Shown here one piece after another: positions 1 through 64,000 of a stretch of DNA of 64,000 nt. Source of the stretch: Paracoccaceae bacterium (GTDB taxonomy: Bacteria > Pseudomonadota > Alphaproteobacteria > Rhodobacterales > Rhodobacteraceae); contig CACGIS010000002.1 of the NCBI GenBank assembly GCA_902573175.1, positions 1 through 64,000 on the forward strand. The letters run 5' to 3'. A model generated the notes under the pieces. It ran no database searches and was not told where the DNA came from. It saw nothing but the letters and a program-made list of their open reading frames with translations. Each line of letters opens with the position of its first letter. Positions within the stretch are counted from its first letter, which is position 1. The translations under genes and the position numbers were made by a program.

Positions 1-918
1 CACCGGCGGCTGCGTAAGCTAGTGGATCAAGCTTTTGTGCGTCGGGGCATTCGCGACATGCGCCCAAATATTGCCAAGATTGCGCAAGCTCGTGTTGAGT
101 CGCTTGGATCGGGCACCGTTAATATTGTGCCGGGTTTTTGTCGTGCGTTTCCCTTGGAGGTAATTGCAGATTTACTGGGTGTAGCTGATGAGGACCGAGA
201 AGCCTTTGCCAATATGGGTAATGCTATGGTTGATTTCAATGGTGGACTATTTGCTATTTTTAAGATGGTGCGAACCATTGGTAAATTCTGGCATTTTGTC
301 GGCCAAATGGTTCGAGACATGCGTATCAATCCTCAGCCAGGGCTAGTTACTGACCTAATTGAAGTTGAGGCTGAGGGTGAACAGTTGACTGAGGATGAAT
401 TAGTGTCGATGATTTTCTTGCTAATGTTTGCAGGGTTTGAAACGACAACGCACTTAATTTCTGGGTCGGTTATTGCTCTAGATCAAAACCCTGATCAAAG
501 GGCGTGGTTATTTACAGATTTTGAAAACAGAATTGAATCAGCAACTGAGGAATTATGCCGCTTCGTATCTTCTGTTTCAGGAACCAAACCGCGGATTGCC
601 GCAAATGATATCGAGGTGGATGGGCAACTAATTAAAAAGGGGGATAAAGTGATGGCCTTACCCATTGCAGCAAATTATGACCCTGCAGTTTTTTATCAGC
701 CAGAAATATTGCGATTAGATCGGTTTCCAAATCCACATCTCAGCTTTTCAACAGGTTCTCATTTTTGTCTTGGCATGCAGCTGGCTCGGGTTGAATTACA
801 AGAGGCCCTGCGCGCGTTGTACACAAATCACCCAGCGTTACGAGTGTCAGAGCCTGTAACATACGCTAAACGCCCAGGATTTCGCGGGATTAAGCATCTA
901 AATGTCACTTTGCCCTGA
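1..918 (+). CDS. Cytochrome P450, 5'-truncated by the window edge
   Basis: C-terminal 305 residues of a bacterial soluble cytochrome P450. The frame is open from base 1 (it begins HRRLRKLV), so the true start lies outside the window and the GTG at 22 is not the start. The I-helix oxygen-activation motif AGFETTT, the K-helix ExxR (ELCR) and the haem loop FSTGSHFCLG are all visible, with the haem-ligand Cys codon at 766-768. Family members hydroxylate or demethylate small hydrophobic substrates using ferredoxin or flavodoxin electrons. No ferredoxin or reductase gene is nearby, so the redox partner and substrate cannot be told. It converges with the BLUF gene downstream. Confidence 0.93.
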   Translation, partial: HRRLRKLVDQAFVRRGIRDMRPNIAKIAQARVESLGSGTVNIVPGFCRAFPLEVIADLLGVADEDREAFANMGNAMVDFNGGLFAIFKMVRTIGKFWHFVGQMVRDMRINPQPGLVTDLIEVEAEGEQLTEDELVSMIFLLMFAGFETTTHLISGSVIALDQNPDQRAWLFTDFENRIESATEELCRFVSSVSGTKPRIAANDIEVDGQLIKKGDKVMALPIAANYDPAVFYQPEILRLDRFPNPHLSFSTGSHFCLGMQLARVELQEALRALYTNHPALRVSEPVTYAKRPGFRGIKHLNVTLP

Positions 919-954
919 ATGTTTAACTTATAGTGAAAAATTGTAGGAACATTT

Positions 955-1368
955 TTATAAGAATTGATCGGTTTCACGCGAATGTTTTATAAATATATCC
1001 ATTGCCTCTGTTTCAGTTACTTTTTCCAGAATCCCGCTGTCTATTTCTTCTCTCGTCCACATCCAGCTCTGCACAGGGTCATCTTTCATAGCCCAGTTTG
1101 CAAACAGGCGCCTGGTACTCATTCCAGATTTTAAAAGGTAAATTTCTGTGTGCCGATCATCTTCAGTGATTTTAGAAAAAGTTAACTCTATTTCTTTTTC
1201 AGGGCCCTCCAAGTACTGAAGATAAAGATCATCTCTGCAGAACAATGCTCCCGTTATATCATTTTTATCGTTATTATATCTAGATTTAATTAAAATATGA
1301 TCTAGGTCGCTTCTGCTAAACCCAAAGGGTGTAGATGCATAGATGATATGCTTTAAATTGCTTGTCAA
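955..1368 (-). CDS. BLUF-domain blue-light photoreceptor, stand-alone
   Basis: A 137-residue protein consisting almost entirely of a BLUF domain (FAD-binding blue-light sensor). The key residues of the family are present: Tyr10 in IIYAS, Asn33 in the SRYNNDKNDITG stretch, Gln51 in LQYLEG, and the Trp/Met region FANWAMK near residue 92. These form the Tyr-Gln switch around the flavin. There is no fused EAL, GGDEF or cyclase domain, so this is a short-type BLUF protein that must signal through a partner or through its C-terminal 40 residues. Neighbours give no clue to the partner. It is divergent from the DUF3604 gene, sharing a 218-bp upstream region. Confidence 0.9.
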   Translation of the reverse strand: MTSNLKHIIYASTPFGFSRSDLDHILIKSRYNNDKNDITGALFCRDDLYLQYLEGPEKEIELTFSKITEDDRHTEIYLLKSGMSTRRLFANWAMKDDPVQSWMWTREEIDSGILEKVTETEAMDIFIKHSRETDQFL

Positions 1369-1586
1369 AAGACCTCATATAAGCTGATCAAATTCTTAAT
1401 ACTAAAATTTTAGCATACTTGTGTAATTTAGTACATTAATTTGGAAACAATAGCTTTATTAAAAGATTTTAGAGGCCAAATGAAATCTGCTAGATACAAA
1501 TCATATGTTAGCTTTTGACTTTGACAAGTGGCATCAGCCACAACTGTTTTTGTTAAAAGGTACACGGTATAAACGAATTGAGTTTG

Positions 1587-3899
1587 ATGATGACACCGCT
1601 TGAATTACATAATGGTTCACTTCGTGAACCCATCCCTAAGGAACTCCTAGGTTCGGCTGTTCTAGATCAGACTGGAGAGTTCGAGGCAGGCAGTTATCAA
1701 AGCTTCACCCTCACATATACGGCTGGTCGTTTTGGCATAGACGATAGTGGCAGTATTCGGGTTGTTTTTCGTTTTGCAACGGACCAGACAAACCCCCAGT
1801 TTGATAATCCATCAGCACCAGGATTTACGGAGGCTGTCGCTTCTAACAATGCTGTTCTTCAAGCCCGTTTTGATCCTAAGGGCAACATCCGGCCATGGGA
1901 TCGCACACTGCAGATCAAAGTAGTTAAAGGCTTCATGAAAGAGGGCGATACGATTACTGTGCGATTTGGTGTGACCGATCACGGTGGCGCTGGTATGCGA
2001 CTCCAAACTTTCTGTGAAAGTAGATACGAATTCCGGGTGCTGGTAGATCCGATCGCTACCTACAATTTTCAGACATTGCCCGAGCAACCCGCCATTTCGA
2101 TTGTTCCTGGTGCGCCGGAAACTTGGGTCGGGGTTATTCCTTCGACGATTACCCGCGGCGAACCCTTTTCTCTCAAGATAAAAGCAGAGGACATATGGGG
2201 TAATCCGACGGACAAGGCTTCCACGACGCTCTCCGTTGAAAGCAATTGTCCAATTAAAAATCTACCAAAATTTATCGAAGTTAATGAAGGAGATTTTGCA
2301 ACTATAGTATCAGGTATTATTGCAAACATAACTGGGCCATTGGAAATCTTACTCCATGCTCCAGATGGATCATTTGTTGCTTCCTGCAATCCTGCCTTCG
2401 TTTCCGACACCCCTGACTTGAAAAGTTATTGGGGAGATTTGCATGGTCAGTCAGAAGAGACCTTGGGAACTAACAGCGCTACTGACTATTTTGCTTTTGG
2501 GCGGGATAGAGCATTTCTCGATGCCTGTGCCCACCAGGGCAATGACTTTCAAATGACAGATACTTTCTGGAAAGATCTCAATCGGATCACATCAAATTTT
2601 AATGAGGATGGTAGATACGTTACTCTGCCTGGATATGAATGGTCTGGTAATACAGCTCTCGGCGGGGACCGAAATGTTTATTTTCCAGTTGAAGGACGTA
2701 AAATGCGTCGATCATCCCATGCTCTGATCGAGGATCAAAGTGATCTTGATACTGATTGTCATACAGCGAGTGAGTTATTTGAAGCGTTTGCGGACAACAA
2801 GGAATGGGATGTTATCTCTTTTGCTCACTGCGGGGGTAGATACGCCGATATTACAAAAGCGCATGACGGTCGGTTTGAAAAATCAGTCGAGGTACATTCT
2901 GCTTGGGGTACCTTTGAGTGGATTGTGCATGATGCTTTTAAAAACGGTTACAGGGTAGGTATTATTGGAAACTCAGACGGCCACAAAGGGCGCCCGGGAG
3001 CCAGTTATCCAGGAGCTGGATGGTTCGGCGCGATTGGCGGTTTGACCTGTTTCCTGATGCCTGATCTATCACGCAATAGCTTGGTTGAGTGTATCAATAC
3101 TCGTCATCATTACGCTACGACTGGAGGTCCAAGTGGGCGAATGCGCCTAGAGGTTTCGATGTCATTTGATGAGCCAGCAACACAATATTTGGATGATCCG
3201 TTGCTGGCTAAAAATTGCACAACTAAGCCATGCTCTCAGGCGATGATGGGTGATATTGTATACCTTCAAGCTGGAGCAGCCCAACTGAAAGTAAGCGTTG
3301 ATGCTGCAGCACCTGTTCTTAGTGTTGATATTTTCAACGGTACTGATCATCTGGAATGCTATCACCCATATGAAGAAAGCGACCTTGGTGATCGCATCAC
3401 TGTTTTATGGGAAGGGGCTGAGTATCGCGGTCGCTTTCGCGCTGTGCCTTGGGATGGTTCAGCTCATTTTGACAAGGCAACAATCACCTCGGTGGTTCCG
3501 GTAAACTTTTTTAATCAAGATAAAAAACTGGACATGCTCAGCAGCTCTGATCTTGGTTGGCATTCGGTTACGACCGGAAATTTTGCTGGTTTTGTTGCAA
3601 AGTTACAAGATAGCAAATCGGGAAGTATTACGCTAAAGACGCCATTAATCAATGAAAGCGTGAAATTGGCCGATATTGGATATGAAGGCAAGTTGCTTGA
3701 CGCTTCGGATATTCTACCTCGTCGGATCCAGATGTTTAGATTGCCTGACGATAATCTACATACATCGGTCAGAATTGAGCGAAAACTGGAACCTCAAATA
3801 GGACGGGATAACCCTTTCTATGTACGTATTACGCTAGAAGATGGGACACAGGCTTGGTCTAGTCCTATCTACATTCTGCGTGAAATTGAAAATCAGTAA
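1587..3899 (+). CDS. DUF3604 family protein
   Basis: A roughly 770-residue protein recognised as DUF3604 from the YWGDLHGQSEE motif, the following DACAHQGNDF and LPGYEWSG blocks, and the later SDGHKGRPG segment. The His/Asp pattern resembles PHP-type metal-dependent phosphoesterases, so a metal hydrolase core is likely, but no substrate is established. The N-terminal 270 residues are beta-rich and no signal peptide is seen. Start is uncertain: two ATG codons (1587, 1590) and TTG at 1578 are in frame, and no convincing ribosome-binding site favours one. A strong terminator follows the gene. Confidence 0.82.
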   Translation: MMTPLELHNGSLREPIPKELLGSAVLDQTGEFEAGSYQSFTLTYTAGRFGIDDSGSIRVVFRFATDQTNPQFDNPSAPGFTEAVASNNAVLQARFDPKGNIRPWDRTLQIKVVKGFMKEGDTITVRFGVTDHGGAGMRLQTFCESRYEFRVLVDPIATYNFQTLPEQPAISIVPGAPETWVGVIPSTITRGEPFSLKIKAEDIWGNPTDKASTTLSVESNCPIKNLPKFIEVNEGDFATIVSGIIANITGPLEILLHAPDGSFVASCNPAFVSDTPDLKSYWGDLHGQSEETLGTNSATDYFAFGRDRAFLDACAHQGNDFQMTDTFWKDLNRITSNFNEDGRYVTLPGYEWSGNTALGGDRNVYFPVEGRKMRRSSHALIEDQSDLDTDCHTASELFEAFADNKEWDVISFAHCGGRYADITKAHDGRFEKSVEVHSAWGTFEWIVHDAFKNGYRVGIIGNSDGHKGRPGASYPGAGWFGAIGGLTCFLMPDLSRNSLVECINTRHHYATTGGPSGRMRLEVSMSFDEPATQYLDDPLLAKNCTTKPCSQAMMGDIVYLQAGAAQLKVSVDAAAPVLSVDIFNGTDHLECYHPYEESDLGDRITVLWEGAEYRGRFRAVPWDGSAHFDKATITSVVPVNFFNQDKKLDMLSSSDLGWHSVTTGNFAGFVAKLQDSKSGSITLKTPLINESVKLADIGYEGKLLDASDILPRRIQMFRLPDDNLHTSVRIERKLEPQIGRDNPFYVRITLEDGTQAWSSPIYILREIENQ

Positions 3900-4024
3900 A
3901 TTCGTAATAAACTAATCCAGTTTAAAAGTTTAAAAGTATAACAATATGTGATTGGGCGAAACATAAATTCGTTCTTTCCTCCCTGTTGACTGAAGCCCTC
4001 ACATAAAGTTGAGGGCTTTTTTTT
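3900..4024 (+). ncRNA. Candidate small RNA with CCTCCC motif and intrinsic terminator
   Basis: The stretch downstream of the DUF3604 gene ends in a perfect terminator and carries the 15-mer TTTCCTCCCTGTTGA at 3975-3989, five bases before the stem. The same 15-mer occurs inside the loop of an unrelated terminator at 55694-55708. The CCTCCC core is complementary to the Shine-Dalgarno consensus. Sequence alone shows the motif and terminator. An independent or 3'UTR-processed sRNA is an inference, and the 5' end given is arbitrary. Confidence 0.35.
3994..4024 (+). terminator. Rho-independent terminator after the DUF3604 gene
   Basis: 8-bp perfect stem AGCCCTCA/TGAGGGCT (3994-4001 with 4010-4017), 8-nt loop, followed by seven T residues. 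It lies 95 nt after the DUF3604 stop. Confidence 0.88.
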
Positions 4025-4136
4025 GGTTTTTATAACCGTTGAGCGTTTGTTGGCAATTTCCCACTGATTACGTTTGGTAAGCCTTGCTAAAAAAGTTAAA
4101 TGAAGTCTCATTACGCTGTGAGTTAAAATAATTAAC

Positions 4137-4156
4137 AACCAAATAAAAATTTGGTT
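4137..4156 (+). promoter_or_regulatory. Hairpin abutting the ribosome-binding site of the next gene
   Basis: Perfect 8-bp inverted repeat AACCAAAT/ATTTGGTT with an AAAA loop. It ends three bases before the AAGGAG ribosome-binding site (4160-4165) of the small gene at 4175. It could stabilise the mRNA or modulate initiation, but being AT-rich it may be only weakly stable. Confidence 0.35.
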
Positions 4157-4174
4157 CATAAGGAGAATAAAATT

Positions 4175-4459
4175 ATGATTGTAATGCTAACTCAAGATCT
4201 TTCCAAAGGCTTTGTTTCATGGAAAGAAATGTATTTTGAAAATCAGGATGCTCTAGAATCTTTTGGAGCTAAACTCATCTTTGCAGGTCCACATAAAGAG
4301 GATGATAATAAGATGGTAGTTTTAATAGATTTTGATTCTCCTGATGCAATGAAGGCTTTTGCTACTAACGAAGAATTAAAGGCGAAACGTGCAGCAGCAG
4401 GAGCTATTTTAGAGTCCAACGTGGTAACCGTTATGGGTGACGAGTCCTTTACGAGTTGA
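4175..4459 (+). CDS. Small DUF3764-like alpha/beta protein
   Basis: A 94-residue cytosolic protein resembling the DUF3764 or ferredoxin-like (dimeric alpha/beta barrel) small proteins: MIVMLTQDLSKGFVSWKEM, a central MVVLIDFDSPDAMKAF strand-helix unit and a C-terminal beta strand. The start is ATG 4175 because AAGGAG sits 9 nt upstream; an in-frame TTG at 4151 would fall within the hairpin before the RBS. A paralogue sharing the SKGxxxW pattern lies at 36802-37071 on the minus strand. It is monocistronic, with its own terminator. Function unknown; family assignment is tentative. Confidence 0.75.
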   Translation: MIVMLTQDLSKGFVSWKEMYFENQDALESFGAKLIFAGPHKEDDNKMVVLIDFDSPDAMKAFATNEELKAKRAAAGAILESNVVTVMGDESFTS

Positions 4460-4484
4460 CAGTTGCGAAAATAGAGAAATTTCT

Positions 4485-4517
4485 AAAAAGCCCTGACCGA
4501 TGGCTGGGGCTTTTTTT
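4485..4517 (+). terminator. Rho-independent terminator
   Basis: AAAAAGCCC (4485-4493) pairs with GGGCTTTTT (4507-4515), giving a stem capped by a loose loop and continuing into a T7 run. It ends the small DUF3764-like gene. Confidence 0.8.
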
Positions 4518-4687
4518 ATTTACTTATCATTTTTTAATTTGTCGTGGCTTGAAACTTATAGTTACCTTCAATTTGAAATACTGAAAGAAAGAAGGAAAAT
4601 TAGAAGTTTACGCCCATCAGCTCTGCAGATAAGCTTTTTTGAAAAAGCAATTTCGTAATAGAATTGATTTCATTAAGGTACTGCAAA

Positions 4688-6115
4688 ATGATAGATACGA
4701 GCGATGAGCTTATAAAGCTGACAGCAACTGAAGCGGTTGCTTGTCTTCGTTCAAAGGAAGTATCCCCTCTGGATTTAGTTGAGGCATCTATTAAGCGCAT
4801 CGAAACTGTTGATACTGAAGTTAATGCTTTACCCATTCATTGTTTTGATCAGGCTCGCGATCAAGCTAAATCCTTCGATTTCGATAGGCATGCATCAAAT
4901 CCAAAATCACTTTGCGGATTGCCCATTGCTGTAAAAGATTACAATGATCTTGGTGGTGCTGTTACAACTTATGGCTCTCCTATATATGCCAATAACGTAG
5001 CACAAACATCTGACGCAACTATTAGAAAATTGGAAAGTAATGGGGCTATTGCTGTAGCCAAATCTAATGTTCCAGAGTGGGCGGGCGGTCATACCTTTAA
5101 TCCCGTTAATGGGTTGACCCGCAATCCTTGGGATATGGCTAAAAGTGCTGGTGGATCTTCTGGCGGTTCTGCAGCTGCTCTAGCAAGTGGGCTTGTTTGG
5201 TTGGCCACAGGTAATGATCTGGGTGGTAGTTTACGCACGCCAGCTGCGTTTAATGGAGTTGTTGGTTTACGGCCCAGCCCAGGGCGGGTTCCACGTGGGA
5301 TCCGTCTACCGTCTATGGATACACTTTGGGTTGAAGGGCCAATGGCACGAAATGTGGATGACTTGGCGCTTATGCTTGATGCTGGCGTAGGCCATCAAAT
5401 AGATGACCCGTTGTCTTTTGATCATTCTGGACCCTCTTTTGTTAATATTTTAAAGGGTACTGATACTACAAAGCGTGTTGCCTTTAGCCCTGATCTTTCC
5501 CTTGTTTCAATGGAGAAGGAAATCGCAGAAGTTTGTGGTGGTGCAACAACGCTGTTTGCAGATTTTGGAGCTGAAGTGACAGATGAAATCCCTGATTTCA
5601 CTGGCGTACTTGAGGCATTTCAAACGCTCCGTGCTGTTTTGTTTGCTACCATGATGGAGCCCATCCTGCAGCAGCATCGTAATAAGATAGCACCTGAGAT
5701 TATTGGTAATATTGAGCGTGGTTTGAACATCAAGCCGTCTCAGATATTTGAGGCCGAACGGATTAGAATAGAGCTTTTCAAGAAGATCTTACTCTTCTTT
5801 GAAACACATGATTTTCTAATTTGCCCCGCAGCATCTATAGCTCCATTCCCAGTTGATCAGCGTTATGTCACAGAAATTGATGGTAAGCCCTGCGAGACCT
5901 ATATCGACTGGTTTTCAATAACTTTCGCACTAACCATGACAGCCTGCCCTACGATAAGCGTCCCTTGTGGATTTACATCTGAAGGCTTACCAGTTGGTAT
6001 TCAAATCATGGGAAAACCTAGGGGTGAAGCCGCTCTATTACTGGTAGCAAAGCAATTTGAAAAAGCTATTGGTATAGCGGCACAGTTGCCGATTGCACCT
6101 CGAAAAGGTATTTAG
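4688..6115 (+). CDS. Amidase-signature (AS) family amidase
   Basis: A 475-residue amidase hydrolysing a carboxamide to acid plus ammonia or amine. The Ser-cisSer-Lys triad of the AS family is complete: Lys83 in VKD, cis-Ser157 in GGSSGGSAAAL, and nucleophile Ser181 in GNDLGGSLRTP; the 24-residue gap between the serines matches FAAH-type enzymes. Start chosen at ATG 4688 because AAGG lies 8 nt upstream; the frame is open further up to 4664. It is followed 14 nt later by a BKACE gene and then an M19 dipeptidase, which suggests a catabolic operon for an amide or N-acyl amino-acid compound. No GatB/GatC is nearby, so it is not a GatA of a transamidosome. Confidence 0.92.
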   Translation: MIDTSDELIKLTATEAVACLRSKEVSPLDLVEASIKRIETVDTEVNALPIHCFDQARDQAKSFDFDRHASNPKSLCGLPIAVKDYNDLGGAVTTYGSPIYANNVAQTSDATIRKLESNGAIAVAKSNVPEWAGGHTFNPVNGLTRNPWDMAKSAGGSSGGSAAALASGLVWLATGNDLGGSLRTPAAFNGVVGLRPSPGRVPRGIRLPSMDTLWVEGPMARNVDDLALMLDAGVGHQIDDPLSFDHSGPSFVNILKGTDTTKRVAFSPDLSLVSMEKEIAEVCGGATTLFADFGAEVTDEIPDFTGVLEAFQTLRAVLFATMMEPILQQHRNKIAPEIIGNIERGLNIKPSQIFEAERIRIELFKKILLFFETHDFLICPAASIAPFPVDQRYVTEIDGKPCETYIDWFSITFALTMTACPTISVPCGFTSEGLPVGIQIMGKPRGEAALLLVAKQFEKAIGIAAQLPIAPRKGI

Positions 6116-6129
6116 TTTAGGATATTCAT

Positions 6130-7074
6130 ATGAGTAAAAAGATCAATCATAACAACAAAGTCATTATAACCTGTGCAGTTACTGGTGCAATTCATACACC
6201 CACAATGTCTCCCTACCTTCCTATTACGCCTGACGAGATAACTGCAGATGCAATTGCTGCAGCAGAAGCAGGCGCTGCGATATTACATTTGCATGCTCGT
6301 CATCCAGAAACAGGGCAACCGGATCAGTCCCCTGATGGTTTTGCTCCTTTTCTGCCTCGGATAAAGCAGGGAACAAATTCGGTAATCAATATTACGACAG
6401 GCGGCAGTCCATATATGACGGTTGAAGAAAGGGTAGAACCAGCTGCTAAATTTAAACCAGAAGTGGCCTCACTTAATATGGGCTCGATGAATTTTGGTTT
6501 ATATCCAATGTTGGAGCGTTTTAAAGAATTTAAATTCGAATGGGAACGTCAACATTTAGAGGGTTCCCGAGATTTGGTTTTTAGGAATTCATTCAAAGAT
6601 ATCGAGCACGTGCTTAAAACATGTTACGGAAATGGTACAAGATTTGAGTTTGAGTGTTACGATATCTCTCACTTATACAATTTGGCACATTTTGTTGATC
6701 GAGGACTGGTAAAGGCACCATTTTTTGTCCAGTCGGTTTTTGGTTTATTGGGTGGTATAGGCCCTCATTCAGAAGACGTTATGCACATGAAGCGTACTGC
6801 AGATCGATTATTTGGAAAAGATTACCGTTGGTCTGTTCTAGGAGCTGGAGCAAACCAGTTTAGGGTTGCAGCACAGGCTGCCGCTCTGGGTGGCAACGTA
6901 CGAGTTGGTTTAGAAGACAGTATCTGGGCTGGGAAAGGCGAACTGGCAACATCAAATGCCGTCCAGGTTGTAAAGGTTCGCCAGATTATTGAAAGTCTTG
7001 GTCTGCAGGTAGCGACACCTGATGAAGCGAGAGAAATCTTATCACTCAAAGGTGGCGACCAGGTTAACTTTTAA
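6130..7074 (+). CDS. Beta-keto acid cleavage enzyme (BKACE, DUF849)
   Basis: A 314-residue TIM-barrel enzyme of the 3-keto-5-aminohexanoate cleavage (Kce/BKACE) family, which condenses a beta-keto acid with acetyl-CoA to give acetoacetate and a new acyl-CoA. Zn-ligand motif HLHAR (His53, His55) and the C-terminal VRVGLEDS segment with the metal-binding Glu are present, and length is normal. The beta-keto acid used varies among BKACE subfamilies and cannot be read from sequence here. Start ATG 6130 with AGGAT upstream; second gene of the amidase-BKACE-dipeptidase run. Confidence 0.92.
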   Translation: MSKKINHNNKVIITCAVTGAIHTPTMSPYLPITPDEITADAIAAAEAGAAILHLHARHPETGQPDQSPDGFAPFLPRIKQGTNSVINITTGGSPYMTVEERVEPAAKFKPEVASLNMGSMNFGLYPMLERFKEFKFEWERQHLEGSRDLVFRNSFKDIEHVLKTCYGNGTRFEFECYDISHLYNLAHFVDRGLVKAPFFVQSVFGLLGGIGPHSEDVMHMKRTADRLFGKDYRWSVLGAGANQFRVAAQAAALGGNVRVGLEDSIWAGKGELATSNAVQVVKVRQIIESLGLQVATPDEAREILSLKGGDQVNF

Positions 7075-7159
7075 TACTTTAAAAAGAAAATTCGAAAGAA
7101 CTAGACGTATCTGAAGGATCTTGTAGGTTTTACTCTGAGATTTGAAAGGTATTAGATAA

Positions 7160-8218
7160 GTGAAAACTCCAAAGCCTACTATATTTGATGGTCATAATGA
7201 CGTGCTTTCAAAAATTTTTAGTGAAGGTGGCCTTGATAGGGCGGCATCATTTCTGGAAGGGCGCGAAGGTGCAATTGACCTGAAAAAAGCAAAACTGGGC
7301 GGGTTCGGAGGTGGTTTTTTTGCGGTCTATGTTCCGTCACATTTTGATCTGGAATTCAGTTATCAAGAGATGGAAAAGGCCAGTTATAGTCTGCCTTTAC
7401 CAGAACCTATTGAGTGGAGTGAGGCAGTTGCTGTCGTTGCATCACAGGTAACAATCCTGCGTGAATTAGAAAGGTTAGGTTGTCTAACAATTTGCCATAG
7501 CGTATCTGATATTCGTAGTGCTTTTGAAAATGAAGAAATTGCTGCGATTTTTCATATTGAAGGCGCCGAGGCGATTGATCCAGATCTTCATATGTTAGAG
7601 GTCTTACATTCTGCTGGCTTGCGCTCTATTGGACCAGTTTGGAGCCGTCCGACGATTTTTGGAGAGGGTGTACCATTTAGCTTTCCATCATCTCCAAATA
7701 TTGGTTCAGGGCTCACTGAGCTAGGTATTGCACTAGTTAAGCGATGTAATGAATTGAATATCATGATTGATTTATCTCATTTAAATGAGGCTGGTTTCTG
7801 GGATGTAGCACGTCACTCAAACGCGCCCCTAGTAGCGACACACTCAAACGCTCATTCGATTACACAACATTCTCGTAATCTAACTGACAAACAGTTGCGA
7901 GCAATTGCAGATAGCGATGGTATGGTCGGTCTAAACTTTGCAACTGCCTTTCTACGTGAAGATGGAAAAATGCTATCAGACGTTTCATTAAGTCAGATGC
8001 TGAAGCATCTCGACTATCTTTTAGAAATTCTAGGTGAGGATCGAGTGGGGCTTGGATCAGATTATGATGGGGCAGTTATGCCTGAAAAATTGACGGATTT
8101 ATCCGGTCTTCCAAATTTGATACGGGCAATGAAACAGCATGGGTATGATGAAAAGATAATCAAAAAAATATGCCACGAAAACTGGTTACGTGTTTTGCAG
8201 AAGACTTGGGGTTGCTGA
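7160..8218 (+). CDS. Membrane-dipeptidase-type (M19) metallopeptidase
   Basis: A 352-residue M19 renal-dipeptidase family enzyme, a binuclear Zn amidohydrolase cleaving dipeptides, beta-lactam-like amides or similar substrates. Visible metal motifs are HND (His12, Asp14), HIEGAEA, the ATHSNAHS block, and GLGSDYDG near the C-terminus. There is no signal peptide or GPI-type tail, so it is cytoplasmic. GTG start (7160) with AAAGG 10 nt upstream. The 85-nt gap from the BKACE gene allows an operon. Context suggests hydrolysis of a dipeptide-like intermediate, but this is inference. Confidence 0.9.
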   Translation: MKTPKPTIFDGHNDVLSKIFSEGGLDRAASFLEGREGAIDLKKAKLGGFGGGFFAVYVPSHFDLEFSYQEMEKASYSLPLPEPIEWSEAVAVVASQVTILRELERLGCLTICHSVSDIRSAFENEEIAAIFHIEGAEAIDPDLHMLEVLHSAGLRSIGPVWSRPTIFGEGVPFSFPSSPNIGSGLTELGIALVKRCNELNIMIDLSHLNEAGFWDVARHSNAPLVATHSNAHSITQHSRNLTDKQLRAIADSDGMVGLNFATAFLREDGKMLSDVSLSQMLKHLDYLLEILGEDRVGLGSDYDGAVMPEKLTDLSGLPNLIRAMKQHGYDEKIIKKICHENWLRVLQKTWGC

Positions 8219-8233
8219 ATTGGAACTATTAAA

Positions 8234-8878
8234 ATGTTGAAACAGGAAAGAGCTGCGTTCATTTCTAAGCGTTTAAATGAGATCTACCCTGAAACGCCGG
8301 TTCCTCTAAACCATAGGGATGCGTATCAACTGTTAGTTGCCGTTTTATTGAGTGCGCAGTGCACTGACGCTCGGGTAAATATAGTAACACCGGGTCTGTT
8401 TGCTAAAGCTAGCAACGCTCAAGATATGGCAGTCTTAGAAGAAGATGAAATATTGGAAGCGATAAAATCTTGTGGGTTAGCGCCAAAAAAATCTCGTGCA
8501 ATAAAACGACTATCAGAAATTCTTGTCGAAAATTATAATGGAGAAGTCCCAGATGATTTTGCTTCATTAGAGGCTTTACCTGGAGTTGGTCATAAAACTG
8601 CTTCTGTCGTTATGTCGCAATGGTTTGGCTTTCCCGCTTTCCCCGTTGATACTCATATTCACCGTCTTTCGCAGAGATGGGGACTTACAAAAAAAAATAA
8701 TAATGTAGTAAAAACAGAACGTGATTTGAAACTTATATTTCCAGAAAATCTTTGGAACAAATTGCATTTGCAAATCATTTTCTATGGTAGAGAATTTTGT
8801 ACTGCTCGAGGATGTAGAGGTGTGCAGTGCGAAATATGCACGACCTGTTATCCGAAAAGAAAAAAACCATTTGATTGA
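8234..8878 (+). CDS. nth: Endonuclease III with unusual iron-sulfur cysteine spacing
   Basis: DNA glycosylase/AP lyase excising oxidised pyrimidines (214 residues). The helix-hairpin-helix LPGVGHKTA contains catalytic Lys121, and FPVDTHIHRL contains Asp139. The C-terminal cluster region has five cysteines (189, 194, 199, 202, 205), in the order C-x4-C-x4-C-x2-C-x2-C. The E. coli pattern is C-x6-C-x2-C-x5-C. Three Cys (189, 199, 205) align with canonical positions, but the second canonical position is Gly. A 4Fe-4S cluster is likely retained with a substitute Cys. The gene starts 15 nt after the dipeptidase stop. Confidence 0.93.
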   Translation: MLKQERAAFISKRLNEIYPETPVPLNHRDAYQLLVAVLLSAQCTDARVNIVTPGLFAKASNAQDMAVLEEDEILEAIKSCGLAPKKSRAIKRLSEILVENYNGEVPDDFASLEALPGVGHKTASVVMSQWFGFPAFPVDTHIHRLSQRWGLTKKNNNVVKTERDLKLIFPENLWNKLHLQIIFYGREFCTARGCRGVQCEICTTCYPKRKKPFD

Positions 8879-8950
8879 TTATTATTTATATTTCTAAAAT
8901 ATTAAATTAAATAACAAAGGGTCAAAATATAATTTTTTGGGAGCACCATT

Positions 8951-9097
8951 TTGAAACTGGCTAAAGAAACTATATGGCATTTTACTTGTGACTACTGTAA
9001 TTTATGGTGGTCTTTTGCTTCTTCAGACGATTATGAGCCTAAAGATAGTATTTTTTGCCCCCACTGTGGAAAGAAAAATAAAATAGAAGATAAGTAA
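8951..9097 (+). CDS. 48-residue zinc-ribbon protein
   Basis: Small ORF MKLAKETIWHFTCDYCNLWW... with paired CDYC and CPHC knuckles 29 residues apart, forming a single treble-clef or zinc-ribbon unit. Starts at TTG 8951 with GGAG 7 nt upstream. WHFTCDxC...CPHCG peptides of this type recur as tiny uncharacterised proteins in marine proteobacteria (recollection, not searched). It may bind nucleic acid or another protein. It converges with the CysK-like gene. Confidence 0.75.
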   Translation: MKLAKETIWHFTCDYCNLWWSFASSDDYEPKDSIFCPHCGKKNKIEDK

Positions 9098-9123
9098 CAA
9101 TAAAATTTAAATTTTTTACTGGA

Positions 9124-10089
9124 TTATTCATCCCAGAGTTTAGTGGAAAGATATTTCAATCCGCTATCACAAATTACCACAGCAATGGTTTTACCTGACA
9201 TATTTCCAGAAAGTAATTTTAGTGCTGCTGCCACATTTGTACCAGAAGAATATCCTCCAAATATACCCTCATACTTTGCCAGTTCTTTGGTAGTTTTTTG
9301 AGCTTCATCTCCCGATATTTGGATAAATCCGTCAACTGGAACTTTATCAAGAAACTTTAGTTCTGGAATGATATATCCCCCGCCTTGAATAGGGTGATTG
9401 GGGTTTGTAACTCTTTGTCCAGCTGCCACGGCTGCGCCCTCAGGTTCAACAACAAAACACTGAATATCGCTATTGCGCTCTTTTAGTGCTTTGGCGATGC
9501 CTTTATATGTGCCGCCCGAACCCAAGAAATCAGCAAAACCGTCTAAGTCTCCATTTGTTGCTTCCCAAATCTCGGGCGCTGTATTATAGTAATGAGCTTG
9601 CCAGTTTCCGTCTCGGTAAAATTGATCTGCCCTGAATGCTTGGCGCTGTTTGGTGATTTTCTTTGCCGCTTTGTCTACTAAATCTAGGTCCCCTCCTGAT
9701 ACTTGACCGGGACTGGAGGTGGGTAGCTGATCAACAAGAACCACTTCAGCTCCAAGAGAACGCATCATCCGGGCTCTTTCTTCGGAGTTCCCTTTGGACA
9801 TCACTGCTACAAACGGATATCCTTTCAGACCACAAACTATTGCTAAACCAGTTCCCATATTTCCTGAGGTTAGCTCAACTACGGTTTGCCCTGGTGAGAG
9901 AATACCTAAATTTTCTGCTTCTTCTATAATACCTAGTGCTGCTCTATCTTTTTTTGAAAACCCAGGATTTAAATATTCCAGCTTTGCCAGAATTGTTCCA
10001 TTTACACCATGTAAACTTGTCAAGCGATCTAATCGAACCAATGGAGTATTTCCGATCGCTTCGGCTGCTGATTTTAACACTTGGCTCAT
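9124..10089 (-). CDS. CysK/CBS-family PLP-dependent beta-lyase or synthase
   Basis: A 321-residue fold-type II PLP enzyme of the cysteine synthase/cystathionine beta-synthase family. The PLP Lys lies in NPGFSKKDRAA, the substrate-carboxylate loop is TSGNMG (canonical TSGNTG, so Thr is replaced by Met), the phosphate loop is GSGGTYKG, and the C-terminal CDSGLKYLST is conserved. These enzymes do beta-replacement on O-acetylserine, serine or related amino acids. The altered loop and the absence of cysE nearby leave the substrate open; diaminopropionate- or cystathionine-type chemistry is also possible. Strong RBS GGGAG precedes ATG 10089. Lies downstream of the proline-racemase-like gene on the same strand. 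Confidence 0.85.
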   Translation of the reverse strand: MSQVLKSAAEAIGNTPLVRLDRLTSLHGVNGTILAKLEYLNPGFSKKDRAALGIIEEAENLGILSPGQTVVELTSGNMGTGLAIVCGLKGYPFVAVMSKGNSEERARMMRSLGAEVVLVDQLPTSSPGQVSGGDLDLVDKAAKKITKQRQAFRADQFYRDGNWQAHYYNTAPEIWEATNGDLDGFADFLGSGGTYKGIAKALKERNSDIQCFVVEPEGAAVAAGQRVTNPNHPIQGGGYIIPELKFLDKVPVDGFIQISGDEAQKTTKELAKYEGIFGGYSSGTNVAAALKLLSGNMSGKTIAVVICDSGLKYLSTKLWDE

Positions 10090-10187
10090 TATAATGCTCC
10101 CAGAAGTGCATATTTATTAAATTTCATAATTATGTACTTCCTAATCGGATGATAGCGATGTCGCTAGGTTATTTCAAAAATTTAAAT

Positions 10188-11216
10188 TCAATTAACTCCC
10201 CATGTATCGCTAAGTCTATAACCTTCAGGCCATGGGTCTGTTGGTTCTAGTGTATGCTGATGGAGGCCGGTAATCCAACCTCTACCACTTATCTCAGGAA
10301 TAATTGCAGAGGTCCCGTTTAAATTACACTTTTCGACTATTTTCCCTTCAAAAGAAGATCCAATAATTGAAATCGCTTTTATCTTTTGACCAACCTTCAT
10401 TTCTCCCCTAGCCTCAAGAACTGCCATTTTGGCGGATAGCGCTGTGCCTGTTGGAGAACGATCAATTTTACCTGGTTTAATGGAAACGGCGGACTTAAAA
10501 GAAATGCAATCGTTGGACTGGTCCTCTATTTTGCTGAACTGACAAAACGAATAGTGCGTCCAATCAGTTATTGTTGGATGACGAAATCCGATTTGTTCGG
10601 TTGCAGCGTCAGTTATTTTTGCTCCTAGGCGAGCAAGTTCTGCCGCTTCGCTTGGATCAATTGAAAAGCCTAATTTTTTTGCATCTACTATTACAAAACT
10701 ATCGCCACCAAATGCGGTATCAGCAGAAATACTTCCGTATCCTTCAAGTTCCAAACTTGTGTCTAACTTATATACAAAACTGGGTAGATTCTGGACAAAA
10801 ATTCGCTCTGCTTTTCCATTTTTACATAGAGCTTTAACTTTAACCAAGCCTCCCGGCGCCTCTAGGAAAAAATTTGTAACGGGTTCTTCCATGGTTATCA
10901 GGCCATGATCAAGCAAGACGGTCGCAACACAAATTGAGTTTGAGCCAGACATTGGTGGGTTGTCTTCTGGTTCCATAATAATAAAGGCTGCAGATGCCTT
11001 TGGATTTTTTGGTGGAACTAGTAAATTAACATGTCTGAAGACGCCGCCCCTTGGCTCATTGAGTACAAAATTGCGCAGGACTTGGTCTTTTGCGATCCAT
11101 CTACTTTGGTCCCATAGGGTTTCCCCTGGAGGAGGCTCAACGCCCTCTATTATTACATCACCAACTTCGCCTTCTGCGTGTGCAGATACAACATGAACAG
11201 TTTTTATACTTACCAT
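10188..11216 (-). CDS. Proline racemase superfamily enzyme (trans-3-hydroxyproline dehydratase-like), Ser/Thr active site
   Basis: A 342-residue member of the proline racemase/hydroxyproline epimerase/3-hydroxyproline dehydratase superfamily. The two positions that are catalytic cysteines in proline racemase are Ser90 (MSGSNSI) and Thr256 (DRSPTGT) here. In the dehydratase subgroup the second Cys is Thr and the first is kept; with both replaced, racemisation is very unlikely and a dehydratase or other eliminase role is the best guess. Length and other blocks are normal, so it is not decayed. It sits 98 nt upstream of the CysK-like gene, on the same strand; a class IV aminotransferase is further upstream. 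Confidence 0.85.
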
Positions 11217-11435
11217 AGATTTCCGTTACTTTAAGTTTGGATCGCTGATTACAAATGTAGCAAAGGAACTGATCTAAATAAATAAGTTAATGGCTGGCTG
11301 GGACATCAAAATCTCAGCAGATTACAACTGCAATTTTCACGTAACTTAGCCAAGCCCCTTGACACTCTCTTTTTTTGATAAGCGAGTAGTTTAAAATCTA
11401 TTTCTACTTTATTTGTGAAGCAAAGTTAAAATTTC

Positions 11436-12296
11436 TTATGAAGAAGTCGCCCAATCCCAATACATTTCACGTACTTTTCTGGTCATTGGACCCACTTGAT
11501 ACTGGCGCTCATTGAAAGCAGTCACTGGAGTAACTTTATTCATATTGCCAGACATAAATACTTCATCGGCAGTCTCAAAATCTTTGAAACTTAGAACCGT
11601 CTCCTGAACGTGTTGTCCAATAGCCTTTAAGTTTGAAATATGTCGAGATCGGGTGATACCTGCGAGGAAAGTTCCATTGGCTACTGGGGTAAATACTTCT
11701 CCGTCTCTAACCATGAATATATTGGCTGTGGCTGTCTCCGCGACATTTCCCATCGCATCTGCAACCAAAGCGTTATCAAAACCTTTTGATCTGGCTTCGA
11801 CAAGCATTCGAGCATTATTGGGATAAAGACATCCAGCTTTTGCGTTTACTACTGCGTCTTCCAGTACTGGACGACGAAATCGGGTTTCTGTTAAACGAAC
11901 AGAGGAGGTTTCTGGGGCGAGTGGTATTTGTTCTAGGCAGATCGCAAACCCTACTGTTTCACTTTTTGGGACAATGGCACTTAAGTCACCATCGATAGCC
12001 CAATACATAGGTCGGATATATATGGCTGCATCTTCTGGGTAAAGTTGTAGGCCCTCCCAGACAATTTCAACCATTTCCTTTGCACTAACCGTGGGTTTCA
12101 ACATCAAAGCTTCAGCAGAATTATTGACACGCTTGCAATGCGCCAAAAGATCCGGAGCGACACCATCAAAATACCGAGCTCCATCGAAGACATTTGATCC
12201 AAGCCAAGCGCCGTGATCCGCTGCATTAATTACAGCCGCATTTCCTTTATGCCATGTTCCTTGGAAGTATGTATTTATGTTTTGGCCTGTAGCCAT
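11436..12296 (-). CDS. ilvE: Branched-chain-amino-acid aminotransferase (fold type IV)
   Basis: A 286-residue class IV PLP aminotransferase of the alphaproteobacterial IlvE type, interconverting Leu/Ile/Val and their 2-keto acids. Landmarks are GSNVFDGARYFDG near the N-terminus, PLP Lys in NAKAGCLYPNNARML, and the cofactor-phosphate loop NGTFLAGITR. ATG 12296 is chosen because GGGGA precedes it by 7-8 nt; an upstream in-frame ATG (12341) adds 15 non-conserved residues. The position next to amino-acid enzymes might mean a degradative role, but the closest match in motif is the housekeeping enzyme. Confidence 0.87.
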   Translation of the reverse strand: MATGQNINTYFQGTWHKGNAAVINAADHGAWLGSNVFDGARYFDGVAPDLLAHCKRVNNSAEALMLKPTVSAKEMVEIVWEGLQLYPEDAAIYIRPMYWAIDGDLSAIVPKSETVGFAICLEQIPLAPETSSVRLTETRFRRPVLEDAVVNAKAGCLYPNNARMLVEARSKGFDNALVADAMGNVAETATANIFMVRDGEVFTPVANGTFLAGITRSRHISNLKAIGQHVQETVLSFKDFETADEVFMSGNMNKVTPVTAFNERQYQVGPMTRKVREMYWDWATSS

Positions 12297-12532
12297 TTCT
12301 TTTTCCCCAGTTTGCTGCCTAGCTTTACTGATCTTTTGCACAAAGTGAATAGTAAAATACTATTCTAGAACTAAACTTTAGGATCTAATTAAATTTTTTT
12401 GTATCAGAAGGATCGTATCATCAGGATCCGTCTAATTTTCTTGATGGCTTACATCAGGTTCCTAGTTCTGCTAAATAAGGTTGCTAACCTTCTAATCTTT
12501 GAAAATTTTAGGAATTTAATTGTATTAAGAAC

Positions 12533-13279
12533 ATGAAAAAAAACATACAAAAGATAGCCCGCCGTCAGCTGCACGATTATAGGAATATAAATCCAGGCAC
12601 TTGTTTTAGTGATGAAAATTTTAGTCTCAGTATTCGTGAAGCTTACGCAGTTCAAGATGCAGTAGTTGATTTGAGATCTGCGGAAGCTGAAGCAGTAATT
12701 GGTTTTAAAGTTGGATGTACTGGCCCCGGAACAACAAAGTTATTTGGAATGGCTGGACCTATTCGAGGCACTTTGTTCGATAAAGAAATTTATCAAAGCG
12801 ATGCAGAGTTAAATGCAAATGACTTTTGCAACTTGGCAGTAGAAGCAGAAATGGCAATTGAAGTTGACGCAGATAGCAACATTTTATCAGTTTTTCCAGT
12901 AATTGAATTACATAACTTTGTGTTTCGTGCTCCGCAGAAATCACTATCAGAATTAATAGCGAATAATGGTCTAAATAGTGGCATAGTTTTATCAGCAAAA
13001 ACTTGGCAAAAGTTACCAGAATTCTATGAAAATAAATTGTCACTGTCGTTAGAGATAAACGGTTCTGAAATTGACTCTGGTGAACTTTGGCCAATGGAAG
13101 GTGGCCCTGCATCTTCCTTGCACTGGTTGACAAACCATTTGGAGGATCATGATTTAACCATATCACCAGGAAATATTATTCTTGGAGGAACTGCTCTTAG
13201 TTTACACAAAGTTAGAGCTGGTGATTGCATTGATGTCAAAATTGATGGAAAGAAAGCCGTTAATTGCTTTATAAACTGA
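12533..13279 (+). CDS. MhpD-type 2-keto-4-pentenoate hydratase / decarboxylase family (paralogue 1)
   Basis: A 248-residue FAH-superfamily protein related to 2-hydroxypenta-2,4-dienoate hydratase and 4-oxalocrotonate decarboxylase, enzymes of meta-cleavage pathways. Metal-ligand acids are seen in VEAEMAIEV (E-x-E) and PVIELHN, and the C-terminal GxIILGGTALSLHKVRAGD is typical. Two divergent paralogues lie at 42843 and 46661 in this window, each beside different genes. Divergent from ilvE, followed by a probable terminator at 13323. The ring-cleavage dioxygenase expected in a meta pathway is absent nearby, so the physiological acid is unknown. Confidence 0.85.
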   Translation: MKKNIQKIARRQLHDYRNINPGTCFSDENFSLSIREAYAVQDAVVDLRSAEAEAVIGFKVGCTGPGTTKLFGMAGPIRGTLFDKEIYQSDAELNANDFCNLAVEAEMAIEVDADSNILSVFPVIELHNFVFRAPQKSLSELIANNGLNSGIVLSAKTWQKLPEFYENKLSLSLEINGSEIDSGELWPMEGGPASSLHWLTNHLEDHDLTISPGNIILGGTALSLHKVRAGDCIDVKIDGKKAVNCFIN

Positions 13280-13322
13280 GCATTTTTAAATTTAAAACTT
13301 AAAGTAAAATGAAAAGGCTTAT

Positions 13323-13357
13323 TCTTCTCGCTTCATAAAGCTTGGAAGACTTTTTTT
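13323..13357 (+). terminator. Probable Rho-independent terminator
   Basis: Interrupted stem TCTTC/GAAGA with inner GCTT/AAGC pairing, followed by CT7. It lies between convergent genes and would end the hydratase transcript. The stem is imperfect. Confidence 0.5.
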
Positions 13358-13438
13358 ATGAATTACTTGTGCCTTCGACATTAGTTTTCCTTCATCTCCG
13401 TGTTTGCGTAAACATAATCAGTGCACGTTGAACCCTAA

Positions 13439-14230
13439 TCATAAATCTGAGAAATCTCCACGCCGGCCTTTGCCTTTTGCAAAACGGGTGGCGCCTTCAA
13501 TACCTTTTGAGATCTCATTCTTGCTGCCGTCCCATTCTTGTTTCAAGGCTTGATTTATGGATAAACTATACTGATTTTGCACTGAATTGCGATCGGCTCG
13601 CATACAACTTTGGGGGAAACGCGCAATTTCGTGCGCCAGTGCTTCAGAGTAAGTTCGCGCATCGCCCTCGGGCACTACATACTCGCAAAGTCCAATCTGA
13701 AGTGCTTCGGTGGCATCAACGCGTCGCCCCGTTAAGATGAGGTCCATTGCTCGTCCTTCCCCAACCAACCTTGGCAATCTTACTGTGCCTCCGTCAATTA
13801 ATGGAATACCCCATCTTCGGCAGTAGACACCCATATAGCTTGTTTCCTCCATAACCCTTAGATCACACCAAAGCGCTAGTTCCATTCCTCCAGCAACCGC
13901 AGGTCCCGCAACAGCCGCAATAATTGGTTTTGATAAATTGAGCCTACTTGGTCCCATAAGGGCCATTGGAGGCACGCCTTTATCTGGGAAGTCGTGTGGA
14001 TCAAGAGCGTCCAATCCCGAAAGAGTTGATGCATATTTGAGATCCCATCCAGAACAAAATGCTCCACCTTCACCCCAAAACACACCAACGTAGGCGCTTT
14101 GATCTTTATCAAAAGCTTGAAAAGCTTCAAATAAATCCACAGCACTTTGAGGGTCCATAGCGTTTCTGGCCTCATAGCGGGAATGAATTATCGTCCAAAC
14201 TGGCCCATCTTTTTCGATACGTACACTCAT
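13439..14230 (-). CDS. Enoyl-CoA hydratase/isomerase family protein
   Basis: A 263-residue crotonase-fold protein acting on acyl-CoA thioesters. Oxyanion-hole segments GAFCSGWDLK and GPAVAGGMELAL are intact. In the catalytic helix region YCRRWGIPLIDGGTVRL the first Glu of classical hydratases is not apparent, so isomerase, hydrolase or other crotonase chemistry is possible. Its ATG overlaps the stop of the upstream acyl-CoA synthetase by 4 nt, so the two are translationally coupled and probably act on the same CoA ester. Last gene of the 13.4-17.8 kb minus-strand cluster. Confidence 0.9.
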   Translation of the reverse strand: MSVRIEKDGPVWTIIHSRYEARNAMDPQSAVDLFEAFQAFDKDQSAYVGVFWGEGGAFCSGWDLKYASTLSGLDALDPHDFPDKGVPPMALMGPSRLNLSKPIIAAVAGPAVAGGMELALWCDLRVMEETSYMGVYCRRWGIPLIDGGTVRLPRLVGEGRAMDLILTGRRVDATEALQIGLCEYVVPEGDARTYSEALAHEIARFPQSCMRADRNSVQNQYSLSINQALKQEWDGSKNEISKGIEGATRFAKGKGRRGDFSDL

Positions 14231-15831
14231 CTCATAACCTTTCCATATTCACCAGAAAGGTATTTTTCAAGAATTGCAAACTTTTGCACTTTTCCCGAAC
14301 CAGTTAAAGGAAATTGTGGAACCTGTATCCAAAGGGATGGAGTTTTCTGGGCTGATAGATATTGGCGACAGTGCTCACGCAAAGTTTCTGCACCTGGTTT
14401 TGTATTGGACAAAATAAATGCTGCAATGATTTCCCCCCATTTTTCATCTGGAAGGCCAAGAACTGCTACTTGTGACACCTCAGGATGGGTAATCAAAGCT
14501 GCTTCAATTTCGGCAGGGAAGTGGTTTTCGCCACCTCTTATAATCATATCTTTGACACGGCCAGTAATGCGCACAAAACCCAGTTCGTCCATTTTGCCTA
14601 GATCGCCTGTATGCAACCAGCCTCCGCTATCAATTGCTGCAGAGGTTGCGTCGGGATTGTCATTATATCCAATCATGACAGCATAAGAGCGGGCACATAT
14701 CTCCCCCACTTCTCCCAAAGGAAGTACCTGATTTTTATCAGTTGAACGGATAGAAACCTCTGTCTGCGGTAAAGGTGGCCCTGCGGTCTCAACAATTTGT
14801 TCTATTGTTGCATCTATTGGATTTAAACAAATCATTGGGCTGTGCTCGGTTTGTCCAAATGCACTTAACAGATGGCAACCCAAATTTTCGCGAACTCTTT
14901 TCACCAAATCTGGAGGAACCGGAGCTCCGCCTGTCGAAATAGCTTCAAGTGAGGACATATCGCGTGGGATTTTTTCCAGAGATTCTAATAGGTTAAATAA
15001 CATGGTAGGGACGGTGAAACAGGTTGTTACTTTTTGAGCCTCTATGATCTGAGCAATGTTATCCGCATTGAACTGTTTGATTAAAAGCATTTTTGCTCCA
15101 GCTTGCAAACACCCCAGCGCTCCAGTAGCACAACCGGCAGTGTGAAATAGGGGCATAAAATTTGCCCAGACTGAATGTGAACCAACGCCTTTGCGGTCAC
15201 AGAATAAACGAGCATTGTTCAATAGGTTCTTATGGCTCAATACTGCGCCTTTTGGAAAACCGGTTGTCCCTGATGTATACTGGATTTGTGCGGCATCACC
15301 TGGATGAACGCGAGGTAGTTGCGTTGGAAGGTGTCTTGTCGCGTAGAGTGCTTGTACATCTATCAAATTTGTAATTTCGCGAAGTTGCGCATTTCCTTTC
15401 GCTGCCTCAAGAGCAATTTCTTCCATTGGATTACCGCGAAACTCATTAACCATAAAAAGGCCAACGGCTCCGGATTGTTCTAAAACATACCGAAGTTCAT
15501 TAGCTTGAAAGGACGGATTGGCTGTGACTAAGGTCAACCCTGATAAAGCACAGGCATATTCCATAAAAATCCATTCTGGGATATTTGGAGCCCATACTAC
15601 AATTCGTTCACCCATCTTGAACCTAGTGTTTAAAGCAAAAGCTAGGCGTTCAGATTCGGCCAATAGTTCTTTGTAAGTCCAAGATTGTCCACATTCATCG
15701 GTATTTAAAATATCAACCATCGCAATACTATCTGAATTAGCTGCTGCTATTGCCTTCAGTAGCTCACCAATCGTGATGTCAAGGATTTCGTACTCCGTCT
15801 GCGCTGGAAAATAGGAAGTCGCTAGTTTCAT
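14227..15831 (-). CDS. AMP-dependent acyl-CoA synthetase
   Basis: A 534-residue ANL-superfamily ligase activating a carboxylic acid to its CoA thioester. The ATP loop YTSGTTGFPKGA, A5/A7 region GGWLHTGDLGKMDELGF, hinge GRVKDMIIRGGENHFPAEIE and the catalytic Lys near the end (TGSGKVQKF) are all present. Chain length or aromatic preference cannot be read reliably. It overlaps the enoyl-CoA hydratase by 4 nt; a DsbA-family isomerase lies 42 nt upstream. Likely the entry enzyme of the pathway encoded here. Confidence 0.93.
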   Translation of the reverse strand: MKLATSYFPAQTEYEILDITIGELLKAIAAANSDSIAMVDILNTDECGQSWTYKELLAESERLAFALNTRFKMGERIVVWAPNIPEWIFMEYACALSGLTLVTANPSFQANELRYVLEQSGAVGLFMVNEFRGNPMEEIALEAAKGNAQLREITNLIDVQALYATRHLPTQLPRVHPGDAAQIQYTSGTTGFPKGAVLSHKNLLNNARLFCDRKGVGSHSVWANFMPLFHTAGCATGALGCLQAGAKMLLIKQFNADNIAQIIEAQKVTTCFTVPTMLFNLLESLEKIPRDMSSLEAISTGGAPVPPDLVKRVRENLGCHLLSAFGQTEHSPMICLNPIDATIEQIVETAGPPLPQTEVSIRSTDKNQVLPLGEVGEICARSYAVMIGYNDNPDATSAAIDSGGWLHTGDLGKMDELGFVRITGRVKDMIIRGGENHFPAEIEAALITHPEVSQVAVLGLPDEKWGEIIAAFILSNTKPGAETLREHCRQYLSAQKTPSLWIQVPQFPLTGSGKVQKFAILEKYLSGEYGKVMR

Positions 15832-15873
15832 AAAGGTTACTCTTTTAGGTATTATTGCTCATCTTATAAACTA

Positions 15874-16506
15874 TCACTTCTTTCGGGTTAGGCCCATTTC
15901 CATATTTGAAATACGGCTCATTTCCGGTGTTTCAAACAATGCTGGGTTTTTTAAAAAATCCAACATCATTTCTGTTGAATCTCCTCCCCAGAAAACCTCA
16001 CCATGAATTACAAAACTTGGGACACCAAACACACCTTCGCTAGTGGCGCGCGCCGTATTTACACGGAGTGAGTCTTTAACTACTGGATCTTGCATTGCAT
16101 TTTCGGGATCAGAAATATTAAGAGCTTCTCCAATCAATTGAATGCCTTCTGGGTTATCCGGTTGAATTCCTTTACCGTAAATTAGGTCAAATACAGCTCT
16201 GGTATGTTCTATACCTGCCCCGGCTGCAGTACATAGTCGTAGCGCAGGAATTGGATTAAAGGGATGAATAGGTGGCATCGTAAAAGGAATTCCTAATTGA
16301 TCAGCATTCCACTGAAAAAATCTATAAACAAAACGTCTTTTTGGGGGAATTTCAGCGGGTCCCAGCTGACCCCAATGCTGTAAAATTGCGCCAAAAACTG
16401 TCGGAACTGGTGTTATCTCTATATTAGTTGGTAGATTTGGAAATTGTGTAAATTGCAAGTAGGCGAAGGGTGAAATGAAATCAAAATACCATTTTGCTTT
16501 TGTCAT
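15874..16506 (-). CDS. 2-hydroxychromene-2-carboxylate isomerase / DsbA-family GST-kappa-like protein
   Basis: A 210-residue thioredoxin-fold protein of the HCCA isomerase group: N-terminal WYFDFISPFAYLQF (the Ser of DFxSPF being the glutathione-activating residue of the family) and C-terminal GVFGVPSFVIHGEVFWGGD. HCCA isomerase works in naphthalene-type degradation with glutathione as cofactor. Genomically linked GST and VOC genes upstream agree with a glutathione-dependent aromatic or xenobiotic route, though homologues of unknown substrate are very common. Confidence 0.87.
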   Translation of the reverse strand: MTKAKWYFDFISPFAYLQFTQFPNLPTNIEITPVPTVFGAILQHWGQLGPAEIPPKRRFVYRFFQWNADQLGIPFTMPPIHPFNPIPALRLCTAAGAGIEHTRAVFDLIYGKGIQPDNPEGIQLIGEALNISDPENAMQDPVVKDSLRVNTARATSEGVFGVPSFVIHGEVFWGGDSTEMMLDFLKNPALFETPEMSRISNMEMGLTRKK

Positions 16507-16563
16507 AATTTTCCACTCCTATTTCAGTTTATTTCTCATCTAGCGTATTATCACTTGTAAGCT

Positions 16564-17094
16564 TTAGCCACTTTTGACCCGATTTTGCAGCAAGCCGCTT
16601 TTTGTAGCGTCTTTTCCCCCAATGCGAATATAATCGTTACTGGAGCCAAAACTTTCACCTTTCTTGAGTAAACCTGCACCTGGGATGAAATTAACTTCAA
16701 AACGTATGCCATCGGGATCTTCGAATAAGACATAATAGTAACCTTTTGCCCAGTTGCGTTCTTCTGGACCGCGTATGATAGTAGCCCCAAGCTTGGCGGC
16801 CAAGATAGCCGTTTTATCAACGTCTTCTCGAGACCGCGCACGAAGACAAAGATGATGAAGGCCGACCCGATATTGCTGAAAGCGTTCGTCTTCAAACTCG
16901 GGATCACATCTCCTTACCCCGATAGCGGTACGTGCACCCACATGATAGCAAAAGTCTGGACCGTCGTTTACACAAACCATTCCAAACTTTGGTAATAGAC
17001 TCGAATAGAAAGTGCGTGCTTTTTCAAATTGGCTAACTGTAAGAATGACATGGGCCATTCCGTTTATACCAATTTCAGATGGGTCCTCGTTCAT
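16564..17094 (-). CDS. VOC (glyoxalase/bleomycin-resistance fold) protein
   Basis: A 176-residue vicinal-oxygen-chelate protein. The N-terminal half has GMAHVILTV with a metal-ligand His, the second module has VGLHHLCLRA, and the C-terminal DPDGIRFEVNFIPG supplies the ligand Glu. Could be an extradiol dioxygenase-like, isomerase or lyase member; it is too short for a classical two-domain extradiol dioxygenase. The start overlaps the GST stop by 4 nt (17091-17094), so it is coupled to the GST, which supports glutathione-conjugate handling. Confidence 0.85.
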   Translation of the reverse strand: MNEDPSEIGINGMAHVILTVSQFEKARTFYSSLLPKFGMVCVNDGPDFCYHVGARTAIGVRRCDPEFEDERFQQYRVGLHHLCLRARSREDVDKTAILAAKLGATIIRGPEERNWAKGYYYVLFEDPDGIRFEVNFIPGAGLLKKGESFGSSNDYIRIGGKDATKSGLLQNRVKSG

Positions 17095-17753
17095 GTCGTT
17101 GTCATAGCCGCACCAAGAGATTTGACCGCGTCTGCACGGCCTGGAGTTGGGGGAATATTAAGTCCACGCTCGCAAGCTGGTCTGCCCCTTAGTTGTTCCA
17201 TCCAACGCTCGAGGTGTGGCAAACCCTCGGTTGGCACGCGCGCCCAACGGTGGCTACGTATCCACGACCAATTTGAAATGTCAGCTATAGAGAACTCTTT
17301 AGCTAGCCACTCGCGGTCCGCTAGTTGAGTGTCAAGCACACCATATAAACGCCTTGTTTCATTGTGATAGCGTTTTTTTGCAGCTGGTACATCTTCAGGA
17401 AAATAGCGCTCAAATGCTACTGCCTGACCTTGCATTGGTCCAATTCCACTAGCCTGAAACATCAACCATTGTATTACCTCTGCCCGAGCGGCGCCTTCTT
17501 TTGGTAAAAGCTTTCCTGTTTTCTCAGCTAGATAAAAAAGGACGGCATTTGAATCAAAAATAACCAGATCGTCTGCATCGTGGTCAACTATCACAGGAAT
17601 GCGACCGTTTGGGTTCATTGCTAAAAATTCAGGTTTGTGTTGATCACCAGCTGCAAGGTCAATGTACTTAACAGTATAAGATAAATTTAACTCTTCCAGA
17701 GCCATGGCTACTTTCCAGCCGTTAGGAGTTGGAGAAGAATAAAGATCTATCAT
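17091..17753 (-). CDS. Glutathione S-transferase (Ure2p/YfcG-like)
   Basis: A 220-residue GST with an N-terminal thioredoxin fold (LYSSPTPNGWKVAMALEEL), the cis-Pro GSH-binding segment NPNGRIPVIVD, then SNAVLFYLAE, followed by an all-helical domain with FSIADISNWSW (N-capping box Asp). The SPTPNGWK start is typical of YfcG/Ure2p-like disulfide-bond reductases/GSTs. It is cotranscribed with the VOC gene by a 4-nt overlap. A second, divergent GST is at 25059. Confidence 0.92.
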   Translation of the reverse strand: MIDLYSSPTPNGWKVAMALEELNLSYTVKYIDLAAGDQHKPEFLAMNPNGRIPVIVDHDADDLVIFDSNAVLFYLAEKTGKLLPKEGAARAEVIQWLMFQASGIGPMQGQAVAFERYFPEDVPAAKKRYHNETRRLYGVLDTQLADREWLAKEFSIADISNWSWIRSHRWARVPTEGLPHLERWMEQLRGRPACERGLNIPPTPGRADAVKSLGAAMTTT

Positions 17754-17784
17754 GTTGCTACCAAATCCCAGTATTAATTTTTAG

Positions 17785-19083
17785 TCAAACAGAATTGGAA
17801 GCCGTATTTATTGAAAATTTTGGTCTAAAGGTTAATAAGTATGCAAACAGCAAGGTTGCTATAAAACAGGCTAAACCTGCTAAAAGGAATGCGGGTACAT
17901 AAGTGCTTAATATATCCCGAGACAGACCAGAACCATATGCTGCGACAGCTGATCCTAGTTGGTGCGCGCCAAAAATCCATCCAAAAACAATTGGGCCATT
18001 TATCGTTCCAAAGAATTGACCACTTAGTTTTACGGTTGGCGGTACAGTTGCAATAAAATCAAGACCAAAAAAGATTGCCCATAAGGTAAGACTGTACACA
18101 TCAAAATTACTGTAGGGTAGATAGAAGAGTGACAGCCCCCGTAAGCCATAGTATGCAGCAAGTAAGGTATAGTTATTGTAGCGATCTGAAAGCCAACCCG
18201 ATCCCATGGTTCCTATAAAGTTGAAAAAACCCATAAGAGCCAGATAAGAAGACGCCATGATTATCCCAACATTATTGTCAGCACAAAATGGAATGAAGTG
18301 TTGTCCAATAATTCCGGTACTAGTCAGCCCACAAATAAAAAATGTAATTGTCAAAATCCAGAAAGCAGGGTGATTGATTGCACCGGACAATGCTTTAAAT
18401 GAAATACTTATAGCATTTCCGGTATTTTCTTTGGGTGGATAATAAATCTTATCATCACCATATGCAGCTAGGTTAAGTTGTGATGGCCAATCTTTTCCTA
18501 GCAAAAAGAATAAAGACCCACATATTATTCCACCAATCAATCCTGGAGCTATTGCAAACTGCCAATTAGATACTGTTGTGATCCAGGCCATCAAGGGCAT
18601 AAATATCAGTTGTCCAGCGGCGAAAGCGGAAGTCATTATTCCCACTACTAAACCTCGTCTGGCAGTAAACCATCTTGTGGCAACTGTTGCTGAGAGACCT
18701 AACCCAATTATACCAGATGCAATTCCTAAACATAAACCGATGCTTACCAATAGGTGCCATTTTTCGAAGGCCAGAACTGTGCAAAGTAAACCTATGACTT
18801 CCAATAAAATAACAATCAGCACTACATTTATCACTCCAATCCGGAGCATTAATGGTGCACCTATCGGGCATAGCATGGCCGTCATGAAATACATAAGACC
18901 TGTCGCTATTGATACATCAGAAATATCCCATCCATGTGCTTCTGTGATTGGTAAAATTAAAATTTGTGGAGCGCTTGCAATCGTTGAGGTAGCCAGCGTA
19001 AACAAGAATACTATTGCTGCCATTACCCATGCATAATGAATGCCAGCTTTATCTAAGTAAATTTTGAGTTGTTCAGCTAGCAT
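17785..19083 (-). CDS. MFS transporter
   Basis: A 432-residue major facilitator with about 12 hydrophobic segments and the loop between the two halves around residues 205-220. GGAG lies 9 nt before ATG 19083. It is the first membrane gene of the minus-strand catabolic cluster (GST, VOC, isomerase, ligase, hydratase), so uptake of the substrate of that cluster, possibly a carboxylate, is a reasonable inference. Substrate cannot be read from the sequence. Confidence 0.9.
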   Translation of the reverse strand: MLAEQLKIYLDKAGIHYAWVMAAIVFLFTLATSTIASAPQILILPITEAHGWDISDVSIATGLMYFMTAMLCPIGAPLMLRIGVINVVLIVILLEVIGLLCTVLAFEKWHLLVSIGLCLGIASGIIGLGLSATVATRWFTARRGLVVGIMTSAFAAGQLIFMPLMAWITTVSNWQFAIAPGLIGGIICGSLFFLLGKDWPSQLNLAAYGDDKIYYPPKENTGNAISISFKALSGAINHPAFWILTITFFICGLTSTGIIGQHFIPFCADNNVGIIMASSYLALMGFFNFIGTMGSGWLSDRYNNYTLLAAYYGLRGLSLFYLPYSNFDVYSLTLWAIFFGLDFIATVPPTVKLSGQFFGTINGPIVFGWIFGAHQLGSAVAAYGSGLSRDILSTYVPAFLLAGLACFIATLLFAYLLTFRPKFSINTASNSV

Positions 19084-19114
19084 GTGTGAAGTCTCCTTTA
19101 AATTTCACTTTTTA

Positions 19115-19642
19115 TTATGAGGAAAATTTCTTTATTTCATCAAAACTCATGTGATCAGTTGTATTTTTACCGTAATAGACCTTCTCTATTATCCCAGCTT
19201 CGTTGATCAAAACGTCCACTGGAACGATCGTCATGCCTTGCAACTCCATTGGAAAATAACCTTTCAAACTTGCCTTTAATATTCTGAAAAATCCAACCAG
19301 TGACCCAATCATAAACTTGGGCAACGATTTTTCCACCTCATATTTTGCAAAATAATCAAAGTTTTCATCTGCAAGAATAGTAAAAGGTGCATTATGCTTA
19401 CCCATTTGCTTTGCTAAATAATCTGGAGAGGAATTAAAGATTGCTATCATTTCAAAATTTTTCCCCAATTCATTATAGCGTTTTGTTAACTCGTGAATTC
19501 GCAGATTACAGAATGGGCAAGTCGCAAATCGATAAAAAGTAAGAAGTGTTTTCTTGCCCTTAATTTTTTTAATACTGAACTCAGAACCTTCGATCGATGG
19601 CAATTTAATTTCAGATAGTTTTTCTCCTGGTACTAATTTCAT
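19115..19642 (-). CDS. Thioredoxin-fold peroxiredoxin-like protein (AhpC/TSA-like)
   Basis: A 175-residue AhpC/TSA-related protein. The active-site region is FYRFATCPFCNLRIHEL with a CxxC pair (Cys42, Cys45) where many peroxiredoxins have T-x-x-C. PFTILADENFDYFAKYEV is the typical second block. Its function is peroxide reduction or thiol-disulfide exchange. The GAGGTC RBS fits ATG 19642. It lies 31 nt upstream of the MFS gene and may be in the same transcript. Confidence 0.85.
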   Translation of the reverse strand: MKLVPGEKLSEIKLPSIEGSEFSIKKIKGKKTLLTFYRFATCPFCNLRIHELTKRYNELGKNFEMIAIFNSSPDYLAKQMGKHNAPFTILADENFDYFAKYEVEKSLPKFMIGSLVGFFRILKASLKGYFPMELQGMTIVPVDVLINEAGIIEKVYYGKNTTDHMSFDEIKKFSS

Positions 19643-19709
19643 TTTGACCTCTTTTACATTAAAATTTTTTTCAAAATACTTTGTGATAAATAAATTCGGT
19701 GTGCGCTAT

Positions 19710-19994
19710 TTATCTTATCAAGGCTAAAGAAGCCTCACCTTCTTCTAATCTTACGTTTTTTATTTTACTCGCAACTCCGGCAATACTTTTTTTCCGCTGT
19801 GCGGCTGCTTTTTCAAAAGTATCTTTATCAGGATATATTGATGTTAAAGATGCTGTCGTTGGGCCCGTTCTGAGAAAAACAAGTGCGGTTGCATCTGGAA
19901 AGTTTACAGGAGCATTTTTTATATATTGTGCTTCGAGCTCATCACCTGCTTCTTTCGAAATATATTCAAAGTAATTCATCCTAACATAAGTCAT
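19710..19994 (-). CDS. Small antibiotic-monooxygenase-like (dimeric alpha/beta barrel) protein
   Basis: A 94-residue protein with a beta-alpha-beta-beta-alpha-beta layout (YVRMNYFEYIS ... TASLTSIYPDKDTFEKAAAQRKK ... SLALIR), resembling ABM or EthD-like ferredoxin-fold proteins. No catalytic residues can be named. A good RBS (AGGAGATT) precedes ATG 19994. One of several small proteins of this architecture in the window. Function unknown. Confidence 0.7.
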   Translation of the reverse strand: MTYVRMNYFEYISKEAGDELEAQYIKNAPVNFPDATALVFLRTGPTTASLTSIYPDKDTFEKAAAQRKKSIAGVASKIKNVRLEEGEASLALIR

Positions 19995-20216
19995 GATTTA
20001 ATCTCCTGTTTGACTAAAAGAGATTAGCACAAGTGAAACTTGGACAATAAATAATCGGTTTAGTGACGCTCCGTCAGAATAAAATAATTATATTTATGCG
20101 CTTAATTTTTAATCTTTTTGCTAGGTGCTATAATTTTAAAGTGCATTGTAAGACTAGCAACATTGTATTGTTTTATTTTCTCTGTGAATGAACAGGCTAT
20201 TAAATTGTTTAAAATA

Positions 20217-20762
20217 CTAAAGATCGACCCAGGTTGGTTGCACCTTTATTTTGTTAAAGAATTTTTGCAATCCTTCTATCGTCATTCCAAGAGTCCGATC
20301 ATTCACTAACGGATGAACATAGATTTGCTTGCAGTTCTTTAAATCGCTATCAATAAAAATCCGAACTTCCATTTGAATGCCAACTATCATTGAAAGCGGT
20401 GTTACGGCGCCAGGTCTAACACCTAGATTTTCCATTAATCTTTCTGGTGAACCAAACGATAGGCGCCCAACTGCTAGTTTTAGGTGAACATTTTTAAGAT
20501 CTATTTGTCTGTCTTGCTCTGTAACTAAAAGAATATTTCGCTTTTTGTTATCTCGCAGGTAAAGGTTTTTTATATGACCACCACCATTTTCTGAAGAGAG
20601 AAATTGGTTCTGTACCTTTTTAGAATCCTCAACCGTTCTTAAAGGCTCATGATCTGTTCGCGTATATGAAATATTCCAATCATCAAGTAACTGTAAGATA
20701 GCGTCAGATGAAATTGGAAGGCTATCCTGATATTCTGATGACGCATCAAAAACTGTTTCCAT
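20217..20762 (-). CDS. proX: Ala-tRNA(Pro) deacylase ProX (YbaK/EbsC family)
   Basis: A 181-residue trans-editing domain that hydrolyses mischarged Ala-tRNAPro. Conserved KNLYLRDNKK (catalytic Lys region) and the GSPERLMENLGVRPGAVTPL block (GxxSxA/GxxxP substrate pocket) are present. ProX-type proteins are widespread in alphaproteobacteria whose ProRS lacks an insertion editing domain. Divergent from recQ. Confidence 0.88.
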   Translation of the reverse strand: METVFDASSEYQDSLPISSDAILQLLDDWNISYTRTDHEPLRTVEDSKKVQNQFLSSENGGGHIKNLYLRDNKKRNILLVTEQDRQIDLKNVHLKLAVGRLSFGSPERLMENLGVRPGAVTPLSMIVGIQMEVRIFIDSDLKNCKQIYVHPLVNDRTLGMTIEGLQKFFNKIKVQPTWVDL

Positions 20763-20888
20763 TACTAACCTTTATTTGGTTCAAGACTTAAGTCCTTATC
20801 TATTTTTATTAATAAGTAAAAGAGCTTGCCTGCGACTTAGCTCTGTGGGACACAGATCTTACGAGCAAAAAAGCCAACAGGCAAACCA

Positions 20889-22928
20889 ATGCAAAGACCC
20901 AAAACACTTCTACGTGATATTTTTGGATTTAATGAATTTCGTCCTGGCCAGAGTGAAATTATTGATGCTGTGGTCGATAAGCAAAATGTGCTTGCCATTA
21001 TGCCTACTGGCGGTGGAAAGTCATTATGCTTTCAATTGCCCGCGCTTATGAGTGAGGGGCTCACAGTAGTAATTTCGCCTCTTATTGCACTTATGCGAGA
21101 TCAAGTGCGCGGGCTACAAGCTGCAGGAGTGGCAGCAGAAGCAATAACTTCAGCTAATACCGAGGAGGAAACAGATAAAATTTTTTCAGCGCTGAATGCT
21201 AGCAAATTAAGGATACTCTATCTTGCACCTGAACGTCTGGCCTCAACTGCAATGCTATCAGCTTTACATCGATATAATGTTGTTTCTTTGATTGTAGACG
21301 AAGCCCATTGTATAAGCCAATGGGGTCATGATTTTCGCCCTGACTATCTAAGGATTGGAGAACTGCGGAGGAGCCTGGGTGTTCCCTTGGCCGCATTCAC
21401 TGCAACTGCTGACGAGGAAACGCGCCAAGAAATTATTGATCGTCTTTTTGATGGACTAGCACCAAGTACATTTCTACATGGATTTGATCGCCCGAATATT
21501 CATTTTAGCTTTGTAGTTAAAGATAATCCACGCCGCCAAATTATTGAGTTTGTTAATCAGAGAAAAGGTCAACCAGGTATTATTTATTGTGGTACCAGAG
21601 CTAAAACGGAAACACTTGCGAAAGCTTTAGAAGAAGTTGGCCACAGCACATGCCATTATCACGGTGGCATGTCGTCAGAGGATCGAAGAGTAGTTGAGAG
21701 CCGATTTTCTGGAGAAGATGGGCTTATTGTTGTTGCGACTGTGGCTTTTGGTATGGGTATAGACAAGCCTGATATTCGCTGGGTAGCACATGCAGATTTA
21801 CCTAAATCAATTGAAAGTTTTTATCAGGAAATTGGGAGAGCTGGTCGGGACGGAGGTCCAGCTGAGGCATATACTCTTTACGGAGCAGATGACATTCGTC
21901 TTAGGCGCAGTCAAATTGATGAAAGTCTTGCTTCAATTGAGAGAAAGTCAGTCGACCATGGCCGTCTTAATGCTCTTTTGGGTCTAGCGGAAGCATTGAA
22001 TTGCAGGCGTTTAACTCTTTTAAAATATTTTGGTGAAAATAACGTTGAGTGTAAAAACTGTGATCTATGCGAAAGGCCACCAGAAACATTTGATGCGACC
22101 CAACCGGTGCGAAAGGCATTATCAGCAATCTTGCGTACTGGAGAATACTTTGGCGCAGGTCATCTTATGGATATACTTTTGGGCATAGAAACAGACAAGG
22201 TGCGCAGCCACGGGCATCAATCTTTACCTACTTTTGGAGTTGGTAAAGACCTAAGCCGGGTAAAGTGGCAAGCTGTATTTCGACAAATGATGGGCCATGA
22301 TCTTGTCCGCCCGGATCCAAATCGACATGGAGCATTGAAAATTATGCAAAGTGCTCTGGCAATATTGGGTGATAAAAAAAGTATAACCCTACGCATGGAT
22401 ACTATTAAATCCGCAAAATCTAGTCCAAAGATTAAGATGTTGGTCAGTGAAGAGGACGCGCCTTTGTTGAGTGGACTAAAGGCAAAGAGGCGTGAATTAG
22501 CTGAAACAGCAGGAGTTCCGGCATATATCATTTTTAATGACAAAACGTTAGTAGAAATGGCTCAGAAGCGTCCAATTAATCTTGATGCAATGGCACAAAT
22601 CAATGGTGTTGGAGCAAAAAAGCTGGAAAACTTTGGAAATATATTTTTAGAAGTTATTAACGGTGAGGCCGAAAGATTACATCCGTCTAGAAGAAAGCTC
22701 GCTGGTAATAAGGAAGGCGTTTTGTTTGATCTTCTTTTAGAGGCACAAAACAAACTTACACGCGGTGAAAAAGGTTTAGATAAACCGCTGAGTTGCTCAA
22801 CGTCCCTACTTGTTAAGGTTGCTCAACGAAGGCCGAGTAGTATCAAAGAAATATCTGATATCCTAGGTGAGAGAAGAGCTGAACGTTTTGGAACCGCTTT
22901 TTTAGAAATTTTTATTCACGCTGATTAA
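20889..22928 (+). CDS. recQ: ATP-dependent DNA helicase RecQ
   Basis: A 679-residue RecQ-family 3'-5' helicase in DNA repair and recombination. It has a Q-motif region (FRPGQSEII), Walker A MPTGGGKS (38-45), DEAH box VDEAHCISQWGHDFRP, motif VI EIGRAGRDGGP, RQC zinc cysteines (CRRL...CKNCDLC) and a winged helix. The C-terminus carries two HRDC-like repeats (about 520-585 and 600-679); E. coli RecQ has one. ATG 20889. No SOS box was recognised upstream. Confidence 0.95.
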   Translation: MQRPKTLLRDIFGFNEFRPGQSEIIDAVVDKQNVLAIMPTGGGKSLCFQLPALMSEGLTVVISPLIALMRDQVRGLQAAGVAAEAITSANTEEETDKIFSALNASKLRILYLAPERLASTAMLSALHRYNVVSLIVDEAHCISQWGHDFRPDYLRIGELRRSLGVPLAAFTATADEETRQEIIDRLFDGLAPSTFLHGFDRPNIHFSFVVKDNPRRQIIEFVNQRKGQPGIIYCGTRAKTETLAKALEEVGHSTCHYHGGMSSEDRRVVESRFSGEDGLIVVATVAFGMGIDKPDIRWVAHADLPKSIESFYQEIGRAGRDGGPAEAYTLYGADDIRLRRSQIDESLASIERKSVDHGRLNALLGLAEALNCRRLTLLKYFGENNVECKNCDLCERPPETFDATQPVRKALSAILRTGEYFGAGHLMDILLGIETDKVRSHGHQSLPTFGVGKDLSRVKWQAVFRQMMGHDLVRPDPNRHGALKIMQSALAILGDKKSITLRMDTIKSAKSSPKIKMLVSEEDAPLLSGLKAKRRELAETAGVPAYIIFNDKTLVEMAQKRPINLDAMAQINGVGAKKLENFGNIFLEVINGEAERLHPSRRKLAGNKEGVLFDLLLEAQNKLTRGEKGLDKPLSCSTSLLVKVAQRRPSSIKEISDILGERRAERFGTAFLEIFIHAD

Positions 22929-22936
22929 ATACAAAG

Positions 22937-23080
22937 TTAATTTTTTGACTTTTCAGTCTCTTTTGCCATCCGTTGTTTTCGCAGCTCAGCATTTTTTTGA
23001 TCGTAGGCTTTCTTTTTGCTTTCCAAAATTTCTTTGTATGCGGCCTCAGTTTTTTCGTATGGTTTAATTTTTTTACTCAT
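22937..23080 (-). CDS. 47-residue charged helical protein
   Basis: Small ORF MSKKIKPYEKTEAAYKEILE... with about half its residues Lys, Glu, Arg or Gln, predicted to be one long helix. Starts ATG 23080 with a weak GAAAG upstream; ends 8 bases after the recQ stop, convergent to it. It lies just downstream of the cold-shock gene terminator on the same strand. No family recognised; coding is supported by amphipathic composition and a clean start-stop frame only. Confidence 0.5.
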   Translation of the reverse strand: MSKKIKPYEKTEAAYKEILESKKKAYDQKNAELRKQRMAKETEKSKN

Positions 23081-23097
23081 GACAATTTCTTTCAAAA

Positions 23098-23134
23098 TAA
23101 AAAAATACGCGCTCTCTATCTATAGAAAGCGCGT
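23098..23134 (-). terminator. Rho-independent terminator of the cold-shock gene
   Basis: Read on the minus strand: ACGCGCTTTC/GAGAGCGCGT stem (23134-23107) followed by an A then a run of seven T residues. It lies 18 nt beyond the csp stop. Confidence 0.87.
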
Positions 23135-23151
23135 GCAAAAATTTTTAATTT

Positions 23152-23358
23152 TCATTTAAGTTCTATGTTGTCAGCTGACTCGCGACCGTCTCTGCCGCTA
23201 GATATTTCAAAGCTAACTTTTTGATCGTCGGCTAGATCATCGATGCCAGATCGTTCCAATGCACTTATATGCACAAATACATCTTTATCACCTTCATCTG
23301 GTGCAATGAATCCAAAACCCTTAGTTTTGTTAAACCATTTTACTTTGCCTGTAGGCAT
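23152..23358 (-). CDS. Cold-shock-domain protein (CspA family)
   Basis: A 68-residue OB-fold RNA chaperone. RNP1 KGFGFIAP and RNP2 VFVHISAL motifs are intact. Full RBS AAGGAG lies before ATG 23358. Cold-shock proteins melt mRNA structure at low temperature or in stationary phase. A long untranslated leader is suggested by the promoter-like sequence about 200 nt upstream, and an intrinsic terminator follows. Confidence 0.95.
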
Positions 23359-23589
23359 TATTCTAATCTCCTTGTTTTACCCCGTCCACATAAAGTGACG
23401 AGCTGGCCAACTCAGCTTAAATCGAAGACTGAGCGCCGCTTTGAGGAAAAACAGTTTATCGAAATAGAAATTTGTAAGCACCGTGGTCTTATTTTTTTTT
23501 CAATGAATATTCAAGTGATAAGTGTAAAGGTTATTTTTTTGCAATTGAAAGTTTATATTATATCAAGGTAAACCTTAACTTATTGTCAA
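23359..23589 (-). promoter_or_regulatory. Putative promoter and long 5' leader of the csp gene
   Basis: Minus-strand TTGACA (23589-23584) and TATAAT (23562-23557) are both perfect hexamers but 21 bp apart, longer than optimal. Transcription from here would give a leader of roughly 190 nt, the size known for cspA-type thermosensing leaders. Whether the leader folds that way was not computed. The rest of the 318-nt gap up to 23676 shows no gene. Confidence 0.45.
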
Positions 23590-23676
23590 TTAAAGGCCCA
23601 TCAGTATCTTGAAACTGTCTGACCTAGATACCATATATAAAATATAAATTAATACCTACATTTCAGGAAGAAAACC

Positions 23677-23817
23677 ATGAAGATGATTGCGCTCAATGGG
23701 CCGCATCACAAAAGGTATGTGGTCTTTAATAACAAAGGTAAAATTGTGATTATTACACGTAATAAAAGTACCGCAAAATTGTTCTTAAATAATGCTAGTA
23801 TAAAATCTGCGGCTTAG
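23677..23817 (+). CDS. 46-residue basic hypothetical protein
   Basis: Small ORF MKMIALNGPHHKRYVVFNNK..., rich in Lys and Asn, with beta-strand-like YVVF and IVIIT segments. AGGAAG lies 6 nt before ATG 23677, which supports translation. No family recognised. Divergent from the cold-shock gene. Confidence 0.5.
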   Translation: MKMIALNGPHHKRYVVFNNKGKIVIITRNKSTAKLFLNNASIKSAA

Positions 23818-23930
23818 TTTAATATGGTTTACCGTTTTTTAGCTAACTCTTGATTATTTCTGCGGTTAAAAGCTACTGGCAAAGTTTTTTGAAACGCAGG
23901 TGCATGACAATATACTAGACGGATAAAAAT

Positions 23931-23991
23931 GATCCTGTACTGTGAAAAGTTGTAAAAGAGTGTGACTCTTTTGAATTAAAGATACAGGATC
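23931..23991 (+). other. Nested hairpin in the leader of the metallo-hydrolase gene
   Basis: Outer 9-bp perfect stem GATCCTGTA/TACAGGATC (23931-23939 with 23983-23991) encloses an inner 7-bp stem AAAAGAG/CTCTTTT (23954-23960 with 23966-23972). It ends 33 nt before ATG 24025. Could be a structured leader, a terminator-like element or a protein-binding inverted repeat. It matches no riboswitch known to me. Confidence 0.5.
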
Positions 23992-24024
23992 TTTGGTTCT
24001 TTTGGGATTTAAGGCGATCACTAG

Positions 24025-24939
24025 ATGACTATAAATAGGCGTAAATTTTTAAAAAATTCAGCTTTAGGAACGTTATCCTTGGCAATACCAAGCCTGACTT
24101 TGTCCCAAATTGATTTGGGTTCGGCAACAATAAGCACAATTAGTGACGGAACAATTACGTTGCCCGGAAGTCTTTCTTTTGACACTAGCATGCCATCTAG
24201 CGAGCTAGAAGTGATTTTAAAAGACTTTGATTTATCCAAGGATGAATTAACCCGAGAATGCAATTTAACGCTTTATGAAAGTGGAACAAAGAAGGTTCTT
24301 TTTGACGCTGGCGCGGGAGTTGATTTTTTGAGTGGTATGGGAAATATTGTTGAGAGTTTAGAGGCAATTGACCTTTCAACTGATGACATAACAGATGTAG
24401 TTTTTACTCATGCGCATCCAGATCATATTTGGGGAGTATTGGATGATTTTGACGACTTAACTTTTCAGAACGCAAATTATCATATGGGCAGAACGGAGTG
24501 GGAATACTGGTTTGATCCTGAAACCGTTAATAAAGTGCGTGAGGACCGCATTGCTATGGCAGTAGGAGCAAAACGAAGGCTTGAAGCTCTTGAGGGAAAT
24601 ATAAACTTATTTGATAATAACGATGAGATTACCGACGGGATCAAAGCTTTACTAACACCTGGGCATTCACCTGGTCATATGAGTTTTGAAGTTGGCAAGT
24701 CAACGCAAAAAGCTCTCGTTATAGGTGACGCACTAAATAATCATCACGTTGCTTTCAGAAAGCCAGAGTGGACTAGTGCTGGTCTGGATCAAGATCCTAA
24801 TTTAGCAGCAGATACACGTAAAAAAATCTTAGAAAAAATAGTATTGGAGCAATTGAAAGTTGTAGGTTTTCATCTGCCTAATGGCGGAATTGGCCATGTT
24901 GAAAAAATAGGAGCAGGGTACAACTTTGTTAACAGTTAA
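24025..24939 (+). CDS. Exported metallo-beta-lactamase-fold hydrolase (twin-arginine signal)
   Basis: A 304-residue MBL-fold protein with an N-terminal RRKFLKNSALGTLSLAIP segment, a twin-arginine-type signal for periplasmic export. Metal motifs are THAHPDH, GHSPGH and GDA, so a binuclear Zn site is complete. Such quorum-quenching-like or lactonase-like proteins hydrolyse esters, lactones or thioesters; the substrate is not readable. No typical class B beta-lactamase features are evident. Preceded by a structured leader. Confidence 0.9.
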   Translation: MTINRRKFLKNSALGTLSLAIPSLTLSQIDLGSATISTISDGTITLPGSLSFDTSMPSSELEVILKDFDLSKDELTRECNLTLYESGTKKVLFDAGAGVDFLSGMGNIVESLEAIDLSTDDITDVVFTHAHPDHIWGVLDDFDDLTFQNANYHMGRTEWEYWFDPETVNKVREDRIAMAVGAKRRLEALEGNINLFDNNDEITDGIKALLTPGHSPGHMSFEVGKSTQKALVIGDALNNHHVAFRKPEWTSAGLDQDPNLAADTRKKILEKIVLEQLKVVGFHLPNGGIGHVEKIGAGYNFVNS

Positions 24940-24987
24940 GCTCTGATTTTACAGTCCTATTGAGTGTTAAAAAATGGGGGAATTATC

Positions 24988-25065
24988 ATGAAAACGGAAG
25001 TTATGACATTTAGAATAAGTTCCTCTAAGATTATTGTTTATTTGGGATACTTTTTTAAATGTTAA
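24988..25065 (+). CDS. Possible 25-residue leader ORF overlapping the GST gene
   Basis: ATG 24988 has a strong GGGGGA purine tract 6-8 nt upstream, and the ORF ends by overlapping the GST start codon (ATG 25059, stop 25063-25065). The peptide MKTEVMTFRISSSKIIVYLG... is not a recognisable domain. The GST start itself lacks a good RBS, so this ORF may feed ribosomes to it by termination-reinitiation. Confidence 0.35.
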   Translation: MKTEVMTFRISSSKIIVYLGYFFKC

Positions 25066-25736
25066 AACTTATTTATTTTAAAATGAGAGCATTAGCGGAG
25101 GCCCCACAATTACTATTGGAGTATTCTGGGTTAGAATATGAATATTTGATGTCATGGGATCATTTTGAGGATGTTTGGCCAAATGTGAAATCCAAAATTC
25201 CATTTCAACAACTTCCGATGATGGAGGTAGAGGATGGAACACAGATTTGTCAGAGTATTGCTATTTTGCAGTATATAGAAAATAGATCTAGCCTTGCAAT
25301 TAATGACCCAGTCAAAGCGGCAGAGGCAATGGCAATTTTGCAAAGCTCACAAGAACTATTTGCACCACTGAATCCAACTATTAATTTTGCAACAGGAGAC
25401 GACTTTATCGCAAAGAGAGATACTATGCGGGGAGGATTAAATAATAGGTTTGCCGATTTATCTAGATGCCTTGAAAAATATGAAGGTAAATATTTTATCG
25501 ATGACACCCCAAGAGCAGCGGAATTTGCTGCATTTCACCACATGGATCTATCTAGGCATCTTGATCCCGATATCCTTAACTCATTTCCGCGCTTAGTCCA
25601 ATTTGTTAAAGATATTGAGAGTATAAAGAGTGTTTCTTCTTATTTAGAAAACCGTCCTGAATTAGTGGATGTTGGGGTAGAGCCAAAATTAATAATTGAT
25701 GGCAGGCCTCAGCCTACAGGTGTGGTGAAGACATGA
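25059..25736 (+). CDS. Glutathione S-transferase family protein
   Basis: A 225-residue GST-like protein. The N-terminal thioredoxin fold reads LIYFKMRALAEAPQLLLEYS, then IPFQQLPMMEVEDG with the cis-Pro and QSIAILQYIE, as in sigma/alpha-type GSTs. The C-terminal domain is helical. The stop overlaps the next gene by 4 nt, indicating coupling with the 105-residue protein. Little similarity to the GST at 17091, so this is not a recent duplicate. Confidence 0.87.
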   Translation: MLKLIYFKMRALAEAPQLLLEYSGLEYEYLMSWDHFEDVWPNVKSKIPFQQLPMMEVEDGTQICQSIAILQYIENRSSLAINDPVKAAEAMAILQSSQELFAPLNPTINFATGDDFIAKRDTMRGGLNNRFADLSRCLEKYEGKYFIDDTPRAAEFAAFHHMDLSRHLDPDILNSFPRLVQFVKDIESIKSVSSYLENRPELVDVGVEPKLIIDGRPQPTGVVKT

Positions 25737-26050
25737 AACATTTTATTGCAACGCACACATGCTTTTCAGAAGAGGCTCGCAGAGCATTTATTGAAAACAC
25801 TAAAGCACTCACACATAAAGAAATGATAGAAGGCACTAAATCGGAGACAGCTAAGCTTTTAGCCCATTGGATGGGTAAAGATGAGTTCTTTTTTTGCCAT
25901 TGGTTAGCAGTTAATGAGGAGGCAATACATGAAGTACTTGAGGAACAGGGGTTGGCAGATATCATAGTAACTAATGCCAATGAGATGGTAAGGTTTGTTT
26001 CTGCTTCGGACTTAAAAGATGAGCCGGTTGGTGACCCCGATGATACTTAA
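25733..26050 (+). CDS. Hypothetical 105-residue protein coupled to GST
   Basis: Starts inside the GST stop (ATGA overlap). The sequence MKHFIATHTCFSEEARRAF... has a beta-alpha-alpha-beta pattern with FFFCHWLAVNEEAIHEVLEEQG, resembling small ferredoxin-like or DUF4242-type proteins with conserved His/Cys near the start. Possibly metal-binding. Function not established; the coupling suggests it works with the GST. Confidence 0.7.
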   Translation: MKHFIATHTCFSEEARRAFIENTKALTHKEMIEGTKSETAKLLAHWMGKDEFFFCHWLAVNEEAIHEVLEEQGLADIIVTNANEMVRFVSASDLKDEPVGDPDDT

Positions 26051-26055
26051 ACTTA

Positions 26056-26172
26056 ATGCATCCGCTTATTAAAATCCTTGTCGCAGCTTTAATCATTGTG
26101 CTTTTATATTTTGTTGTTGATGCCAAATTTAAACATATGACAGCTAAATGGACCGTAGATGAGCAAAAATAG
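26056..26172 (+). CDS. 38-residue single-span membrane peptide
   Basis: ORF MHPLIKILVAALIIVLLYFVV followed by a polar tail; one transmembrane helix at residues 5-22. It begins 5 nt after the previous stop and overlaps the guanine deaminase start by 14 nt, fitting tightly into the operon. Too short for homology-based assignment. Confidence 0.5.
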   Translation: MHPLIKILVAALIIVLLYFVVDAKFKHMTAKWTVDEQK

Positions 26173-27451
26173 AAATATCATAGAGGGCCGCATTCTCTCC
26201 TTTGATAAAAGCCCATTTAGTAAAGACTTTGATTTATCGTCATTGAAAATAGACAAAAAACGTATTTTTATTATTGATGGTATTATAGAAAGTATTGAGC
26301 CGGTTAACTTTATAAATCCAGAATTTCAAGATATCGAAATTATAGATTATGGCGACCATTTGATTTCAGCGGGCTTTGTTGATGCTCACGTTCATTATCC
26401 TCAGACAGCCATTATTGCGAGCTGGGGAAAGCGGCTAATTGATTGGTTAAATACCTATACTTTTCCAGAGGAAATGCGTTTTAGCAATTTAAATTACGCT
26501 TCAGAAATCGCTGCCCGTTATATAGATTTTTCTTTATCTAACGGTACTACAACAATGGCTAGTTACTGTACAATTCATCCAGAAAGTGTCGATGCTTTTT
26601 TTAAATCTGCCGCTGTTAAAAATATGTGTGTTGTAGGCGGGAAAACATGTATGGATCGCAATGCCCCGGGTGATTTATGTGATAGTGCAAAGTCTGCATA
26701 CGATGATAGCAAAGCGCTGCTTCAGAAGTGGCATCACAAAGGCCGGGCGCACTATGCAATCACGCCCAGATTTTCGCCAACTTCAACGCCCGATCAACTT
26801 TTGGCGCTTGGATCGCTTTGGTCTGAGTTTCCCGAGTGTTTGATGCAAACGCACCTTTCTGAACAAGTTGATGAGATTGATTGGGTGCGAAAGTTATTTC
26901 CTAAAGCGCGAGATTACTTAGACACTTATGAAACATTTGGCCTACTTGGTGAAAGAGGGGTTTATGGCCACGCGATCCACTTAGAAGCTAGAGAAATTGA
27001 TCGTTTAAGTGAGGTAGGCGCATCTCTCATACACTGTCCTACATCAAATACCTTTATTGGTTCTGGTTTGTTTAACATGGAAGATTTGACATCGCGTTCT
27101 CTTAAAGTAGGCCTAGCTTCCGATATCGGTGGGGGTTCAAGTTTTTCCATGCTCCGCACAATGGCTGTCGCTTATGAAGTTGCTCAGCTTAGAGGACTTG
27201 CGCTCCACCCTTCGCAATTGATGTGGCTGGCCACCCAAGGTTCTGCAAAAGCATTGCATCTCGATAATCAGATTGGAAATATCGCACCTGGAATGGCTGC
27301 TGATTTAGTAGTGTTAGACCTTTCTTCCACGCCGACTATTTCCCAAAGAAGCGCAAGAGCAAATGACGTTTGGGAGGAGTTATTTCCTACGATTATGATG
27401 GGTGATGATCGTGCTATTGCCGCAACTTATGTTGCTGGAAAAAAAATATGA
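26159..27451 (+). CDS. guaD: Guanine deaminase
   Basis: A 430-residue amidohydrolase converting guanine to xanthine plus ammonia. GFVDAHVHYPQT with the first metal His pair, TFPEEMRF, the MQTHLSEQ segment, GHAIHL and LASDIGGGSSFSM are characteristic of GuaD. Length is typical. ATG 26159 is within the preceding small ORF. Suggests purine salvage for nitrogen; no xanthine dehydrogenase is nearby. Confidence 0.95.
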   Translation: MSKNRNIIEGRILSFDKSPFSKDFDLSSLKIDKKRIFIIDGIIESIEPVNFINPEFQDIEIIDYGDHLISAGFVDAHVHYPQTAIIASWGKRLIDWLNTYTFPEEMRFSNLNYASEIAARYIDFSLSNGTTTMASYCTIHPESVDAFFKSAAVKNMCVVGGKTCMDRNAPGDLCDSAKSAYDDSKALLQKWHHKGRAHYAITPRFSPTSTPDQLLALGSLWSEFPECLMQTHLSEQVDEIDWVRKLFPKARDYLDTYETFGLLGERGVYGHAIHLEAREIDRLSEVGASLIHCPTSNTFIGSGLFNMEDLTSRSLKVGLASDIGGGSSFSMLRTMAVAYEVAQLRGLALHPSQLMWLATQGSAKALHLDNQIGNIAPGMAADLVVLDLSSTPTISQRSARANDVWEELFPTIMMGDDRAIAATYVAGKKI

Positions 27452-27507
27452 AACAGCGGTGTTTATGAAAATATGCCAGTGTTTGATTTTAAGCGCATAG
27501 GTAAAAG

Positions 27508-28365
27508 ATGAAAGTAACGTCACTTCCAATTTTGCTGATGATTGGCGCTGTATTTTGCTTCGCCTCTATGGATGCAACTGCTAAATACTTAATGAAAGAA
27601 ATTGGCCCAGCTCAAACTATTTGGGCTCGATATACCGTTCAAGCTGTAATCGTTACCGTTCTTATTTTACCAAAAATAAATGTCTATGGGAGAACAAACT
27701 ATCCAAAACTTCAGTTTTTAAGATCCGTAGCGCTCATGATGGCAACCACACTTTTTTTCTTTGCTTTTTCTAAGCTTGGGCTTGCCGAAGCCTCTGCTAT
27801 ATTTAACATCAGTCCTGTATTAATTACGCTTGGGGCATTTCTATTCTTGCGAGAACAGATTGGTCCTAGGCGTTTGATTGGTATCATAGTTTCATTGTTA
27901 GGCGCTCTAATCATCATAAGGCCAGGAACTGGTGTCTTTTCCATTTATGCTCTTTTACCATTAGGTGCGGCAATATTTTATTCAACTTATAGTTTAGCCA
28001 CACGTTTTGTAGGTGCAGATGAAAGCCCATGGACCTCTTTATTTTACTCGGCAATATTTGGAGCCATATGTTATTCAATTTATATTGCTTTTTATTGGAA
28101 CCCAATGTCCAATAATGCGATTTTGTTAACGATAATAATCGGTCTATTTGGAACGGCTGGACATATATGTCTCATAAGAGCTCTTACTCTTGGCGAGGCT
28201 AGTCTCGTAGCACCGTTTATTTACACAAATTTATTGTTTACGACAACCTGGGGTTTTGTGCTGTTTGGTAACTTGCCTGATTTTTGGACGATAGTTGGGG
28301 CCTTAATAATTGTTGCAGCAGGCATTTATGTATGGGCACGTGATCGCGCTGTTCGCCCTATCTAA
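27508..28365 (+). CDS. EamA/DMT-family transporter (copy 1)
   Basis: A 285-residue protein with ten hydrophobic segments forming two EamA repeats, MIGAVFCFASMDATAKYL at the start of the first. Typical drug/metabolite transporter exporting amino acids or metabolites. Lies 56 nt downstream of guaD on the same strand. One of five EamA genes in the window. Confidence 0.9.
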   Translation: MKVTSLPILLMIGAVFCFASMDATAKYLMKEIGPAQTIWARYTVQAVIVTVLILPKINVYGRTNYPKLQFLRSVALMMATTLFFFAFSKLGLAEASAIFNISPVLITLGAFLFLREQIGPRRLIGIIVSLLGALIIIRPGTGVFSIYALLPLGAAIFYSTYSLATRFVGADESPWTSLFYSAIFGAICYSIYIAFYWNPMSNNAILLTIIIGLFGTAGHICLIRALTLGEASLVAPFIYTNLLFTTTWGFVLFGNLPDFWTIVGALIIVAAGIYVWARDRAVRPI

Positions 28366-28408
28366 CAGATAGGTTTTCACCATAGTTATTATTTATCAAT
28401 TTAAAGTT

Positions 28409-28726
28409 TCAACAATCGCCAAAGTCAGATTGAGATGATGTGATAGCTTTTTGAGCGTCGGCCTTTGCTTCGAATTTTGCAGCAACGCTTTGCTGAAATT
28501 CTTTCATCGATGGAAACGCAGCATTCAAATTTTCATTAGTATCAAAATAGCATAATGACATGCCTCGGTCTGGAGCTATGTGAAATGAACGCATTGCAAT
28601 TAGACCCTTTGGCGGCGGAGGCATGTGACTGGCGATGTAATCATGACAACTCTGCATTAGCGACTTATTCATATATCGCATGGTTAAGATGGCACAAAAT
28701 TTTACATCACCAGTCATATTATTCAT
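28409..28726 (-). CDS. Hypothetical 105-residue alpha/beta protein
   Basis: Protein of FCAILTMRYM ... GMSLCYFDTNENLNAAFP ... pattern, i.e. strands separated by helices, similar in layout to the small ferredoxin-like proteins at 4175 and 58515. The start could also be the Met four codons later. No family recognised. Confidence 0.6.
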   Translation of the reverse strand: MNNMTGDVKFCAILTMRYMNKSLMQSCHDYIASHMPPPPKGLIAMRSFHIAPDRGMSLCYFDTNENLNAAFPSMKEFQQSVAAKFEAKADAQKAITSSQSDFGDC

Positions 28727-28794
28727 TTTCTCAGGTTAAGCTCTGGATTAATTACAACATAAATCACTTAACGAAAACAAAAACTATACCACTG

Positions 28795-29304
28795 TTAATT
28801 AGTTATCGAATTTTCAATAGCTTTTTTTAACTCTCGTTCTGCATTGCAAGGCAGCCAGCAAATCTTGTCTATTTTTGCTAAATTTGCTTTTGCTAATTCT
28901 ATCTTACCAAGTTGAATAAAAAGCTCTCCTTGATATTCTAGTGCACCGGTGTGTCTTGGGTTTAAAGCCAAAGCTTGTTGGTAATAATCGCCTGCTGCAT
29001 CCAGATCACCCGATTTTCTTGCAGTAAAACCTAACAAATTTAATCGATCTGCTTCGTCAGTGTTCACTTTCTTTAAACTTTTAAGCATTTTGTGCGCTTC
29101 AGCAAATTTTTCCAACTTAATTAACTTATTAATATCTTTGAAACGGCTAGTTGGTGAATAAGGGCCAGAGTCATCAGACGAAGAAGAAGAGTAACTCGTT
29201 GAGCTAGACGAACTTGACGTAGAGGATGAACCGCCACTCATTGCGGCGAAGCTTACCTCGGTAAGAATGAAAATAGATAAAATTGTATATAAAATTTTGT
29301 TCAT
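28795..29304 (-). CDS. Secreted TPR-repeat protein with serine-rich linker
   Basis: A 169-residue protein. Signal peptide at residues 1-20 (ILSIFILTEVSFAA), then a Ser-rich low-complexity linker of about 25 residues, then two or three tetratricopeptide units (LNLLGFTARKSGDLDAAGDYYQQAL, ALEYQGELFIQLGKIELAKANL). Good RBS AAAGGGG. A periplasmic protein-protein scaffold; the partner is unknown. A Cys pair near the C-terminus (CWLPC) may form a disulfide. Confidence 0.85.
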   Translation of the reverse strand: MNKILYTILSIFILTEVSFAAMSGGSSSTSSSSSSTSYSSSSSDDSGPYSPTSRFKDINKLIKLEKFAEAHKMLKSLKKVNTDEADRLNLLGFTARKSGDLDAAGDYYQQALALNPRHTGALEYQGELFIQLGKIELAKANLAKIDKICWLPCNAERELKKAIENSITN

Positions 29305-29478
29305 TGGTCACCCCTTTAAAAACATAAGTAATACTCTGATTAATAAGGAACGGATCAATTTAAATATTTGCAGCTTAATTAAACGCAATCAACATTGAGT
29401 TAAATGAAAACATTAAGGGTTTCTTTCAACCATATTTGAACCTTTTATGATGATGAATTTAAAATTAGCAACTGGTGA

Positions 29479-29799
29479 CTAATTCAGTTTAACAGTATCA
29501 ACGGCAGTTTCTTTTTGGTAATTGAATACGCATACGGATGACTTATTGTTCTCTTTGAAATCGAAGGCGTCTCGTAGCTCTGAAACAAGAGAACTGATCA
29601 ATCCGTCAAATTTTTTTAAATTACCAATATCATCAAAGTTAGCCGAAATGCTAACTTCACTTTCTTTGCTGACTGTAATGGTCAAACTTGACATTTCCAG
29701 TTTAACAACATGTCGGCTCAGGTATTCGGTACAATGCCCAGCGGCTATTTTGGCAGAGGTAAATGAAGTGAATTTATATGTCACACTCTTGGAATACAT
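29479..29799 (-). CDS. Hypothetical 106-residue protein coupled to GAF protein
   Basis: Begins 2 nt after the stop of the GAF gene and has a GAGG RBS inside that gene, so it is translated with it. Residues include alternating strands (SVTYKFTSFTSA, SSLTITVSKESEVSISANF) and an amphipathic helix. No family recognised. It may be the partner or output of the GAF sensor. Confidence 0.65.
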   Translation of the reverse strand: MYSKSVTYKFTSFTSAKIAAGHCTEYLSRHVVKLEMSSLTITVSKESEVSISANFDDIGNLKKFDGLISSLVSELRDAFDFKENNKSSVCVFNYQKETAVDTVKLN

Positions 29800-29801
29800 G
29801 A

Positions 29802-30602
29802 TTACAAATCCTCAAACAATGCATCAAAAGCGGCTGTCCGATCTGTAAAGTCAGTCTTCTTCGAGACAAAAGATTGATCAAACAAGTGAAGCTTTTCTAG
29901 TAGCTGAGCGCCATTATCTGTAAGCTTACCTTCCTTACTTACAAGTAGTAATTTTTGAAGAGATTTTAACTCTGCTTCTGTATTCATGGTGCCGTTTCGA
30001 AATTCAATAATTGTAATCAATTCGGTAAGTGTCATTTTGGGAATATGTTCCTGAAGATATTTTAAGCCCAGAAGTAATTTTTGAGAATTATCTCGTTGAA
30101 TAGCACTCTGCCGCTGCAGATAAGCGCCCAAGTTTTTGACCATATTATCGACTGCTGATATGACTTCTGCACTGATTTCTTTAGGTTTATCGTTCCCTAA
30201 ACAGAAAGTTCCTAAAACAAGATTATCGCTCGTTCGAATTGGGAAGCCACAGTAACTACCAGTCATTTTACCAGAAACTACATTTGGATGCATACCAAAG
30301 ATTGGATGCTCCGAAACATCATAAACGATGGTTGGCTCTATATCTGCCATTATATGTTGACAAAAAGATTTCTCTACTGGCCAAGATCTATCTTCATCTG
30401 GTTCTGGCGATATACCGGAAAGCACACATTGATGCGTTGAGTCAATTAACGAAACCATTGACTTCGAAAATCCAGAAAGTAGCTTGCCTATCTCGCAAAA
30501 GGAATAGAACTCATCCTGTTGATCCGTTCCAATCAGCGCTAAAGCCTCCACGAATGCAGCTCTTTCAATCTCATTTGGCAACTTATCTGCAACGGGATAC
30601 AT
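29802..30602 (-). CDS. GAF-domain protein
   Basis: A 266-residue protein with one GAF domain at about residues 20-155 (SFCQHIM, YDVSEHPIFGMHPNV, GSYCGFPIRTSDNLVLGTFC). It is followed by about 100 residues of helices without a kinase, GGDEF or HTH domain. Such stand-alone GAF proteins sense small molecules or redox (a Cys pair lies in the pocket segments). Cotranscribed with the downstream 106-residue protein. AAGG RBS 8 nt before ATG. Confidence 0.85.
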   Translation of the reverse strand: MYPVADKLPNEIERAAFVEALALIGTDQQDEFYSFCEIGKLLSGFSKSMVSLIDSTHQCVLSGISPEPDEDRSWPVEKSFCQHIMADIEPTIVYDVSEHPIFGMHPNVVSGKMTGSYCGFPIRTSDNLVLGTFCLGNDKPKEISAEVISAVDNMVKNLGAYLQRQSAIQRDNSQKLLLGLKYLQEHIPKMTLTELITIIEFRNGTMNTEAELKSLQKLLLVSKEGKLTDNGAQLLEKLHLFDQSFVSKKTDFTDRTAAFDALFEDL

Positions 30603-30888
30603 TATAGGTACCTTAATCTTTTAAAGTTTATGTTACACAAAGTTTTGTTTTTTGAAAATATTTCAAAAACTCGTTTGTAAATTAGATTATGGATAACTTC
30701 TTTAAGCTTAAACAATTACCCAACGTCTCTAATTGCTCAAAAGCATCGAGAGCTGCTAATTAATCACTATCTTGTCATTTCTTGGATCGTATTTGACTAA
30801 GATCGTCGTATTTGAAAAAGAAATTCTACTGTTTTGCAAATTGGTTAAAAATAATAGAATATTGTAAAAAATTTTAAAGCTAAGAGAT

Positions 30889-31866
30889 ATGGATAAAGAG
30901 TCAGATCGCTGGAATTATAAACCCACTGGAAAAGTTCAGTTAAATCCGTTGTTTTCCAGATCTATTAGAATTCGGGCTATTTTTGAGTGGTACGCCTCAT
31001 ACTGGTTTCAACTTTCAACAACGACATTAGCACTCATTCTTGCTTTGCTTGCTTGGGTATTTTTCTTCCCTTCGATATCGTCTTTTCAAAAGTTGAACTG
31101 GCAGTCTTATGGAACACTTTACCTTCTTAATTTGGTCCCTCATTGCTTTTTTGCTGGTGGTATCCATCATTGGCTTTACCGATATAAAGGACAGGCTAAA
31201 AAATTTAAATTTGATGCACGTGATCCAGCGAGGGATAATGGAGTTTACACTTTTAGGGATCAAGTCAAAGATAATATGTTTTGGACCATCTGCAGTGGAA
31301 TTACGCTCTGGACACTATTCCAGGCAGTAGTTTTATGGTCCATGGCAAATGGCTTTGCTCCAGTGCTAACTTTTCCTGAAAACCCGATTTTCTTTATTTT
31401 GGTTTTTCCAATATTGATCGTTTGGGCTAGCTTTCATTTTTACTGGATCCATCGCTTTTTACATTGGCCTCCAATGTATCGAATTGCACATGCTCTTCAT
31501 CATCGCAACATTAACGTGGGACCTTGGTCAGGGATCTCAATGCATCCAATCGAACACTTCTTATTTTATACTAATTTCTTAATTCATTTTATTTTGGCGT
31601 CTAGCCCTGTCCACCTAATGTTTCATGGATATATGCAGTCGATCCATCCAATATTCAGCCATTCTGGGTTTGAAAAGCTGTATGTAGCGGATAAGGAGCG
31701 CGCCAGCATGGGTGATTTTTTTCATCAGCTTCATCATCGATACTTTGAATGTAATTATGGTACCGTAGAGATGCCTTGGGATAGATGGTTTGGGTCATTT
31801 CATGATGGTACAGAGGCTGCTACTCTTGAAACTAGAGCACGAAAAAAAAGGATGTATGAAAGTTAA
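30889..31866 (+). CDS. Sterol desaturase / fatty acid hydroxylase superfamily protein
   Basis: A 325-residue integral membrane di-iron enzyme. Histidine boxes HRFLHW, HALHHR and HQLHHRYFECNYG are present, plus an additional HPIEH, giving the eight-His pattern. About four to five hydrophobic segments. Family members hydroxylate fatty acids, sterols, carotenoids or lipid A. No lipid biosynthesis genes nearby. The upstream 286-nt gap (30603-30888) holds no gene. Confidence 0.9.
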   Translation: MDKESDRWNYKPTGKVQLNPLFSRSIRIRAIFEWYASYWFQLSTTTLALILALLAWVFFFPSISSFQKLNWQSYGTLYLLNLVPHCFFAGGIHHWLYRYKGQAKKFKFDARDPARDNGVYTFRDQVKDNMFWTICSGITLWTLFQAVVLWSMANGFAPVLTFPENPIFFILVFPILIVWASFHFYWIHRFLHWPPMYRIAHALHHRNINVGPWSGISMHPIEHFLFYTNFLIHFILASSPVHLMFHGYMQSIHPIFSHSGFEKLYVADKERASMGDFFHQLHHRYFECNYGTVEMPWDRWFGSFHDGTEAATLETRARKKRMYES

Positions 31867-31952
31867 TGCATAAAATTTCTGCTAAGAAAAAGTAAATTAA
31901 AAGAAGCCTTTTTGTTTACAAAGTAATTTATGGGTTGGGGTCTATATCAGTT

Positions 31953-32555
31953 TTAGTCAGAAAGAATAACCATCACCTCATTTCGCCGCAGAAAGCCTGG
32001 TGTGCTAGGATCATTATAAAAAAGGTATTTTGATTTAGAGATTATCTTAAAGTCTTTATTTTTTATCCAGTCCAAAAGTACTTTTTCTTTTTCTTTTATT
32101 AGGGAACCATCTCTATCTGTTTTTCCTGAAAACCTTATAACAGCTGCCTTTGTTGGTTTTATTTCTTCAGAATACACTTGTTTATTATTTGGCTCTGGTA
32201 AGGTTTTTTTGCTATACTTTGATGGCATGGAAAATGACACAACCCATTCGTTATCTGTGTCGCTTGAAGACTGCATAACTGGGGCAGTCATTGATATTTT
32301 TTCTCCTTCTCGGGCTTTTGCTCCAATATAATTTACCAGTGGCCTAAAACCTAGTCTCAGAGCTCTATATTGATCGCCTGATACTTTTACTGATTGAAGC
32401 AACATACTTTCATAATATCTAATTTCGATGTTTCCATCTTTTTCAGCCACTTTATACGAAGGTGTTTCAAGAAACTTTGGCACCAAATACCAGGCAGCCA
32501 TAAATCCAACCAGAGTAAAAAAAATAATGATAATTATGACTTTGAAAGTAAAAAT
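31953..32555 (-). CDS. SOUL-family haem-binding-like protein, probable ATT start
   Basis: SOUL/HBP domain protein (EIRYYESMLLQSVKVSG, GEKISMTAPVMQ, FLRRNEVMVIL), a family binding haem or related tetrapyrroles. The first ATG (32501) lacks a good RBS. An extended frame from ATT 32555 is preceded by a perfect AGGAGG 5 nt upstream and adds IFTFKVIIIIIFFTLVGF, a clean N-terminal membrane anchor. No ATG, GTG or TTG occurs between the RBS and this segment. I therefore place the start at ATT, giving 200 residues; treat this start as a hypothesis. Confidence 0.8.
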   Translation of the reverse strand: MFTFKVIIIIIFFTLVGFMAAWYLVPKFLETPSYKVAEKDGNIEIRYYESMLLQSVKVSGDQYRALRLGFRPLVNYIGAKAREGEKISMTAPVMQSSSDTDNEWVVSFSMPSKYSKKTLPEPNNKQVYSEEIKPTKAAVIRFSGKTDRDGSLIKEKEKVLLDWIKNKDFKIISKSKYLFYNDPSTPGFLRRNEVMVILSD

Positions 32556-32804
32556 GACTGCCTCCTGATGTTTTATTGTTTGGTTGGTTAAAAGCTTTTT
32601 GACACAATTGCTCTATTTTAGCCGCGCTTTAAATTTTTGATACATTTTTTTATTTCCTTCTTTATAGGTAACTTAAAATATCTAAATTATTTTTTTGCGT
32701 TTGAGAAAAATTTAGATGCTTTATTATTGCTGTTGGGCTTTTGTACGAAAAGCTATCAAATCGCTGCAGTTGATGTAAACTTTCAGAAACTGGAGAGATA
32801 TTCT

Positions 32805-33026
32805 ATGGATGATCTGCCTTTTTTAGTCGTCCTAATAAGAAGACTGAGAGCAGTTGTAGTATGGATAGTGGCTGCAATTTTTGCAGTACTTTTATATTTT
32901 GACTTTACAGAAGATGAATATGTGGCTTCTATATTAACCTCTGTTTTTATATTTTTGATTTTTGTTATCGTTGTTACGATAATATTTAAGAAATTTTTTT
33001 CAGATAATAATAAAGATAAGGAATAA
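32805..33026 (+). CDS. Small two-span membrane protein
   Basis: A 73-residue protein from ATG 32805 with GGAG 9 nt upstream. Upstream in-frame residues, back to 32637, lack an RBS and are hydrophobic by chance. Two TM helices (LRAVVVWIVAAIFAVLLYF and SVFIFLIFVIVVTIIF) end in a charged tail. It is followed 4 nt later by another small protein, so the two form an operon. Function unknown. Confidence 0.6.
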   Translation: MDDLPFLVVLIRRLRAVVVWIVAAIFAVLLYFDFTEDEYVASILTSVFIFLIFVIVVTIIFKKFFSDNNKDKE

Positions 33027-33030
33027 AAAA

Positions 33031-33258
33031 TTGGATAGAAAAATTACTCATGAAATTAAAATCCCAAGGTCAATAGTAGTGGCATTATATGCGATTCTTT
33101 TTGTCTTAACGCTTAATTTAGTCTCGCCTTTTTTTAAAATTAAAACAGCGTCAGCTTTTTCAAACGAAGTTCATAAAATTGCGATTTGTCATCCTGTTCA
33201 TTTTACTAGATGCGCAGAAATAAAAGACGGTGTTCTGATGGCAGGTTTTTATAATTAG
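33031..33258 (+). CDS. Small membrane-anchored or secreted protein
   Basis: A 75-residue protein from TTG 33031 (AAGGAA 8 nt upstream). One hydrophobic segment near residues 15-31 is followed by a possible signal-peptidase-like site (TASAFS) and a short exported domain with two Cys (ICHPVHFTRCAEI). Partner of the preceding two-span protein. No family recognised. Confidence 0.6.
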   Translation: MDRKITHEIKIPRSIVVALYAILFVLTLNLVSPFFKIKTASAFSNEVHKIAICHPVHFTRCAEIKDGVLMAGFYN

Positions 33259-33291
33259 CTAGCGAAAATCTTTTAAAGTAGATTGAAATGA

Positions 33292-34260
33292 TTATCTTCG
33301 ATAGCGCGGTGTTTTTGGAGTTTCTGCGTCTTTTAAAATTGTTTCTCTCCAAATTATATAGAGCCCAGATCCTAAAATAAGCGCTATGCCTATGAAAGTG
33401 GTTTTATCTGGAAATTCTCCAAATACTATCACTCCCCAAAAGATCGCGATTGGCAGTGCGATGTATTCAAAAGGGGCTACGACTGCAGCCTCGCTAATTC
33501 TATAAGCTTGTGAAATAAAAAACCCTCCGAAGGCACTGGTGGTACCAATTAAAATTAAGATTAAGTAGTGATCGTTATTGGGCCAAGACCAGGCTCTAAA
33601 TAAAAATTCCAGCGAAGGATCATTCCACCCTGAAAATTTTCCATCGCCTATTGTTAAGCCTAAAGTTAGGCAAACAACTAGAAAAGTTAACTGAATATAG
33701 AAAGACATTGAAGCTGCTGACTCAGTTTTTCCAATATAACGTGTAAGCATGTGTAGTGTAGCGTATCCAAATGCCGCCGATAAGGGTAAAAGCGATGCCG
33801 TTTGAAAAGTTGCTGATCCTGGCCTCAAGATGACCAGTACACCAATCAATCCAATTGTAACAGCCGCCCACCTTCGAGGACCAACAATTTCCTTCAAAAA
33901 AACGACAGAAAAAATAGTTATCAATAGCGGACTTATAAAAAAAATTGCTACGCCTTCAGCCAATGGTAAAGCAGCCAAACCTAAAAAAAATGTTATATTT
34001 GCAAATACAACGCAGAAACCTCTTAAAAGATGAAGCCCAAGTCGATTTGTATAAAGTACTTTGACGCCACCCGATAGTGGAACAATAAATAAAAATAAGA
34101 CAATTAGTCCCACTAAAGATCGGATTAAAACTACTAGGTGCAGAGCATAATCTTTGCTAATAAATTTAATTGCTACGTCATTTGTCGAAAAGCAAAATAC
34201 TGCGACTATAGCGCTCAAAGATCCCAAAATAGCAGTGCTGGGTTTAGCAAATAATTTCAT
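33292..34260 (-). CDS. EamA/DMT-family transporter (copy 2)
   Basis: A 322-residue ten-span EamA protein (SAIVAVFCFSTNDVAIKFISKDYAL; second repeat FGYATLHMLTRYIG). Same general type as copies at 27508 and 45704 but strongly diverged. Substrate unknown. Confidence 0.9.
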   Translation of the reverse strand: MKLFAKPSTAILGSLSAIVAVFCFSTNDVAIKFISKDYALHLVVLIRSLVGLIVLFLFIVPLSGGVKVLYTNRLGLHLLRGFCVVFANITFFLGLAALPLAEGVAIFFISPLLITIFSVVFLKEIVGPRRWAAVTIGLIGVLVILRPGSATFQTASLLPLSAAFGYATLHMLTRYIGKTESAASMSFYIQLTFLVVCLTLGLTIGDGKFSGWNDPSLEFLFRAWSWPNNDHYLILILIGTTSAFGGFFISQAYRISEAAVVAPFEYIALPIAIFWGVIVFGEFPDKTTFIGIALILGSGLYIIWRETILKDAETPKTPRYRR

Positions 34261-34558
34261 ATTTAAAAGACTGCAATTTTATTACAAAATTTTATATGTC
34301 TATAGCGACAATAAGGTGTAAATTAGCCGTTTTCAGAGCTCATTTAGAAGTATTGACTTTTTTGTCCTAGACGACCGACCAATCGCATATCTGACTTTTT
34401 GTACTTCAACACCATAAATTAGCAGTCACCGGGTTATTTAAAAAATATATAGCTTTTCAATATTTATAATTTCTGTTTTAGGAAAAGAGGTTTCAGTTAA
34501 ACTTTCCGGCCAGAAGCTAAATACTCAGCCACCGCAAAACTAAAATTAAGGTATATTC
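34261..34558. other. Divergent intergenic region without a gene
   Basis: About 300 nt, AT-rich, between divergent transporter genes. I see no ORF with an RBS, no terminator and no tRNA. It presumably holds promoters for both genes. AAGG at 34548-34551 is the RBS of the TTG-started MFS gene. Confidence 0.6.
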
Positions 34559-35722
34559 TTGAAAGACTATTTTCGAAACAAACCCAAAGATGCTGTTTTT
34601 GTGAGTTTTTTTCTATACGCATTTAGTCTTGGAACTTTATTTCCGCGTTTGGGTGATCTTCAGATTCAAATGAATATAGATAAAGCAACTCTAGGATTTG
34701 CTTTGATAGGTTTGCCTCTTGGGGTCCAATTGACTTTACTGTTCGCAGATCGAATAGTTCGTAAATTTAATTTTAGACTAATTTTAACAATAGGGATTCC
34801 ACTCTTAAGCATTTCTCAATGCTTTGCTGCGTTAATGCAGAGCCCTTATCTTTTTGCAGGAATTTTGATTATAGGCGGCGCTTCAATTGCTGTTATTGAA
34901 GTTGCAGTGAACCTAGAAGCAGACCGTGTCGAGGCTTTTCTTGGGAAACGCATAATGAACAGGTCTCATGCATATTGGAGCTTTGGTTTTTTTGGCGCTG
35001 GCATTATTGGAGCGGGCTTTTCTCAAATTGGGATTTCGCCGTTTCTTCACTTTGTTGCTATTACTTTATTCATTAGCATAATAACCAATTTGCTTTTTTT
35101 AGATTACATTGCTGCTAAACCTCGTAGGCAAAGCTTTCCACCGCAAAAAAAAGTCTTTGTTTGGCCATCAAAAAGTATTTTTTTTCTTGTTCTGTTTTCG
35201 CTGTCGGCGATGCTTGTTGAAGGCGCTAGCATTGATTGGTCCGTGATTTTTATGCGGGATATATTTAATACTGTACCGCTAATTAGTGGTTTTTCTTTAG
35301 CTCTCGCGGCCATAGCGCAGGGATTCATTCGGTATTTTGCAGATCAGTTTGTTGATCAATATGGCCCTGAAAAAGTTTCATTTTATAGTCTGATTGCTAT
35401 GGTTTTAGGTGTAGCTTTTGTTGTTTTTTCGCCCAATCCTGTTATTGCCCTTTTAGGATTTTTGTTAATGGGTGGCGGAAGCGCAGTAATTTTTCCATTG
35501 GCAATGTCCGCGGCTGCTCGCGATAGTGAAAAGACCCCAGAGGAAAATGTTGCTTCACTCGCGCAATTTGTATTCGTAGTTTTTCTCCTGGCCCCACCTT
35601 TACTTGGTTTTATCGGTGAATACTTTGGATTACGTTGGTCTTTTGCGCTAGCGTTCCCTTTCTTAATGATCAGTTTGCTTTCAATTTCGGCTTTAAATAT
35701 GAAAAAAAATAAAAATTTTTAA
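34559..35722 (+). CDS. MFS transporter (YbjJ-like)
   Basis: A 387-residue major facilitator with about 12 spans. The start TTG 34559 has AAGG 7 nt upstream. Features such as FLYAFSLGTLFPRLGDLQ and the mid-protein PRRQSFPP loop resemble the YbjJ/FucP-distant MFS group. Substrate unknown. Not in an operon with neighbours. Confidence 0.87.
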   Translation: MKDYFRNKPKDAVFVSFFLYAFSLGTLFPRLGDLQIQMNIDKATLGFALIGLPLGVQLTLLFADRIVRKFNFRLILTIGIPLLSISQCFAALMQSPYLFAGILIIGGASIAVIEVAVNLEADRVEAFLGKRIMNRSHAYWSFGFFGAGIIGAGFSQIGISPFLHFVAITLFISIITNLLFLDYIAAKPRRQSFPPQKKVFVWPSKSIFFLVLFSLSAMLVEGASIDWSVIFMRDIFNTVPLISGFSLALAAIAQGFIRYFADQFVDQYGPEKVSFYSLIAMVLGVAFVVFSPNPVIALLGFLLMGGGSAVIFPLAMSAAARDSEKTPEENVASLAQFVFVVFLLAPPLLGFIGEYFGLRWSFALAFPFLMISLLSISALNMKKNKNF

Positions 35723-35869
35723 GCATTTGTGCCCTTGAAACCCCTTTTGTTCAAAATAGTTTCTTTAAAGTTGGTGGTTCATATTTTTATTACTCAGAGA
35801 CTTACTCGGGGGCTGACTGAAATTAATTACATTACTAAATTTTAAACCTGCAGAGTATGAGGAACTTTT

Positions 35870-36799
35870 ATGTCTATTCGACCAGTGAACTTTAGCAGCC
35901 AGGCAAAACCCGCGATGGAGGGGGCAGGCGTTCATTTACATCGCGTATTTGGTTTCGGTGAAACAGAACCCTTTGACCCCTTTTTAATGATGGATGACTT
36001 CCGAAATGATGACCCAAATAACTACGTGAAAGGTTTTCCATGGCACCCGCACCGAGGCATTGAAACAATTACTTATGTACTGAAAGGTAACGTTGAGCAC
36101 AGTGACTCTTTAGGAAATAATGGAACATTAAGTGACGGTGACGTTCAGTGGATGACAGCAGGTTCTGGTATAATACATCAGGAGATGCCTTCGGGAAACG
36201 AATTAGGTCAGATGCATGGATTTCAGCTATGGGCAAATTTGCCGCGAGATCAAAAAATGTGTACGCCTCGCTATCTTGATATAGCTTCGAAGGAAATTAA
36301 TACGCTAACGGATGACGATGGAACGCATATTCGAGTCATAGCAGGTGATTATCGCGGTTATAAAGGTTTAGTCGATGGGATCGATACAGATCCATCTTAC
36401 TTGGATATAAATCTTCCGCCTAATGTTAAGAAGAGGTTTCCCTTTGATACACGTAGACAAGGGTTTGCCTATATTTTTGAGGGGTCTGCCAACTTTGATA
36501 ATTCATCTACTCCCATTGGAGTGAATGTTGAAAAAGAGTTTAACGGGCAAGAAATGAAAATAAGGGACCAGTCTGGCAATCGCACATTAGTTGTATTTGG
36601 TGATGGTGATGAGATTGAGGTATCTGCAGGCGAGCAGGGTGTTCGTTTTCTATTAATTTCTGGCGCGCCTTTACGTGAACCAGTGGCCTGGCATGGACCG
36701 ATTGTAATGAATACGAGGGCTGAACTTCAGCAAGCGTTCCGTGAACTTAATGCTGGCGATTTTGTTAAAACTGGTGCCCAAGGAATTTTTGGCCCTTAA
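35870..36799 (+). CDS. Pirin family protein
   Basis: A 309-residue bicupin. The N-terminal metal-binding motif HPHRGIETITYVLKG and GSGIIHQEMP are intact. Pirins act as quercetin-dioxygenase-like enzymes or redox/iron-dependent modulators. The C-terminal half has the pirin-C cupin (YIFEGSANFD, FLLISGAPLREPV). The gene ends 2 nt short of the convergent small gene at 36802. Confidence 0.93.
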   Translation: MSIRPVNFSSQAKPAMEGAGVHLHRVFGFGETEPFDPFLMMDDFRNDDPNNYVKGFPWHPHRGIETITYVLKGNVEHSDSLGNNGTLSDGDVQWMTAGSGIIHQEMPSGNELGQMHGFQLWANLPRDQKMCTPRYLDIASKEINTLTDDDGTHIRVIAGDYRGYKGLVDGIDTDPSYLDINLPPNVKKRFPFDTRRQGFAYIFEGSANFDNSSTPIGVNVEKEFNGQEMKIRDQSGNRTLVVFGDGDEIEVSAGEQGVRFLLISGAPLREPVAWHGPIVMNTRAELQQAFRELNAGDFVKTGAQGIFGP

Positions 36800-36801
36800 T
36801 T

Positions 36802-37071
36802 TCACTCTATTAGTTTTACAAAAGTTTGCGTTTCAATTTTAGCGCCTGCTTCCTCCCTTAACTTGATCATTTCGGGTTTATCGACTGTGGACATCATTTT
36901 TTCCATGGACTCAACTTCCATACATACCCAAACTTTGTCTTTATTTCCCTCCTCATGACCATAAGCAAGAACGTTTATTCCATGGTCCTGTCTGAAATTT
37001 TCGTTTGCTAGAAATAAACCTCTCCAGTGCTCATATCCCTTTGATAACTCAACTGATGATATAATTTTCAT
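36802..37071 (-). CDS. Small DUF3764-like alpha/beta protein (paralogue)
   Basis: An 89-residue paralogue of the protein at 4175. It has MKIISSVELSKGYEHWRGLF and KVWVCMEVESMEKMM in matching positions and a C-terminal TFVKLIE strand. Function unknown. It converges with pirin, separated by two bases and no terminator, so antisense overlap of the two transcripts is likely. Confidence 0.75.
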   Translation of the reverse strand: MKIISSVELSKGYEHWRGLFLANENFRQDHGINVLAYGHEEGNKDKVWVCMEVESMEKMMSTVDKPEMIKLREEAGAKIETQTFVKLIE

Positions 37072-37305
37072 TTTTAAACTCCCTAGATTTTGAGTTTAGT
37101 AAAAATTCTAAAATCAAACATGTCAAAGATTACGCAACGGTAGCGATTTACTTTTAGATATTAAGACCTAACTTTCAAAGACCATAAAGGGTGATGGTGT
37201 TGGTAGCTTGGTGGCTTTGTGTTAAGGTAAGACTACTCGGTTTACTAAGTTGCAAGCTAAAAATTATTACTTTCTTTGGTAAAGCTACTAGCAATCATTA
37301 GGCGT

Positions 37306-38253
37306 TTAAATTGATGTTTCGTTCATCATATGCCGAATGAAAGCAGAACACTCCTCAGGCTGGGTGAGAGGTAGCATGTGGCCTTTGCCCGCCAAAACTT
37401 TTATTTGCGTACCCGATAACTCAGCAAATTTTTCGCCATGTAGTTTCACATCAAGAATTTCATCCTTTTCACCAAATAAAGTTTTTGTTGGTACATCTAA
37501 TTCTTTTTCGCGCCCTACCATAAGTGGAGCTGACGACAGCGCGAATACGAGATCCTCAGATGTTTTTATAAATGCTTTAGACGAAAGAGCTAAGTCACCG
37601 CCACCTATTATAGAAAAATTTTCACTGACGGGTTCAGGAGCAAATGCTATTTCAAATGTATCTTTGCGTGTTAAGATTCCAATAAATGATGAAAAGGTGT
37701 GGGCCACAAAAAATCTTAACAATGGGCTGGAAATATTCAAAAATCGAAAAATGTCAGGTACCTTATCAACTGTTTGGGTTGCAGGACATATCAATGCGAG
37801 ACCTGCAATTTGATTTTTATACTCTAGGGCCAAAGCCAAAGCGATTGCCCCGCCCAAAGAGTGCCCCACAATCAGTGGCTTCTCAATCTGCTCTTTTTCA
37901 ATAAATTCTGATATAATCCGTGCTTGTCCCTGCAAGGTTGCAATTTCAGGTTTGGATCTTTTCGACCAACCACAACCGGCTCGGTCTATCGAAATAACTC
38001 GATAATCTTTATCAAGTTGCTCCGTTAGAGCATAAGTAAAGTTTCTTAAATTTCCTGCAAGACCATGTAGCATAATAATAGGTCTCCCTTGACCTGCTTC
38101 ATACCAATGTATTTCTGCATCTTGCAGCACCGTAGTTTTTCCGAATTTTGGGATAGAACGTTTAATTTTATATGTAATAATACTTGTAAATATTGTGCTC
38201 AAAACAATTATTAAAAATAATAAAACAAATACGTATATAAGCAGATTAATCAT
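37306..38253 (-). CDS. Membrane-anchored alpha/beta hydrolase
   Basis: A 315-residue hydrolase with an N-terminal hydrophobic anchor (IYVFVLLFLIIVLSTIFT) and a catalytic domain containing the oxyanion motif HGLAGN and nucleophile elbow GHSLGGA. The C-terminal GHMLPLTQPEE carries the catalytic His. I prefer the ATG at 38253 to the upstream in-frame TTG at 38283, because it directly precedes the anchor. Esterase, lipase or haloperoxidase activity is possible. Confidence 0.85.
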   Translation of the reverse strand: MINLLIYVFVLLFLIIVLSTIFTSIITYKIKRSIPKFGKTTVLQDAEIHWYEAGQGRPIIMLHGLAGNLRNFTYALTEQLDKDYRVISIDRAGCGWSKRSKPEIATLQGQARIISEFIEKEQIEKPLIVGHSLGGAIALALALEYKNQIAGLALICPATQTVDKVPDIFRFLNISSPLLRFFVAHTFSSFIGILTRKDTFEIAFAPEPVSENFSIIGGGDLALSSKAFIKTSEDLVFALSSAPLMVGREKELDVPTKTLFGEKDEILDVKLHGEKFAELSGTQIKVLAGKGHMLPLTQPEECSAFIRHMMNETSI

Positions 38254-38319
38254 ATTGCGATCATTTAAACATGAATTTGGCAAGCTGGTAATGATTTTTC
38301 AATGAAATACTTTTAGACA

Positions 38320-39222
38320 CTATGTAGACCTTACTTCTGGTTTTGTATTATTTCTCTCAAAAGTATAAATAGCTGTTAAAACAATGAAAAAACCGATCCA
38401 TTCAGTAACTGACAATATTTGCTTGAGTAAAATAATAGCTAGAAGCGCAGCGAATAGTGGCTCAATACATGCGAGCATTGAGGATCTAGTGGCGCCGATT
38501 ATACTTGCTCCTTTGAAAAAAAGTACCCAACTTGAAATATAGAAAACGCCATTTGCGAGAATGGCAAAAATTCCAGTTTTTGTGAGTGGTAAATCCATCT
38601 CCAACCCAAGCGGCAAAATAAAGCCAAATGTTAAAAATATTATCCCCAAAACGCTGACATAAAGATTAAAAGTAGTTGCTCCAATTTGTTCTGATAAATC
38701 TGAAGCAGTTACAATAAAGGCAATGAAAAACAACAAGCCCAAAAAACTGATAAATAATCCATAGAGATTTAAAACTTGTTCACCAGTGCTTAGCATAAGG
38801 TAAAGGCCTAGCATTAGTACTACCATGCTTAACCACTGTACGAATACAATTTTACTTTTACCTCGAAAATAAGAAATGAACGCTACACCCAGAGGAAAGC
38901 AGTAAAGAATGAGCATTACTAACCCGACATCTAAGTAATCAACAGCGTGATAAGTGAGCGTTATTAATATGCACGCGCAGATACTTGAAAGGACAACGTA
39001 AGGGATTGTCGACAAGGGAATTCTTAAGTTTCCTCTAATAATAGCTATAAATACTAATAGAATGAGGGCTCCAATAATATACCTTGAAAAAACTAAAAAG
39101 AAGAGAGATGAGCCGTCATCCAACGCGATTTTTGCCGAGTTAGGTACAAAAGCAAATAAGACAGATGAGAATAAGACTAATAGCACACCATAATTCATTT
39201 TTTTTAGAAGCCATTTTTTCAA
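38320..39222 (-). CDS. EamA/DMT-family transporter (copy 3)
   Basis: A 300-residue ten-span EamA protein. TTG 39222 gives a Lys-rich N-terminus (MKKWLLKK), while ATG 39198 is an alternative; no RBS decides. It lies upstream of the hydrolase on the same strand. Substrate unknown. Confidence 0.87.
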   Translation of the reverse strand: MKKWLLKKMNYGVLLVLFSSVLFAFVPNSAKIALDDGSSLFFLVFSRYIIGALILLVFIAIIRGNLRIPLSTIPYVVLSSICACILITLTYHAVDYLDVGLVMLILYCFPLGVAFISYFRGKSKIVFVQWLSMVVLMLGLYLMLSTGEQVLNLYGLFISFLGLLFFIAFIVTASDLSEQIGATTFNLYVSVLGIIFLTFGFILPLGLEMDLPLTKTGIFAILANGVFYISSWVLFFKGASIIGATRSSMLACIEPLFAALLAIILLKQILSVTEWIGFFIVLTAIYTFERNNTKPEVRST

Positions 39223-39262
39223 GGTGGTGTAAGACCGGTGAATATTAATTTTTATTTATAAT

Positions 39263-40480
39263 TTATTTAAGTTCAGCCTGCGCTAGTTTGCCAGCTGTTT
39301 CTCTTATTGGTAAGTGAATGATTGTTGCAAGTAACCCAAAAAGAATTGCCGCTATCCACATAGCTTCGTAGTTTCCGGTAAGATCATATAGCCTACCTCC
39401 AAGCCATGCTCCTAAAAAACCGCCCACCTGATGACTGAAAAATACTAGGCCTGCTAAGGTTGATAAAAACTTCAAGCCTTGTGTTTGAGCAATCAAACCA
39501 GTCGTCAAAGGAACTGTTGATAACCAAAGAATGCCCATGGCTGCAGAGAATAATAAGACACTGGTTTCACTTAATGGAGTAAAAATGAACATAGCGATTA
39601 CAGCTGCTCGGCTCGCATATATTCCTGAGAGCAATTTTGGTTTTGAATATATTTGACCTGACCAGCCTGAAAAGAAAGAGCCCGCGATATTGAACAGACC
39701 AATTAGAGCAAGTGACCATGCCCCTATGATGGGTGCTAAACCTTCATCAATTATGTATGCTGGCAAGTGAGTTCCAATGAATTGGACATGAAAACCGCAT
39801 ACAAAAAAACCAAAGAACAATAGGGTATATGATCTATCAGAAAATGCAATTTTTATGGCTTGTATTGTATTTACTTGCTCCTTGGTGGGAGCTGTTTTTT
39901 CTGAGGCTTGCGAGACGAAAAAAAGAAGAGGTAGAATTATTAGAAAAGATGAGGCTACTAAGAATATGGCTATTCCCCATCCTATTGTACCGATTAGGAC
40001 AGTGGCGATTGGAGCTCCTGCAAACATACCGGCAGAAGCCGCTGCTGTTCCTAGGCCCATAATAAAGCTTCTTTGTTTTGCTTCTACAACCTTACCAAGT
40101 GCTACAATAACAACGGGAAAGGAACATGCGCCTGTGCCTATCCCAACGATAAACCCAGTCAAAATAAACATAGTCTCATCCAGTAATATGCCGCGAAAGG
40201 CATAACCAAGTGCGGCAAATATAGCCCCAAAAGCCAATACTCGAGTAGATCCATGCTTGTCGGCGTATGCGCCAGCAATTGGCTGTGTAATGCCCCACAT
40301 TAGCGCTTGGATAGCTAGAGACAGTGAAAATACTTCACGCCCCCACCCTAAGTCAGCCGACATGGGTCTTAGAAAAACACTAAATGAGGCTGAAAACCCG
40401 AAACTTACAAATGAAATGACGCAACCAGCGATAATTGCATAAAGTATCGCCGGTTCGATTTTTTTTTGAATTTCAGCCAT
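39263..40480 (-). CDS. MFS transporter
   Basis: A 405-residue, 12-span major facilitator; the TM1 segment with GFSASFSVFLRPMSADLGWGREVFSLS is typical of the oxalate/formate antiporter-like or monocarboxylate-type group (OFA). Ends 40 nt before the EamA gene; the two are probably cotranscribed. Possible carboxylate transport, but not proven. Confidence 0.87.
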   Translation of the reverse strand: MAEIQKKIEPAILYAIIAGCVISFVSFGFSASFSVFLRPMSADLGWGREVFSLSLAIQALMWGITQPIAGAYADKHGSTRVLAFGAIFAALGYAFRGILLDETMFILTGFIVGIGTGACSFPVVIVALGKVVEAKQRSFIMGLGTAAASAGMFAGAPIATVLIGTIGWGIAIFLVASSFLIILPLLFFVSQASEKTAPTKEQVNTIQAIKIAFSDRSYTLLFFGFFVCGFHVQFIGTHLPAYIIDEGLAPIIGAWSLALIGLFNIAGSFFSGWSGQIYSKPKLLSGIYASRAAVIAMFIFTPLSETSVLLFSAAMGILWLSTVPLTTGLIAQTQGLKFLSTLAGLVFFSHQVGGFLGAWLGGRLYDLTGNYEAMWIAAILFGLLATIIHLPIRETAGKLAQAELK

Positions 40481-40522
40481 TATTTATTGAGCTGCCTATT
40501 TGTGTGGGGTTAGCTTAAAATA

Positions 40523-40933
40523 TTAAGCGTAAAGAATGTCACCCATATTATATAAAAGAACTGAATAAAGTATCAAAAATATAATTGGAGCTATATAACC
40601 CTCAGCTGTAGGTTTCACGCCCTCAATACTTGACCACTCACTGTTGAGCGTGCGGTATCCAGAAATTGCAGCAATAAGAGCTTGTGTCCATCCGTAAGCG
40701 ACAAAAGCCCAAGCACCAGATGGCCCATTGAAAAGCAAAAAAATTGAAATTAGTGCTGCAGCTCCGACTTGGGAACCAGCAAACCGAGTTATAAATATTG
40801 CCTGGTCACCAAACCCGTATTGATCGTTGAATGCTTTCGTTTGAAATAGACATCTAAAACTGTAATATAACGCACCAATTGTCAGTATTATCCAAATAAT
40901 TAGGTTTAATGAACCACCAAAACTTTGTACCAT
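40523..40933 (-). CDS. Four-span membrane protein, unknown
   Basis: A 136-residue protein with four predicted TM helices (LNLIIWIILTIGALYYSF, VGAAALISIFLLF, AWAFVAYGWTQALIAAISG, YIAPIIFLILYSVLLY). RBS AAGGGA 8 nt upstream of ATG 40933. Sits upstream of the MFS gene, with a 42-nt gap. Family not recognised. Confidence 0.65.
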   Translation of the reverse strand: MVQSFGGSLNLIIWIILTIGALYYSFRCLFQTKAFNDQYGFGDQAIFITRFAGSQVGAAALISIFLLFNGPSGAWAFVAYGWTQALIAAISGYRTLNSEWSSIEGVKPTAEGYIAPIIFLILYSVLLYNMGDILYA

Positions 40934-40954
40934 TAGAGATTTCCCTTCTTTGAT

Positions 40955-41038
40955 TTATGCACTCGTAATCGGAGTTGCACCAGTTTCTAATCTTACAACT
41001 TTCCCATCCTTGAGTTCCTCAATCCTTAGTAACAGCAT
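40955..41038 (-). CDS. Possible 27-residue ORF
   Basis: ATG 41038 to TAA 40955, MLLLRIEELKDGKVVRLETG..., reads like a beta-hairpin with balanced charge, and the frame stays open for 11 codons upstream. There is no clear RBS. It lies 21 nt before the four-span gene on the same strand. Weakly supported. Confidence 0.25.
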   Translation of the reverse strand: MLLLRIEELKDGKVVRLETGATPITSA

Positions 41039-41176
41039 TTTATACGCTACATTTCGAAAATTTTTTAAACGTTACGTAAATCAGATTTGAAAAAATGAAC
41101 ATCGAATTTCTAGCTTAATTATTGACCAGACAACTTTTAACTCAAATTCACTAGATTTCTATTTAAAAAACTAGAA

Positions 41177-42691
41177 TCAATGATCGTGAGCAGGAATGTC
41201 GCCTATTTCAAGCATTTTTTTGGTAAGAATTAATTTCATGCGAGAAAATACTTCGTTATAGTTTTTGTCATTTGCTAAATTAAATAACTCCAAAGGGTCT
41301 CTTTCGCAGTCAAAAAGTTCCCACTCTTTATCTTCTCCGCCATGATTTGTTCCTGGAAGATCAAAACCGTCGTTATACCAATAAATTATTTTATAGCTTT
41401 GATTGCGTAGTCCGTAGTGAGCATAGGCATTATGATCAGGGTCCCGATGCATCCAGTATCTTTGGTATGCTACTTGTTGCCAATTGTCTGGAGTTTTGCC
41501 CTCCAGAATAGGCCTTAAACTATATCCTTGCATATAATTAGGGACATCCAATCCAGCAAAATCTAAAAAGGTAGGTGCGAAGTCCACGTTGCAACACATA
41601 TCATTACTTACCTGCCCGGCTTTCAGCAAACTTGGGTATCTGAGCAAAAAAGGCATTTGGAAAGATTCTTCATAAATAAACCTTTTATCAAACCAACCGT
41701 GTTCACCTAAGAAAAAACCTTGATCAGAAGTGTAAATCACAATTGTGTTTTCAGCTAAATTTTCGTTATCCAAATAATCTAACAATGACCCCACACTTTC
41801 ATCAATTGACGCAATAGTGTTTAGATATCTTTTTATATAACGTTGATATTTAAATCTGCTCAACTCTGCATGTGAGATGAAAGTAAATTTTTCTCCTGTA
41901 TGCTTGTCTATCAACGCAAAACCATCGAGTGTTTCGGGGTTTGGTATTTTCCGCTTATTGCCATCTGGTCTAGAACGCTCACCGATTTCAGATCCACCTT
42001 CCGGTTGGACTAATCCAAGATCATCGTAGGTGATATCATCTTTAATTCTCATTTTTGCTTCTGCAGCGGCTTTTGCTCTGTTCTTGTAGTCATCATCAAA
42101 GGTGTCAGGTACTTTTATATCCTCCTCATAAAGCTTTCGGTTTTTTGGATGTGGTTCCCACTCTCTGTGTGGAGCTTTATGGTGGCACATTAAGAAAAAG
42201 GGCTGGTTTTTATTTCGCGATGACAACCATTTAATAGATTTACTGGTTATGATGTCCGTAGCATATCCTTTCTCCTCTACTTCCCTTCCCATTTCAATGA
42301 ATTGAGGGTCAAAATAGTCGCCTTGTCCTGGCAATACTGACCAATAGTCAAAACCAGTAGGTTCATGCTCTTTGCCTTCCCCTAGGTGCCACTTTCCAAT
42401 GATAGCTGTCTGATAACCTCCGTACTGAAGATGCTTTGCAACATTAGGGAGCCTATTATCGATAGGTGTATTTAATGTTGTTACGCAATTCACATGATTA
42501 TATGTTCCTGTAAGGATGGCAGCACGGCTTGGTGTGCAAATCGAATTTGTAACGTAACAGTGGTTAAGCCTAACTCCTTCGTTTGCAATGCGATCAATGT
42601 TGGGGGTTTTATTTATGCCTTCACCATAAGCACTAATTGCTTTGGCGGCATGATCATCTGCCATTATAAATATTATATTAGGAGCATTCAT
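41177..42691 (-). CDS. Type I sulfatase (Cys-type)
   Basis: A 504-residue arylsulfatase-family enzyme. The formylglycine signature CTPSRAAILTG (Cys52) is exact, metal-ligand Asp pair ADD (12-13) and IIGKWHLGEG are present, and KAPHREWEP and SDQGFFLGEHGW match the family's later blocks. It needs formylglycine-generating enzyme, not seen in the window. No signal peptide is evident, so a cytoplasmic site is likely. The neighbouring SDR and hydratase genes (42843-44426) could act on a desulfated sugar acid; this is inference. Confidence 0.93.
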   Translation of the reverse strand: MNAPNIIFIMADDHAAKAISAYGEGINKTPNIDRIANEGVRLNHCYVTNSICTPSRAAILTGTYNHVNCVTTLNTPIDNRLPNVAKHLQYGGYQTAIIGKWHLGEGKEHEPTGFDYWSVLPGQGDYFDPQFIEMGREVEEKGYATDIITSKSIKWLSSRNKNQPFFLMCHHKAPHREWEPHPKNRKLYEEDIKVPDTFDDDYKNRAKAAAEAKMRIKDDITYDDLGLVQPEGGSEIGERSRPDGNKRKIPNPETLDGFALIDKHTGEKFTFISHAELSRFKYQRYIKRYLNTIASIDESVGSLLDYLDNENLAENTIVIYTSDQGFFLGEHGWFDKRFIYEESFQMPFLLRYPSLLKAGQVSNDMCCNVDFAPTFLDFAGLDVPNYMQGYSLRPILEGKTPDNWQQVAYQRYWMHRDPDHNAYAHYGLRNQSYKIIYWYNDGFDLPGTNHGGEDKEWELFDCERDPLELFNLANDKNYNEVFSRMKLILTKKMLEIGDIPAHDH

Positions 42692-42842
42692 GTTTTTATC
42701 ATTTTCGCTTTGTTATTTTGACGTCAATGATCACCGACCTGATATGATATGTCGATATTAAAATGTGATGTAATGTATATTGTTTGTACCAAATGAGCTA
42801 ATTTGTGACTAAATTTAGAAGATCACACCTTGGAGTTTTAAA

Positions 42843-43625
42843 ATGTCAAAATATGTTGAGGCCGCTAATTGGATAAGTGAACAAAGACAAGCTAAAAATA
42901 TTTATAAAAACTTTAATGAAATGTTTGGTTTGGAAAGTTTTGAGGATGCATACTTTGTACAAGACGCCTTAGAGTCTGTCTGGGCCCATAAAGGTGAGGT
43001 AGTAGGCTATAAATTGGCTCTTACTTCAAAAGCGATGCAAGAGATGTTTGGCGTAAATACCTCTTTCAAAGGCAACTTATTTTCCGAGACTATTCTCAAA
43101 GGTGATCAAGTTATCTCCCTAAAAAATTATGGACGATTAGGAGTTGAGTTTGAGCTCGCCATAGAAATTGGTCAAGATTTTGGTGCTAATGCTGATAATC
43201 TGACAGTTGAGGACTGTATGAGCAAAGTTTCAGCTGTTTATCCTGCTTTTGAATTAATTGATGATCGGAATGCGGATTATCCTAAAGTGGACTTAATTTC
43301 TCAAACCGCGGACAATTCTTGGAATGCAAACACGGTTCTTGGAACTAAATCACAAAACTTTTCTCATCTTGATTTTAGTATTAACGAGGTTTTTAAAAGC
43401 ATTAATGGAAATATTGAAAGGTCAGTTACTGGGGCAGCTCTGGAAAACCCTTTTAATGCCGTAATCTGGATTGCCGATTTTCTGAATAAGCGCGGATCGG
43501 AATTGAAAAAGGGCCAAATCGTGATGACGGGTTCTACATTTCCAACATACTTCCCTCAACCGGACGATATAATTGAATTTGAAGTTTTTGATATTGGGAA
43601 AATAAAAATTAGCATATCTGGCTAA
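42843..43625 (+). CDS. MhpD-type 2-keto-4-pentenoate hydratase family (paralogue 2)
   Basis: A 260-residue FAH-superfamily hydratase. Metal acids are in VEFELAIEI (E-x-E) and PAFELIDDRN; the C-terminal region ends with KKGQIVMTGSTFP. About the same length as paralogues 1 (12533) and 3 (46661), but not close to either. Divergent from the sulfatase, so they may share a regulatory region of about 150 nt. A convergent SDR follows. Substrate unknown. Confidence 0.85.
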   Translation: MSKYVEAANWISEQRQAKNIYKNFNEMFGLESFEDAYFVQDALESVWAHKGEVVGYKLALTSKAMQEMFGVNTSFKGNLFSETILKGDQVISLKNYGRLGVEFELAIEIGQDFGANADNLTVEDCMSKVSAVYPAFELIDDRNADYPKVDLISQTADNSWNANTVLGTKSQNFSHLDFSINEVFKSINGNIERSVTGAALENPFNAVIWIADFLNKRGSELKKGQIVMTGSTFPTYFPQPDDIIEFEVFDIGKIKISISG

Positions 43626-43682
43626 AAAAATTATTTCGTTTTGAAGACTGCTTAATGAGAAATAAAATATTAAAGCTCTTGT

Positions 43683-44426
43683 TTAGGCTATGGTACCTCC
43701 ATCGACTATAAAAGGTTGACCCGTTGCATACGAGCCAGCCTCTGACAGCAAATAAATAATGAGCGACGCTATTTCATCAGGTTGACCAAGCCGTCCCATC
43801 GGTTGTCTTGAAACGAACCATTCCTCCGCAGCTTTTTTTGAGCCAAGCTTCTCAGCCATACTATCCATCCTTTCGTGCAAAGACGGTGTCTCAATAGTGC
43901 CTGGGCATATTGCGTTACAGCGTATTCCATCCCCCATGAAATCCACAGCCACAGATTTTGTGAGGCCAATAACAGCAGCCTTAGAAGTGCTGTAGGCAGC
44001 TCGTAATGGGAAGCCTTTTACTGAAGAGGCTAATGATGCCATATTAACAATGGAGCCACCACCATTTCTCTGCAAACCTGGGATGGCCGCTTTGATGACA
44101 AAGTACATGCTATCTAAATTAATGAGAAAAGAGTTTCTCCAATCATTTTCATTTACATCCAGAATAGTTCCATGGTGGACCCAGCCAGCCATATTAACAA
44201 TTCCATCAAAATCCGGTGCTTTGAAAAAGTATTCTTGAATTGAACCATCTTTCGTGATGTCCAATATTTCGGTTTCGGCGCCTAGTTCACTCAATTTTTC
44301 TAATCCAGCGGGCTCAAGATCTGTTGCGTATACTTTAGCGCCAGCGTTCAATGCGAGTTTTGCAACAGAGCAACCCATACCGGCTCCAGCGGCACTTATG
44401 AAAATTTTTTTACCTGTTAGGTCCAT
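43683..44426 (-). CDS. SDR-family oxidoreductase
   Basis: A 247-residue short-chain dehydrogenase. The cofactor loop reads GAGMGCSV (with SAA before it), NMAG is the NNAG motif, Ser-Tyr-Lys catalytic residues are in NMASLASS and AAYSTSKAA, and GxIETP closes the domain. Start ATG 44426 is chosen because AAGGAGG sits 6 nt before it. Motifs resemble 2-keto-3-deoxy-L-fuconate/3-hydroxybutyrate dehydrogenase types. Reaction uncertain. Confidence 0.9.
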   Translation of the reverse strand: MDLTGKKIFISAAGAGMGCSVAKLALNAGAKVYATDLEPAGLEKLSELGAETEILDITKDGSIQEYFFKAPDFDGIVNMAGWVHHGTILDVNENDWRNSFLINLDSMYFVIKAAIPGLQRNGGGSIVNMASLASSVKGFPLRAAYSTSKAAVIGLTKSVAVDFMGDGIRCNAICPGTIETPSLHERMDSMAEKLGSKKAAEEWFVSRQPMGRLGQPDEIASLIIYLLSEAGSYATGQPFIVDGGTIA

Positions 44427-44510
44427 ATCAAGCCTCCTTGGCATGTTTTATCTCATCAATAAGTTTTAATAAGGAAATTTAGAAACGCAAAAACTTGTTT
44501 GCGGTAAAAT

Positions 44511-44542
44511 AAAATAGGTGACGCGTCTGTGCCACCTATTTT
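44511..44542 (-). terminator. Bidirectional-type Rho-independent terminator
   Basis: AAAATAGGTG/CACCTATTTT 10-bp stem with a 12-nt loop. On the minus strand it is followed by a T-rich run (TTTTATTTTA) and lies about 50 nt after the 2OG-oxygenase stop; on the plus strand it is also T-flanked. Confidence 0.75.
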
Positions 44543-44591
44543 TTGGTTTTTGAGGACATAATGAAAAAGTCTTACTGATTAAAACGTCAAG

Positions 44592-45557
44592 CTATACGAT
44601 TTGTTTAATTTTTACTTTTTTATGTTTTTCGTATGAGGTTTCTAATTCTTCTCGTAAAAATTCACCAAAATTTATGGGGGGAAATTTTGGTTTTCCTGTA
44701 CCATTTAAAGGTTGAACAACAGCATTGGTGTGTGGATCGAAAAAAAATGGGCAGGAAAAGCGTTCTCTACCACTTTTGTTAATAACGCGATGAGGTGTTG
44801 AGCGTAAAAGTCCGTTAGTAAGCCTAGAGAGCATATCCCCCACATTTACAACAAAACTTTCCTCTACTTTGGGCACGTCGATCCATTCACCTTCTTTGGT
44901 CTGCACCTGCAGGCCTCCAATTTCATCTTGTGCTAGAATAGTTAGACAGCCAAAATCTGTATGCGGTGCAGAACCATACAGGTCACTTGGACTAGTTTTA
45001 GGAATTGGTGGATAGTATAGGAGCCTTAACCAAATAGTTGGTGTATCGAATGATTGCATTACACTTAGATCGCTAATGCCTGAGGAAAGGAGTGCCAGCC
45101 GCATTAAATTTCTGCCAAGCTTTGTCATTTGGGATGTATATTTTTCTAAAACTTCTTTGAAATTCTCTATTTCTGGCCATTGATTTGGGCCTGAGAGATA
45201 GACATTAGGTAGCTCAGATTTATCTTCACGCATCATCATAAAACTCTCTGACTGATTTGGTTTTTTGACATCTGCAAGTTTTGAGTTCACGTCAGTAGAG
45301 GTATTAATTGCGATATAACCACGATGCTTGTGATCAAGCGCTACTTTCATTTTTTCTGATAGCGACAGCGAGTGAAAATGTTTTGAAACTTGAAAAAGTT
45401 GCTCTTTCAAGGTTTTGTCAATTCCGTGATTAATAATATATCCGAAACCATATTCATTATAAGCACTAAAAAAATCCTGTAATAGTGGTCTGGAAAATTC
45501 TTTATCCTCAATTCCAGAAATATCTATTTTAGGTATCTGCATTAGCTGCTTTCTCAT
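44592..45557 (-). CDS. 2-oxoglutarate/Fe(II) oxygenase (isopenicillin-N-synthase family)
   Basis: A 321-residue DIOX-type dioxygenase. Fe ligands are His199 and Asp201 (HTDFG) and His256 (STPHRV); the 2-oxoglutarate-binding RxS is Arg266/Ser268. Family members hydroxylate, desaturate or cyclise small molecules (for example ethylene-forming enzyme-like or gibberellin-like). Terminator at 44511 ends it. The start could also be the ATG five codons inside. Substrate unknown. Confidence 0.92.
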   Translation of the reverse strand: MRKQLMQIPKIDISGIEDKEFSRPLLQDFFSAYNEYGFGYIINHGIDKTLKEQLFQVSKHFHSLSLSEKMKVALDHKHRGYIAINTSTDVNSKLADVKKPNQSESFMMMREDKSELPNVYLSGPNQWPEIENFKEVLEKYTSQMTKLGRNLMRLALLSSGISDLSVMQSFDTPTIWLRLLYYPPIPKTSPSDLYGSAPHTDFGCLTILAQDEIGGLQVQTKEGEWIDVPKVEESFVVNVGDMLSRLTNGLLRSTPHRVINKSGRERFSCPFFFDPHTNAVVQPLNGTGKPKFPPINFGEFLREELETSYEKHKKVKIKQIV

Positions 45558-45703
45558 TTGCTAGTTTGTCCAAGAAACTTTATTGCTAATCTTATTTCAA
45601 AAATTATCCTAGACTAAAACTTGACTAATATTAAGTATTCTAAAAGGGTGTTTGTAATTAAAACCACTACTCTGCGAAATAATAAAAAAGCGAAACCCCT
45701 TTT

Positions 45704-46621
45704 ATGAGATCTCAGTTACTTTCGCGGGCTTATGCTAGTTCGCCCCTATTATTATTTTTGGCGACATTAGGCTGGGGTAGTAATACAATTGCAAGCCGTC
45801 TCGCAGTTGGAGAGGTTTCTCCGATGCTGCTTATATTTTTTCGTTGGGGAATAGTTGTTGTAATTTTGGTGAGCCTTTACTGGCGGGAAATGATTGCAGA
45901 ATGGCCAGTCATCAAACCAAGATTAAAGTGGTTACTAATTATGGGTGGCTGTGGGCTAAGTTTATTTAATGCTTTTTTTTACATTGCTGCACATAGTACC
46001 ACAGCCGTTAATTTGGGAATTATTCAGAGTACCATGCCGGGCATGATATTGCTGGGTTCTTTCATGCTTTTTGGTGATCGTATTAATAAATTGCAATTTT
46101 TTGGTCTTTTACTGACCCTATTGGGTGTTGTTGTCATTGTTACTCAAGGTTCGGTCGAAAAGTTAATGCAGTTAACTTTTAATAATGGCGATTTATTAAT
46201 GATCTTTGCTTGTTCATTTTACGCTATGTACACGGTAGGATTGAAAAGTAGGCCAAAAATTTCTGGCATGGTTATGCTAGCTTATTTTTCGGTTGCTGCG
46301 TTTCTGATGACTATCCCACTCATGATTGCAGAAAGTTTAACTTATGGCACGGTTATACCGGGTGCTAGAGGATGTATGATCGTCCTTTATATTGCTCTTG
46401 TGCCTTCTTTTTTATCTCAAATTTTTTTCATGCGAGGTGTTGATCTAATCGGTCCAGGATCGGCGGGTTTATATGCCAATTTAGTTCCAATATTTTCTGC
46501 AATTATGGCTGTTTTCTTACTTAGCGAAAAATTTTCCTTTTTTCATTTGGCGGCAATGATGCTGGTTTTTGGTGGAATAGGGTTATTTGAATATCAAAGC
46601 AGACGCAAAGTTGATCTTTAA
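45704..46621 (+). CDS. EamA/DMT-family transporter (copy 4)
   Basis: A 305-residue ten-span EamA protein (LFLATLGWGSNTIASRLAVGEVSP; PGSAGLYANLVPIFSAIMAV). RBS weak. Followed 39 nt later by hydratase paralogue 3. Divergent from the 2OG oxygenase. Substrate unknown. Confidence 0.9.
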   Translation: MRSQLLSRAYASSPLLLFLATLGWGSNTIASRLAVGEVSPMLLIFFRWGIVVVILVSLYWREMIAEWPVIKPRLKWLLIMGGCGLSLFNAFFYIAAHSTTAVNLGIIQSTMPGMILLGSFMLFGDRINKLQFFGLLLTLLGVVVIVTQGSVEKLMQLTFNNGDLLMIFACSFYAMYTVGLKSRPKISGMVMLAYFSVAAFLMTIPLMIAESLTYGTVIPGARGCMIVLYIALVPSFLSQIFFMRGVDLIGPGSAGLYANLVPIFSAIMAVFLLSEKFSFFHLAAMMLVFGGIGLFEYQSRRKVDL

Positions 46622-46660
46622 GATTACAGTTTTCGATTAATCATTTATTTGGGTGCTTTT

Positions 46661-47446
46661 ATGAATATTGAAGAGATAGCAAGCGAAGTAAGCAGTTCCA
46701 TTAGTTTAGCCAAGCAAATTGAACCATTTTCAAAAAGAGGTTTAGTTCTTTCCCTTCAGGAAGCCTATGATGTAGCTGGAATTGTAAGACAAAAGTTAGG
46801 CCAAACTGAAATAATAGGTAGAAAAATTGGTTTCACAAACCGTAATATTTGGAACATTTATAATGTGGATCAACCAATTTGGGGTCCAATCACAAAAGAC
46901 AGTGTAAGTTTTTTTGAATCAAACTTTCTAGAAATTGACTTAAGCCAATTTTGTGAACCTCGAATTGAACCAGAAATAGTGGTTTGTTTAAAACAAACGC
47001 CAAAAGGTGGTTCTGAAAACACTGAAATATATCTGGATTGGATTGCCCCAGGTTTTGAAATTGTTGACTCTATATATCCAAATTGGAAGTTTTCATTAAC
47101 AGATGCAATTGCATCGGGTGGGCTTCACGGATGTTTGGTCGTGGGAAGGAAGTTTAAGGTGAATGATCGCACTGAGAGAGATCTAATTGATGTTATAGTA
47201 AGTTTATATAAAAGTGGTAGACTTGAAGAAGCGGGCACCGGTGCAAATGTTTTGGATGGTCCAGTTTCTGCAATTCAATATTTAAATATTGGTTTGTCTA
47301 AGATCAAAAACCAAGACGCCCTGGTAGCCGGTGATATTATAACTACTGGAACTATGACAGACGCAAAACCAATCTTTTCCAAAGAAAAATGGAGTGCTAG
47401 ATTTGGTGGCGTAGTTGAGTCAGAGTTAAATTTAGAATTTTTTTAA
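46661..47446 (+). CDS. MhpD-type 2-keto-4-pentenoate hydratase family (paralogue 3)
   Basis: A 261-residue FAH-superfamily protein. Metal acids are in IEPEIVVCL (E-x-E) and APGFEIVDS. The C-terminal GDIITTGTMTD block is conserved. ATG 46661 has GGGTG nearby; TTG at 46649 is an alternative. Lies immediately after an EamA transporter gene, probably cotranscribed, and is followed by a terminator. Confidence 0.87.
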   Translation: MNIEEIASEVSSSISLAKQIEPFSKRGLVLSLQEAYDVAGIVRQKLGQTEIIGRKIGFTNRNIWNIYNVDQPIWGPITKDSVSFFESNFLEIDLSQFCEPRIEPEIVVCLKQTPKGGSENTEIYLDWIAPGFEIVDSIYPNWKFSLTDAIASGGLHGCLVVGRKFKVNDRTERDLIDVIVSLYKSGRLEEAGTGANVLDGPVSAIQYLNIGLSKIKNQDALVAGDIITTGTMTDAKPIFSKEKWSARFGGVVESELNLEFF

Positions 47447-47547
47447 AAAGCTTACTCCAGGTAATTTTTATATCCGCTTGTTCAATTAAAACTTAAATAT
47501 CATAATGACTTTACGCGGTTCCTATGTTTCTCAGCACACCCGCATAT

Positions 47548-47579
47548 AAAGCCTCCACATTACCCCGTGGAGGCTTTTT
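47548..47579 (+). terminator. Rho-independent terminator
   Basis: 11-bp perfect stem AAAGCCTCCAC/GTGGAGGCTTT (47548-47558 with 47567-47577), loop ATTACCCC, T run. It ends the hydratase 3 transcript about 100 nt after its stop. Confidence 0.88.
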
Positions 47580-47599
47580 ATCGAAATGCTCAGCCAAAT

Positions 47600-47727
47600 C
47601 TGATCCAGAAGGTTCCTTTCTTCGTATACACAACGTGTCATGACAAAATACATGCGCGGACAACCATGGTTAGTTGTCTTCATACCCCCCTGAAGCAACG
47701 CCTATTAGGCGTTGTTTTAGTTTTTAG
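47600..47727 (+). ncRNA. Candidate small RNA with two hairpins and a terminator
   Basis: Between the terminator and the next gene lies a 6-bp hairpin GACAAC/GTTGTC (47659-47664 with 47673-47678), a C6 run at 47685-47690, and a 7-bp terminator CAACGCC/GGCGTTG (47696-47702 with 47708-47714) with T-rich tail. This resembles an autonomous sRNA with a C-rich single-stranded stretch. No known family was recognised, and the 5' end is unknown. Confidence 0.35.
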
Positions 47728-47845
47728 AACTGGTGCTACATAATGAGAATAGTATCGCATGAGCGACGTAGTGTCGTTAAATTTACAGAATTCGATACCG
47801 AGTTGTGAAAAGGGATTTTAAAAATTCATAAAAATGATTTAGAAA

Positions 47846-48760
47846 ATGCTCTTTGATAAAAGCAAGGTTTTTAAAGTTCCTTTAGGCTCTGGTAATCGGC
47901 TTGTTGCAGGAAATAGCTTAGCTTTGATTTCAATATTTTTATTTGCAGCAGGCTTCCCAGCTGCAGAAGTTCTTCTAGATATATGGCACCCCATTACTCT
48001 GATGTTTTTTAGGCTCATATTGGCAGTCTCAACACTGGTTCTGCTCTGGGCTCTTATTGAAGGCGTATCCTCAGTTTTGAAGGCGCCTTGGTTAAAAGGT
48101 ATAAAAATTGGCCTATTAGGTTTTGGTTTGGGAACCAACCTATTACTGTTTGCGCAGTGGTTTACGGACCCTATTACGGTTGCTTTACTTGCAACCTTAA
48201 TTCCTGTTTCTGCAACTATTTTGGAAGTTTGGGATGGCCGAAGAAAACTTAATAGTAAGTTTATTCTTGGTTTGATTGCTTCGATAATAGGTGGATTAAT
48301 TGCCGTTAGTGAGAATATTTCAATCAATTTGGGGTGGGGAGTTTTGATGGCTTTAGGCTCAGGATTTTCCTTCATGTGGGCATCTGATAAAAGTGTAACA
48401 AGACTTTCTGAGCTATCTCCAATAGCCCGCTCATCGATTACTTTTACTGGGGCTGCCGTTTTTACCACGATAAGTTTTACAATATTTTTTACTTTAGGTT
48501 TAGTTGAAATTCCGAATTGGCTTACGAGCGATCAATTACTTAGCTTTGTAATTTATTCTGTAGCTGCCATGGCTATTTCCCAGGTTTTTTTTATAGCTGC
48601 CATTGAAAAAGTAGGAGTAGCAATCTCATCGCTTCATTTAAATTTTTCTCCCTTTTACGTGATGATAATCCTATTTGTACTTGGGGAAGCATGGGATTTA
48701 AGAGCAGTTATTGGTGCATCTATTGTTGCTTTTGGCGTTTGGCTAGCGCAAGTAAAATAA
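47846..48760 (+). CDS. EamA/DMT-family transporter (copy 5)
   Basis: A 304-residue ten-span EamA protein (SLALISIFLFAAGFPAAEVLLD; second half LSELSPIARSSITFTGAAVF). Substrate unknown. Followed by a TauD-type dioxygenase after a 156-nt gap. Confidence 0.9.
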   Translation: MLFDKSKVFKVPLGSGNRLVAGNSLALISIFLFAAGFPAAEVLLDIWHPITLMFFRLILAVSTLVLLWALIEGVSSVLKAPWLKGIKIGLLGFGLGTNLLLFAQWFTDPITVALLATLIPVSATILEVWDGRRKLNSKFILGLIASIIGGLIAVSENISINLGWGVLMALGSGFSFMWASDKSVTRLSELSPIARSSITFTGAAVFTTISFTIFFTLGLVEIPNWLTSDQLLSFVIYSVAAMAISQVFFIAAIEKVGVAISSLHLNFSPFYVMIILFVLGEAWDLRAVIGASIVAFGVWLAQVK

Positions 48761-48916
48761 GCTTCTCATTAACATTATGGGTGTATATCCAAAAACAAAA
48801 ACCAATTGCTTCGGCTTAGATCCGGTTTGTAAGTATAACGGGAACCAATCTTTGCTCTTTTTCCAAATTTAAAATTTGGTATTATGTGCTAGTACTATAT
48901 TTCTTCTAGCGAGTTA

Positions 48917-49777
48917 GTGTGTGTCAGCTTGGTAAAAGTTCGGGATCATAGTTATAAGTTTATATCAGCCAAACCTTTTGCTCCAAATTTAGGAGCTGAG
49001 ATATATGGAGTAGATCTCAGTAAACCTATTTCAGAGGAACAGTTTGGTGATATTTCCCAAGCATTTCTGGATCATCAAGTTCTATTTTTTAAAAATCAAA
49101 AAGAAATTCCTCCAGATGTGCATATTTCATTTGGTCAAAGATTTGGAGAGTTACACGCTCATCCTGCCGCGCCAACAATGAAGGGTTATCCTGAAATCTT
49201 TGAAATTCATGCCGATAAGAACTCTAAGATCGCAAATGGTGAATTTTGGCACTCGGATGTATCATGTGATGAACAGCCTCCTCTTGGAACTATGCTGCAA
49301 ATTCATATAGCGCCACTTTGTGGTGGTGATACAATGTTTAGTGATATGTATGCAGCTTATGATGCCCTTTCAGATCCAATTAAAAAGCTAATTAATGGAT
49401 TAAGTGCTACACATGAATCTGAGCACCTATATAGGGGCCGTTATGCCGATAGAGGCATGGATGACTCAGGGTCTATTTTCCCAACGGCTGTTCACCCTAT
49501 TGTTAGGACACACCCTGAAACGGGAAGAAAAGCGTTATTTGTAAATCGTACTTTCACAACAAAAATTAATGGATTGTCAGTTGACGAAAGTAATAGCATT
49601 TTGACACTGCTTTTTGATCAAGCTGAGCATATAAACCACCAAATTCGTTTTAGTTGGTCGATTAATGATATGGCTTTTTGGGATAATCGCTGTTGTATGC
49701 ATCGTGCTATCTGGGATTACTGGCCAGAGGAAAGAAAAGGTCGAAGAGTTACAATTAAAGGTGATCGCCCAAAGTAA
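48917..49777 (+). CDS. TauD/TfdA-family 2-oxoglutarate dioxygenase
   Basis: A 286-residue Fe(II)/2OG dioxygenase. Fe ligands are His112/Asp114 (FWHSDVS) and His262 (CMHRAIWDY), with 2OG-binding Arg273 or Arg277 in the C-terminal tail. Members cleave taurine, alkylsulfonates, 2,4-D, carnitine or aryloxy acids. GTG 48917 is the listed start; no convincing RBS, so the start may be slightly downstream. Substrate unknown; sulfonate use would fit the sulfatase nearby. Confidence 0.9.
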   Translation: MCVSLVKVRDHSYKFISAKPFAPNLGAEIYGVDLSKPISEEQFGDISQAFLDHQVLFFKNQKEIPPDVHISFGQRFGELHAHPAAPTMKGYPEIFEIHADKNSKIANGEFWHSDVSCDEQPPLGTMLQIHIAPLCGGDTMFSDMYAAYDALSDPIKKLINGLSATHESEHLYRGRYADRGMDDSGSIFPTAVHPIVRTHPETGRKALFVNRTFTTKINGLSVDESNSILTLLFDQAEHINHQIRFSWSINDMAFWDNRCCMHRAIWDYWPEERKGRRVTIKGDRPK

Positions 49778-49818
49778 AATTAACTTGATATAGGGATATT
49801 AAAGCTTAGCTTTTATTC

Positions 49819-50283
49819 ATGTTTTGGATTTTGTTCTTAATTTTTTTGCTAGCTTGTTTTTCAGCTGGAGCCACTGGTGGGCTTTTCCCACCAGGTTCGT
49901 GGTATTCAAGTTTAAAAAAACCTAGTTGGACACCTCCCAATTGGTTGTTTCCAGTGGCCTGGACCTCACTTTACATCTGTATGTCTTTTGCAGGAGCCAG
50001 AGCCGCTTTGTCGCCAGATAATAGTTTAGCAATGGCTCTTTGGTCTCTTCAAATTGCTCTCAATACGCTTTGGACACCCGTATTTTTTGGATTAAAGAAT
50101 TTGAAGTTGGGACTGATCGTTTTAATTGCACTTTGGCTGTCAGTTGCATGTACTATGATCGCATTATGGCAGTTGGATTGGCTGTCTGGATTGTTATTTT
50201 TCCCATACCTAGTCTGGGTCTCTGTTGCCGGAGCCTTAAACGCATCGGTTTGGCGATTGAATTTAGAGGAAAACAGCCAGTAA
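49819..50283 (+). CDS. tspO: TspO/MBR family tryptophan-rich sensory protein
   Basis: A 154-residue, five-helix membrane protein. Tryptophan-rich blocks WYSSLKKPSWTPPNWLFPVAWTSLY and LWTPVFFG, and N-A-S-V-W in the last helix, are characteristic. Bacterial TspO binds porphyrins and is involved in redox/light stress responses. Converges with the DMGDH-like gene. Confidence 0.95.
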   Translation: MFWILFLIFLLACFSAGATGGLFPPGSWYSSLKKPSWTPPNWLFPVAWTSLYICMSFAGARAALSPDNSLAMALWSLQIALNTLWTPVFFGLKNLKLGLIVLIALWLSVACTMIALWQLDWLSGLLFFPYLVWVSVAGALNASVWRLNLEENSQ

Positions 50284-50329
50284 CCAGAAGCTTGCAATAA
50301 TTACGCAGTCTTTTTTTGCGTGGTTCTAG

Positions 50330-52735
50330 CTAAACGCGCATTACCTTGCCCTCTGGATCGTAGGGTGAGGCTTGAATGACCGTCGCATCTTTTTCAACGC
50401 CAACAACATGCACCTTCAGTCTCTGGTTTTCATTAGCCAGGTCGTTATTCACTAACGCCATAGCCAGTGATTTCTTTAAAGTATGTCCATAACCACCTGA
50501 TGTCACAAATCCAACCAAACTGTCGTTGTTCCAAACAGGTTCATATCCACTTGCATCAGCATCGTCAGCGTCAATTTCTAGCATAACGAGTTTTTGGGCG
50601 GGTCCGTTACCATCTCTTTCTTTGATTGCTGCAGCCTGACCAATAAACTGCTCTTTTTCCCAGTCAATCCATCGGTCCATGCCTGTCATTCCAGGGGTAT
50701 ATCCTTGCGTGAATTCTGCTGACCAAATTCCAAAGCCTTTTTCTAACCTTAAAGATAATAAGGCGTTGAAACCAAATTCTCTAATGCCACACTCAGAACC
50801 TGCTTTAAGTAGTAACCTACGCAGGGCTATGTGATCACCCATTCTGCAGTGAATTTCATAACCTAATTCACCTGTGACGGATAAGCGGCCAACTTTCGCA
50901 CTGATCAAACCTATATCCATAGCAGCGCAGCCCATAAATTTTAACTCGTCAATAGAGAATTCAGTAAGCTTCGATATTACATCCTTAGAGTTTGGACCGG
51001 AAAGAGAAAATCCGGCCCAGTCTTCTCCAAGGTCTTTAATGGAAACACCATCGCTAAGGTGGTCACTGAACCACCGCATGTGCCAGGCGCGTAAATAGTA
51101 GGAACCCATGACCCACCAGGTTCCATCACCCCAATTGAATAAGGTTAAATCACCTTTTAATTTGCCTTCCTCGCTGAGCATCGGGGCCAAGCCAGCCCTT
51201 CCTGGTTTAGGAAGTTTTGAGGCCATTATGTTATCTAGCCAGGCCTCAGCATTGGGCCCTGAAACTTCAAAGCGGGAGAAGCCAGTTATATCAAGTAAGC
51301 CAACGCCAGTTCGGACTGCGTTACACTCATCTCCAACCATAGGAAAGGCATTAGAGCGTTTAAGCGAGGGATTTTCCTTAAATTCCTTCGATGCAAAGTA
51401 TAGAGGCACTTCGAGATCCCAACTATTTCCCCACTGGCAACCTGCTTCGGTCATTGCATCATGCGCTGGCGCCATTTTCAATGGGCGACCTGCAGGGAGT
51501 TGTTCATTTGGATAGGTCATAACAAAACGTCGGGAGTAAAACTGGCCTGTAGTTTGTTTGATAAATTCTTTATTTTCGGCAAATTTACCATATCTGGCAA
51601 CATCCATACCATAAACATCTGCTTCTGGCTCACCGTGGATCATCCACTCAGCTAGAGACTTGCCTACGCCTCCGCCTTGAAGAAAACCTGCCATCACAGC
51701 ACATGCACACCAGTAGCCTCGTTTTCCAGGGACTGGGCCCACAAGAGGATTACCATCAGGTGAAAAGGTGAAAGCACCATTTACCCAGGTTTTAATTCCA
51801 ACATCTTGCAAAGCTGGATAGCGCTCAAATCCAAGAACTAACTCATTTTCTATCCGATCTGTTTGTTCCTGAAAAAGCTCCATTCCATAGTCCCAGGGAG
51901 CGCCATCCATAGCCCAATGTTCATGATTAATTTCATAAATGCCAAGTAGAACACCTTTTTGATCCTGCCTCAAATAAGTGAAACCTTCCAGATCGACAGT
52001 CATGGGAACTTCAAAATCTAAGCTCTCTAGTTCAGCAATCGTATCTGATATCAAATAATGATGTTTTAAAGGAGATACTGGCAACTCAATACCAGCCATT
52101 CGCCCAATTTGCTTAGCCCACAAACCTCCAGCATTTACAACATGTTCGCAGCTTATTATCCCTTTGTCCGTTTGAATTTGCCAACCATCTTTTGTTTGCT
52201 CTAATGATTCAACTTTTGTATGCTCAAAATACTCAGCGCCGCGCTTTCTGGCTGCTTTTGCATAGGCGTGAACAGTACCTGTAGTATCCAAATAACCTTC
52301 CCGATCAGCCCACATACCTCCTAGTAACCCGTCAGTTGACATAATTGGGTTCAGTTCACGGGCTTCTTCTGGCGTAACAAGCCTACAGTCAGAGATACCA
52401 ATGGATTGATATACTCTATATGCCGATTGTAACCATTCCCATCGATCTGGTGTACCAGCCATGGTTAGACCACCGGTCATGTGCAGCCCAATATCTTGTC
52501 CACTTTCAGCCTCTATCTCTTGCAGTAAGTCGATAGTGTAAGCTTGAAGGGCAGAAATGTTCGGATCAGCATTCAGAGCATGTATACCACCAGCTGCATG
52601 CCAGCTCGAACCAGCTGTAAGCACTGATCTCTCAAGCATGCAAACATCTGACCAACCAAATTTTGCTAGATGGTAAATAACGGAGGCTCCTACTACTCCT
52701 CCACCAATAACAACAACCCTATAATGAGATTTCAT
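50330..52735 (-). CDS. Dimethylglycine/sarcosine dehydrogenase-like FAD oxidase with aminomethyltransferase (GcvT) domain
   Basis: An 801-residue enzyme. The N-terminal half is a DAO-type FAD domain (VVVIGGGVVGASVIYHLAKFG); SSWHAAGG contains the His that binds FAD covalently in DMGDH. The C-terminal half (from about residue 430) is a GcvT-type tetrahydrofolate-binding domain. This combination oxidatively demethylates dimethylglycine or sarcosine and transfers the C1 unit to THF. ATG 52735 is chosen because AGGGAG precedes it; an in-frame ATG at 52762 is less supported. Fits the MttB-family gene at the right edge: use of methylated amines. Confidence 0.92.
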   Translation of the reverse strand: MKSHYRVVVIGGGVVGASVIYHLAKFGWSDVCMLERSVLTAGSSWHAAGGIHALNADPNISALQAYTIDLLQEIEAESGQDIGLHMTGGLTMAGTPDRWEWLQSAYRVYQSIGISDCRLVTPEEARELNPIMSTDGLLGGMWADREGYLDTTGTVHAYAKAARKRGAEYFEHTKVESLEQTKDGWQIQTDKGIISCEHVVNAGGLWAKQIGRMAGIELPVSPLKHHYLISDTIAELESLDFEVPMTVDLEGFTYLRQDQKGVLLGIYEINHEHWAMDGAPWDYGMELFQEQTDRIENELVLGFERYPALQDVGIKTWVNGAFTFSPDGNPLVGPVPGKRGYWCACAVMAGFLQGGGVGKSLAEWMIHGEPEADVYGMDVARYGKFAENKEFIKQTTGQFYSRRFVMTYPNEQLPAGRPLKMAPAHDAMTEAGCQWGNSWDLEVPLYFASKEFKENPSLKRSNAFPMVGDECNAVRTGVGLLDITGFSRFEVSGPNAEAWLDNIMASKLPKPGRAGLAPMLSEEGKLKGDLTLFNWGDGTWWVMGSYYLRAWHMRWFSDHLSDGVSIKDLGEDWAGFSLSGPNSKDVISKLTEFSIDELKFMGCAAMDIGLISAKVGRLSVTGELGYEIHCRMGDHIALRRLLLKAGSECGIREFGFNALLSLRLEKGFGIWSAEFTQGYTPGMTGMDRWIDWEKEQFIGQAAAIKERDGNGPAQKLVMLEIDADDADASGYEPVWNNDSLVGFVTSGGYGHTLKKSLAMALVNNDLANENQRLKVHVVGVEKDATVIQASPYDPEGKVMRV

Positions 52736-52828
52736 TACATTACTCCCTAAACAGCCGCGCACATACAGATTGTCTCTGTTTTACGTTGAAGAACTTGGAA
52801 AGCTTACAGCTTATTGATTGAGTATTAG

Positions 52829-53200
52829 TTACCAAATTTCCAAAAGTTGAGTAATTGCAATAGCGCCAAAAATAAGTGTGATTACGACTTTAAACATGCC
52901 CCATGGCGCCGCTTTGAATTTTTTTCCAAAATTTGTTGCAGCTTCATCATCGTCCATATCATCAATATTAGCTTTAAAATCATCCATACAATCAAATGAA
53001 TTAATCATTACAAAAACAAACATCCCCACAATAGCCGCTGAAATTGCCAGCTGAGGTAAGTCTCCTCCTTGCGAAATGATATAAAGTGTAAATAGGTTAC
53101 CAAAGACTGCAATTGTGATGCCCCAATAGAGGTCTCTTCCTCTTGTCGCCCCTATAAATTGACGTCTATCACGATCAGCTGCTGTATTCATTTTTGACAT
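52829..53200 (-). CDS. Three-span membrane protein (family A of two)
   Basis: A 123-residue protein with three TM helices (WGITIAVFGNLFTLYII, LAISAAIVGMFVFVMI, FKVVITLIFGAIAITQLLEIW) and an acidic loop DDMDDDE. The C-terminal helix resembles that of the protein at 59412 (LKVVFAAIFVIIALVQLSAIY), suggesting a paralogous pair. GGAG RBS. Function unknown. Confidence 0.65.
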   Translation of the reverse strand: MSKMNTAADRDRRQFIGATRGRDLYWGITIAVFGNLFTLYIISQGGDLPQLAISAAIVGMFVFVMINSFDCMDDFKANIDDMDDDEAATNFGKKFKAAPWGMFKVVITLIFGAIAITQLLEIW

Positions 53201-53363
53201 TTTAAATCTCCATATTAAATCACTTAAATTTTAACATATGAGCCAGTTATTCTAAGATAATTGTATGATTACGTTGCGTCTTTCTGTTTAGGAAAGAAAA
53301 AGCGTTGCTGTATGATTACCATTTATAAATTTACTCTAAATCTAGTGTAATTATAATTTGAAT

Positions 53364-53390
53364 AAAAAAACCTCCGCCTTTTGGCGAAGG
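53364..53390 (-). terminator. Minus-strand Rho-independent terminator
   Basis: Read on the minus strand: CCTTCGCC/GGCGGAGG stem with AAAA loop (53390-53371) followed by T7. It would end the transcript carrying the small gene at 53623 and its structured 3' part. Confidence 0.75.
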
Positions 53391-53561
53391 TAAAGTTTCG
53401 GTTCACTATCACGGGAAGGCGATGTCAGCCGTTCTGTGAAAGAGTAATGCTACAATACAGAAATTTATATGCGGCTTTTTGGCATTCGTAATATAAAACC
53501 AATTAGAGTAAGAGAAAATTGTTCTCGCCATTTGCCGAAGCACAATGAGTTTGAGGATAGT

Positions 53562-53608
53562 GGCTGGGTTCGATGGGAGGAGAACCCGGCCGCGCCGAAA
53601 AATTTCGG
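53562..53608 (-). ncRNA. Structured 3'UTR with anti-Shine-Dalgarno-like loop
   Basis: Minus strand, starting 15 nt after the stop of the 62-residue gene. Hairpin 1 is CCGAAA/TTTCGG (53608-53595). Hairpin 2 is GGCCGGGTTC/GAACCCAGCC (one G-U pair) with loop TCCTCCCATC (53591-53562). The loop contains TCCTCCC, complementary to the Shine-Dalgarno region. No T run follows; the next terminator is at 53390-53364, so the transcript would be about 245 nt. The intervening region 53391-53561 has no gene. Confidence 0.45.
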
Positions 53609-53622
53609 TTTAAGATGAGTTG

Positions 53623-53811
53623 TCAGTTTAATTTGTAGTCAACTGGTGGAAATAGGTAGTCTTCGTCTCTTTTGATAATAGGGGCTTTTTGTCTAGGAAA
53701 TCTGGGCAAGCCCAATCCAGTATTTATCATGCGCAGGTAGTCACGATAGCTCATACTCATTAATGGTTTTATTGGGCCAATGAACCCTTCATCTTGATCT
53801 GACTTATTCAT
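53623..53811 (-). CDS. 62-residue hypothetical protein
   Basis: ORF MNKSDQDEGFIGPIKPLMSM... with GGAG RBS 6 nt upstream. Basic, proline-rich, no membrane segment. Family not recognised. Followed by the structured RNA element at 53562-53608, so it may be the mRNA from which a 3'UTR sRNA is processed. Confidence 0.6.
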   Translation of the reverse strand: MNKSDQDEGFIGPIKPLMSMSYRDYLRMINTGLGLPRFPRQKAPIIKRDEDYLFPPVDYKLN

Positions 53812-53893
53812 AGTAACTCTCCATTTTAAAAAATGGATTGCAAATTTTGTGCCACAAAATTACCTGCTTTATGAATTGATCGGTATGTTTTTT

Positions 53894-54088
53894 TTAAAAC
53901 GGAGCTGTGCCAATTTTTGAAACAAGATTTGCTATGCCGCCTGTATATGCAAAGTAAGTCCACCAAAGCCAAAGAAAGAAAATAAAAACTCTGAGTAACT
54001 TAGCTTTTGACCAAGTTTTTGGGTCAAATAATGTTAGTATGACCCACAAGAACCCACATCCGATAAGATATAAAACTAAACTGAACAT
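53894..54088 (-). CDS. 64-residue two-span membrane protein
   Basis: Two TM helices (LVLYLIGCGFLWVILTLF, VFIFFLWLWWTYFAY) with a short exposed tail. Weak AGG RBS. Function unknown. Divergent from the deiodinase-like gene. Confidence 0.5.
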   Translation of the reverse strand: MFSLVLYLIGCGFLWVILTLFDPKTWSKAKLLRVFIFFLWLWWTYFAYTGGIANLVSKIGTAPF

Positions 54089-54228
54089 ATTAACCTAAAG
54101 CTAAAAAATTTTTACAGTACAACAAGATAAATCTACTTATCTAAATATCAATAAAACATGAATTGGCATATATGATTTAATACCGTAGATAGCCTTTACT
54201 ATTTATATGACCTGTGAAGAGATCCAAC

Positions 54229-54900
54229 ATGCCCTACGAGCCAATAAAACTACCCGATCGTGTTCAATTACCTGAAGATGAGGCTATTCAACAATCCAAA
54301 ATCTTTTTCGAGTATATGTGTAAACGTCACTCAGTTAGAGACTTCAGTAGCAACCCAATTCCAAAAAAAATTATTGAAAATATTGTAGCTGCTGCCGGTC
54401 GGGCTCCCTCTGGAGCCAATCAACAGCCGTGGCACTTTGTTGCTATTAAGGATTTAGGAATGAAGAAAAGGATCCGGGAGGCAGCCGAAAAAGAGGAGCA
54501 AAATTTTTACACTGGTGGAGCAAGTGACGAGTGGATTTCTGCTTTAGAACCTATTGGAACTGGAATATCAAAACCTCACTTAACAGATGCTCCCTGGCTT
54601 ATTGTTGTATTCGCTGAGCGGTACGGGAAAAAAACTGATGGTTCACGGCGCAAAAATTATTACGTCCCTGAAAGTGTAGGAATAGCAATGGGATTTCTTA
54701 TTGCTGCAATTCACAACGCCGGATTGGTATGTCTTGAACATACACCCAATCCAATGAAATTTTTAAATGACTTGTGTGGAAGGCCAGAGAACGAAAAACC
54801 AATTATGATACTACCGGTTGGCAATCCAAGCGAAGATGCAAATATTCCAAAAGCGGCAAAATTGAAGAAACCTCTAAATGAGATTTTGACAGTTTTTTAA
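54229..54900 (+). CDS. Iodotyrosine-deiodinase-like nitroreductase-fold flavoprotein
   Basis: A 223-residue FMN-dependent nitroreductase-fold protein. RHSVRDFS (FMN phosphate binding), APSGANQQPWHF and GLVCLEHTPNPMKFLNDLCGRPENEKP match mammalian iodotyrosine deiodinase (IYD) closely from memory. The EEQNF segment aligns with the substrate lid of IYD, but one or more of the lid residues that contact iodotyrosine (Tyr/Lys) seem changed, so the halogenated or phenolic substrate may differ. Possible alternatives are other nitroreductases or BluB. ATG 54229 preferred over GTG 54214 because AGAG lies 8 nt before it. Confidence 0.85.
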   Translation: MPYEPIKLPDRVQLPEDEAIQQSKIFFEYMCKRHSVRDFSSNPIPKKIIENIVAAAGRAPSGANQQPWHFVAIKDLGMKKRIREAAEKEEQNFYTGGASDEWISALEPIGTGISKPHLTDAPWLIVVFAERYGKKTDGSRRKNYYVPESVGIAMGFLIAAIHNAGLVCLEHTPNPMKFLNDLCGRPENEKPIMILPVGNPSEDANIPKAAKLKKPLNEILTVF

Positions 54901-54979
54901 TTTATGGAATATTTGGTTTGAATATATATAAAAAAAATGTTTCTGGGTTTTGATATATCTGTTGTTTTAAAAAGGATAG

Positions 54980-55459
54980 GTGAAAGTTAAGATGGTGCAG
55001 CCTAAAATGAAAGTTGTGCTAGTCGAACCGGAAATACCATTTAATACTGGTTCAATTGGTAGAACTTGCGTAGCCCTTGATTTGGAACTGATCTTAATTG
55101 GCCAACTAGGTTTTTCCTTGGATTCATCTTCGGTAGCTCGATCGGGAACCCGCTACTGGCAATTTGTTGAAATTAGCCTTTATGATAGTTGGAATAGGTT
55201 TCTTCTAGAACGCTCACCGCTTGCCGAACAACTTTATTTGTTTGAAGAAGATGGATTAGAAAGCTTTTACATGCCAAATTATCATCCAGAGGCATTTTTA
55301 GTATTTGGTTGTGAGTCCAAAGGGCTTCCAAAATCAATTCGCGAAAGTATGAAAGATAGAATTTTTTCACTTCCAATGAAAAATGAAGCTGTCAAATCCC
55401 TTAATTTGGCAAATACTGCAACGGCAGTAGTCTACCAAGCAATGCGAGATTATTTGTAA
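54980..55459 (+). CDS. trmL: tRNA (cytidine/uridine-2'-O-)-methyltransferase TrmL
   Basis: A 159-residue SpoU-class methyltransferase modifying the wobble nucleotide of tRNA-Leu. Motif 1 PEIPFNTGSIGRTCVA, motif 2 LVFGCESKGLP and motif 3 SLNLANTATAVVYQ form the SAM-binding deep knot. Starts at GTG 54980, or ATG 54992 four codons later. Confidence 0.93.
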   Translation: MKVKMVQPKMKVVLVEPEIPFNTGSIGRTCVALDLELILIGQLGFSLDSSSVARSGTRYWQFVEISLYDSWNRFLLERSPLAEQLYLFEEDGLESFYMPNYHPEAFLVFGCESKGLPKSIRESMKDRIFSLPMKNEAVKSLNLANTATAVVYQAMRDYL

Positions 55460-55677
55460 AAATAAAATTGGTTATTGAATTAATTGATTGTCTAGGGATG
55501 AGTTCGCGAATTTAGCCAAATCCAAGATTAGCCTAATCACATAAAGTTGGTGTAATAAGCCTTCTGAGATCAATTAAAAATAATTTTTCTACTGAAACAG
55601 CTTGCTTATGAAAAGATGATAAAAATCTAAGTTGGCATGAAAAATGCCTATATCACTCTATTAACCCCGCGGGTACT

Positions 55678-55729
55678 GGGTCTCTAATAGCTTTTTCCTC
55701 CCTGTTGAGCCGATTAGAGACCCTTTTTT
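55678..55729 (+). ncRNA. Terminator-hairpin with CCTCCC loop, candidate sRNA 3' end
   Basis: 11-bp perfect stem GGGTCTCTAAT/ATTAGAGACCC (55678-55688 with 55713-55723) and T6 tail. The 24-nt loop contains TTTCCTCCCTGTTGA (55694-55708), identical in 15 of 15 bases to 3975-3989. It has no gene directly upstream on this strand within 200 nt (trmL ends at 55459), so a free-standing sRNA is plausible. As a terminator it is confident; as an sRNA it is inferred. Confidence 0.6.
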
Positions 55730-55776
55730 GTAAAGTCTTTAGGAACTTAAATTAAGAAAATTACCATGAATTAGCT

Positions 55777-55853
55777 GTATACAAATGGACACTGGCGTAA
55801 GTCGTTATTTTTGAACACTAATTAAAGTATACCATTGTATTTGTTGACTTTTT
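55777..55853 (+). promoter_or_regulatory. Two-box regulatory element A upstream of small-protein gene
   Basis: GTATACAAATGGACAC (55777-55792), 31-nt non-conserved spacer, then a second conserved block beginning AAAGTATACCATTG (55824-55853) and ending in TTGACTTTTT with a -35-like TTGACT at 55844-55849. A TATGTT -10-like hexamer at 55866-55871 would place the transcription start near the ATG at 55878. The same arrangement, with the same 31-nt spacer, occurs inverted at 56570-56646. Confidence 0.65.
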
Positions 55854-55877
55854 TAGAAAAAAATTTATGTTTCAATT

Positions 55878-56066
55878 ATGGCAAATGAATGTAAAAAGTG
55901 TAACGTCGTCCATAGTTCTTTAGCAGATCGATGCTTTAGTTGCGGGGAGACGTTTAAAAGATTGAAAATCTCTCGAACAAGTTATGGTTTACCAACGTTG
56001 TTGGCTACGACTTTCTTGTCGCTAAGCGTAGTAATTATGAACGTTAATGTAGTTTTTGGGGGCTAA
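55878..56066 (+). CDS. 62-residue zinc-ribbon membrane protein
   Basis: An N-terminal zinc ribbon (CKKC...CFSC, residues 5-22) is joined to one C-terminal TM helix (LPTLLATTFLSLSVVIMNV). No Shine-Dalgarno precedes ATG 55878 and the -10-like site is only 7 nt away, so a leaderless mRNA is possible. Followed 1 nt later by a second small membrane gene. Function unknown. Confidence 0.65.
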   Translation: MANECKKCNVVHSSLADRCFSCGETFKRLKISRTSYGLPTLLATTFLSLSVVIMNVNVVFGG

Positions 56067-56067
56067 A

Positions 56068-56211
56068 ATGGTAACTTGGAAGCAAATTTTTGGCCCTAAT
56101 TTTAGTGTAGCACAGATCGAAGCTTTATTGATGATCGGAGCTTTTGGCGCTATATTTTCAGCTATTTTTGTCTTACTTTACCTATACAATCAGTTAGCTG
56201 ACGATTTATAA
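56068..56211 (+). CDS. 47-residue single-span membrane protein
   Basis: ORF MVTWKQIFGPNFSVAQIEA... with a TM helix at residues 20-41. ATG 56068 with GGGG 7 nt upstream, inside the end of the previous gene. The last codons and stop are duplicated in a tandem repeat. Likely to act with the zinc-ribbon protein. Confidence 0.6.
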   Translation: MVTWKQIFGPNFSVAQIEALLMIGAFGAIFSAIFVLLYLYNQLADDL

Positions 56212-56233
56212 AATTAGCTGACGATTTATAAAA
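56194..56233 (+). repeat. Perfect 20-bp tandem duplication (2 copies)
   Basis: The unit TTAGCTGACGATTTATAAAA occurs twice in exact tandem (56194-56213 and 56214-56233), spanning the stop codon region of the 47-residue gene. Two identical copies indicate a recent slippage or duplication. Confidence 0.95.
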
Positions 56234-56244
56234 TTTTAAACTTT

Positions 56245-56502
56245 TTAACCGCTTACGTAAACGGCTTCAGTTTGTGGTCGGTACCAATTTTTCTGGTTGT
56301 GGAGGCGACCTAATAAGTCGCGTAGTTCAGCAACTTCTTGTCTAATTTCTCTATAAGCACAGATGTCCGTTGTATTCTCTGCAGTGTCTTCGGCCAGCAA
56401 GCTCATTGCGGATGACCTTCGTGCTATAACTGAATTTATAGCGTCTTCTATAAGATCGATGTCACGTAAGCCCAAGTTAAATTCAGTATTTGGTTTCGAC
56501 AT
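56245..56502 (-). CDS. 85-residue hypothetical helical protein
   Basis: ORF from ATG 56502 (AAGGAAGGA about 9 nt upstream). It has a predicted helix-rich core (LIEDAINSVIARRSSAMSLL, YREIRQEVAELRDLLGRL), resembling small coiled-coil proteins. Lies directly behind regulatory element B. Family not recognised. The in-frame Met 11 codons earlier lacks RBS support. Confidence 0.65.
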   Translation of the reverse strand: MSKPNTEFNLGLRDIDLIEDAINSVIARRSSAMSLLAEDTAENTTDICAYREIRQEVAELRDLLGRLHNQKNWYRPQTEAVYVSG

Positions 56503-56569
56503 GCTGTCATCCTTCCTACTAATCACTAATTCCACTTTTCATACTTAAAAAAATAAAGAGCATAACGAT

Positions 56570-56646
56570 AAAAAGTCAACAAATACAATAGTATACTTTA
56601 TTTTATCAATAAAATTAATAGGTTAATTTTGTGTCCATTTGTATAC
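56570..56646 (-). promoter_or_regulatory. Two-box regulatory element B upstream of small-protein gene
   Basis: Minus strand copy of element A. GTATACAAATGGACAC (56646-56631), a spacer of exactly 31 nt (56630-56600), then a block beginning AAAGTATACTATTG (56599-56570) and ending TTGACTTTTT. Conserved blocks are identical to A apart from one base; the spacers are not similar. It drives the gene at 56245-56502. Confidence 0.65.
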
Positions 56647-56670
56647 TTTTAGTTTAAGTGCTTCGACCAC

Positions 56671-57093
56671 TTAACCGACTCGCTTTGGTGGCTGAGGATT
56701 ATTCGCGGGATTTGAGTCTATCACGTTTATTTCAATTATATCCTTACCACTATCGAGATCTTTCAGGCGCTTCTCAATCGAAAAGGCTAGCTCTTTACTA
56801 TAGACTTGATTGTCACCTTCATAAAAAGCAAAAGACTTTAAATGCTTTGCCTTTTTTTCCGGGTTATCAATAGTAGACTTAGTCCAATGATACAATTCAT
56901 ACTGTTCGATACCCTCTCTTTCTGCTTCTTCACAATATTCTGCGAATGCGTCAAAAGTACAAACAAGTCTGGCGTTATTGTCAGAAGCTATTTTGTTGAT
57001 CTCTTTAGATAGCCCTAAATCATTAACGCTGCGAAGATCTTCTGATAGCTGTTCTGAAACTTTTATCCTGATTTGATAGAGCCAGTCAGACAT
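56671..57093 (-). CDS. 140-residue hypothetical protein
   Basis: Soluble protein (LYQIRIKVSEQLSEDLRSV; CTFDAFAEYCEEAEREGIEQYELYHWTK) with acidic helices and no membrane segment. RBS GGAGAAAAGGA precedes ATG 57093. Family not recognised. Divergent from the SbmA/BacA gene. Confidence 0.65.
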   Translation of the reverse strand: MSDWLYQIRIKVSEQLSEDLRSVNDLGLSKEINKIASDNNARLVCTFDAFAEYCEEAEREGIEQYELYHWTKSTIDNPEKKAKHLKSFAFYEGDNQVYSKELAFSIEKRLKDLDSGKDIIEINVIDSNPANNPQPPKRVG

Positions 57094-57213
57094 TGTGGAT
57101 CCTTTTCTCCATTAGTTAGAAATTTTATCTAGAAATTATTGTGATAAGACTAAATTTAGTGAAGAATAAGATATTTCAACCTATTCATCTTAACTAAGCA
57201 GGAATTTTTAAAT

Positions 57214-58461
57214 ATGTTTCAATCGTTTTTCCCGCAGCCCAAATTATTTTTCTCGTCATTGGCTCTATGGAGCGGGGTATTAATTCTAGTTTGGTATTCT
57301 TTTGGTAAAACGATAGGAGAGTCTCTTGGTTTTGATCTGACTGAAACTGAGACGGTAATTGGCCTAGGTCACTTTATTACTTCAGAGTTTTTATGGTTTG
57401 ATACATTTTTTGCTTTCGGTGCGCTGGCGTTTTTCTTTGTGTGGCGCTCCCGTAGCCCACATGAGTGGCAGGTTTGGTCGGTTTTGGGCTCTGCACTGCT
57501 GATTTATTTATCATATGCGTCAGTTCAGGTGTCAGTTGTAATAAATGCTTGGTACGGACCTTTTTACAATGATATTCAAACAGCTCTGACAGGCGATGGG
57601 GGAATTACGGCAGGCGATTTATACGGACATTTTCTAGTATTTTGTACTATCGCTTTTCCTTATATTTTATTTATCATTTTAAATAGGTTTTTTACGGCTC
57701 ACTATATATTCCGTTGGCGTACCGCTATGAACAATTATTATGTTGAAAGGTGGAAGCAGGTTCGCAACATCGAGGGAGCATCACAACGTATTCAAGAAGA
57801 CACAATGCGATTTGCTGCCATTATGGAGGGCCTTGGGGTTGCGTTTGTCGACTCGATTATGACTTTGATTGCTTTCTTGCCAGTTTTAGCGGCTCTCTCA
57901 GTTCATGTTGAGACTTTGCCAATATTGGGAGCCATACCTTATCCATTGGTCTTTTTATCTATCGTATGGTCTCTTTTCGGAACCTTGGTGCTTATACTAG
58001 CTGGAATTAAGTTGCCGGGATTGGAGTTTAAAAATCAACGGGTCGAAGCGGCATTTCGAAAGGAGTTAGTTCTCGGTGAAGAAGATGAACAGAGTGCTAA
58101 TCCTGGAACTCTGAGTGATCTTTTTTCAAATGTTCGCCGTAATTATTTTAGAATTTATTGGCATTATACATATTTCAATCTTTTTAGGTATATGTATATT
58201 CAGGCCGATAATGTTGTTGCATATATATTCTTAGTGCCAACAATTGTATCAGGGCGTATAACTCTCGGTATAATGAACCAAATTTTGAGGGCTTTTGGGC
58301 AGGTTGCCTCCTCATTTCAATTCTTGGTATCGTCGTGGACAACCATCATTGAGCTTATATCAATATACAAAAGGCTTCAGGCTTTTGAAGCTGCTATCAG
58401 TGATCAACCTCTTCCCAAAATTGATCAAGAATTTATTGAATCAGGATCACAGGAGACTTAA
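57214..58461 (+). CDS. sbmA: SbmA/BacA-family peptide transporter
   Basis: A 415-residue, eight-span transporter of the SbmA/BacA family (SLTD fold), taking up antimicrobial peptides, microcins and, in rhizobia, needed for symbiosis. SYASVQVSVVINAWYGPFYNDIQTAL and WRTAMNNYYVERW are diagnostic; there is no ATPase domain, and the family uses proton motive force. ATG 57214 after GCAGGA. Confidence 0.93.
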   Translation: MFQSFFPQPKLFFSSLALWSGVLILVWYSFGKTIGESLGFDLTETETVIGLGHFITSEFLWFDTFFAFGALAFFFVWRSRSPHEWQVWSVLGSALLIYLSYASVQVSVVINAWYGPFYNDIQTALTGDGGITAGDLYGHFLVFCTIAFPYILFIILNRFFTAHYIFRWRTAMNNYYVERWKQVRNIEGASQRIQEDTMRFAAIMEGLGVAFVDSIMTLIAFLPVLAALSVHVETLPILGAIPYPLVFLSIVWSLFGTLVLILAGIKLPGLEFKNQRVEAAFRKELVLGEEDEQSANPGTLSDLFSNVRRNYFRIYWHYTYFNLFRYMYIQADNVVAYIFLVPTIVSGRITLGIMNQILRAFGQVASSFQFLVSSWTTIIELISIYKRLQAFEAAISDQPLPKIDQEFIESGSQET

Positions 58462-58514
58462 TCTAAAGTGAAGTCAAATAAATTTGATGATCGGTATAGA
58501 CTTTGGAGAATGTA

Positions 58515-58793
58515 GTGTATTGCAGAGTAGTACATATAAAAGCTTTGTCTGAGTTGCAGATGAAAATGCTTATTGCCTACGTCGAAACAACTATGTTTCC
58601 GCGAAATTTAGGAGCTGGACAACTTTCTGGCGAAGTTTTTTCTATTAGCCAGACTGAGGTATTCACGGTGTCGCGATTCAATGACAAAGCAGCCGCGGAT
58701 AAAATAATGGGTCTGATGAAGGATGAATTGAAAGAGATAGCAAAAGGCAGCAAAATGACAGTTCTAGAGGGCCCTCTTTTAATAGAAGGTTAG
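58515..58793 (+). CDS. Small ferredoxin-like hypothetical protein
   Basis: A 92-residue protein starting at GTG 58515, chosen because GGAG (58505-58508) lies 6 nt upstream; TTG 58503 is an alternative. Pattern of beta strand, two helices and strands (VVYCRVVHIKALSE, EVFTVSRFNDKAAADKIM), similar to the small alpha/beta proteins at 4175, 19710, 28409 and 36802. Lies 53 nt after sbmA. Function unknown. Confidence 0.6.
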   Translation: MYCRVVHIKALSELQMKMLIAYVETTMFPRNLGAGQLSGEVFSISQTEVFTVSRFNDKAAADKIMGLMKDELKEIAKGSKMTVLEGPLLIEG

Positions 58794-58822
58794 ATGAGTA
58801 TCGAAAGTAAGTGATTTAAATC

Positions 58823-59233
58823 TCAGAAACGAATACCGTCTGTCTTTGTGTTAAAAAACCTAGCATCCTTAAGCTTGGCGCCTTTAAGACTGGCTCCACT
58901 TAAATTTGCGTCTCCTAGATTAGTGTAACACAAAATAGCGTTATCAAGAATTGCATTTGCAAATTAGCACCACGAAGTCTGACATTACTTAAATCCGCGC
59001 GAGTTAAGTTAGCACCCTTAAATCTGCATATTCCATATTTGCGCGATAAAGGTTCGCACTGCTGAGATCTGCTTTTCTAAGATTAGCTTTTTCTAACCAC
59101 ACATTATTGAGATCACAATTCACACATGAATTTGTATTCAAAAGCTGATCTTACTCATCGCCCCCGCATAAATTGATGTCCCCGATGAAACCAAAGCCAA
59201 AACAAAAAATATTTTCTTAATATTATACTCCAT
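58823..59233 (-). pseudogene. Secreted pentapeptide-repeat protein with three frameshifts
   Basis: The minus strand begins ATG GAG TAT AAT... encoding a signal peptide (KKIFFVLALVSSGTSIYAGA). The pentapeptide pattern A(N/D)Lxx then continues in different frames, for example KANLRKADLSSANLYRANM, then NLTRADLSN, then GDANLSGASLKGAKLKDA to a stop at 58823. Each break is cured by one extra base in a short homopolymer: the AA of GTAAGATC near 59151, the GGG near 59016, and the AAA of TTGCAAATGC near 58960. Intact neighbours argue against a generally poor sequence, but a local sequencing error cannot be excluded. Confidence 0.8.
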
Positions 59234-59411
59234 TGAGCCAACTTTATCCAGTTTTCTATCCATCTATAGTTAACCCCTACGTCAGAAAAAATGAGGATCT
59301 AAAGATATATATCCAAAACTTTGTGTTGGTTACCTAACGTTTTAATAATTTATGCTATGATACACTTTTTACAATGTTTAAGGTTGTGATCATCAACAGT
59401 GAGGAAAAAAT

Positions 59412-59765
59412 ATGGATCAAAATTTGAGAGCAAGTATTCAATCGAGTACGTTTTATTATTTTACGATAACGATGACCCTAACGACAATAAGTCAGTTGAC
59501 AACAATGTCTGTGATTGTCTTTGCTGACATAGCTGGCAAAGAAAATGTTGTTGCAGCGTCTGTGATTGGACCCGCCCTTCTCGGAGCATTTGGAATTATT
59601 AGACTGCTAACAAATATGACTTATATTGTGGCCGATATGGATAAAGATATGAAGGCGACAAAATATGGGGCAAGCGTATCTGGAATACCATTTCCAATAC
59701 TTAAGGTAGTATTTGCTGCCATCTTTGTCATTATCGCATTAGTGCAATTATCTGCAATTTACTAA
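59412..59765 (+). CDS. Three-span membrane protein (family A of two)
   Basis: A 117-residue protein with three hydrophobic segments (ISQLTTMSVIVFADIAG, VVAASVIGPALLGAFGI, LKVVFAAIFVIIALVQLSAIY). GAGGA RBS. Its C-terminal helix resembles that of the protein at 52829, suggesting a diverged paralogue. Function unknown. Confidence 0.6.
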   Translation: MDQNLRASIQSSTFYYFTITMTLTTISQLTTMSVIVFADIAGKENVVAASVIGPALLGAFGIIRLLTNMTYIVADMDKDMKATKYGASVSGIPFPILKVVFAAIFVIIALVQLSAIY

Positions 59766-59771
59766 TAAAAT

Positions 59772-59809
59772 TTGCCAAAAGGGCATTTAATTAATGGACC
59801 TTTTGGCAA
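59772..59809. repeat. Perfect 11-bp inverted repeat between convergent genes
   Basis: TTGCCAAAAGG (59772-59782) and CCTTTTGGCAA (59799-59809), 16-nt loop. Likely a weak bidirectional terminator; no long T run. Confidence 0.6.
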
Positions 59810-59819
59810 CTAAGCAATA

Positions 59820-60197
59820 CTAATTACGTTTCGCGTAAAATCCAGCACTAATGACTAAAAATATCAACGCTTGATAAAAAAATGGGTTATTTCCAATAGG
59901 ATTCCCACTGCTGAAAACTAGGTAGAGCCCACCTATTGCAAATATTGCCCAGCCGATTGCATGTATTATCATAAATTCCGAAATATTTTCTAAGCTAATG
60001 TACTTCCTTGTAGCAATAAGAACGTATGCTATTACCAGCAAGGCTAGCCCGGTATTTTGTAATTGAGCGCTTGCGAGGTCTGAAATTAAATCTACAGGTA
60101 CTGTCATTACTGACCAATACGAATTAGGCGCTAGAAAAAACCAAAGACCATAAATAACGCCAACTGCAGGCGTAAAAAGCATCATTTTTTGTTGCAT
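59820..60197 (-). CDS. Four-span membrane protein
   Basis: A 125-residue protein with four TM helices (LFTPAVGVIYGLWFFLAP, GLALLVIAYVLIATR, FMIIHAIGWAIFAIGGLYLVF, FYQALIFLVISAGFY). GGAG RBS. DUF4345/DoxX-like topology is possible. Function unknown. Confidence 0.6.
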   Translation of the reverse strand: MQQKMMLFTPAVGVIYGLWFFLAPNSYWSVMTVPVDLISDLASAQLQNTGLALLVIAYVLIATRKYISLENISEFMIIHAIGWAIFAIGGLYLVFSSGNPIGNNPFFYQALIFLVISAGFYAKRN

Positions 60198-60281
60198 AGC
60201 TAATCTCCACTTATTGATAAGAAGAAATTACCATAGAATTTAGTTTTTCACATAAAAATAATCTTAACTAACATTGACTCG

Positions 60282-61565
60282 CTATGCAGCTTCGCCTGGC
60301 TCCACCCAAAATGATATATCCATTCTAACCTTATTTCCAATCAATGTTGCCTTAATTGAGCCAGGCAAACTGCTCAAAACGGCTTTTATCAGGTTAGTAT
60401 GGGGTGCACCTGTCTCAAAGTTTAATTTACTTTCCATTACTTTATTAAAGCGCGCTAAGTTTAAATCTTCTAAATTTCCAGTTGCAGTGGCTAGTATCAT
60501 GAATTGAACTTCTCTCATAGTTTGTGATTGCCTTCCTTCACTAATCTCAAACTTAAGCTCTTGAGGCTCATATGTCTCTTGGCAGTAAGAAATTAAATGA
60601 TGTAGCATTACTTTCAGGGAGCCTAGAGGAATACCGTATCCAACTTCTGATACTGAGCTCGTTTCCACCTCTACTTTGATACCTTTGTGATCAGAAAAAA
60701 GCTCATAAGTATATGCAAATTTTTCTAATATGTGGGTCAAATCTTGAAGTGTCAAAGTTGCTGTGTCGTTCGAAATATAATTTCCAGTTTCACTAATTTT
60801 CGACAAATTAATAGAAACATCAAGAATGCGATCTCGAATGTATTCAACTTGCAAGCGATTTTTCTTTTGATCTGTTGATTCCAACAATCCTTTGATTAAA
60901 TCCATTTGTGAAGTTAAGCTATATGCTGCTATTTTTAATTTTGTTTTTTCAGCCTCAGAACGTTCCTCGGCTTCGGCGACCAGATCATAAGAAGTTTTAT
61001 TTTTTTCGATAAGAGATTTATTTTGTTCAATTTCTTTAAGGTAAACATTTTCATACTGCTCAACCACATTGCGAATGGCAAAAATGAGAACAAAAGACAG
61101 TGTTAGGCATGAAAGATGTACCCCAATAATGCTTGAATAGATTTCACCATCCGGAAGAAAGGTTTCTGGTACCGAAAGTAGCAGAGCACTGGTCGCAATA
61201 ATCCCTGAGATAATAACAATAAGGCCAGTAAACTTAAAAGCCATTAACCCGCAGGCTAATATAAGAAAAACATCAACAAAAATGATCGAGCTATTTCTCA
61301 AGCCTGCAGAAATGAACAATGCCAAAAAAATCAATATCAACGAATAAAAACGGATTTGATTGGATTTTATCTTACCAAACCCGAGAAAGACAAAAAGCCC
61401 GTAACAGATTGTCAAAAATAGCTGATGGTAGGGTACAAAATCGAGAAATATATTTCTATAACCAACTATTATGAGAGCTGGAAATGCAACGATTGCGATG
61501 ACCCGTGCTGCTATTTTGAGACTTTGATCGAGTATCCCATCTAAATTTTGAATATTTGATTTCAT
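60282..61565 (-). CDS. Membrane protein with degenerate histidine-kinase-like core
   Basis: A 427-residue protein with about six N-terminal TM helices, a coiled-coil linker (ENVYLKEIEQNKSLIEKN) and a helical dimerisation-like region KLKIAAYSLTSQMDLIKGLL where kinases have an H-box. The phosphoacceptor His is absent, and no clear N-, G1- or G2-box of a HATPase was found in the C-terminal 150 residues, though GIPLGSLKVMLHHLISYC resembles an N-box lacking its Asn. It appears to be a pseudo-kinase or an unrelated sensor. No response regulator is adjacent. Confidence 0.6.
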   Translation of the reverse strand: MKSNIQNLDGILDQSLKIAARVIAIVAFPALIIVGYRNIFLDFVPYHQLFLTICYGLFVFLGFGKIKSNQIRFYSLILIFLALFISAGLRNSSIIFVDVFLILACGLMAFKFTGLIVIISGIIATSALLLSVPETFLPDGEIYSSIIGVHLSCLTLSFVLIFAIRNVVEQYENVYLKEIEQNKSLIEKNKTSYDLVAEAEERSEAEKTKLKIAAYSLTSQMDLIKGLLESTDQKKNRLQVEYIRDRILDVSINLSKISETGNYISNDTATLTLQDLTHILEKFAYTYELFSDHKGIKVEVETSSVSEVGYGIPLGSLKVMLHHLISYCQETYEPQELKFEISEGRQSQTMREVQFMILATATGNLEDLNLARFNKVMESKLNFETGAPHTNLIKAVLSSLPGSIKATLIGNKVRMDISFWVEPGEAA

Positions 61566-61613
61566 GATATCAGATTAATAGCTTTGCATGGATATTAAAG
61601 TAAATTAATCCTA

Positions 61614-62543
61614 TCAGGGTTTTATTTGTCTTTCAGCATCATGGATAATTCTACAAACGTGATCATTAAATGGTGTGGGAATCTTAGACTTTGCTGCAAG
61701 AGGAGGAATTGCGCCGTTAATAAAGTCTATTTCTGTTTTTTTCTTAGTCTCAAAGTCCTGTAGCATTGATGGTTTGGCAGAACCGACCCTTTTCGCAAAA
61801 TCAGTGACATAATCAATAGGATCTTCAAACGAAAATGGGATACCTTTAGCTAAGCCAACAGAGTAAGCTTCTTGCATACAACTTAAAGCAAATGCCCAAT
61901 GTTCTTTATCATTTAACAGCTCTTTGACATTGCAGCCAAAAATAGAACATGGACCAGACAAAGTTACATTGCAAAGCAATTTCTCCCAAATCAACTGCTC
62001 AATATTCTCATAGATTTCAGTTTTTAATCCGCCAGAACGCCAGGCGGAAGCTATATTTTCAAGTTTTCTTACTTTTGGTTTTTGTGAAATTGAACCCAGC
62101 CTTATTTTTTTATTTGCTGTATGGGTAACATGACCTGGTGCTATCAAACGCGCTCCAAAACCTTCAGCAACTCCTAAAATAATGGTATTGTTGGACATAT
62201 GCTTCAAGACAATATCGCCAGCACCCAATCCATTTTGAATGGTAATAATGGGAACATTAAGATCTATTTGCTCTTTCAGGTTTCTAATACTTTTTTCTAA
62301 ACTCAAGGCTTTGGTAGCAATGATGCAGAAATCACATCCTTCTAAATCTAAAATCTTAGTACTTGCTTTTATGTTTTTTGCGATAATTTTTCCATCAGGA
62401 CCTTCAATCAATAGACCAGCTCTATTTATACAATCCACATGATCTTTCCAAATATCGATAGCAACAACTTCATGCCCTGCCTTGGAAAATCTTGCAGCGT
62501 AGATCGATCCCATTGCGCCGGTCCCAATAATAGCAATTTTCAC
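61614..62543 (-). CDS. 2-dehydropantoate 2-reductase-family protein (ApbA/PanE)
   Basis: A 309-residue NADPH-dependent ketopantoate reductase family enzyme. The cofactor motif GTGAMGSIYAARFSKAG is at the start, and ITIQNGLGAGD, the catalytic Lys in EKLLCNVTLSG and the PSMLQDFETKKKTEIDFINGAI region are present. It overlaps the MttB-family gene by 4 nt, so it is translated with it. It may reduce or oxidise a 2-keto acid connected with that pathway; housekeeping panE is equally possible. Confidence 0.9.
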   Translation of the reverse strand: MKIAIIGTGAMGSIYAARFSKAGHEVVAIDIWKDHVDCINRAGLLIEGPDGKIIAKNIKASTKILDLEGCDFCIIATKALSLEKSIRNLKEQIDLNVPIITIQNGLGAGDIVLKHMSNNTIILGVAEGFGARLIAPGHVTHTANKKIRLGSISQKPKVRKLENIASAWRSGGLKTEIYENIEQLIWEKLLCNVTLSGPCSIFGCNVKELLNDKEHWAFALSCMQEAYSVGLAKGIPFSFEDPIDYVTDFAKRVGSAKPSMLQDFETKKKTEIDFINGAIPPLAAKSKIPTPFNDHVCRIIHDAERQIKP

Positions 62544-64000
62544 TGGTCAGACCTTTTTAGGTCAAGGAGAAATTGGTTATTTAATTCATCAACTATTTTG
62601 TTAGGTAAGTGATTTGGCCAATAGTCCTTTAATATTTCCAAAGCCTCAGTCTCTGCTCTTTTTCCCATATCAAGTTTCTCACTAGCTGCCCATTCTTCGA
62701 TCGATTTGCGCTCAGCAATTTCTGGATAATAAAAATCACTTTTCATTCTAGCATAAGTTTCAGGATGCCCGAGATAATGGCCTTCATTATTTACTACCTC
62801 TTTTATGCAGTCATGCATTAATGTTTCATCACTTATTTCTGGAATAATATTAGATCTGAACAAGATACCAATTAATTCATTGTCCGCTACCATTGCGCCA
62901 TAATTAACTGCCATTAAACTAGCCTGAGAACCCGCTGCTTGGGTAATCAAATTAGCCCCAGTTTGAGCAGCACTGTTAATGGTAAGCGCTTTTTCGTAAC
63001 CCGATTGAAAGTCAACTAATTTGCTATCTGTAGCTCCCGCTATAACAGAACAGGGCACCTTCCAGTATCGCATAACTTGAACTGCAGCTGCAGTTGCCAT
63101 CAACTGCTCGGGGGCACCCCCAGCCATCCCGCCGGTCCTAAGGTCTGTTATCATTGGGCGTGGCCCAGCAATACTCGCCGCGTCTGGATCAAGGATGTGT
63201 ACTGCCACTAAACCCGCCAGGTTTTCAGCTAAAGTTTGCGAAACAGAGCCAGCAATTGTTACGGGGCTAGAAGCTCCAAGTTGGCCAAAGACATTACAGT
63301 GAACAGGGATACCTCGCTTAACGGCTTCCATCATTACCTTAATACTTGCAGGATCAAATCTCAGAGGAGGTACCGCATGATTTACATGCAAAGAGAGAAA
63401 TGGTCTTTTTCTAAAGCTCTCTTCCCCTCCCGCAATTTTGTAACATAGTTCGGCTATTGCAATAACGTGAGACCAATGTGCAGCTTGCACCATCACATGT
63501 TTCGAAGTTCCAGCTAAACTTGCTGCTGCAGTAGAGAGGTCGAATTCTAACGGGTCTTCAATATCGCCAGCAACCAAGGATCTCGAAAAAAAACTAATAT
63601 TGGTTAAACTATCAGCTAATCGTGCGGCGTTATATAGGTCTTTTAGTTTAGATGGGACATATTCATTTGTTTGAGGGTTTTGCAAATTTGGGGCAGCCCC
63701 ACCCGTTCCTGCATAGACATAATTACCCCCAACATACAGGTCATTTTCAATAGTTTGACCCGCCAAAAGTACAATACCTTGATGTTGTTCTATTGCGTTT
63801 GTAATTAAATCTGAAGGGTAAATTAATCTGTTTCCCTCTAACTTACCGCCATGCGCCAGAACAAGCTTACACAATTCTTCTGGCGCATCTGACATTCCTA
63901 TTTTTGTGAGAATTTTTATCGCAGCGTCAGCGAGTTTTTTTACATTACTAGTTTCTATTGGTGAAAATACTTTGTCATTTACAAAGTTTGTTACCTTGTA
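62540..64000 (-). CDS. MttB-family (COG5598) trimethylamine methyltransferase-like protein, N-terminus outside window
   Basis: The C-terminal 486 residues, open through the right edge; the in-frame Met at 63895 is not the start. The protein shows VYAGTGGAAPNL, HCNVFGQLGASSPVTIAGS and DLRTGGMAGGAPEQ blocks of the MttB superfamily. There is no in-frame amber codon, so it is the non-pyrrolysine type, such as glycine-betaine methyltransferase MtgB. Probable role is demethylation of a quaternary amine with a corrinoid or other acceptor. A corrinoid protein (MttC) is not in the window. Confidence 0.88.
   Translation of the reverse strand, partial: YKVTNFVNDKVFSPIETSNVKKLADAAIKILTKIGMSDAPEELCKLVLAHGGKLEGNRLIYPSDLITNAIEQHQGIVLLAGQTIENDLYVGGNYVYAGTGGAAPNLQNPQTNEYVPSKLKDLYNAARLADSLTNISFFSRSLVAGDIEDPLEFDLSTAAASLAGTSKHVMVQAAHWSHVIAIAELCYKIAGGEESFRKRPFLSLHVNHAVPPLRFDPASIKVMMEAVKRGIPVHCNVFGQLGASSPVTIAGSVSQTLAENLAGLVAVHILDPDAASIAGPRPMITDLRTGGMAGGAPEQLMATAAAVQVMRYWKVPCSVIAGATDSKLVDFQSGYEKALTINSAAQTGANLITQAAGSQASLMAVNYGAMVADNELIGILFRSNIIPEISDETLMHDCIKEVVNNEGHYLGHPETYARMKSDFYYPEIAERKSIEEWAASEKLDMGKRAETEALEILKDYWPNHLPNKIVDELNNQFLLDLKRSDQ

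Follow-up and report, generated by a model that had tools for sequence, protein, structure and literature searches.

The repeated 15-mer and its occurrence

The analyzed window, meaning the whole stretch of 64,000 nucleotides, has 39% GC and comes from a genus-level group within Rhodobacteraceae. Its own genome (G000) comprises 1,530,974 bases (1.53 Mb) in 101 contigs and is 58.8% complete. Assemblies from single cells and metagenomes, AG-343-P20 and MED-G52 among them, are the nearest records with a name; judging from those names, we take the lineage to be marine.

A sequence-only reading of the window had claimed that a 15-mer, TTTCCTCCCTGTTGA, occurs next to two terminators and might mark a family of small RNAs (sRNAs) directed against Shine-Dalgarno sequences. 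Both copies were found to be exact, at 3975-3989 and 55694-55708 on the plus strand, and we refer to the surrounding elements as locus A and locus B. The first ten letters, UUUCCUCCCU, match exactly the anti-Shine-Dalgarno core published for alphaR8 sRNAs, so that the 15-mer consists of this core plus GUUGA.

When up to two mismatches were allowed, the window held three matches to the 15-mer, against 0.13 expected, and none of 100 dinucleotide shuffles reached three. The third match (59393-59407, minus strand, one mismatch) is antisense to the ribosome-binding site of the open reading frame (ORF) at 59412. Throughout G000, at its 58.8% completeness, the 15-mer with at most one mismatch was found at those three places only, no exact copy was present beyond the two in the window, and the control word read backward gave none. 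CCTCCC was counted 12 times on the two strands of the window together. The copy search in G000 and these window counts set aside the concern, raised with the original claim, that the motif might simply be common in this genome. However, 21 different 15-mers occur twice on the plus strand of the window, TTTCCTCCCTGTTGA included and many of them overlapping one another, so the repeat by itself is weak evidence and it is the relatives that decide. Outside the genus 29 near-copies of the 15-mer were found; 21 of them had loci, and 11 of these 21 had, in antisense, an apparent ribosome site before a frame of more than 100 aa.

Locus A, an alphaR8-like candidate

Locus A (3945-4024, plus strand; 5' end guessed) begins about 45 nt past the stop of the gene at 1578-3899, which has a weak DUF3604 match, and lies 5' of a DUF3764 gene, with an amidase gene also in the neighbourhood. 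The predicted fold starts with a weak hairpin (3954-3960 paired with 3968-3974), which is followed by the exposed 15-mer at 3975-3989 (mean probability of being unpaired 0.79, and 0.74 for the 10-mer) and by a terminator. The terminator scan recognized the latter (stem 3992-4019) as the standard intrinsic type, directly preceded by the 15-mer, in agreement with the earlier description. The fold z of 3930-4024 was -4.2.

Six genus genomes have a full downstream DUF3764 orthologue of at least 77% identity, and locus A was present in four of them (G000, G006, G014 and G010). It was absent in G011 and G007, where the upstream sequence is different; G005, with a partial DUF3764 match of 39 residues, stands outside this count. 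The linker CTCCCTGTT[GA]ACT is the same in all four orthologues, the first hairpin is variable, and the 10-mer is exact in three and the 15-mer in two. An AGTATA word 5' of the locus is conserved in all four aligned sequences and, judged from its letters, may be a -10 element. A scan for sigma-70-like promoters at locus A gave nothing above shuffle level.

Compared with the suhB/MmgR model RF00519, locus A scored 24.5 bits, below the gathering cut-off of 41, and two CU-rich RNA models of other groups fitted as well as suhB (27.0 and 24.3 bits). The RF00519 search of 61 genomes gave 15 above the cut-off, none in the genus, and at E ≤1 the same model matched weakly in 12 of 14 control genomes. 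Matches of about 80 nt to RF00519 elsewhere in the genus (seven stretches) were dropped as a lead; the one examined (L211) was without CCUCCC. Locus A is to be named alphaR8-like, without assignment to RF00519.

Locus B, a one-hairpin candidate

Locus B is a one-hairpin sRNA candidate of 67 nt (55663-55729, plus strand), with a guessed 5' end. A mini-hairpin of four pairs (55664-55667 with 55671-55674) is predicted at its 5' side and is separated by a 3-nt spacer from a terminator-like hairpin (55678-55688 with 55713-55723). The claimed stem of 11 bp in the latter was confirmed, with four inner pairs in addition and six T following, and the 15-mer (55694-55708) lies in the loop with a mean probability of being unpaired of 0.83 (0.97 for the 10-mer). 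The fold z of the locus was -4.4. With about 24 nt outside the inner pairs, the loop is a large one for an intrinsic terminator; the terminator scan, which admits loops of 3-8 only, missed the hairpin (0 found).

Locus B lies about 200 nt 3' of trmL, behind a conserved upstream block. Within that upstream sequence, the dyad GGCAT-N5-ATGC(C) at 55634-55648 (plus strand) may serve as an operator or the -35 region of B. GGCAT-N5-ATGC was found 15-29 nt 5' of locus B in all nine aligned sequences, with the final C in five of the nine, and a promoter scan upstream of the locus on the plus strand returned zero sigma-70-like candidates.

The alignment of nine genus-level sequences consisted of eight genus genomes and one further named relative (L106). 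Invariant columns made up 59 of the 67 in locus B (88%), compared with 30% for the 100 nt on the upstream side, 5% beyond these and 37% downstream. The 10-mer was exact in all nine sequences and the 15-mer in seven, with GATGA in the other two. A trmL match was found in 11 of 16 genus genomes, eight of which carry locus B downstream. All eight genomes whose trmL is at least 77% identical keep the locus, and the three that are without it have trmL only about 60% identical. To look for locus B outside the genus, 33 of 80 named trmL loci were examined for CCTCCC within 600 nt downstream; 26 were without locus B, six had it, all from close relatives, and one had just 2 nt of sequence.

Minus-strand elements C and D

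On the minus strand, the 3' region of a 62-aa ORF (53623-53811; no Pfam match up to E 0.1) contains two further elements. Locus D (53562-53591) is a hairpin with the loop TCCTCCCATC; this is the third loop of the sequence-only reading, whose TCCTCCC at 53575-53581 is indeed present inside the hairpin loop. Locus C (53364-53432), the third element, comes after D and consists of a hairpin followed by a terminator. Eight loci were compared, a ninth (L039) giving no anchor; D was found in seven and C in six. An exact 10-mer (TTTCCTCCCT) stands in the loop of C in G015 and G006, whereas the window and G002 have a worn form of that loop. The loop of D reads UCCUCCC in the window and is altered in G004 and G015. 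In the alignment of D, made without G002 as a near copy of G000, two stem pairs were changed on both sides, both from G015, and 13 of 500 shuffles scored as high.

Complements of the core at ribosome sites

In the genus, the complement of the 10-mer, AGGGAGGAAA, and a control word, AAGGAGGAAA, were searched in five genomes (G000, G006, G010, G002 and G011), and all sites were read. AGGGAGGAAA occurred at 30 sites, seven of which were antisense to A, B or C. Among the other 23, twelve had a frame of 100 aa or more behind them; one of the twelve (L326) was rejected as a ribosome site, as it sits inside a histidinol dehydrogenase gene, which left 11. Seven of the 11 ribosome sites precede genes for substrate-binding proteins according to Pfam (TctC, OpuAC, SBP_bac_8, Peripla_BP_6, NMT1, Peripla_BP_4 and DctP), and the remaining genes encode a DUF2147 protein, a SoxA-type cytochrome, a molybdopterin oxidoreductase and an alpha/beta hydrolase. 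The DctP gene (L319) is the sole such site in the window's genome, with AGGGAGGAAA of its leader at 3476-3485 on the minus strand of G000 contig 10. For AAGGAGGAAA there were 19 sites and three frames reaching 100 aa, one with an ATG start and two with TTG/GTG starts that are apparently gene-internal; none of the 19 preceded a substrate-binding gene as judged by eye. Fisher's test of 7/23 against 0/19 gave p 0.011, for a protein class that was chosen after the data had been seen.

The original claim had suggested a check for pairing with ribosome-binding sites of mRNAs. The complement of the 10-mer lies at 11 genes in the five genomes, and the complement of the full 15-mer was found at no mRNA start in G000 (58.8% complete); the best was 14/15 at 59393. 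Among the 58 window proteins scanned, none matched a substrate-binding family.

For the family, 61 genomes were used. Of the 91 rows (86 places) for the extended complement CAACAGGGAGG we read 30, of the 52 for its permuted form ACCAAGGGAGG likewise 30, and for ACCAAAGGAGG all 13. Before ATG, 18 of the 30 CAACAGGGAGG loci read were an sRNA in antisense (CCTCCCTGTTG then a terminator, by a script criterion), against 2/30 for the permuted word. Frames of 90 aa or more numbered 11 at the CAACAGGGAGG loci, one of them substrate-binding, whereas there were 21 at the ACCAAGGGAGG loci, at least ten of them substrate-binding. Pfam was run on 8/11, 10/21 and 9/11 frames of CAACAGGGAGG, ACCAAGGGAGG and ACCAAAGGAGG, respectively; the ten ACCAAGGGAGG frames had been picked by eye as likely substrate-binding, all ten were, and an eleventh (L299) resembles one. 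At family level the extended complement was therefore negative as a marker of targets, over 30 loci for each word, and this result indicates that transporters go with the AGGGAGG core only and not with the longer word. ACCAAAGGAGG, which has AAGGAGG and the same ACCA start, preceded substrate-binding proteins in three of 11 frames, from 13 sites compared with 52.

Proposed function and alternative explanations

From the conservation, the predicted structures, the identity of the core and the class of genes at perfect 10-mer complements in five genomes, we consider it likely that A and B are two trans-acting sRNA genes with a common seed that blocks AGGGAGG-type sites, most likely those of substrate-binding protein mRNAs. 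The original sRNA idea has gained in this way: A and B are conserved units of predicted sRNA form, and their word includes a known alphaproteobacterial anti-Shine-Dalgarno core. Once transcribed, the exposed UUUCCUCCCU(GUUGA), whose 10-mer is mostly unpaired in both predicted RNAs, would pair with AGGGAGG-type Shine-Dalgarno sequences, and such pairing would block ribosome entry on the target mRNAs, presumably with dependence on Hfq. The repressed regulon would most likely consist of mRNAs of transporter substrate-binding proteins. Locus A would represent the alphaR8 (MmgR/SisA) layout and, by analogy, should work as an alphaR8 RNA. Locus B would be a minimal variant that displays its seed on the terminator hairpin itself, and we infer that it should act like an alphaR8 RNA despite failing the layout.

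It is very improbable that A and B are plain terminators, ending the transcripts of the 1578-3899 gene and of trmL, respectively, with a word in common by coincidence. Such terminators would account for the standard intrinsic type found at A, and other 15-mers repeat in the window too. The loop of a terminator needs no conservation, however, yet the loop and 5' part of B match its stem in conservation, and B lies about 200 nt past trmL with a conserved block upstream; the linker of A is kept while its first hairpin drifts, and the word includes a known sRNA core. A separate matter is whether A and C are independent genes, as they could instead be RNAs processed out of the 3' UTR of the upstream mRNA, like SorX, which is described as deriving from ompR-1 mRNA (PMC8625941). 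The short distance from the 1578-3899 stop to A, where no promoter rose above shuffle level, and the position of C after the 62-aa ORF and D are consistent with this origin, to which we give somewhat less than an even chance, given that the AGTATA before A is conserved in 4/4 sequences and may be a -10 element. The same origin is inapplicable to B, which is preceded by a conserved dyad of its own.

The link of AGGGAGGAAA to transporter genes is suggestive and not proven. Substrate-binding proteins are often highly expressed, and the link may in part stem from the strong ribosome sites of such genes. It is accordingly a credible possibility, though not the one we favour, that A and B are sRNAs without a transporter regulon, the core acting on any strong AGGGAGG site and substrate-binding genes being conspicuous through high expression only. 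The family-level results agree with this, as ACCAAAGGAGG also precedes substrate-binding genes, which show no enrichment of the longer seed complement, and so does the broad target set described for SisA in Caulobacter (PMC12559287). The genus-level comparison argues for the transporter regulon, since AGGGAGGAAA preceded seven substrate-binding genes and AAGGAGGAAA, judged by eye over 19 sites, preceded none.

Returning to A and B as regulators of substrate-binding protein mRNAs, we also put forward a bolder extension, which we regard as rather unlikely. In the uptake genes of this marine lineage, the off-consensus Shine-Dalgarno sequence AGGGAGGAAA would be an address label, read by the independently controlled anti-Shine-Dalgarno RNAs A, B and C, which would turn down much of nutrient uptake at translation; B would be the stripped-down one-hairpin form with terminator and seed in one. 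This proposes a testable rule that relates one ribosome-site spelling to nutrient-uptake genes. The candidates would add to the broad alphaproteobacterial anti-Shine-Dalgarno class a set from an AT-rich ocean lineage that Rfam models miss, and a very compact sRNA architecture in which the seed is the terminator loop.

Comparison with known systems

At the Rfam gathering threshold there were no matches in the window and none in six genus loci, and in the literature searched we recognized no description of these RNAs in this lineage. The sequence-only reading had named CcsR and alpha-r14 as examples. This naming found no support, as cmscan, run up to E 10 on the regions of A and of B, C and D, gave neither, an absence that is meaningful only if Rfam models so named exist. 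The loop of D, CUCCUCCC, resembles what we take to be the CCUCCUCCC motif of CcsR / alpha-r14. Locus D also follows a small ORF, as CcsR is described to follow ccaF1 (PMC8625941). Unlike in those groups, Pfam gave no match for the ORF preceding D, and A and B have no repeated CCUCC.

AbcR sRNAs of Rhizobiales, which are described as regulating ABC transporter transcripts (PMC5461406), are likened here as functional analogues only. The sRNAs of Ruegeria pomeroyi are often antisense to transporter genes, with no family link apparent in the accessible part of that report (PMC4809877).

SorX (RF02784) and SorY (RF02651) of Rhodobacter are similar in having a CCUCCCUGUUG core before a terminator, and Rhodobacteraceae RNAs of the SorX and SorY types show CCUCCCUGUUGGAC followed by a terminator. 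Both are described as acting on transporter genes (PMC8625941, PMC7074977). The loci differ from the SorX model in score, with 12.9 bits for A and 14.6 bits for B, below the gathering cut-off of 46.6; the SorX model matched in 28 of 61 relatives and in 0/16 within the genus.

The alphaR8 RNAs, with MmgR of Sinorhizobium meliloti and SisA-D of Caulobacter as members, are described as having a weak hairpin, a single-stranded UUUCCUCCCU and a terminator, and SisA as repressing many mRNAs via the core while being sponged by the RNA CrfA (PMC12559287). Locus A shares the internal UUUCCUCCCU, predicted to be single-stranded after a weak hairpin and before a Rho-independent terminator. Locus B shares the internal UUUCCUCCCU in all nine aligned sequences and differs in that the core lies inside a terminator-like loop, not between a weak hairpin and a separate terminator. 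Another common trait is the presence of several siblings in one genome, whereas the core is followed here by GUUGA and in canonical members by AGACUU. Locus A also differs in being without a formylglutamate amidohydrolase neighbour, and none was among the 58 window proteins scanned. In most species this gene adjoins one alphaR8 copy, and the siblings sit elsewhere. The promoter of mmgR is described to have a regulatory dyad (PMC8401924), and locus B likewise has an upstream dyad, likened by presence and not by sequence.

We concluded that alphaR8 together with SorX/SorY is a better comparison than CcsR / alpha-r14. The sequence-only reading had preferred shared function to shared origin for the two loci; the differing layouts of A and B are compatible with deep divergence or convergence, and locus B is probably a compact new variant of the alphaproteobacterial anti-Shine-Dalgarno kind of sRNA.

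A possible local target of the shared 15-mer

The ribosome site TCAACAGTGAGGAAA (59393-59407), upstream of an ORF of 117 aa that resembles a membrane protein, was complementary at 14 of 15 positions to the 15-mer shared by the sRNA candidates A and B. The same site was also present in the genomes G006, G015, and G001. The site is a possible local target of the 15-mer.

Sequences around the candidates

The region of B and the minus-strand hairpin elements C and D was flanked by two small proteins (52829-53200 and 59412-59765), whose C-terminal ends looked alike by eye, and a Pfam search with both gave nothing above the cut-off. A block near B (55777-56066), containing GTATACA and TTGTTGACTTTT, was kept across the genus upstream of a 62-aa ORF, which gave a weak zinc-ribbon match below the cut-off. 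Between A and the DUF3764 gene, ACTGATTACGTTTGGTAA (4063-4080) was mostly kept in four genomes. The three genus genomes without B (loci L081, L082, and L083) shared a different stretch downstream of trmL, GAGCGTCCTG...GGTGACACC, which ended in a terminator and had no Rfam match at the gathering threshold.

Within the window, AATTGCATTTGCAAAT was found twice (8760-8775 and 58949-58964); it contains a palindrome and is a possible operator. A 22-base direct repeat (56194-56235) occurred in two copies that lay 20 bases apart.

SorX/SorY-type RNAs in the family

In the family Rhodobacteraceae (L245-L274), RNAs of the SorX/SorY type that carry CCTCCCTGTTGGAC together with a terminator were common: of the 30 loci retrieved with the reverse-complement word, 18 held one.
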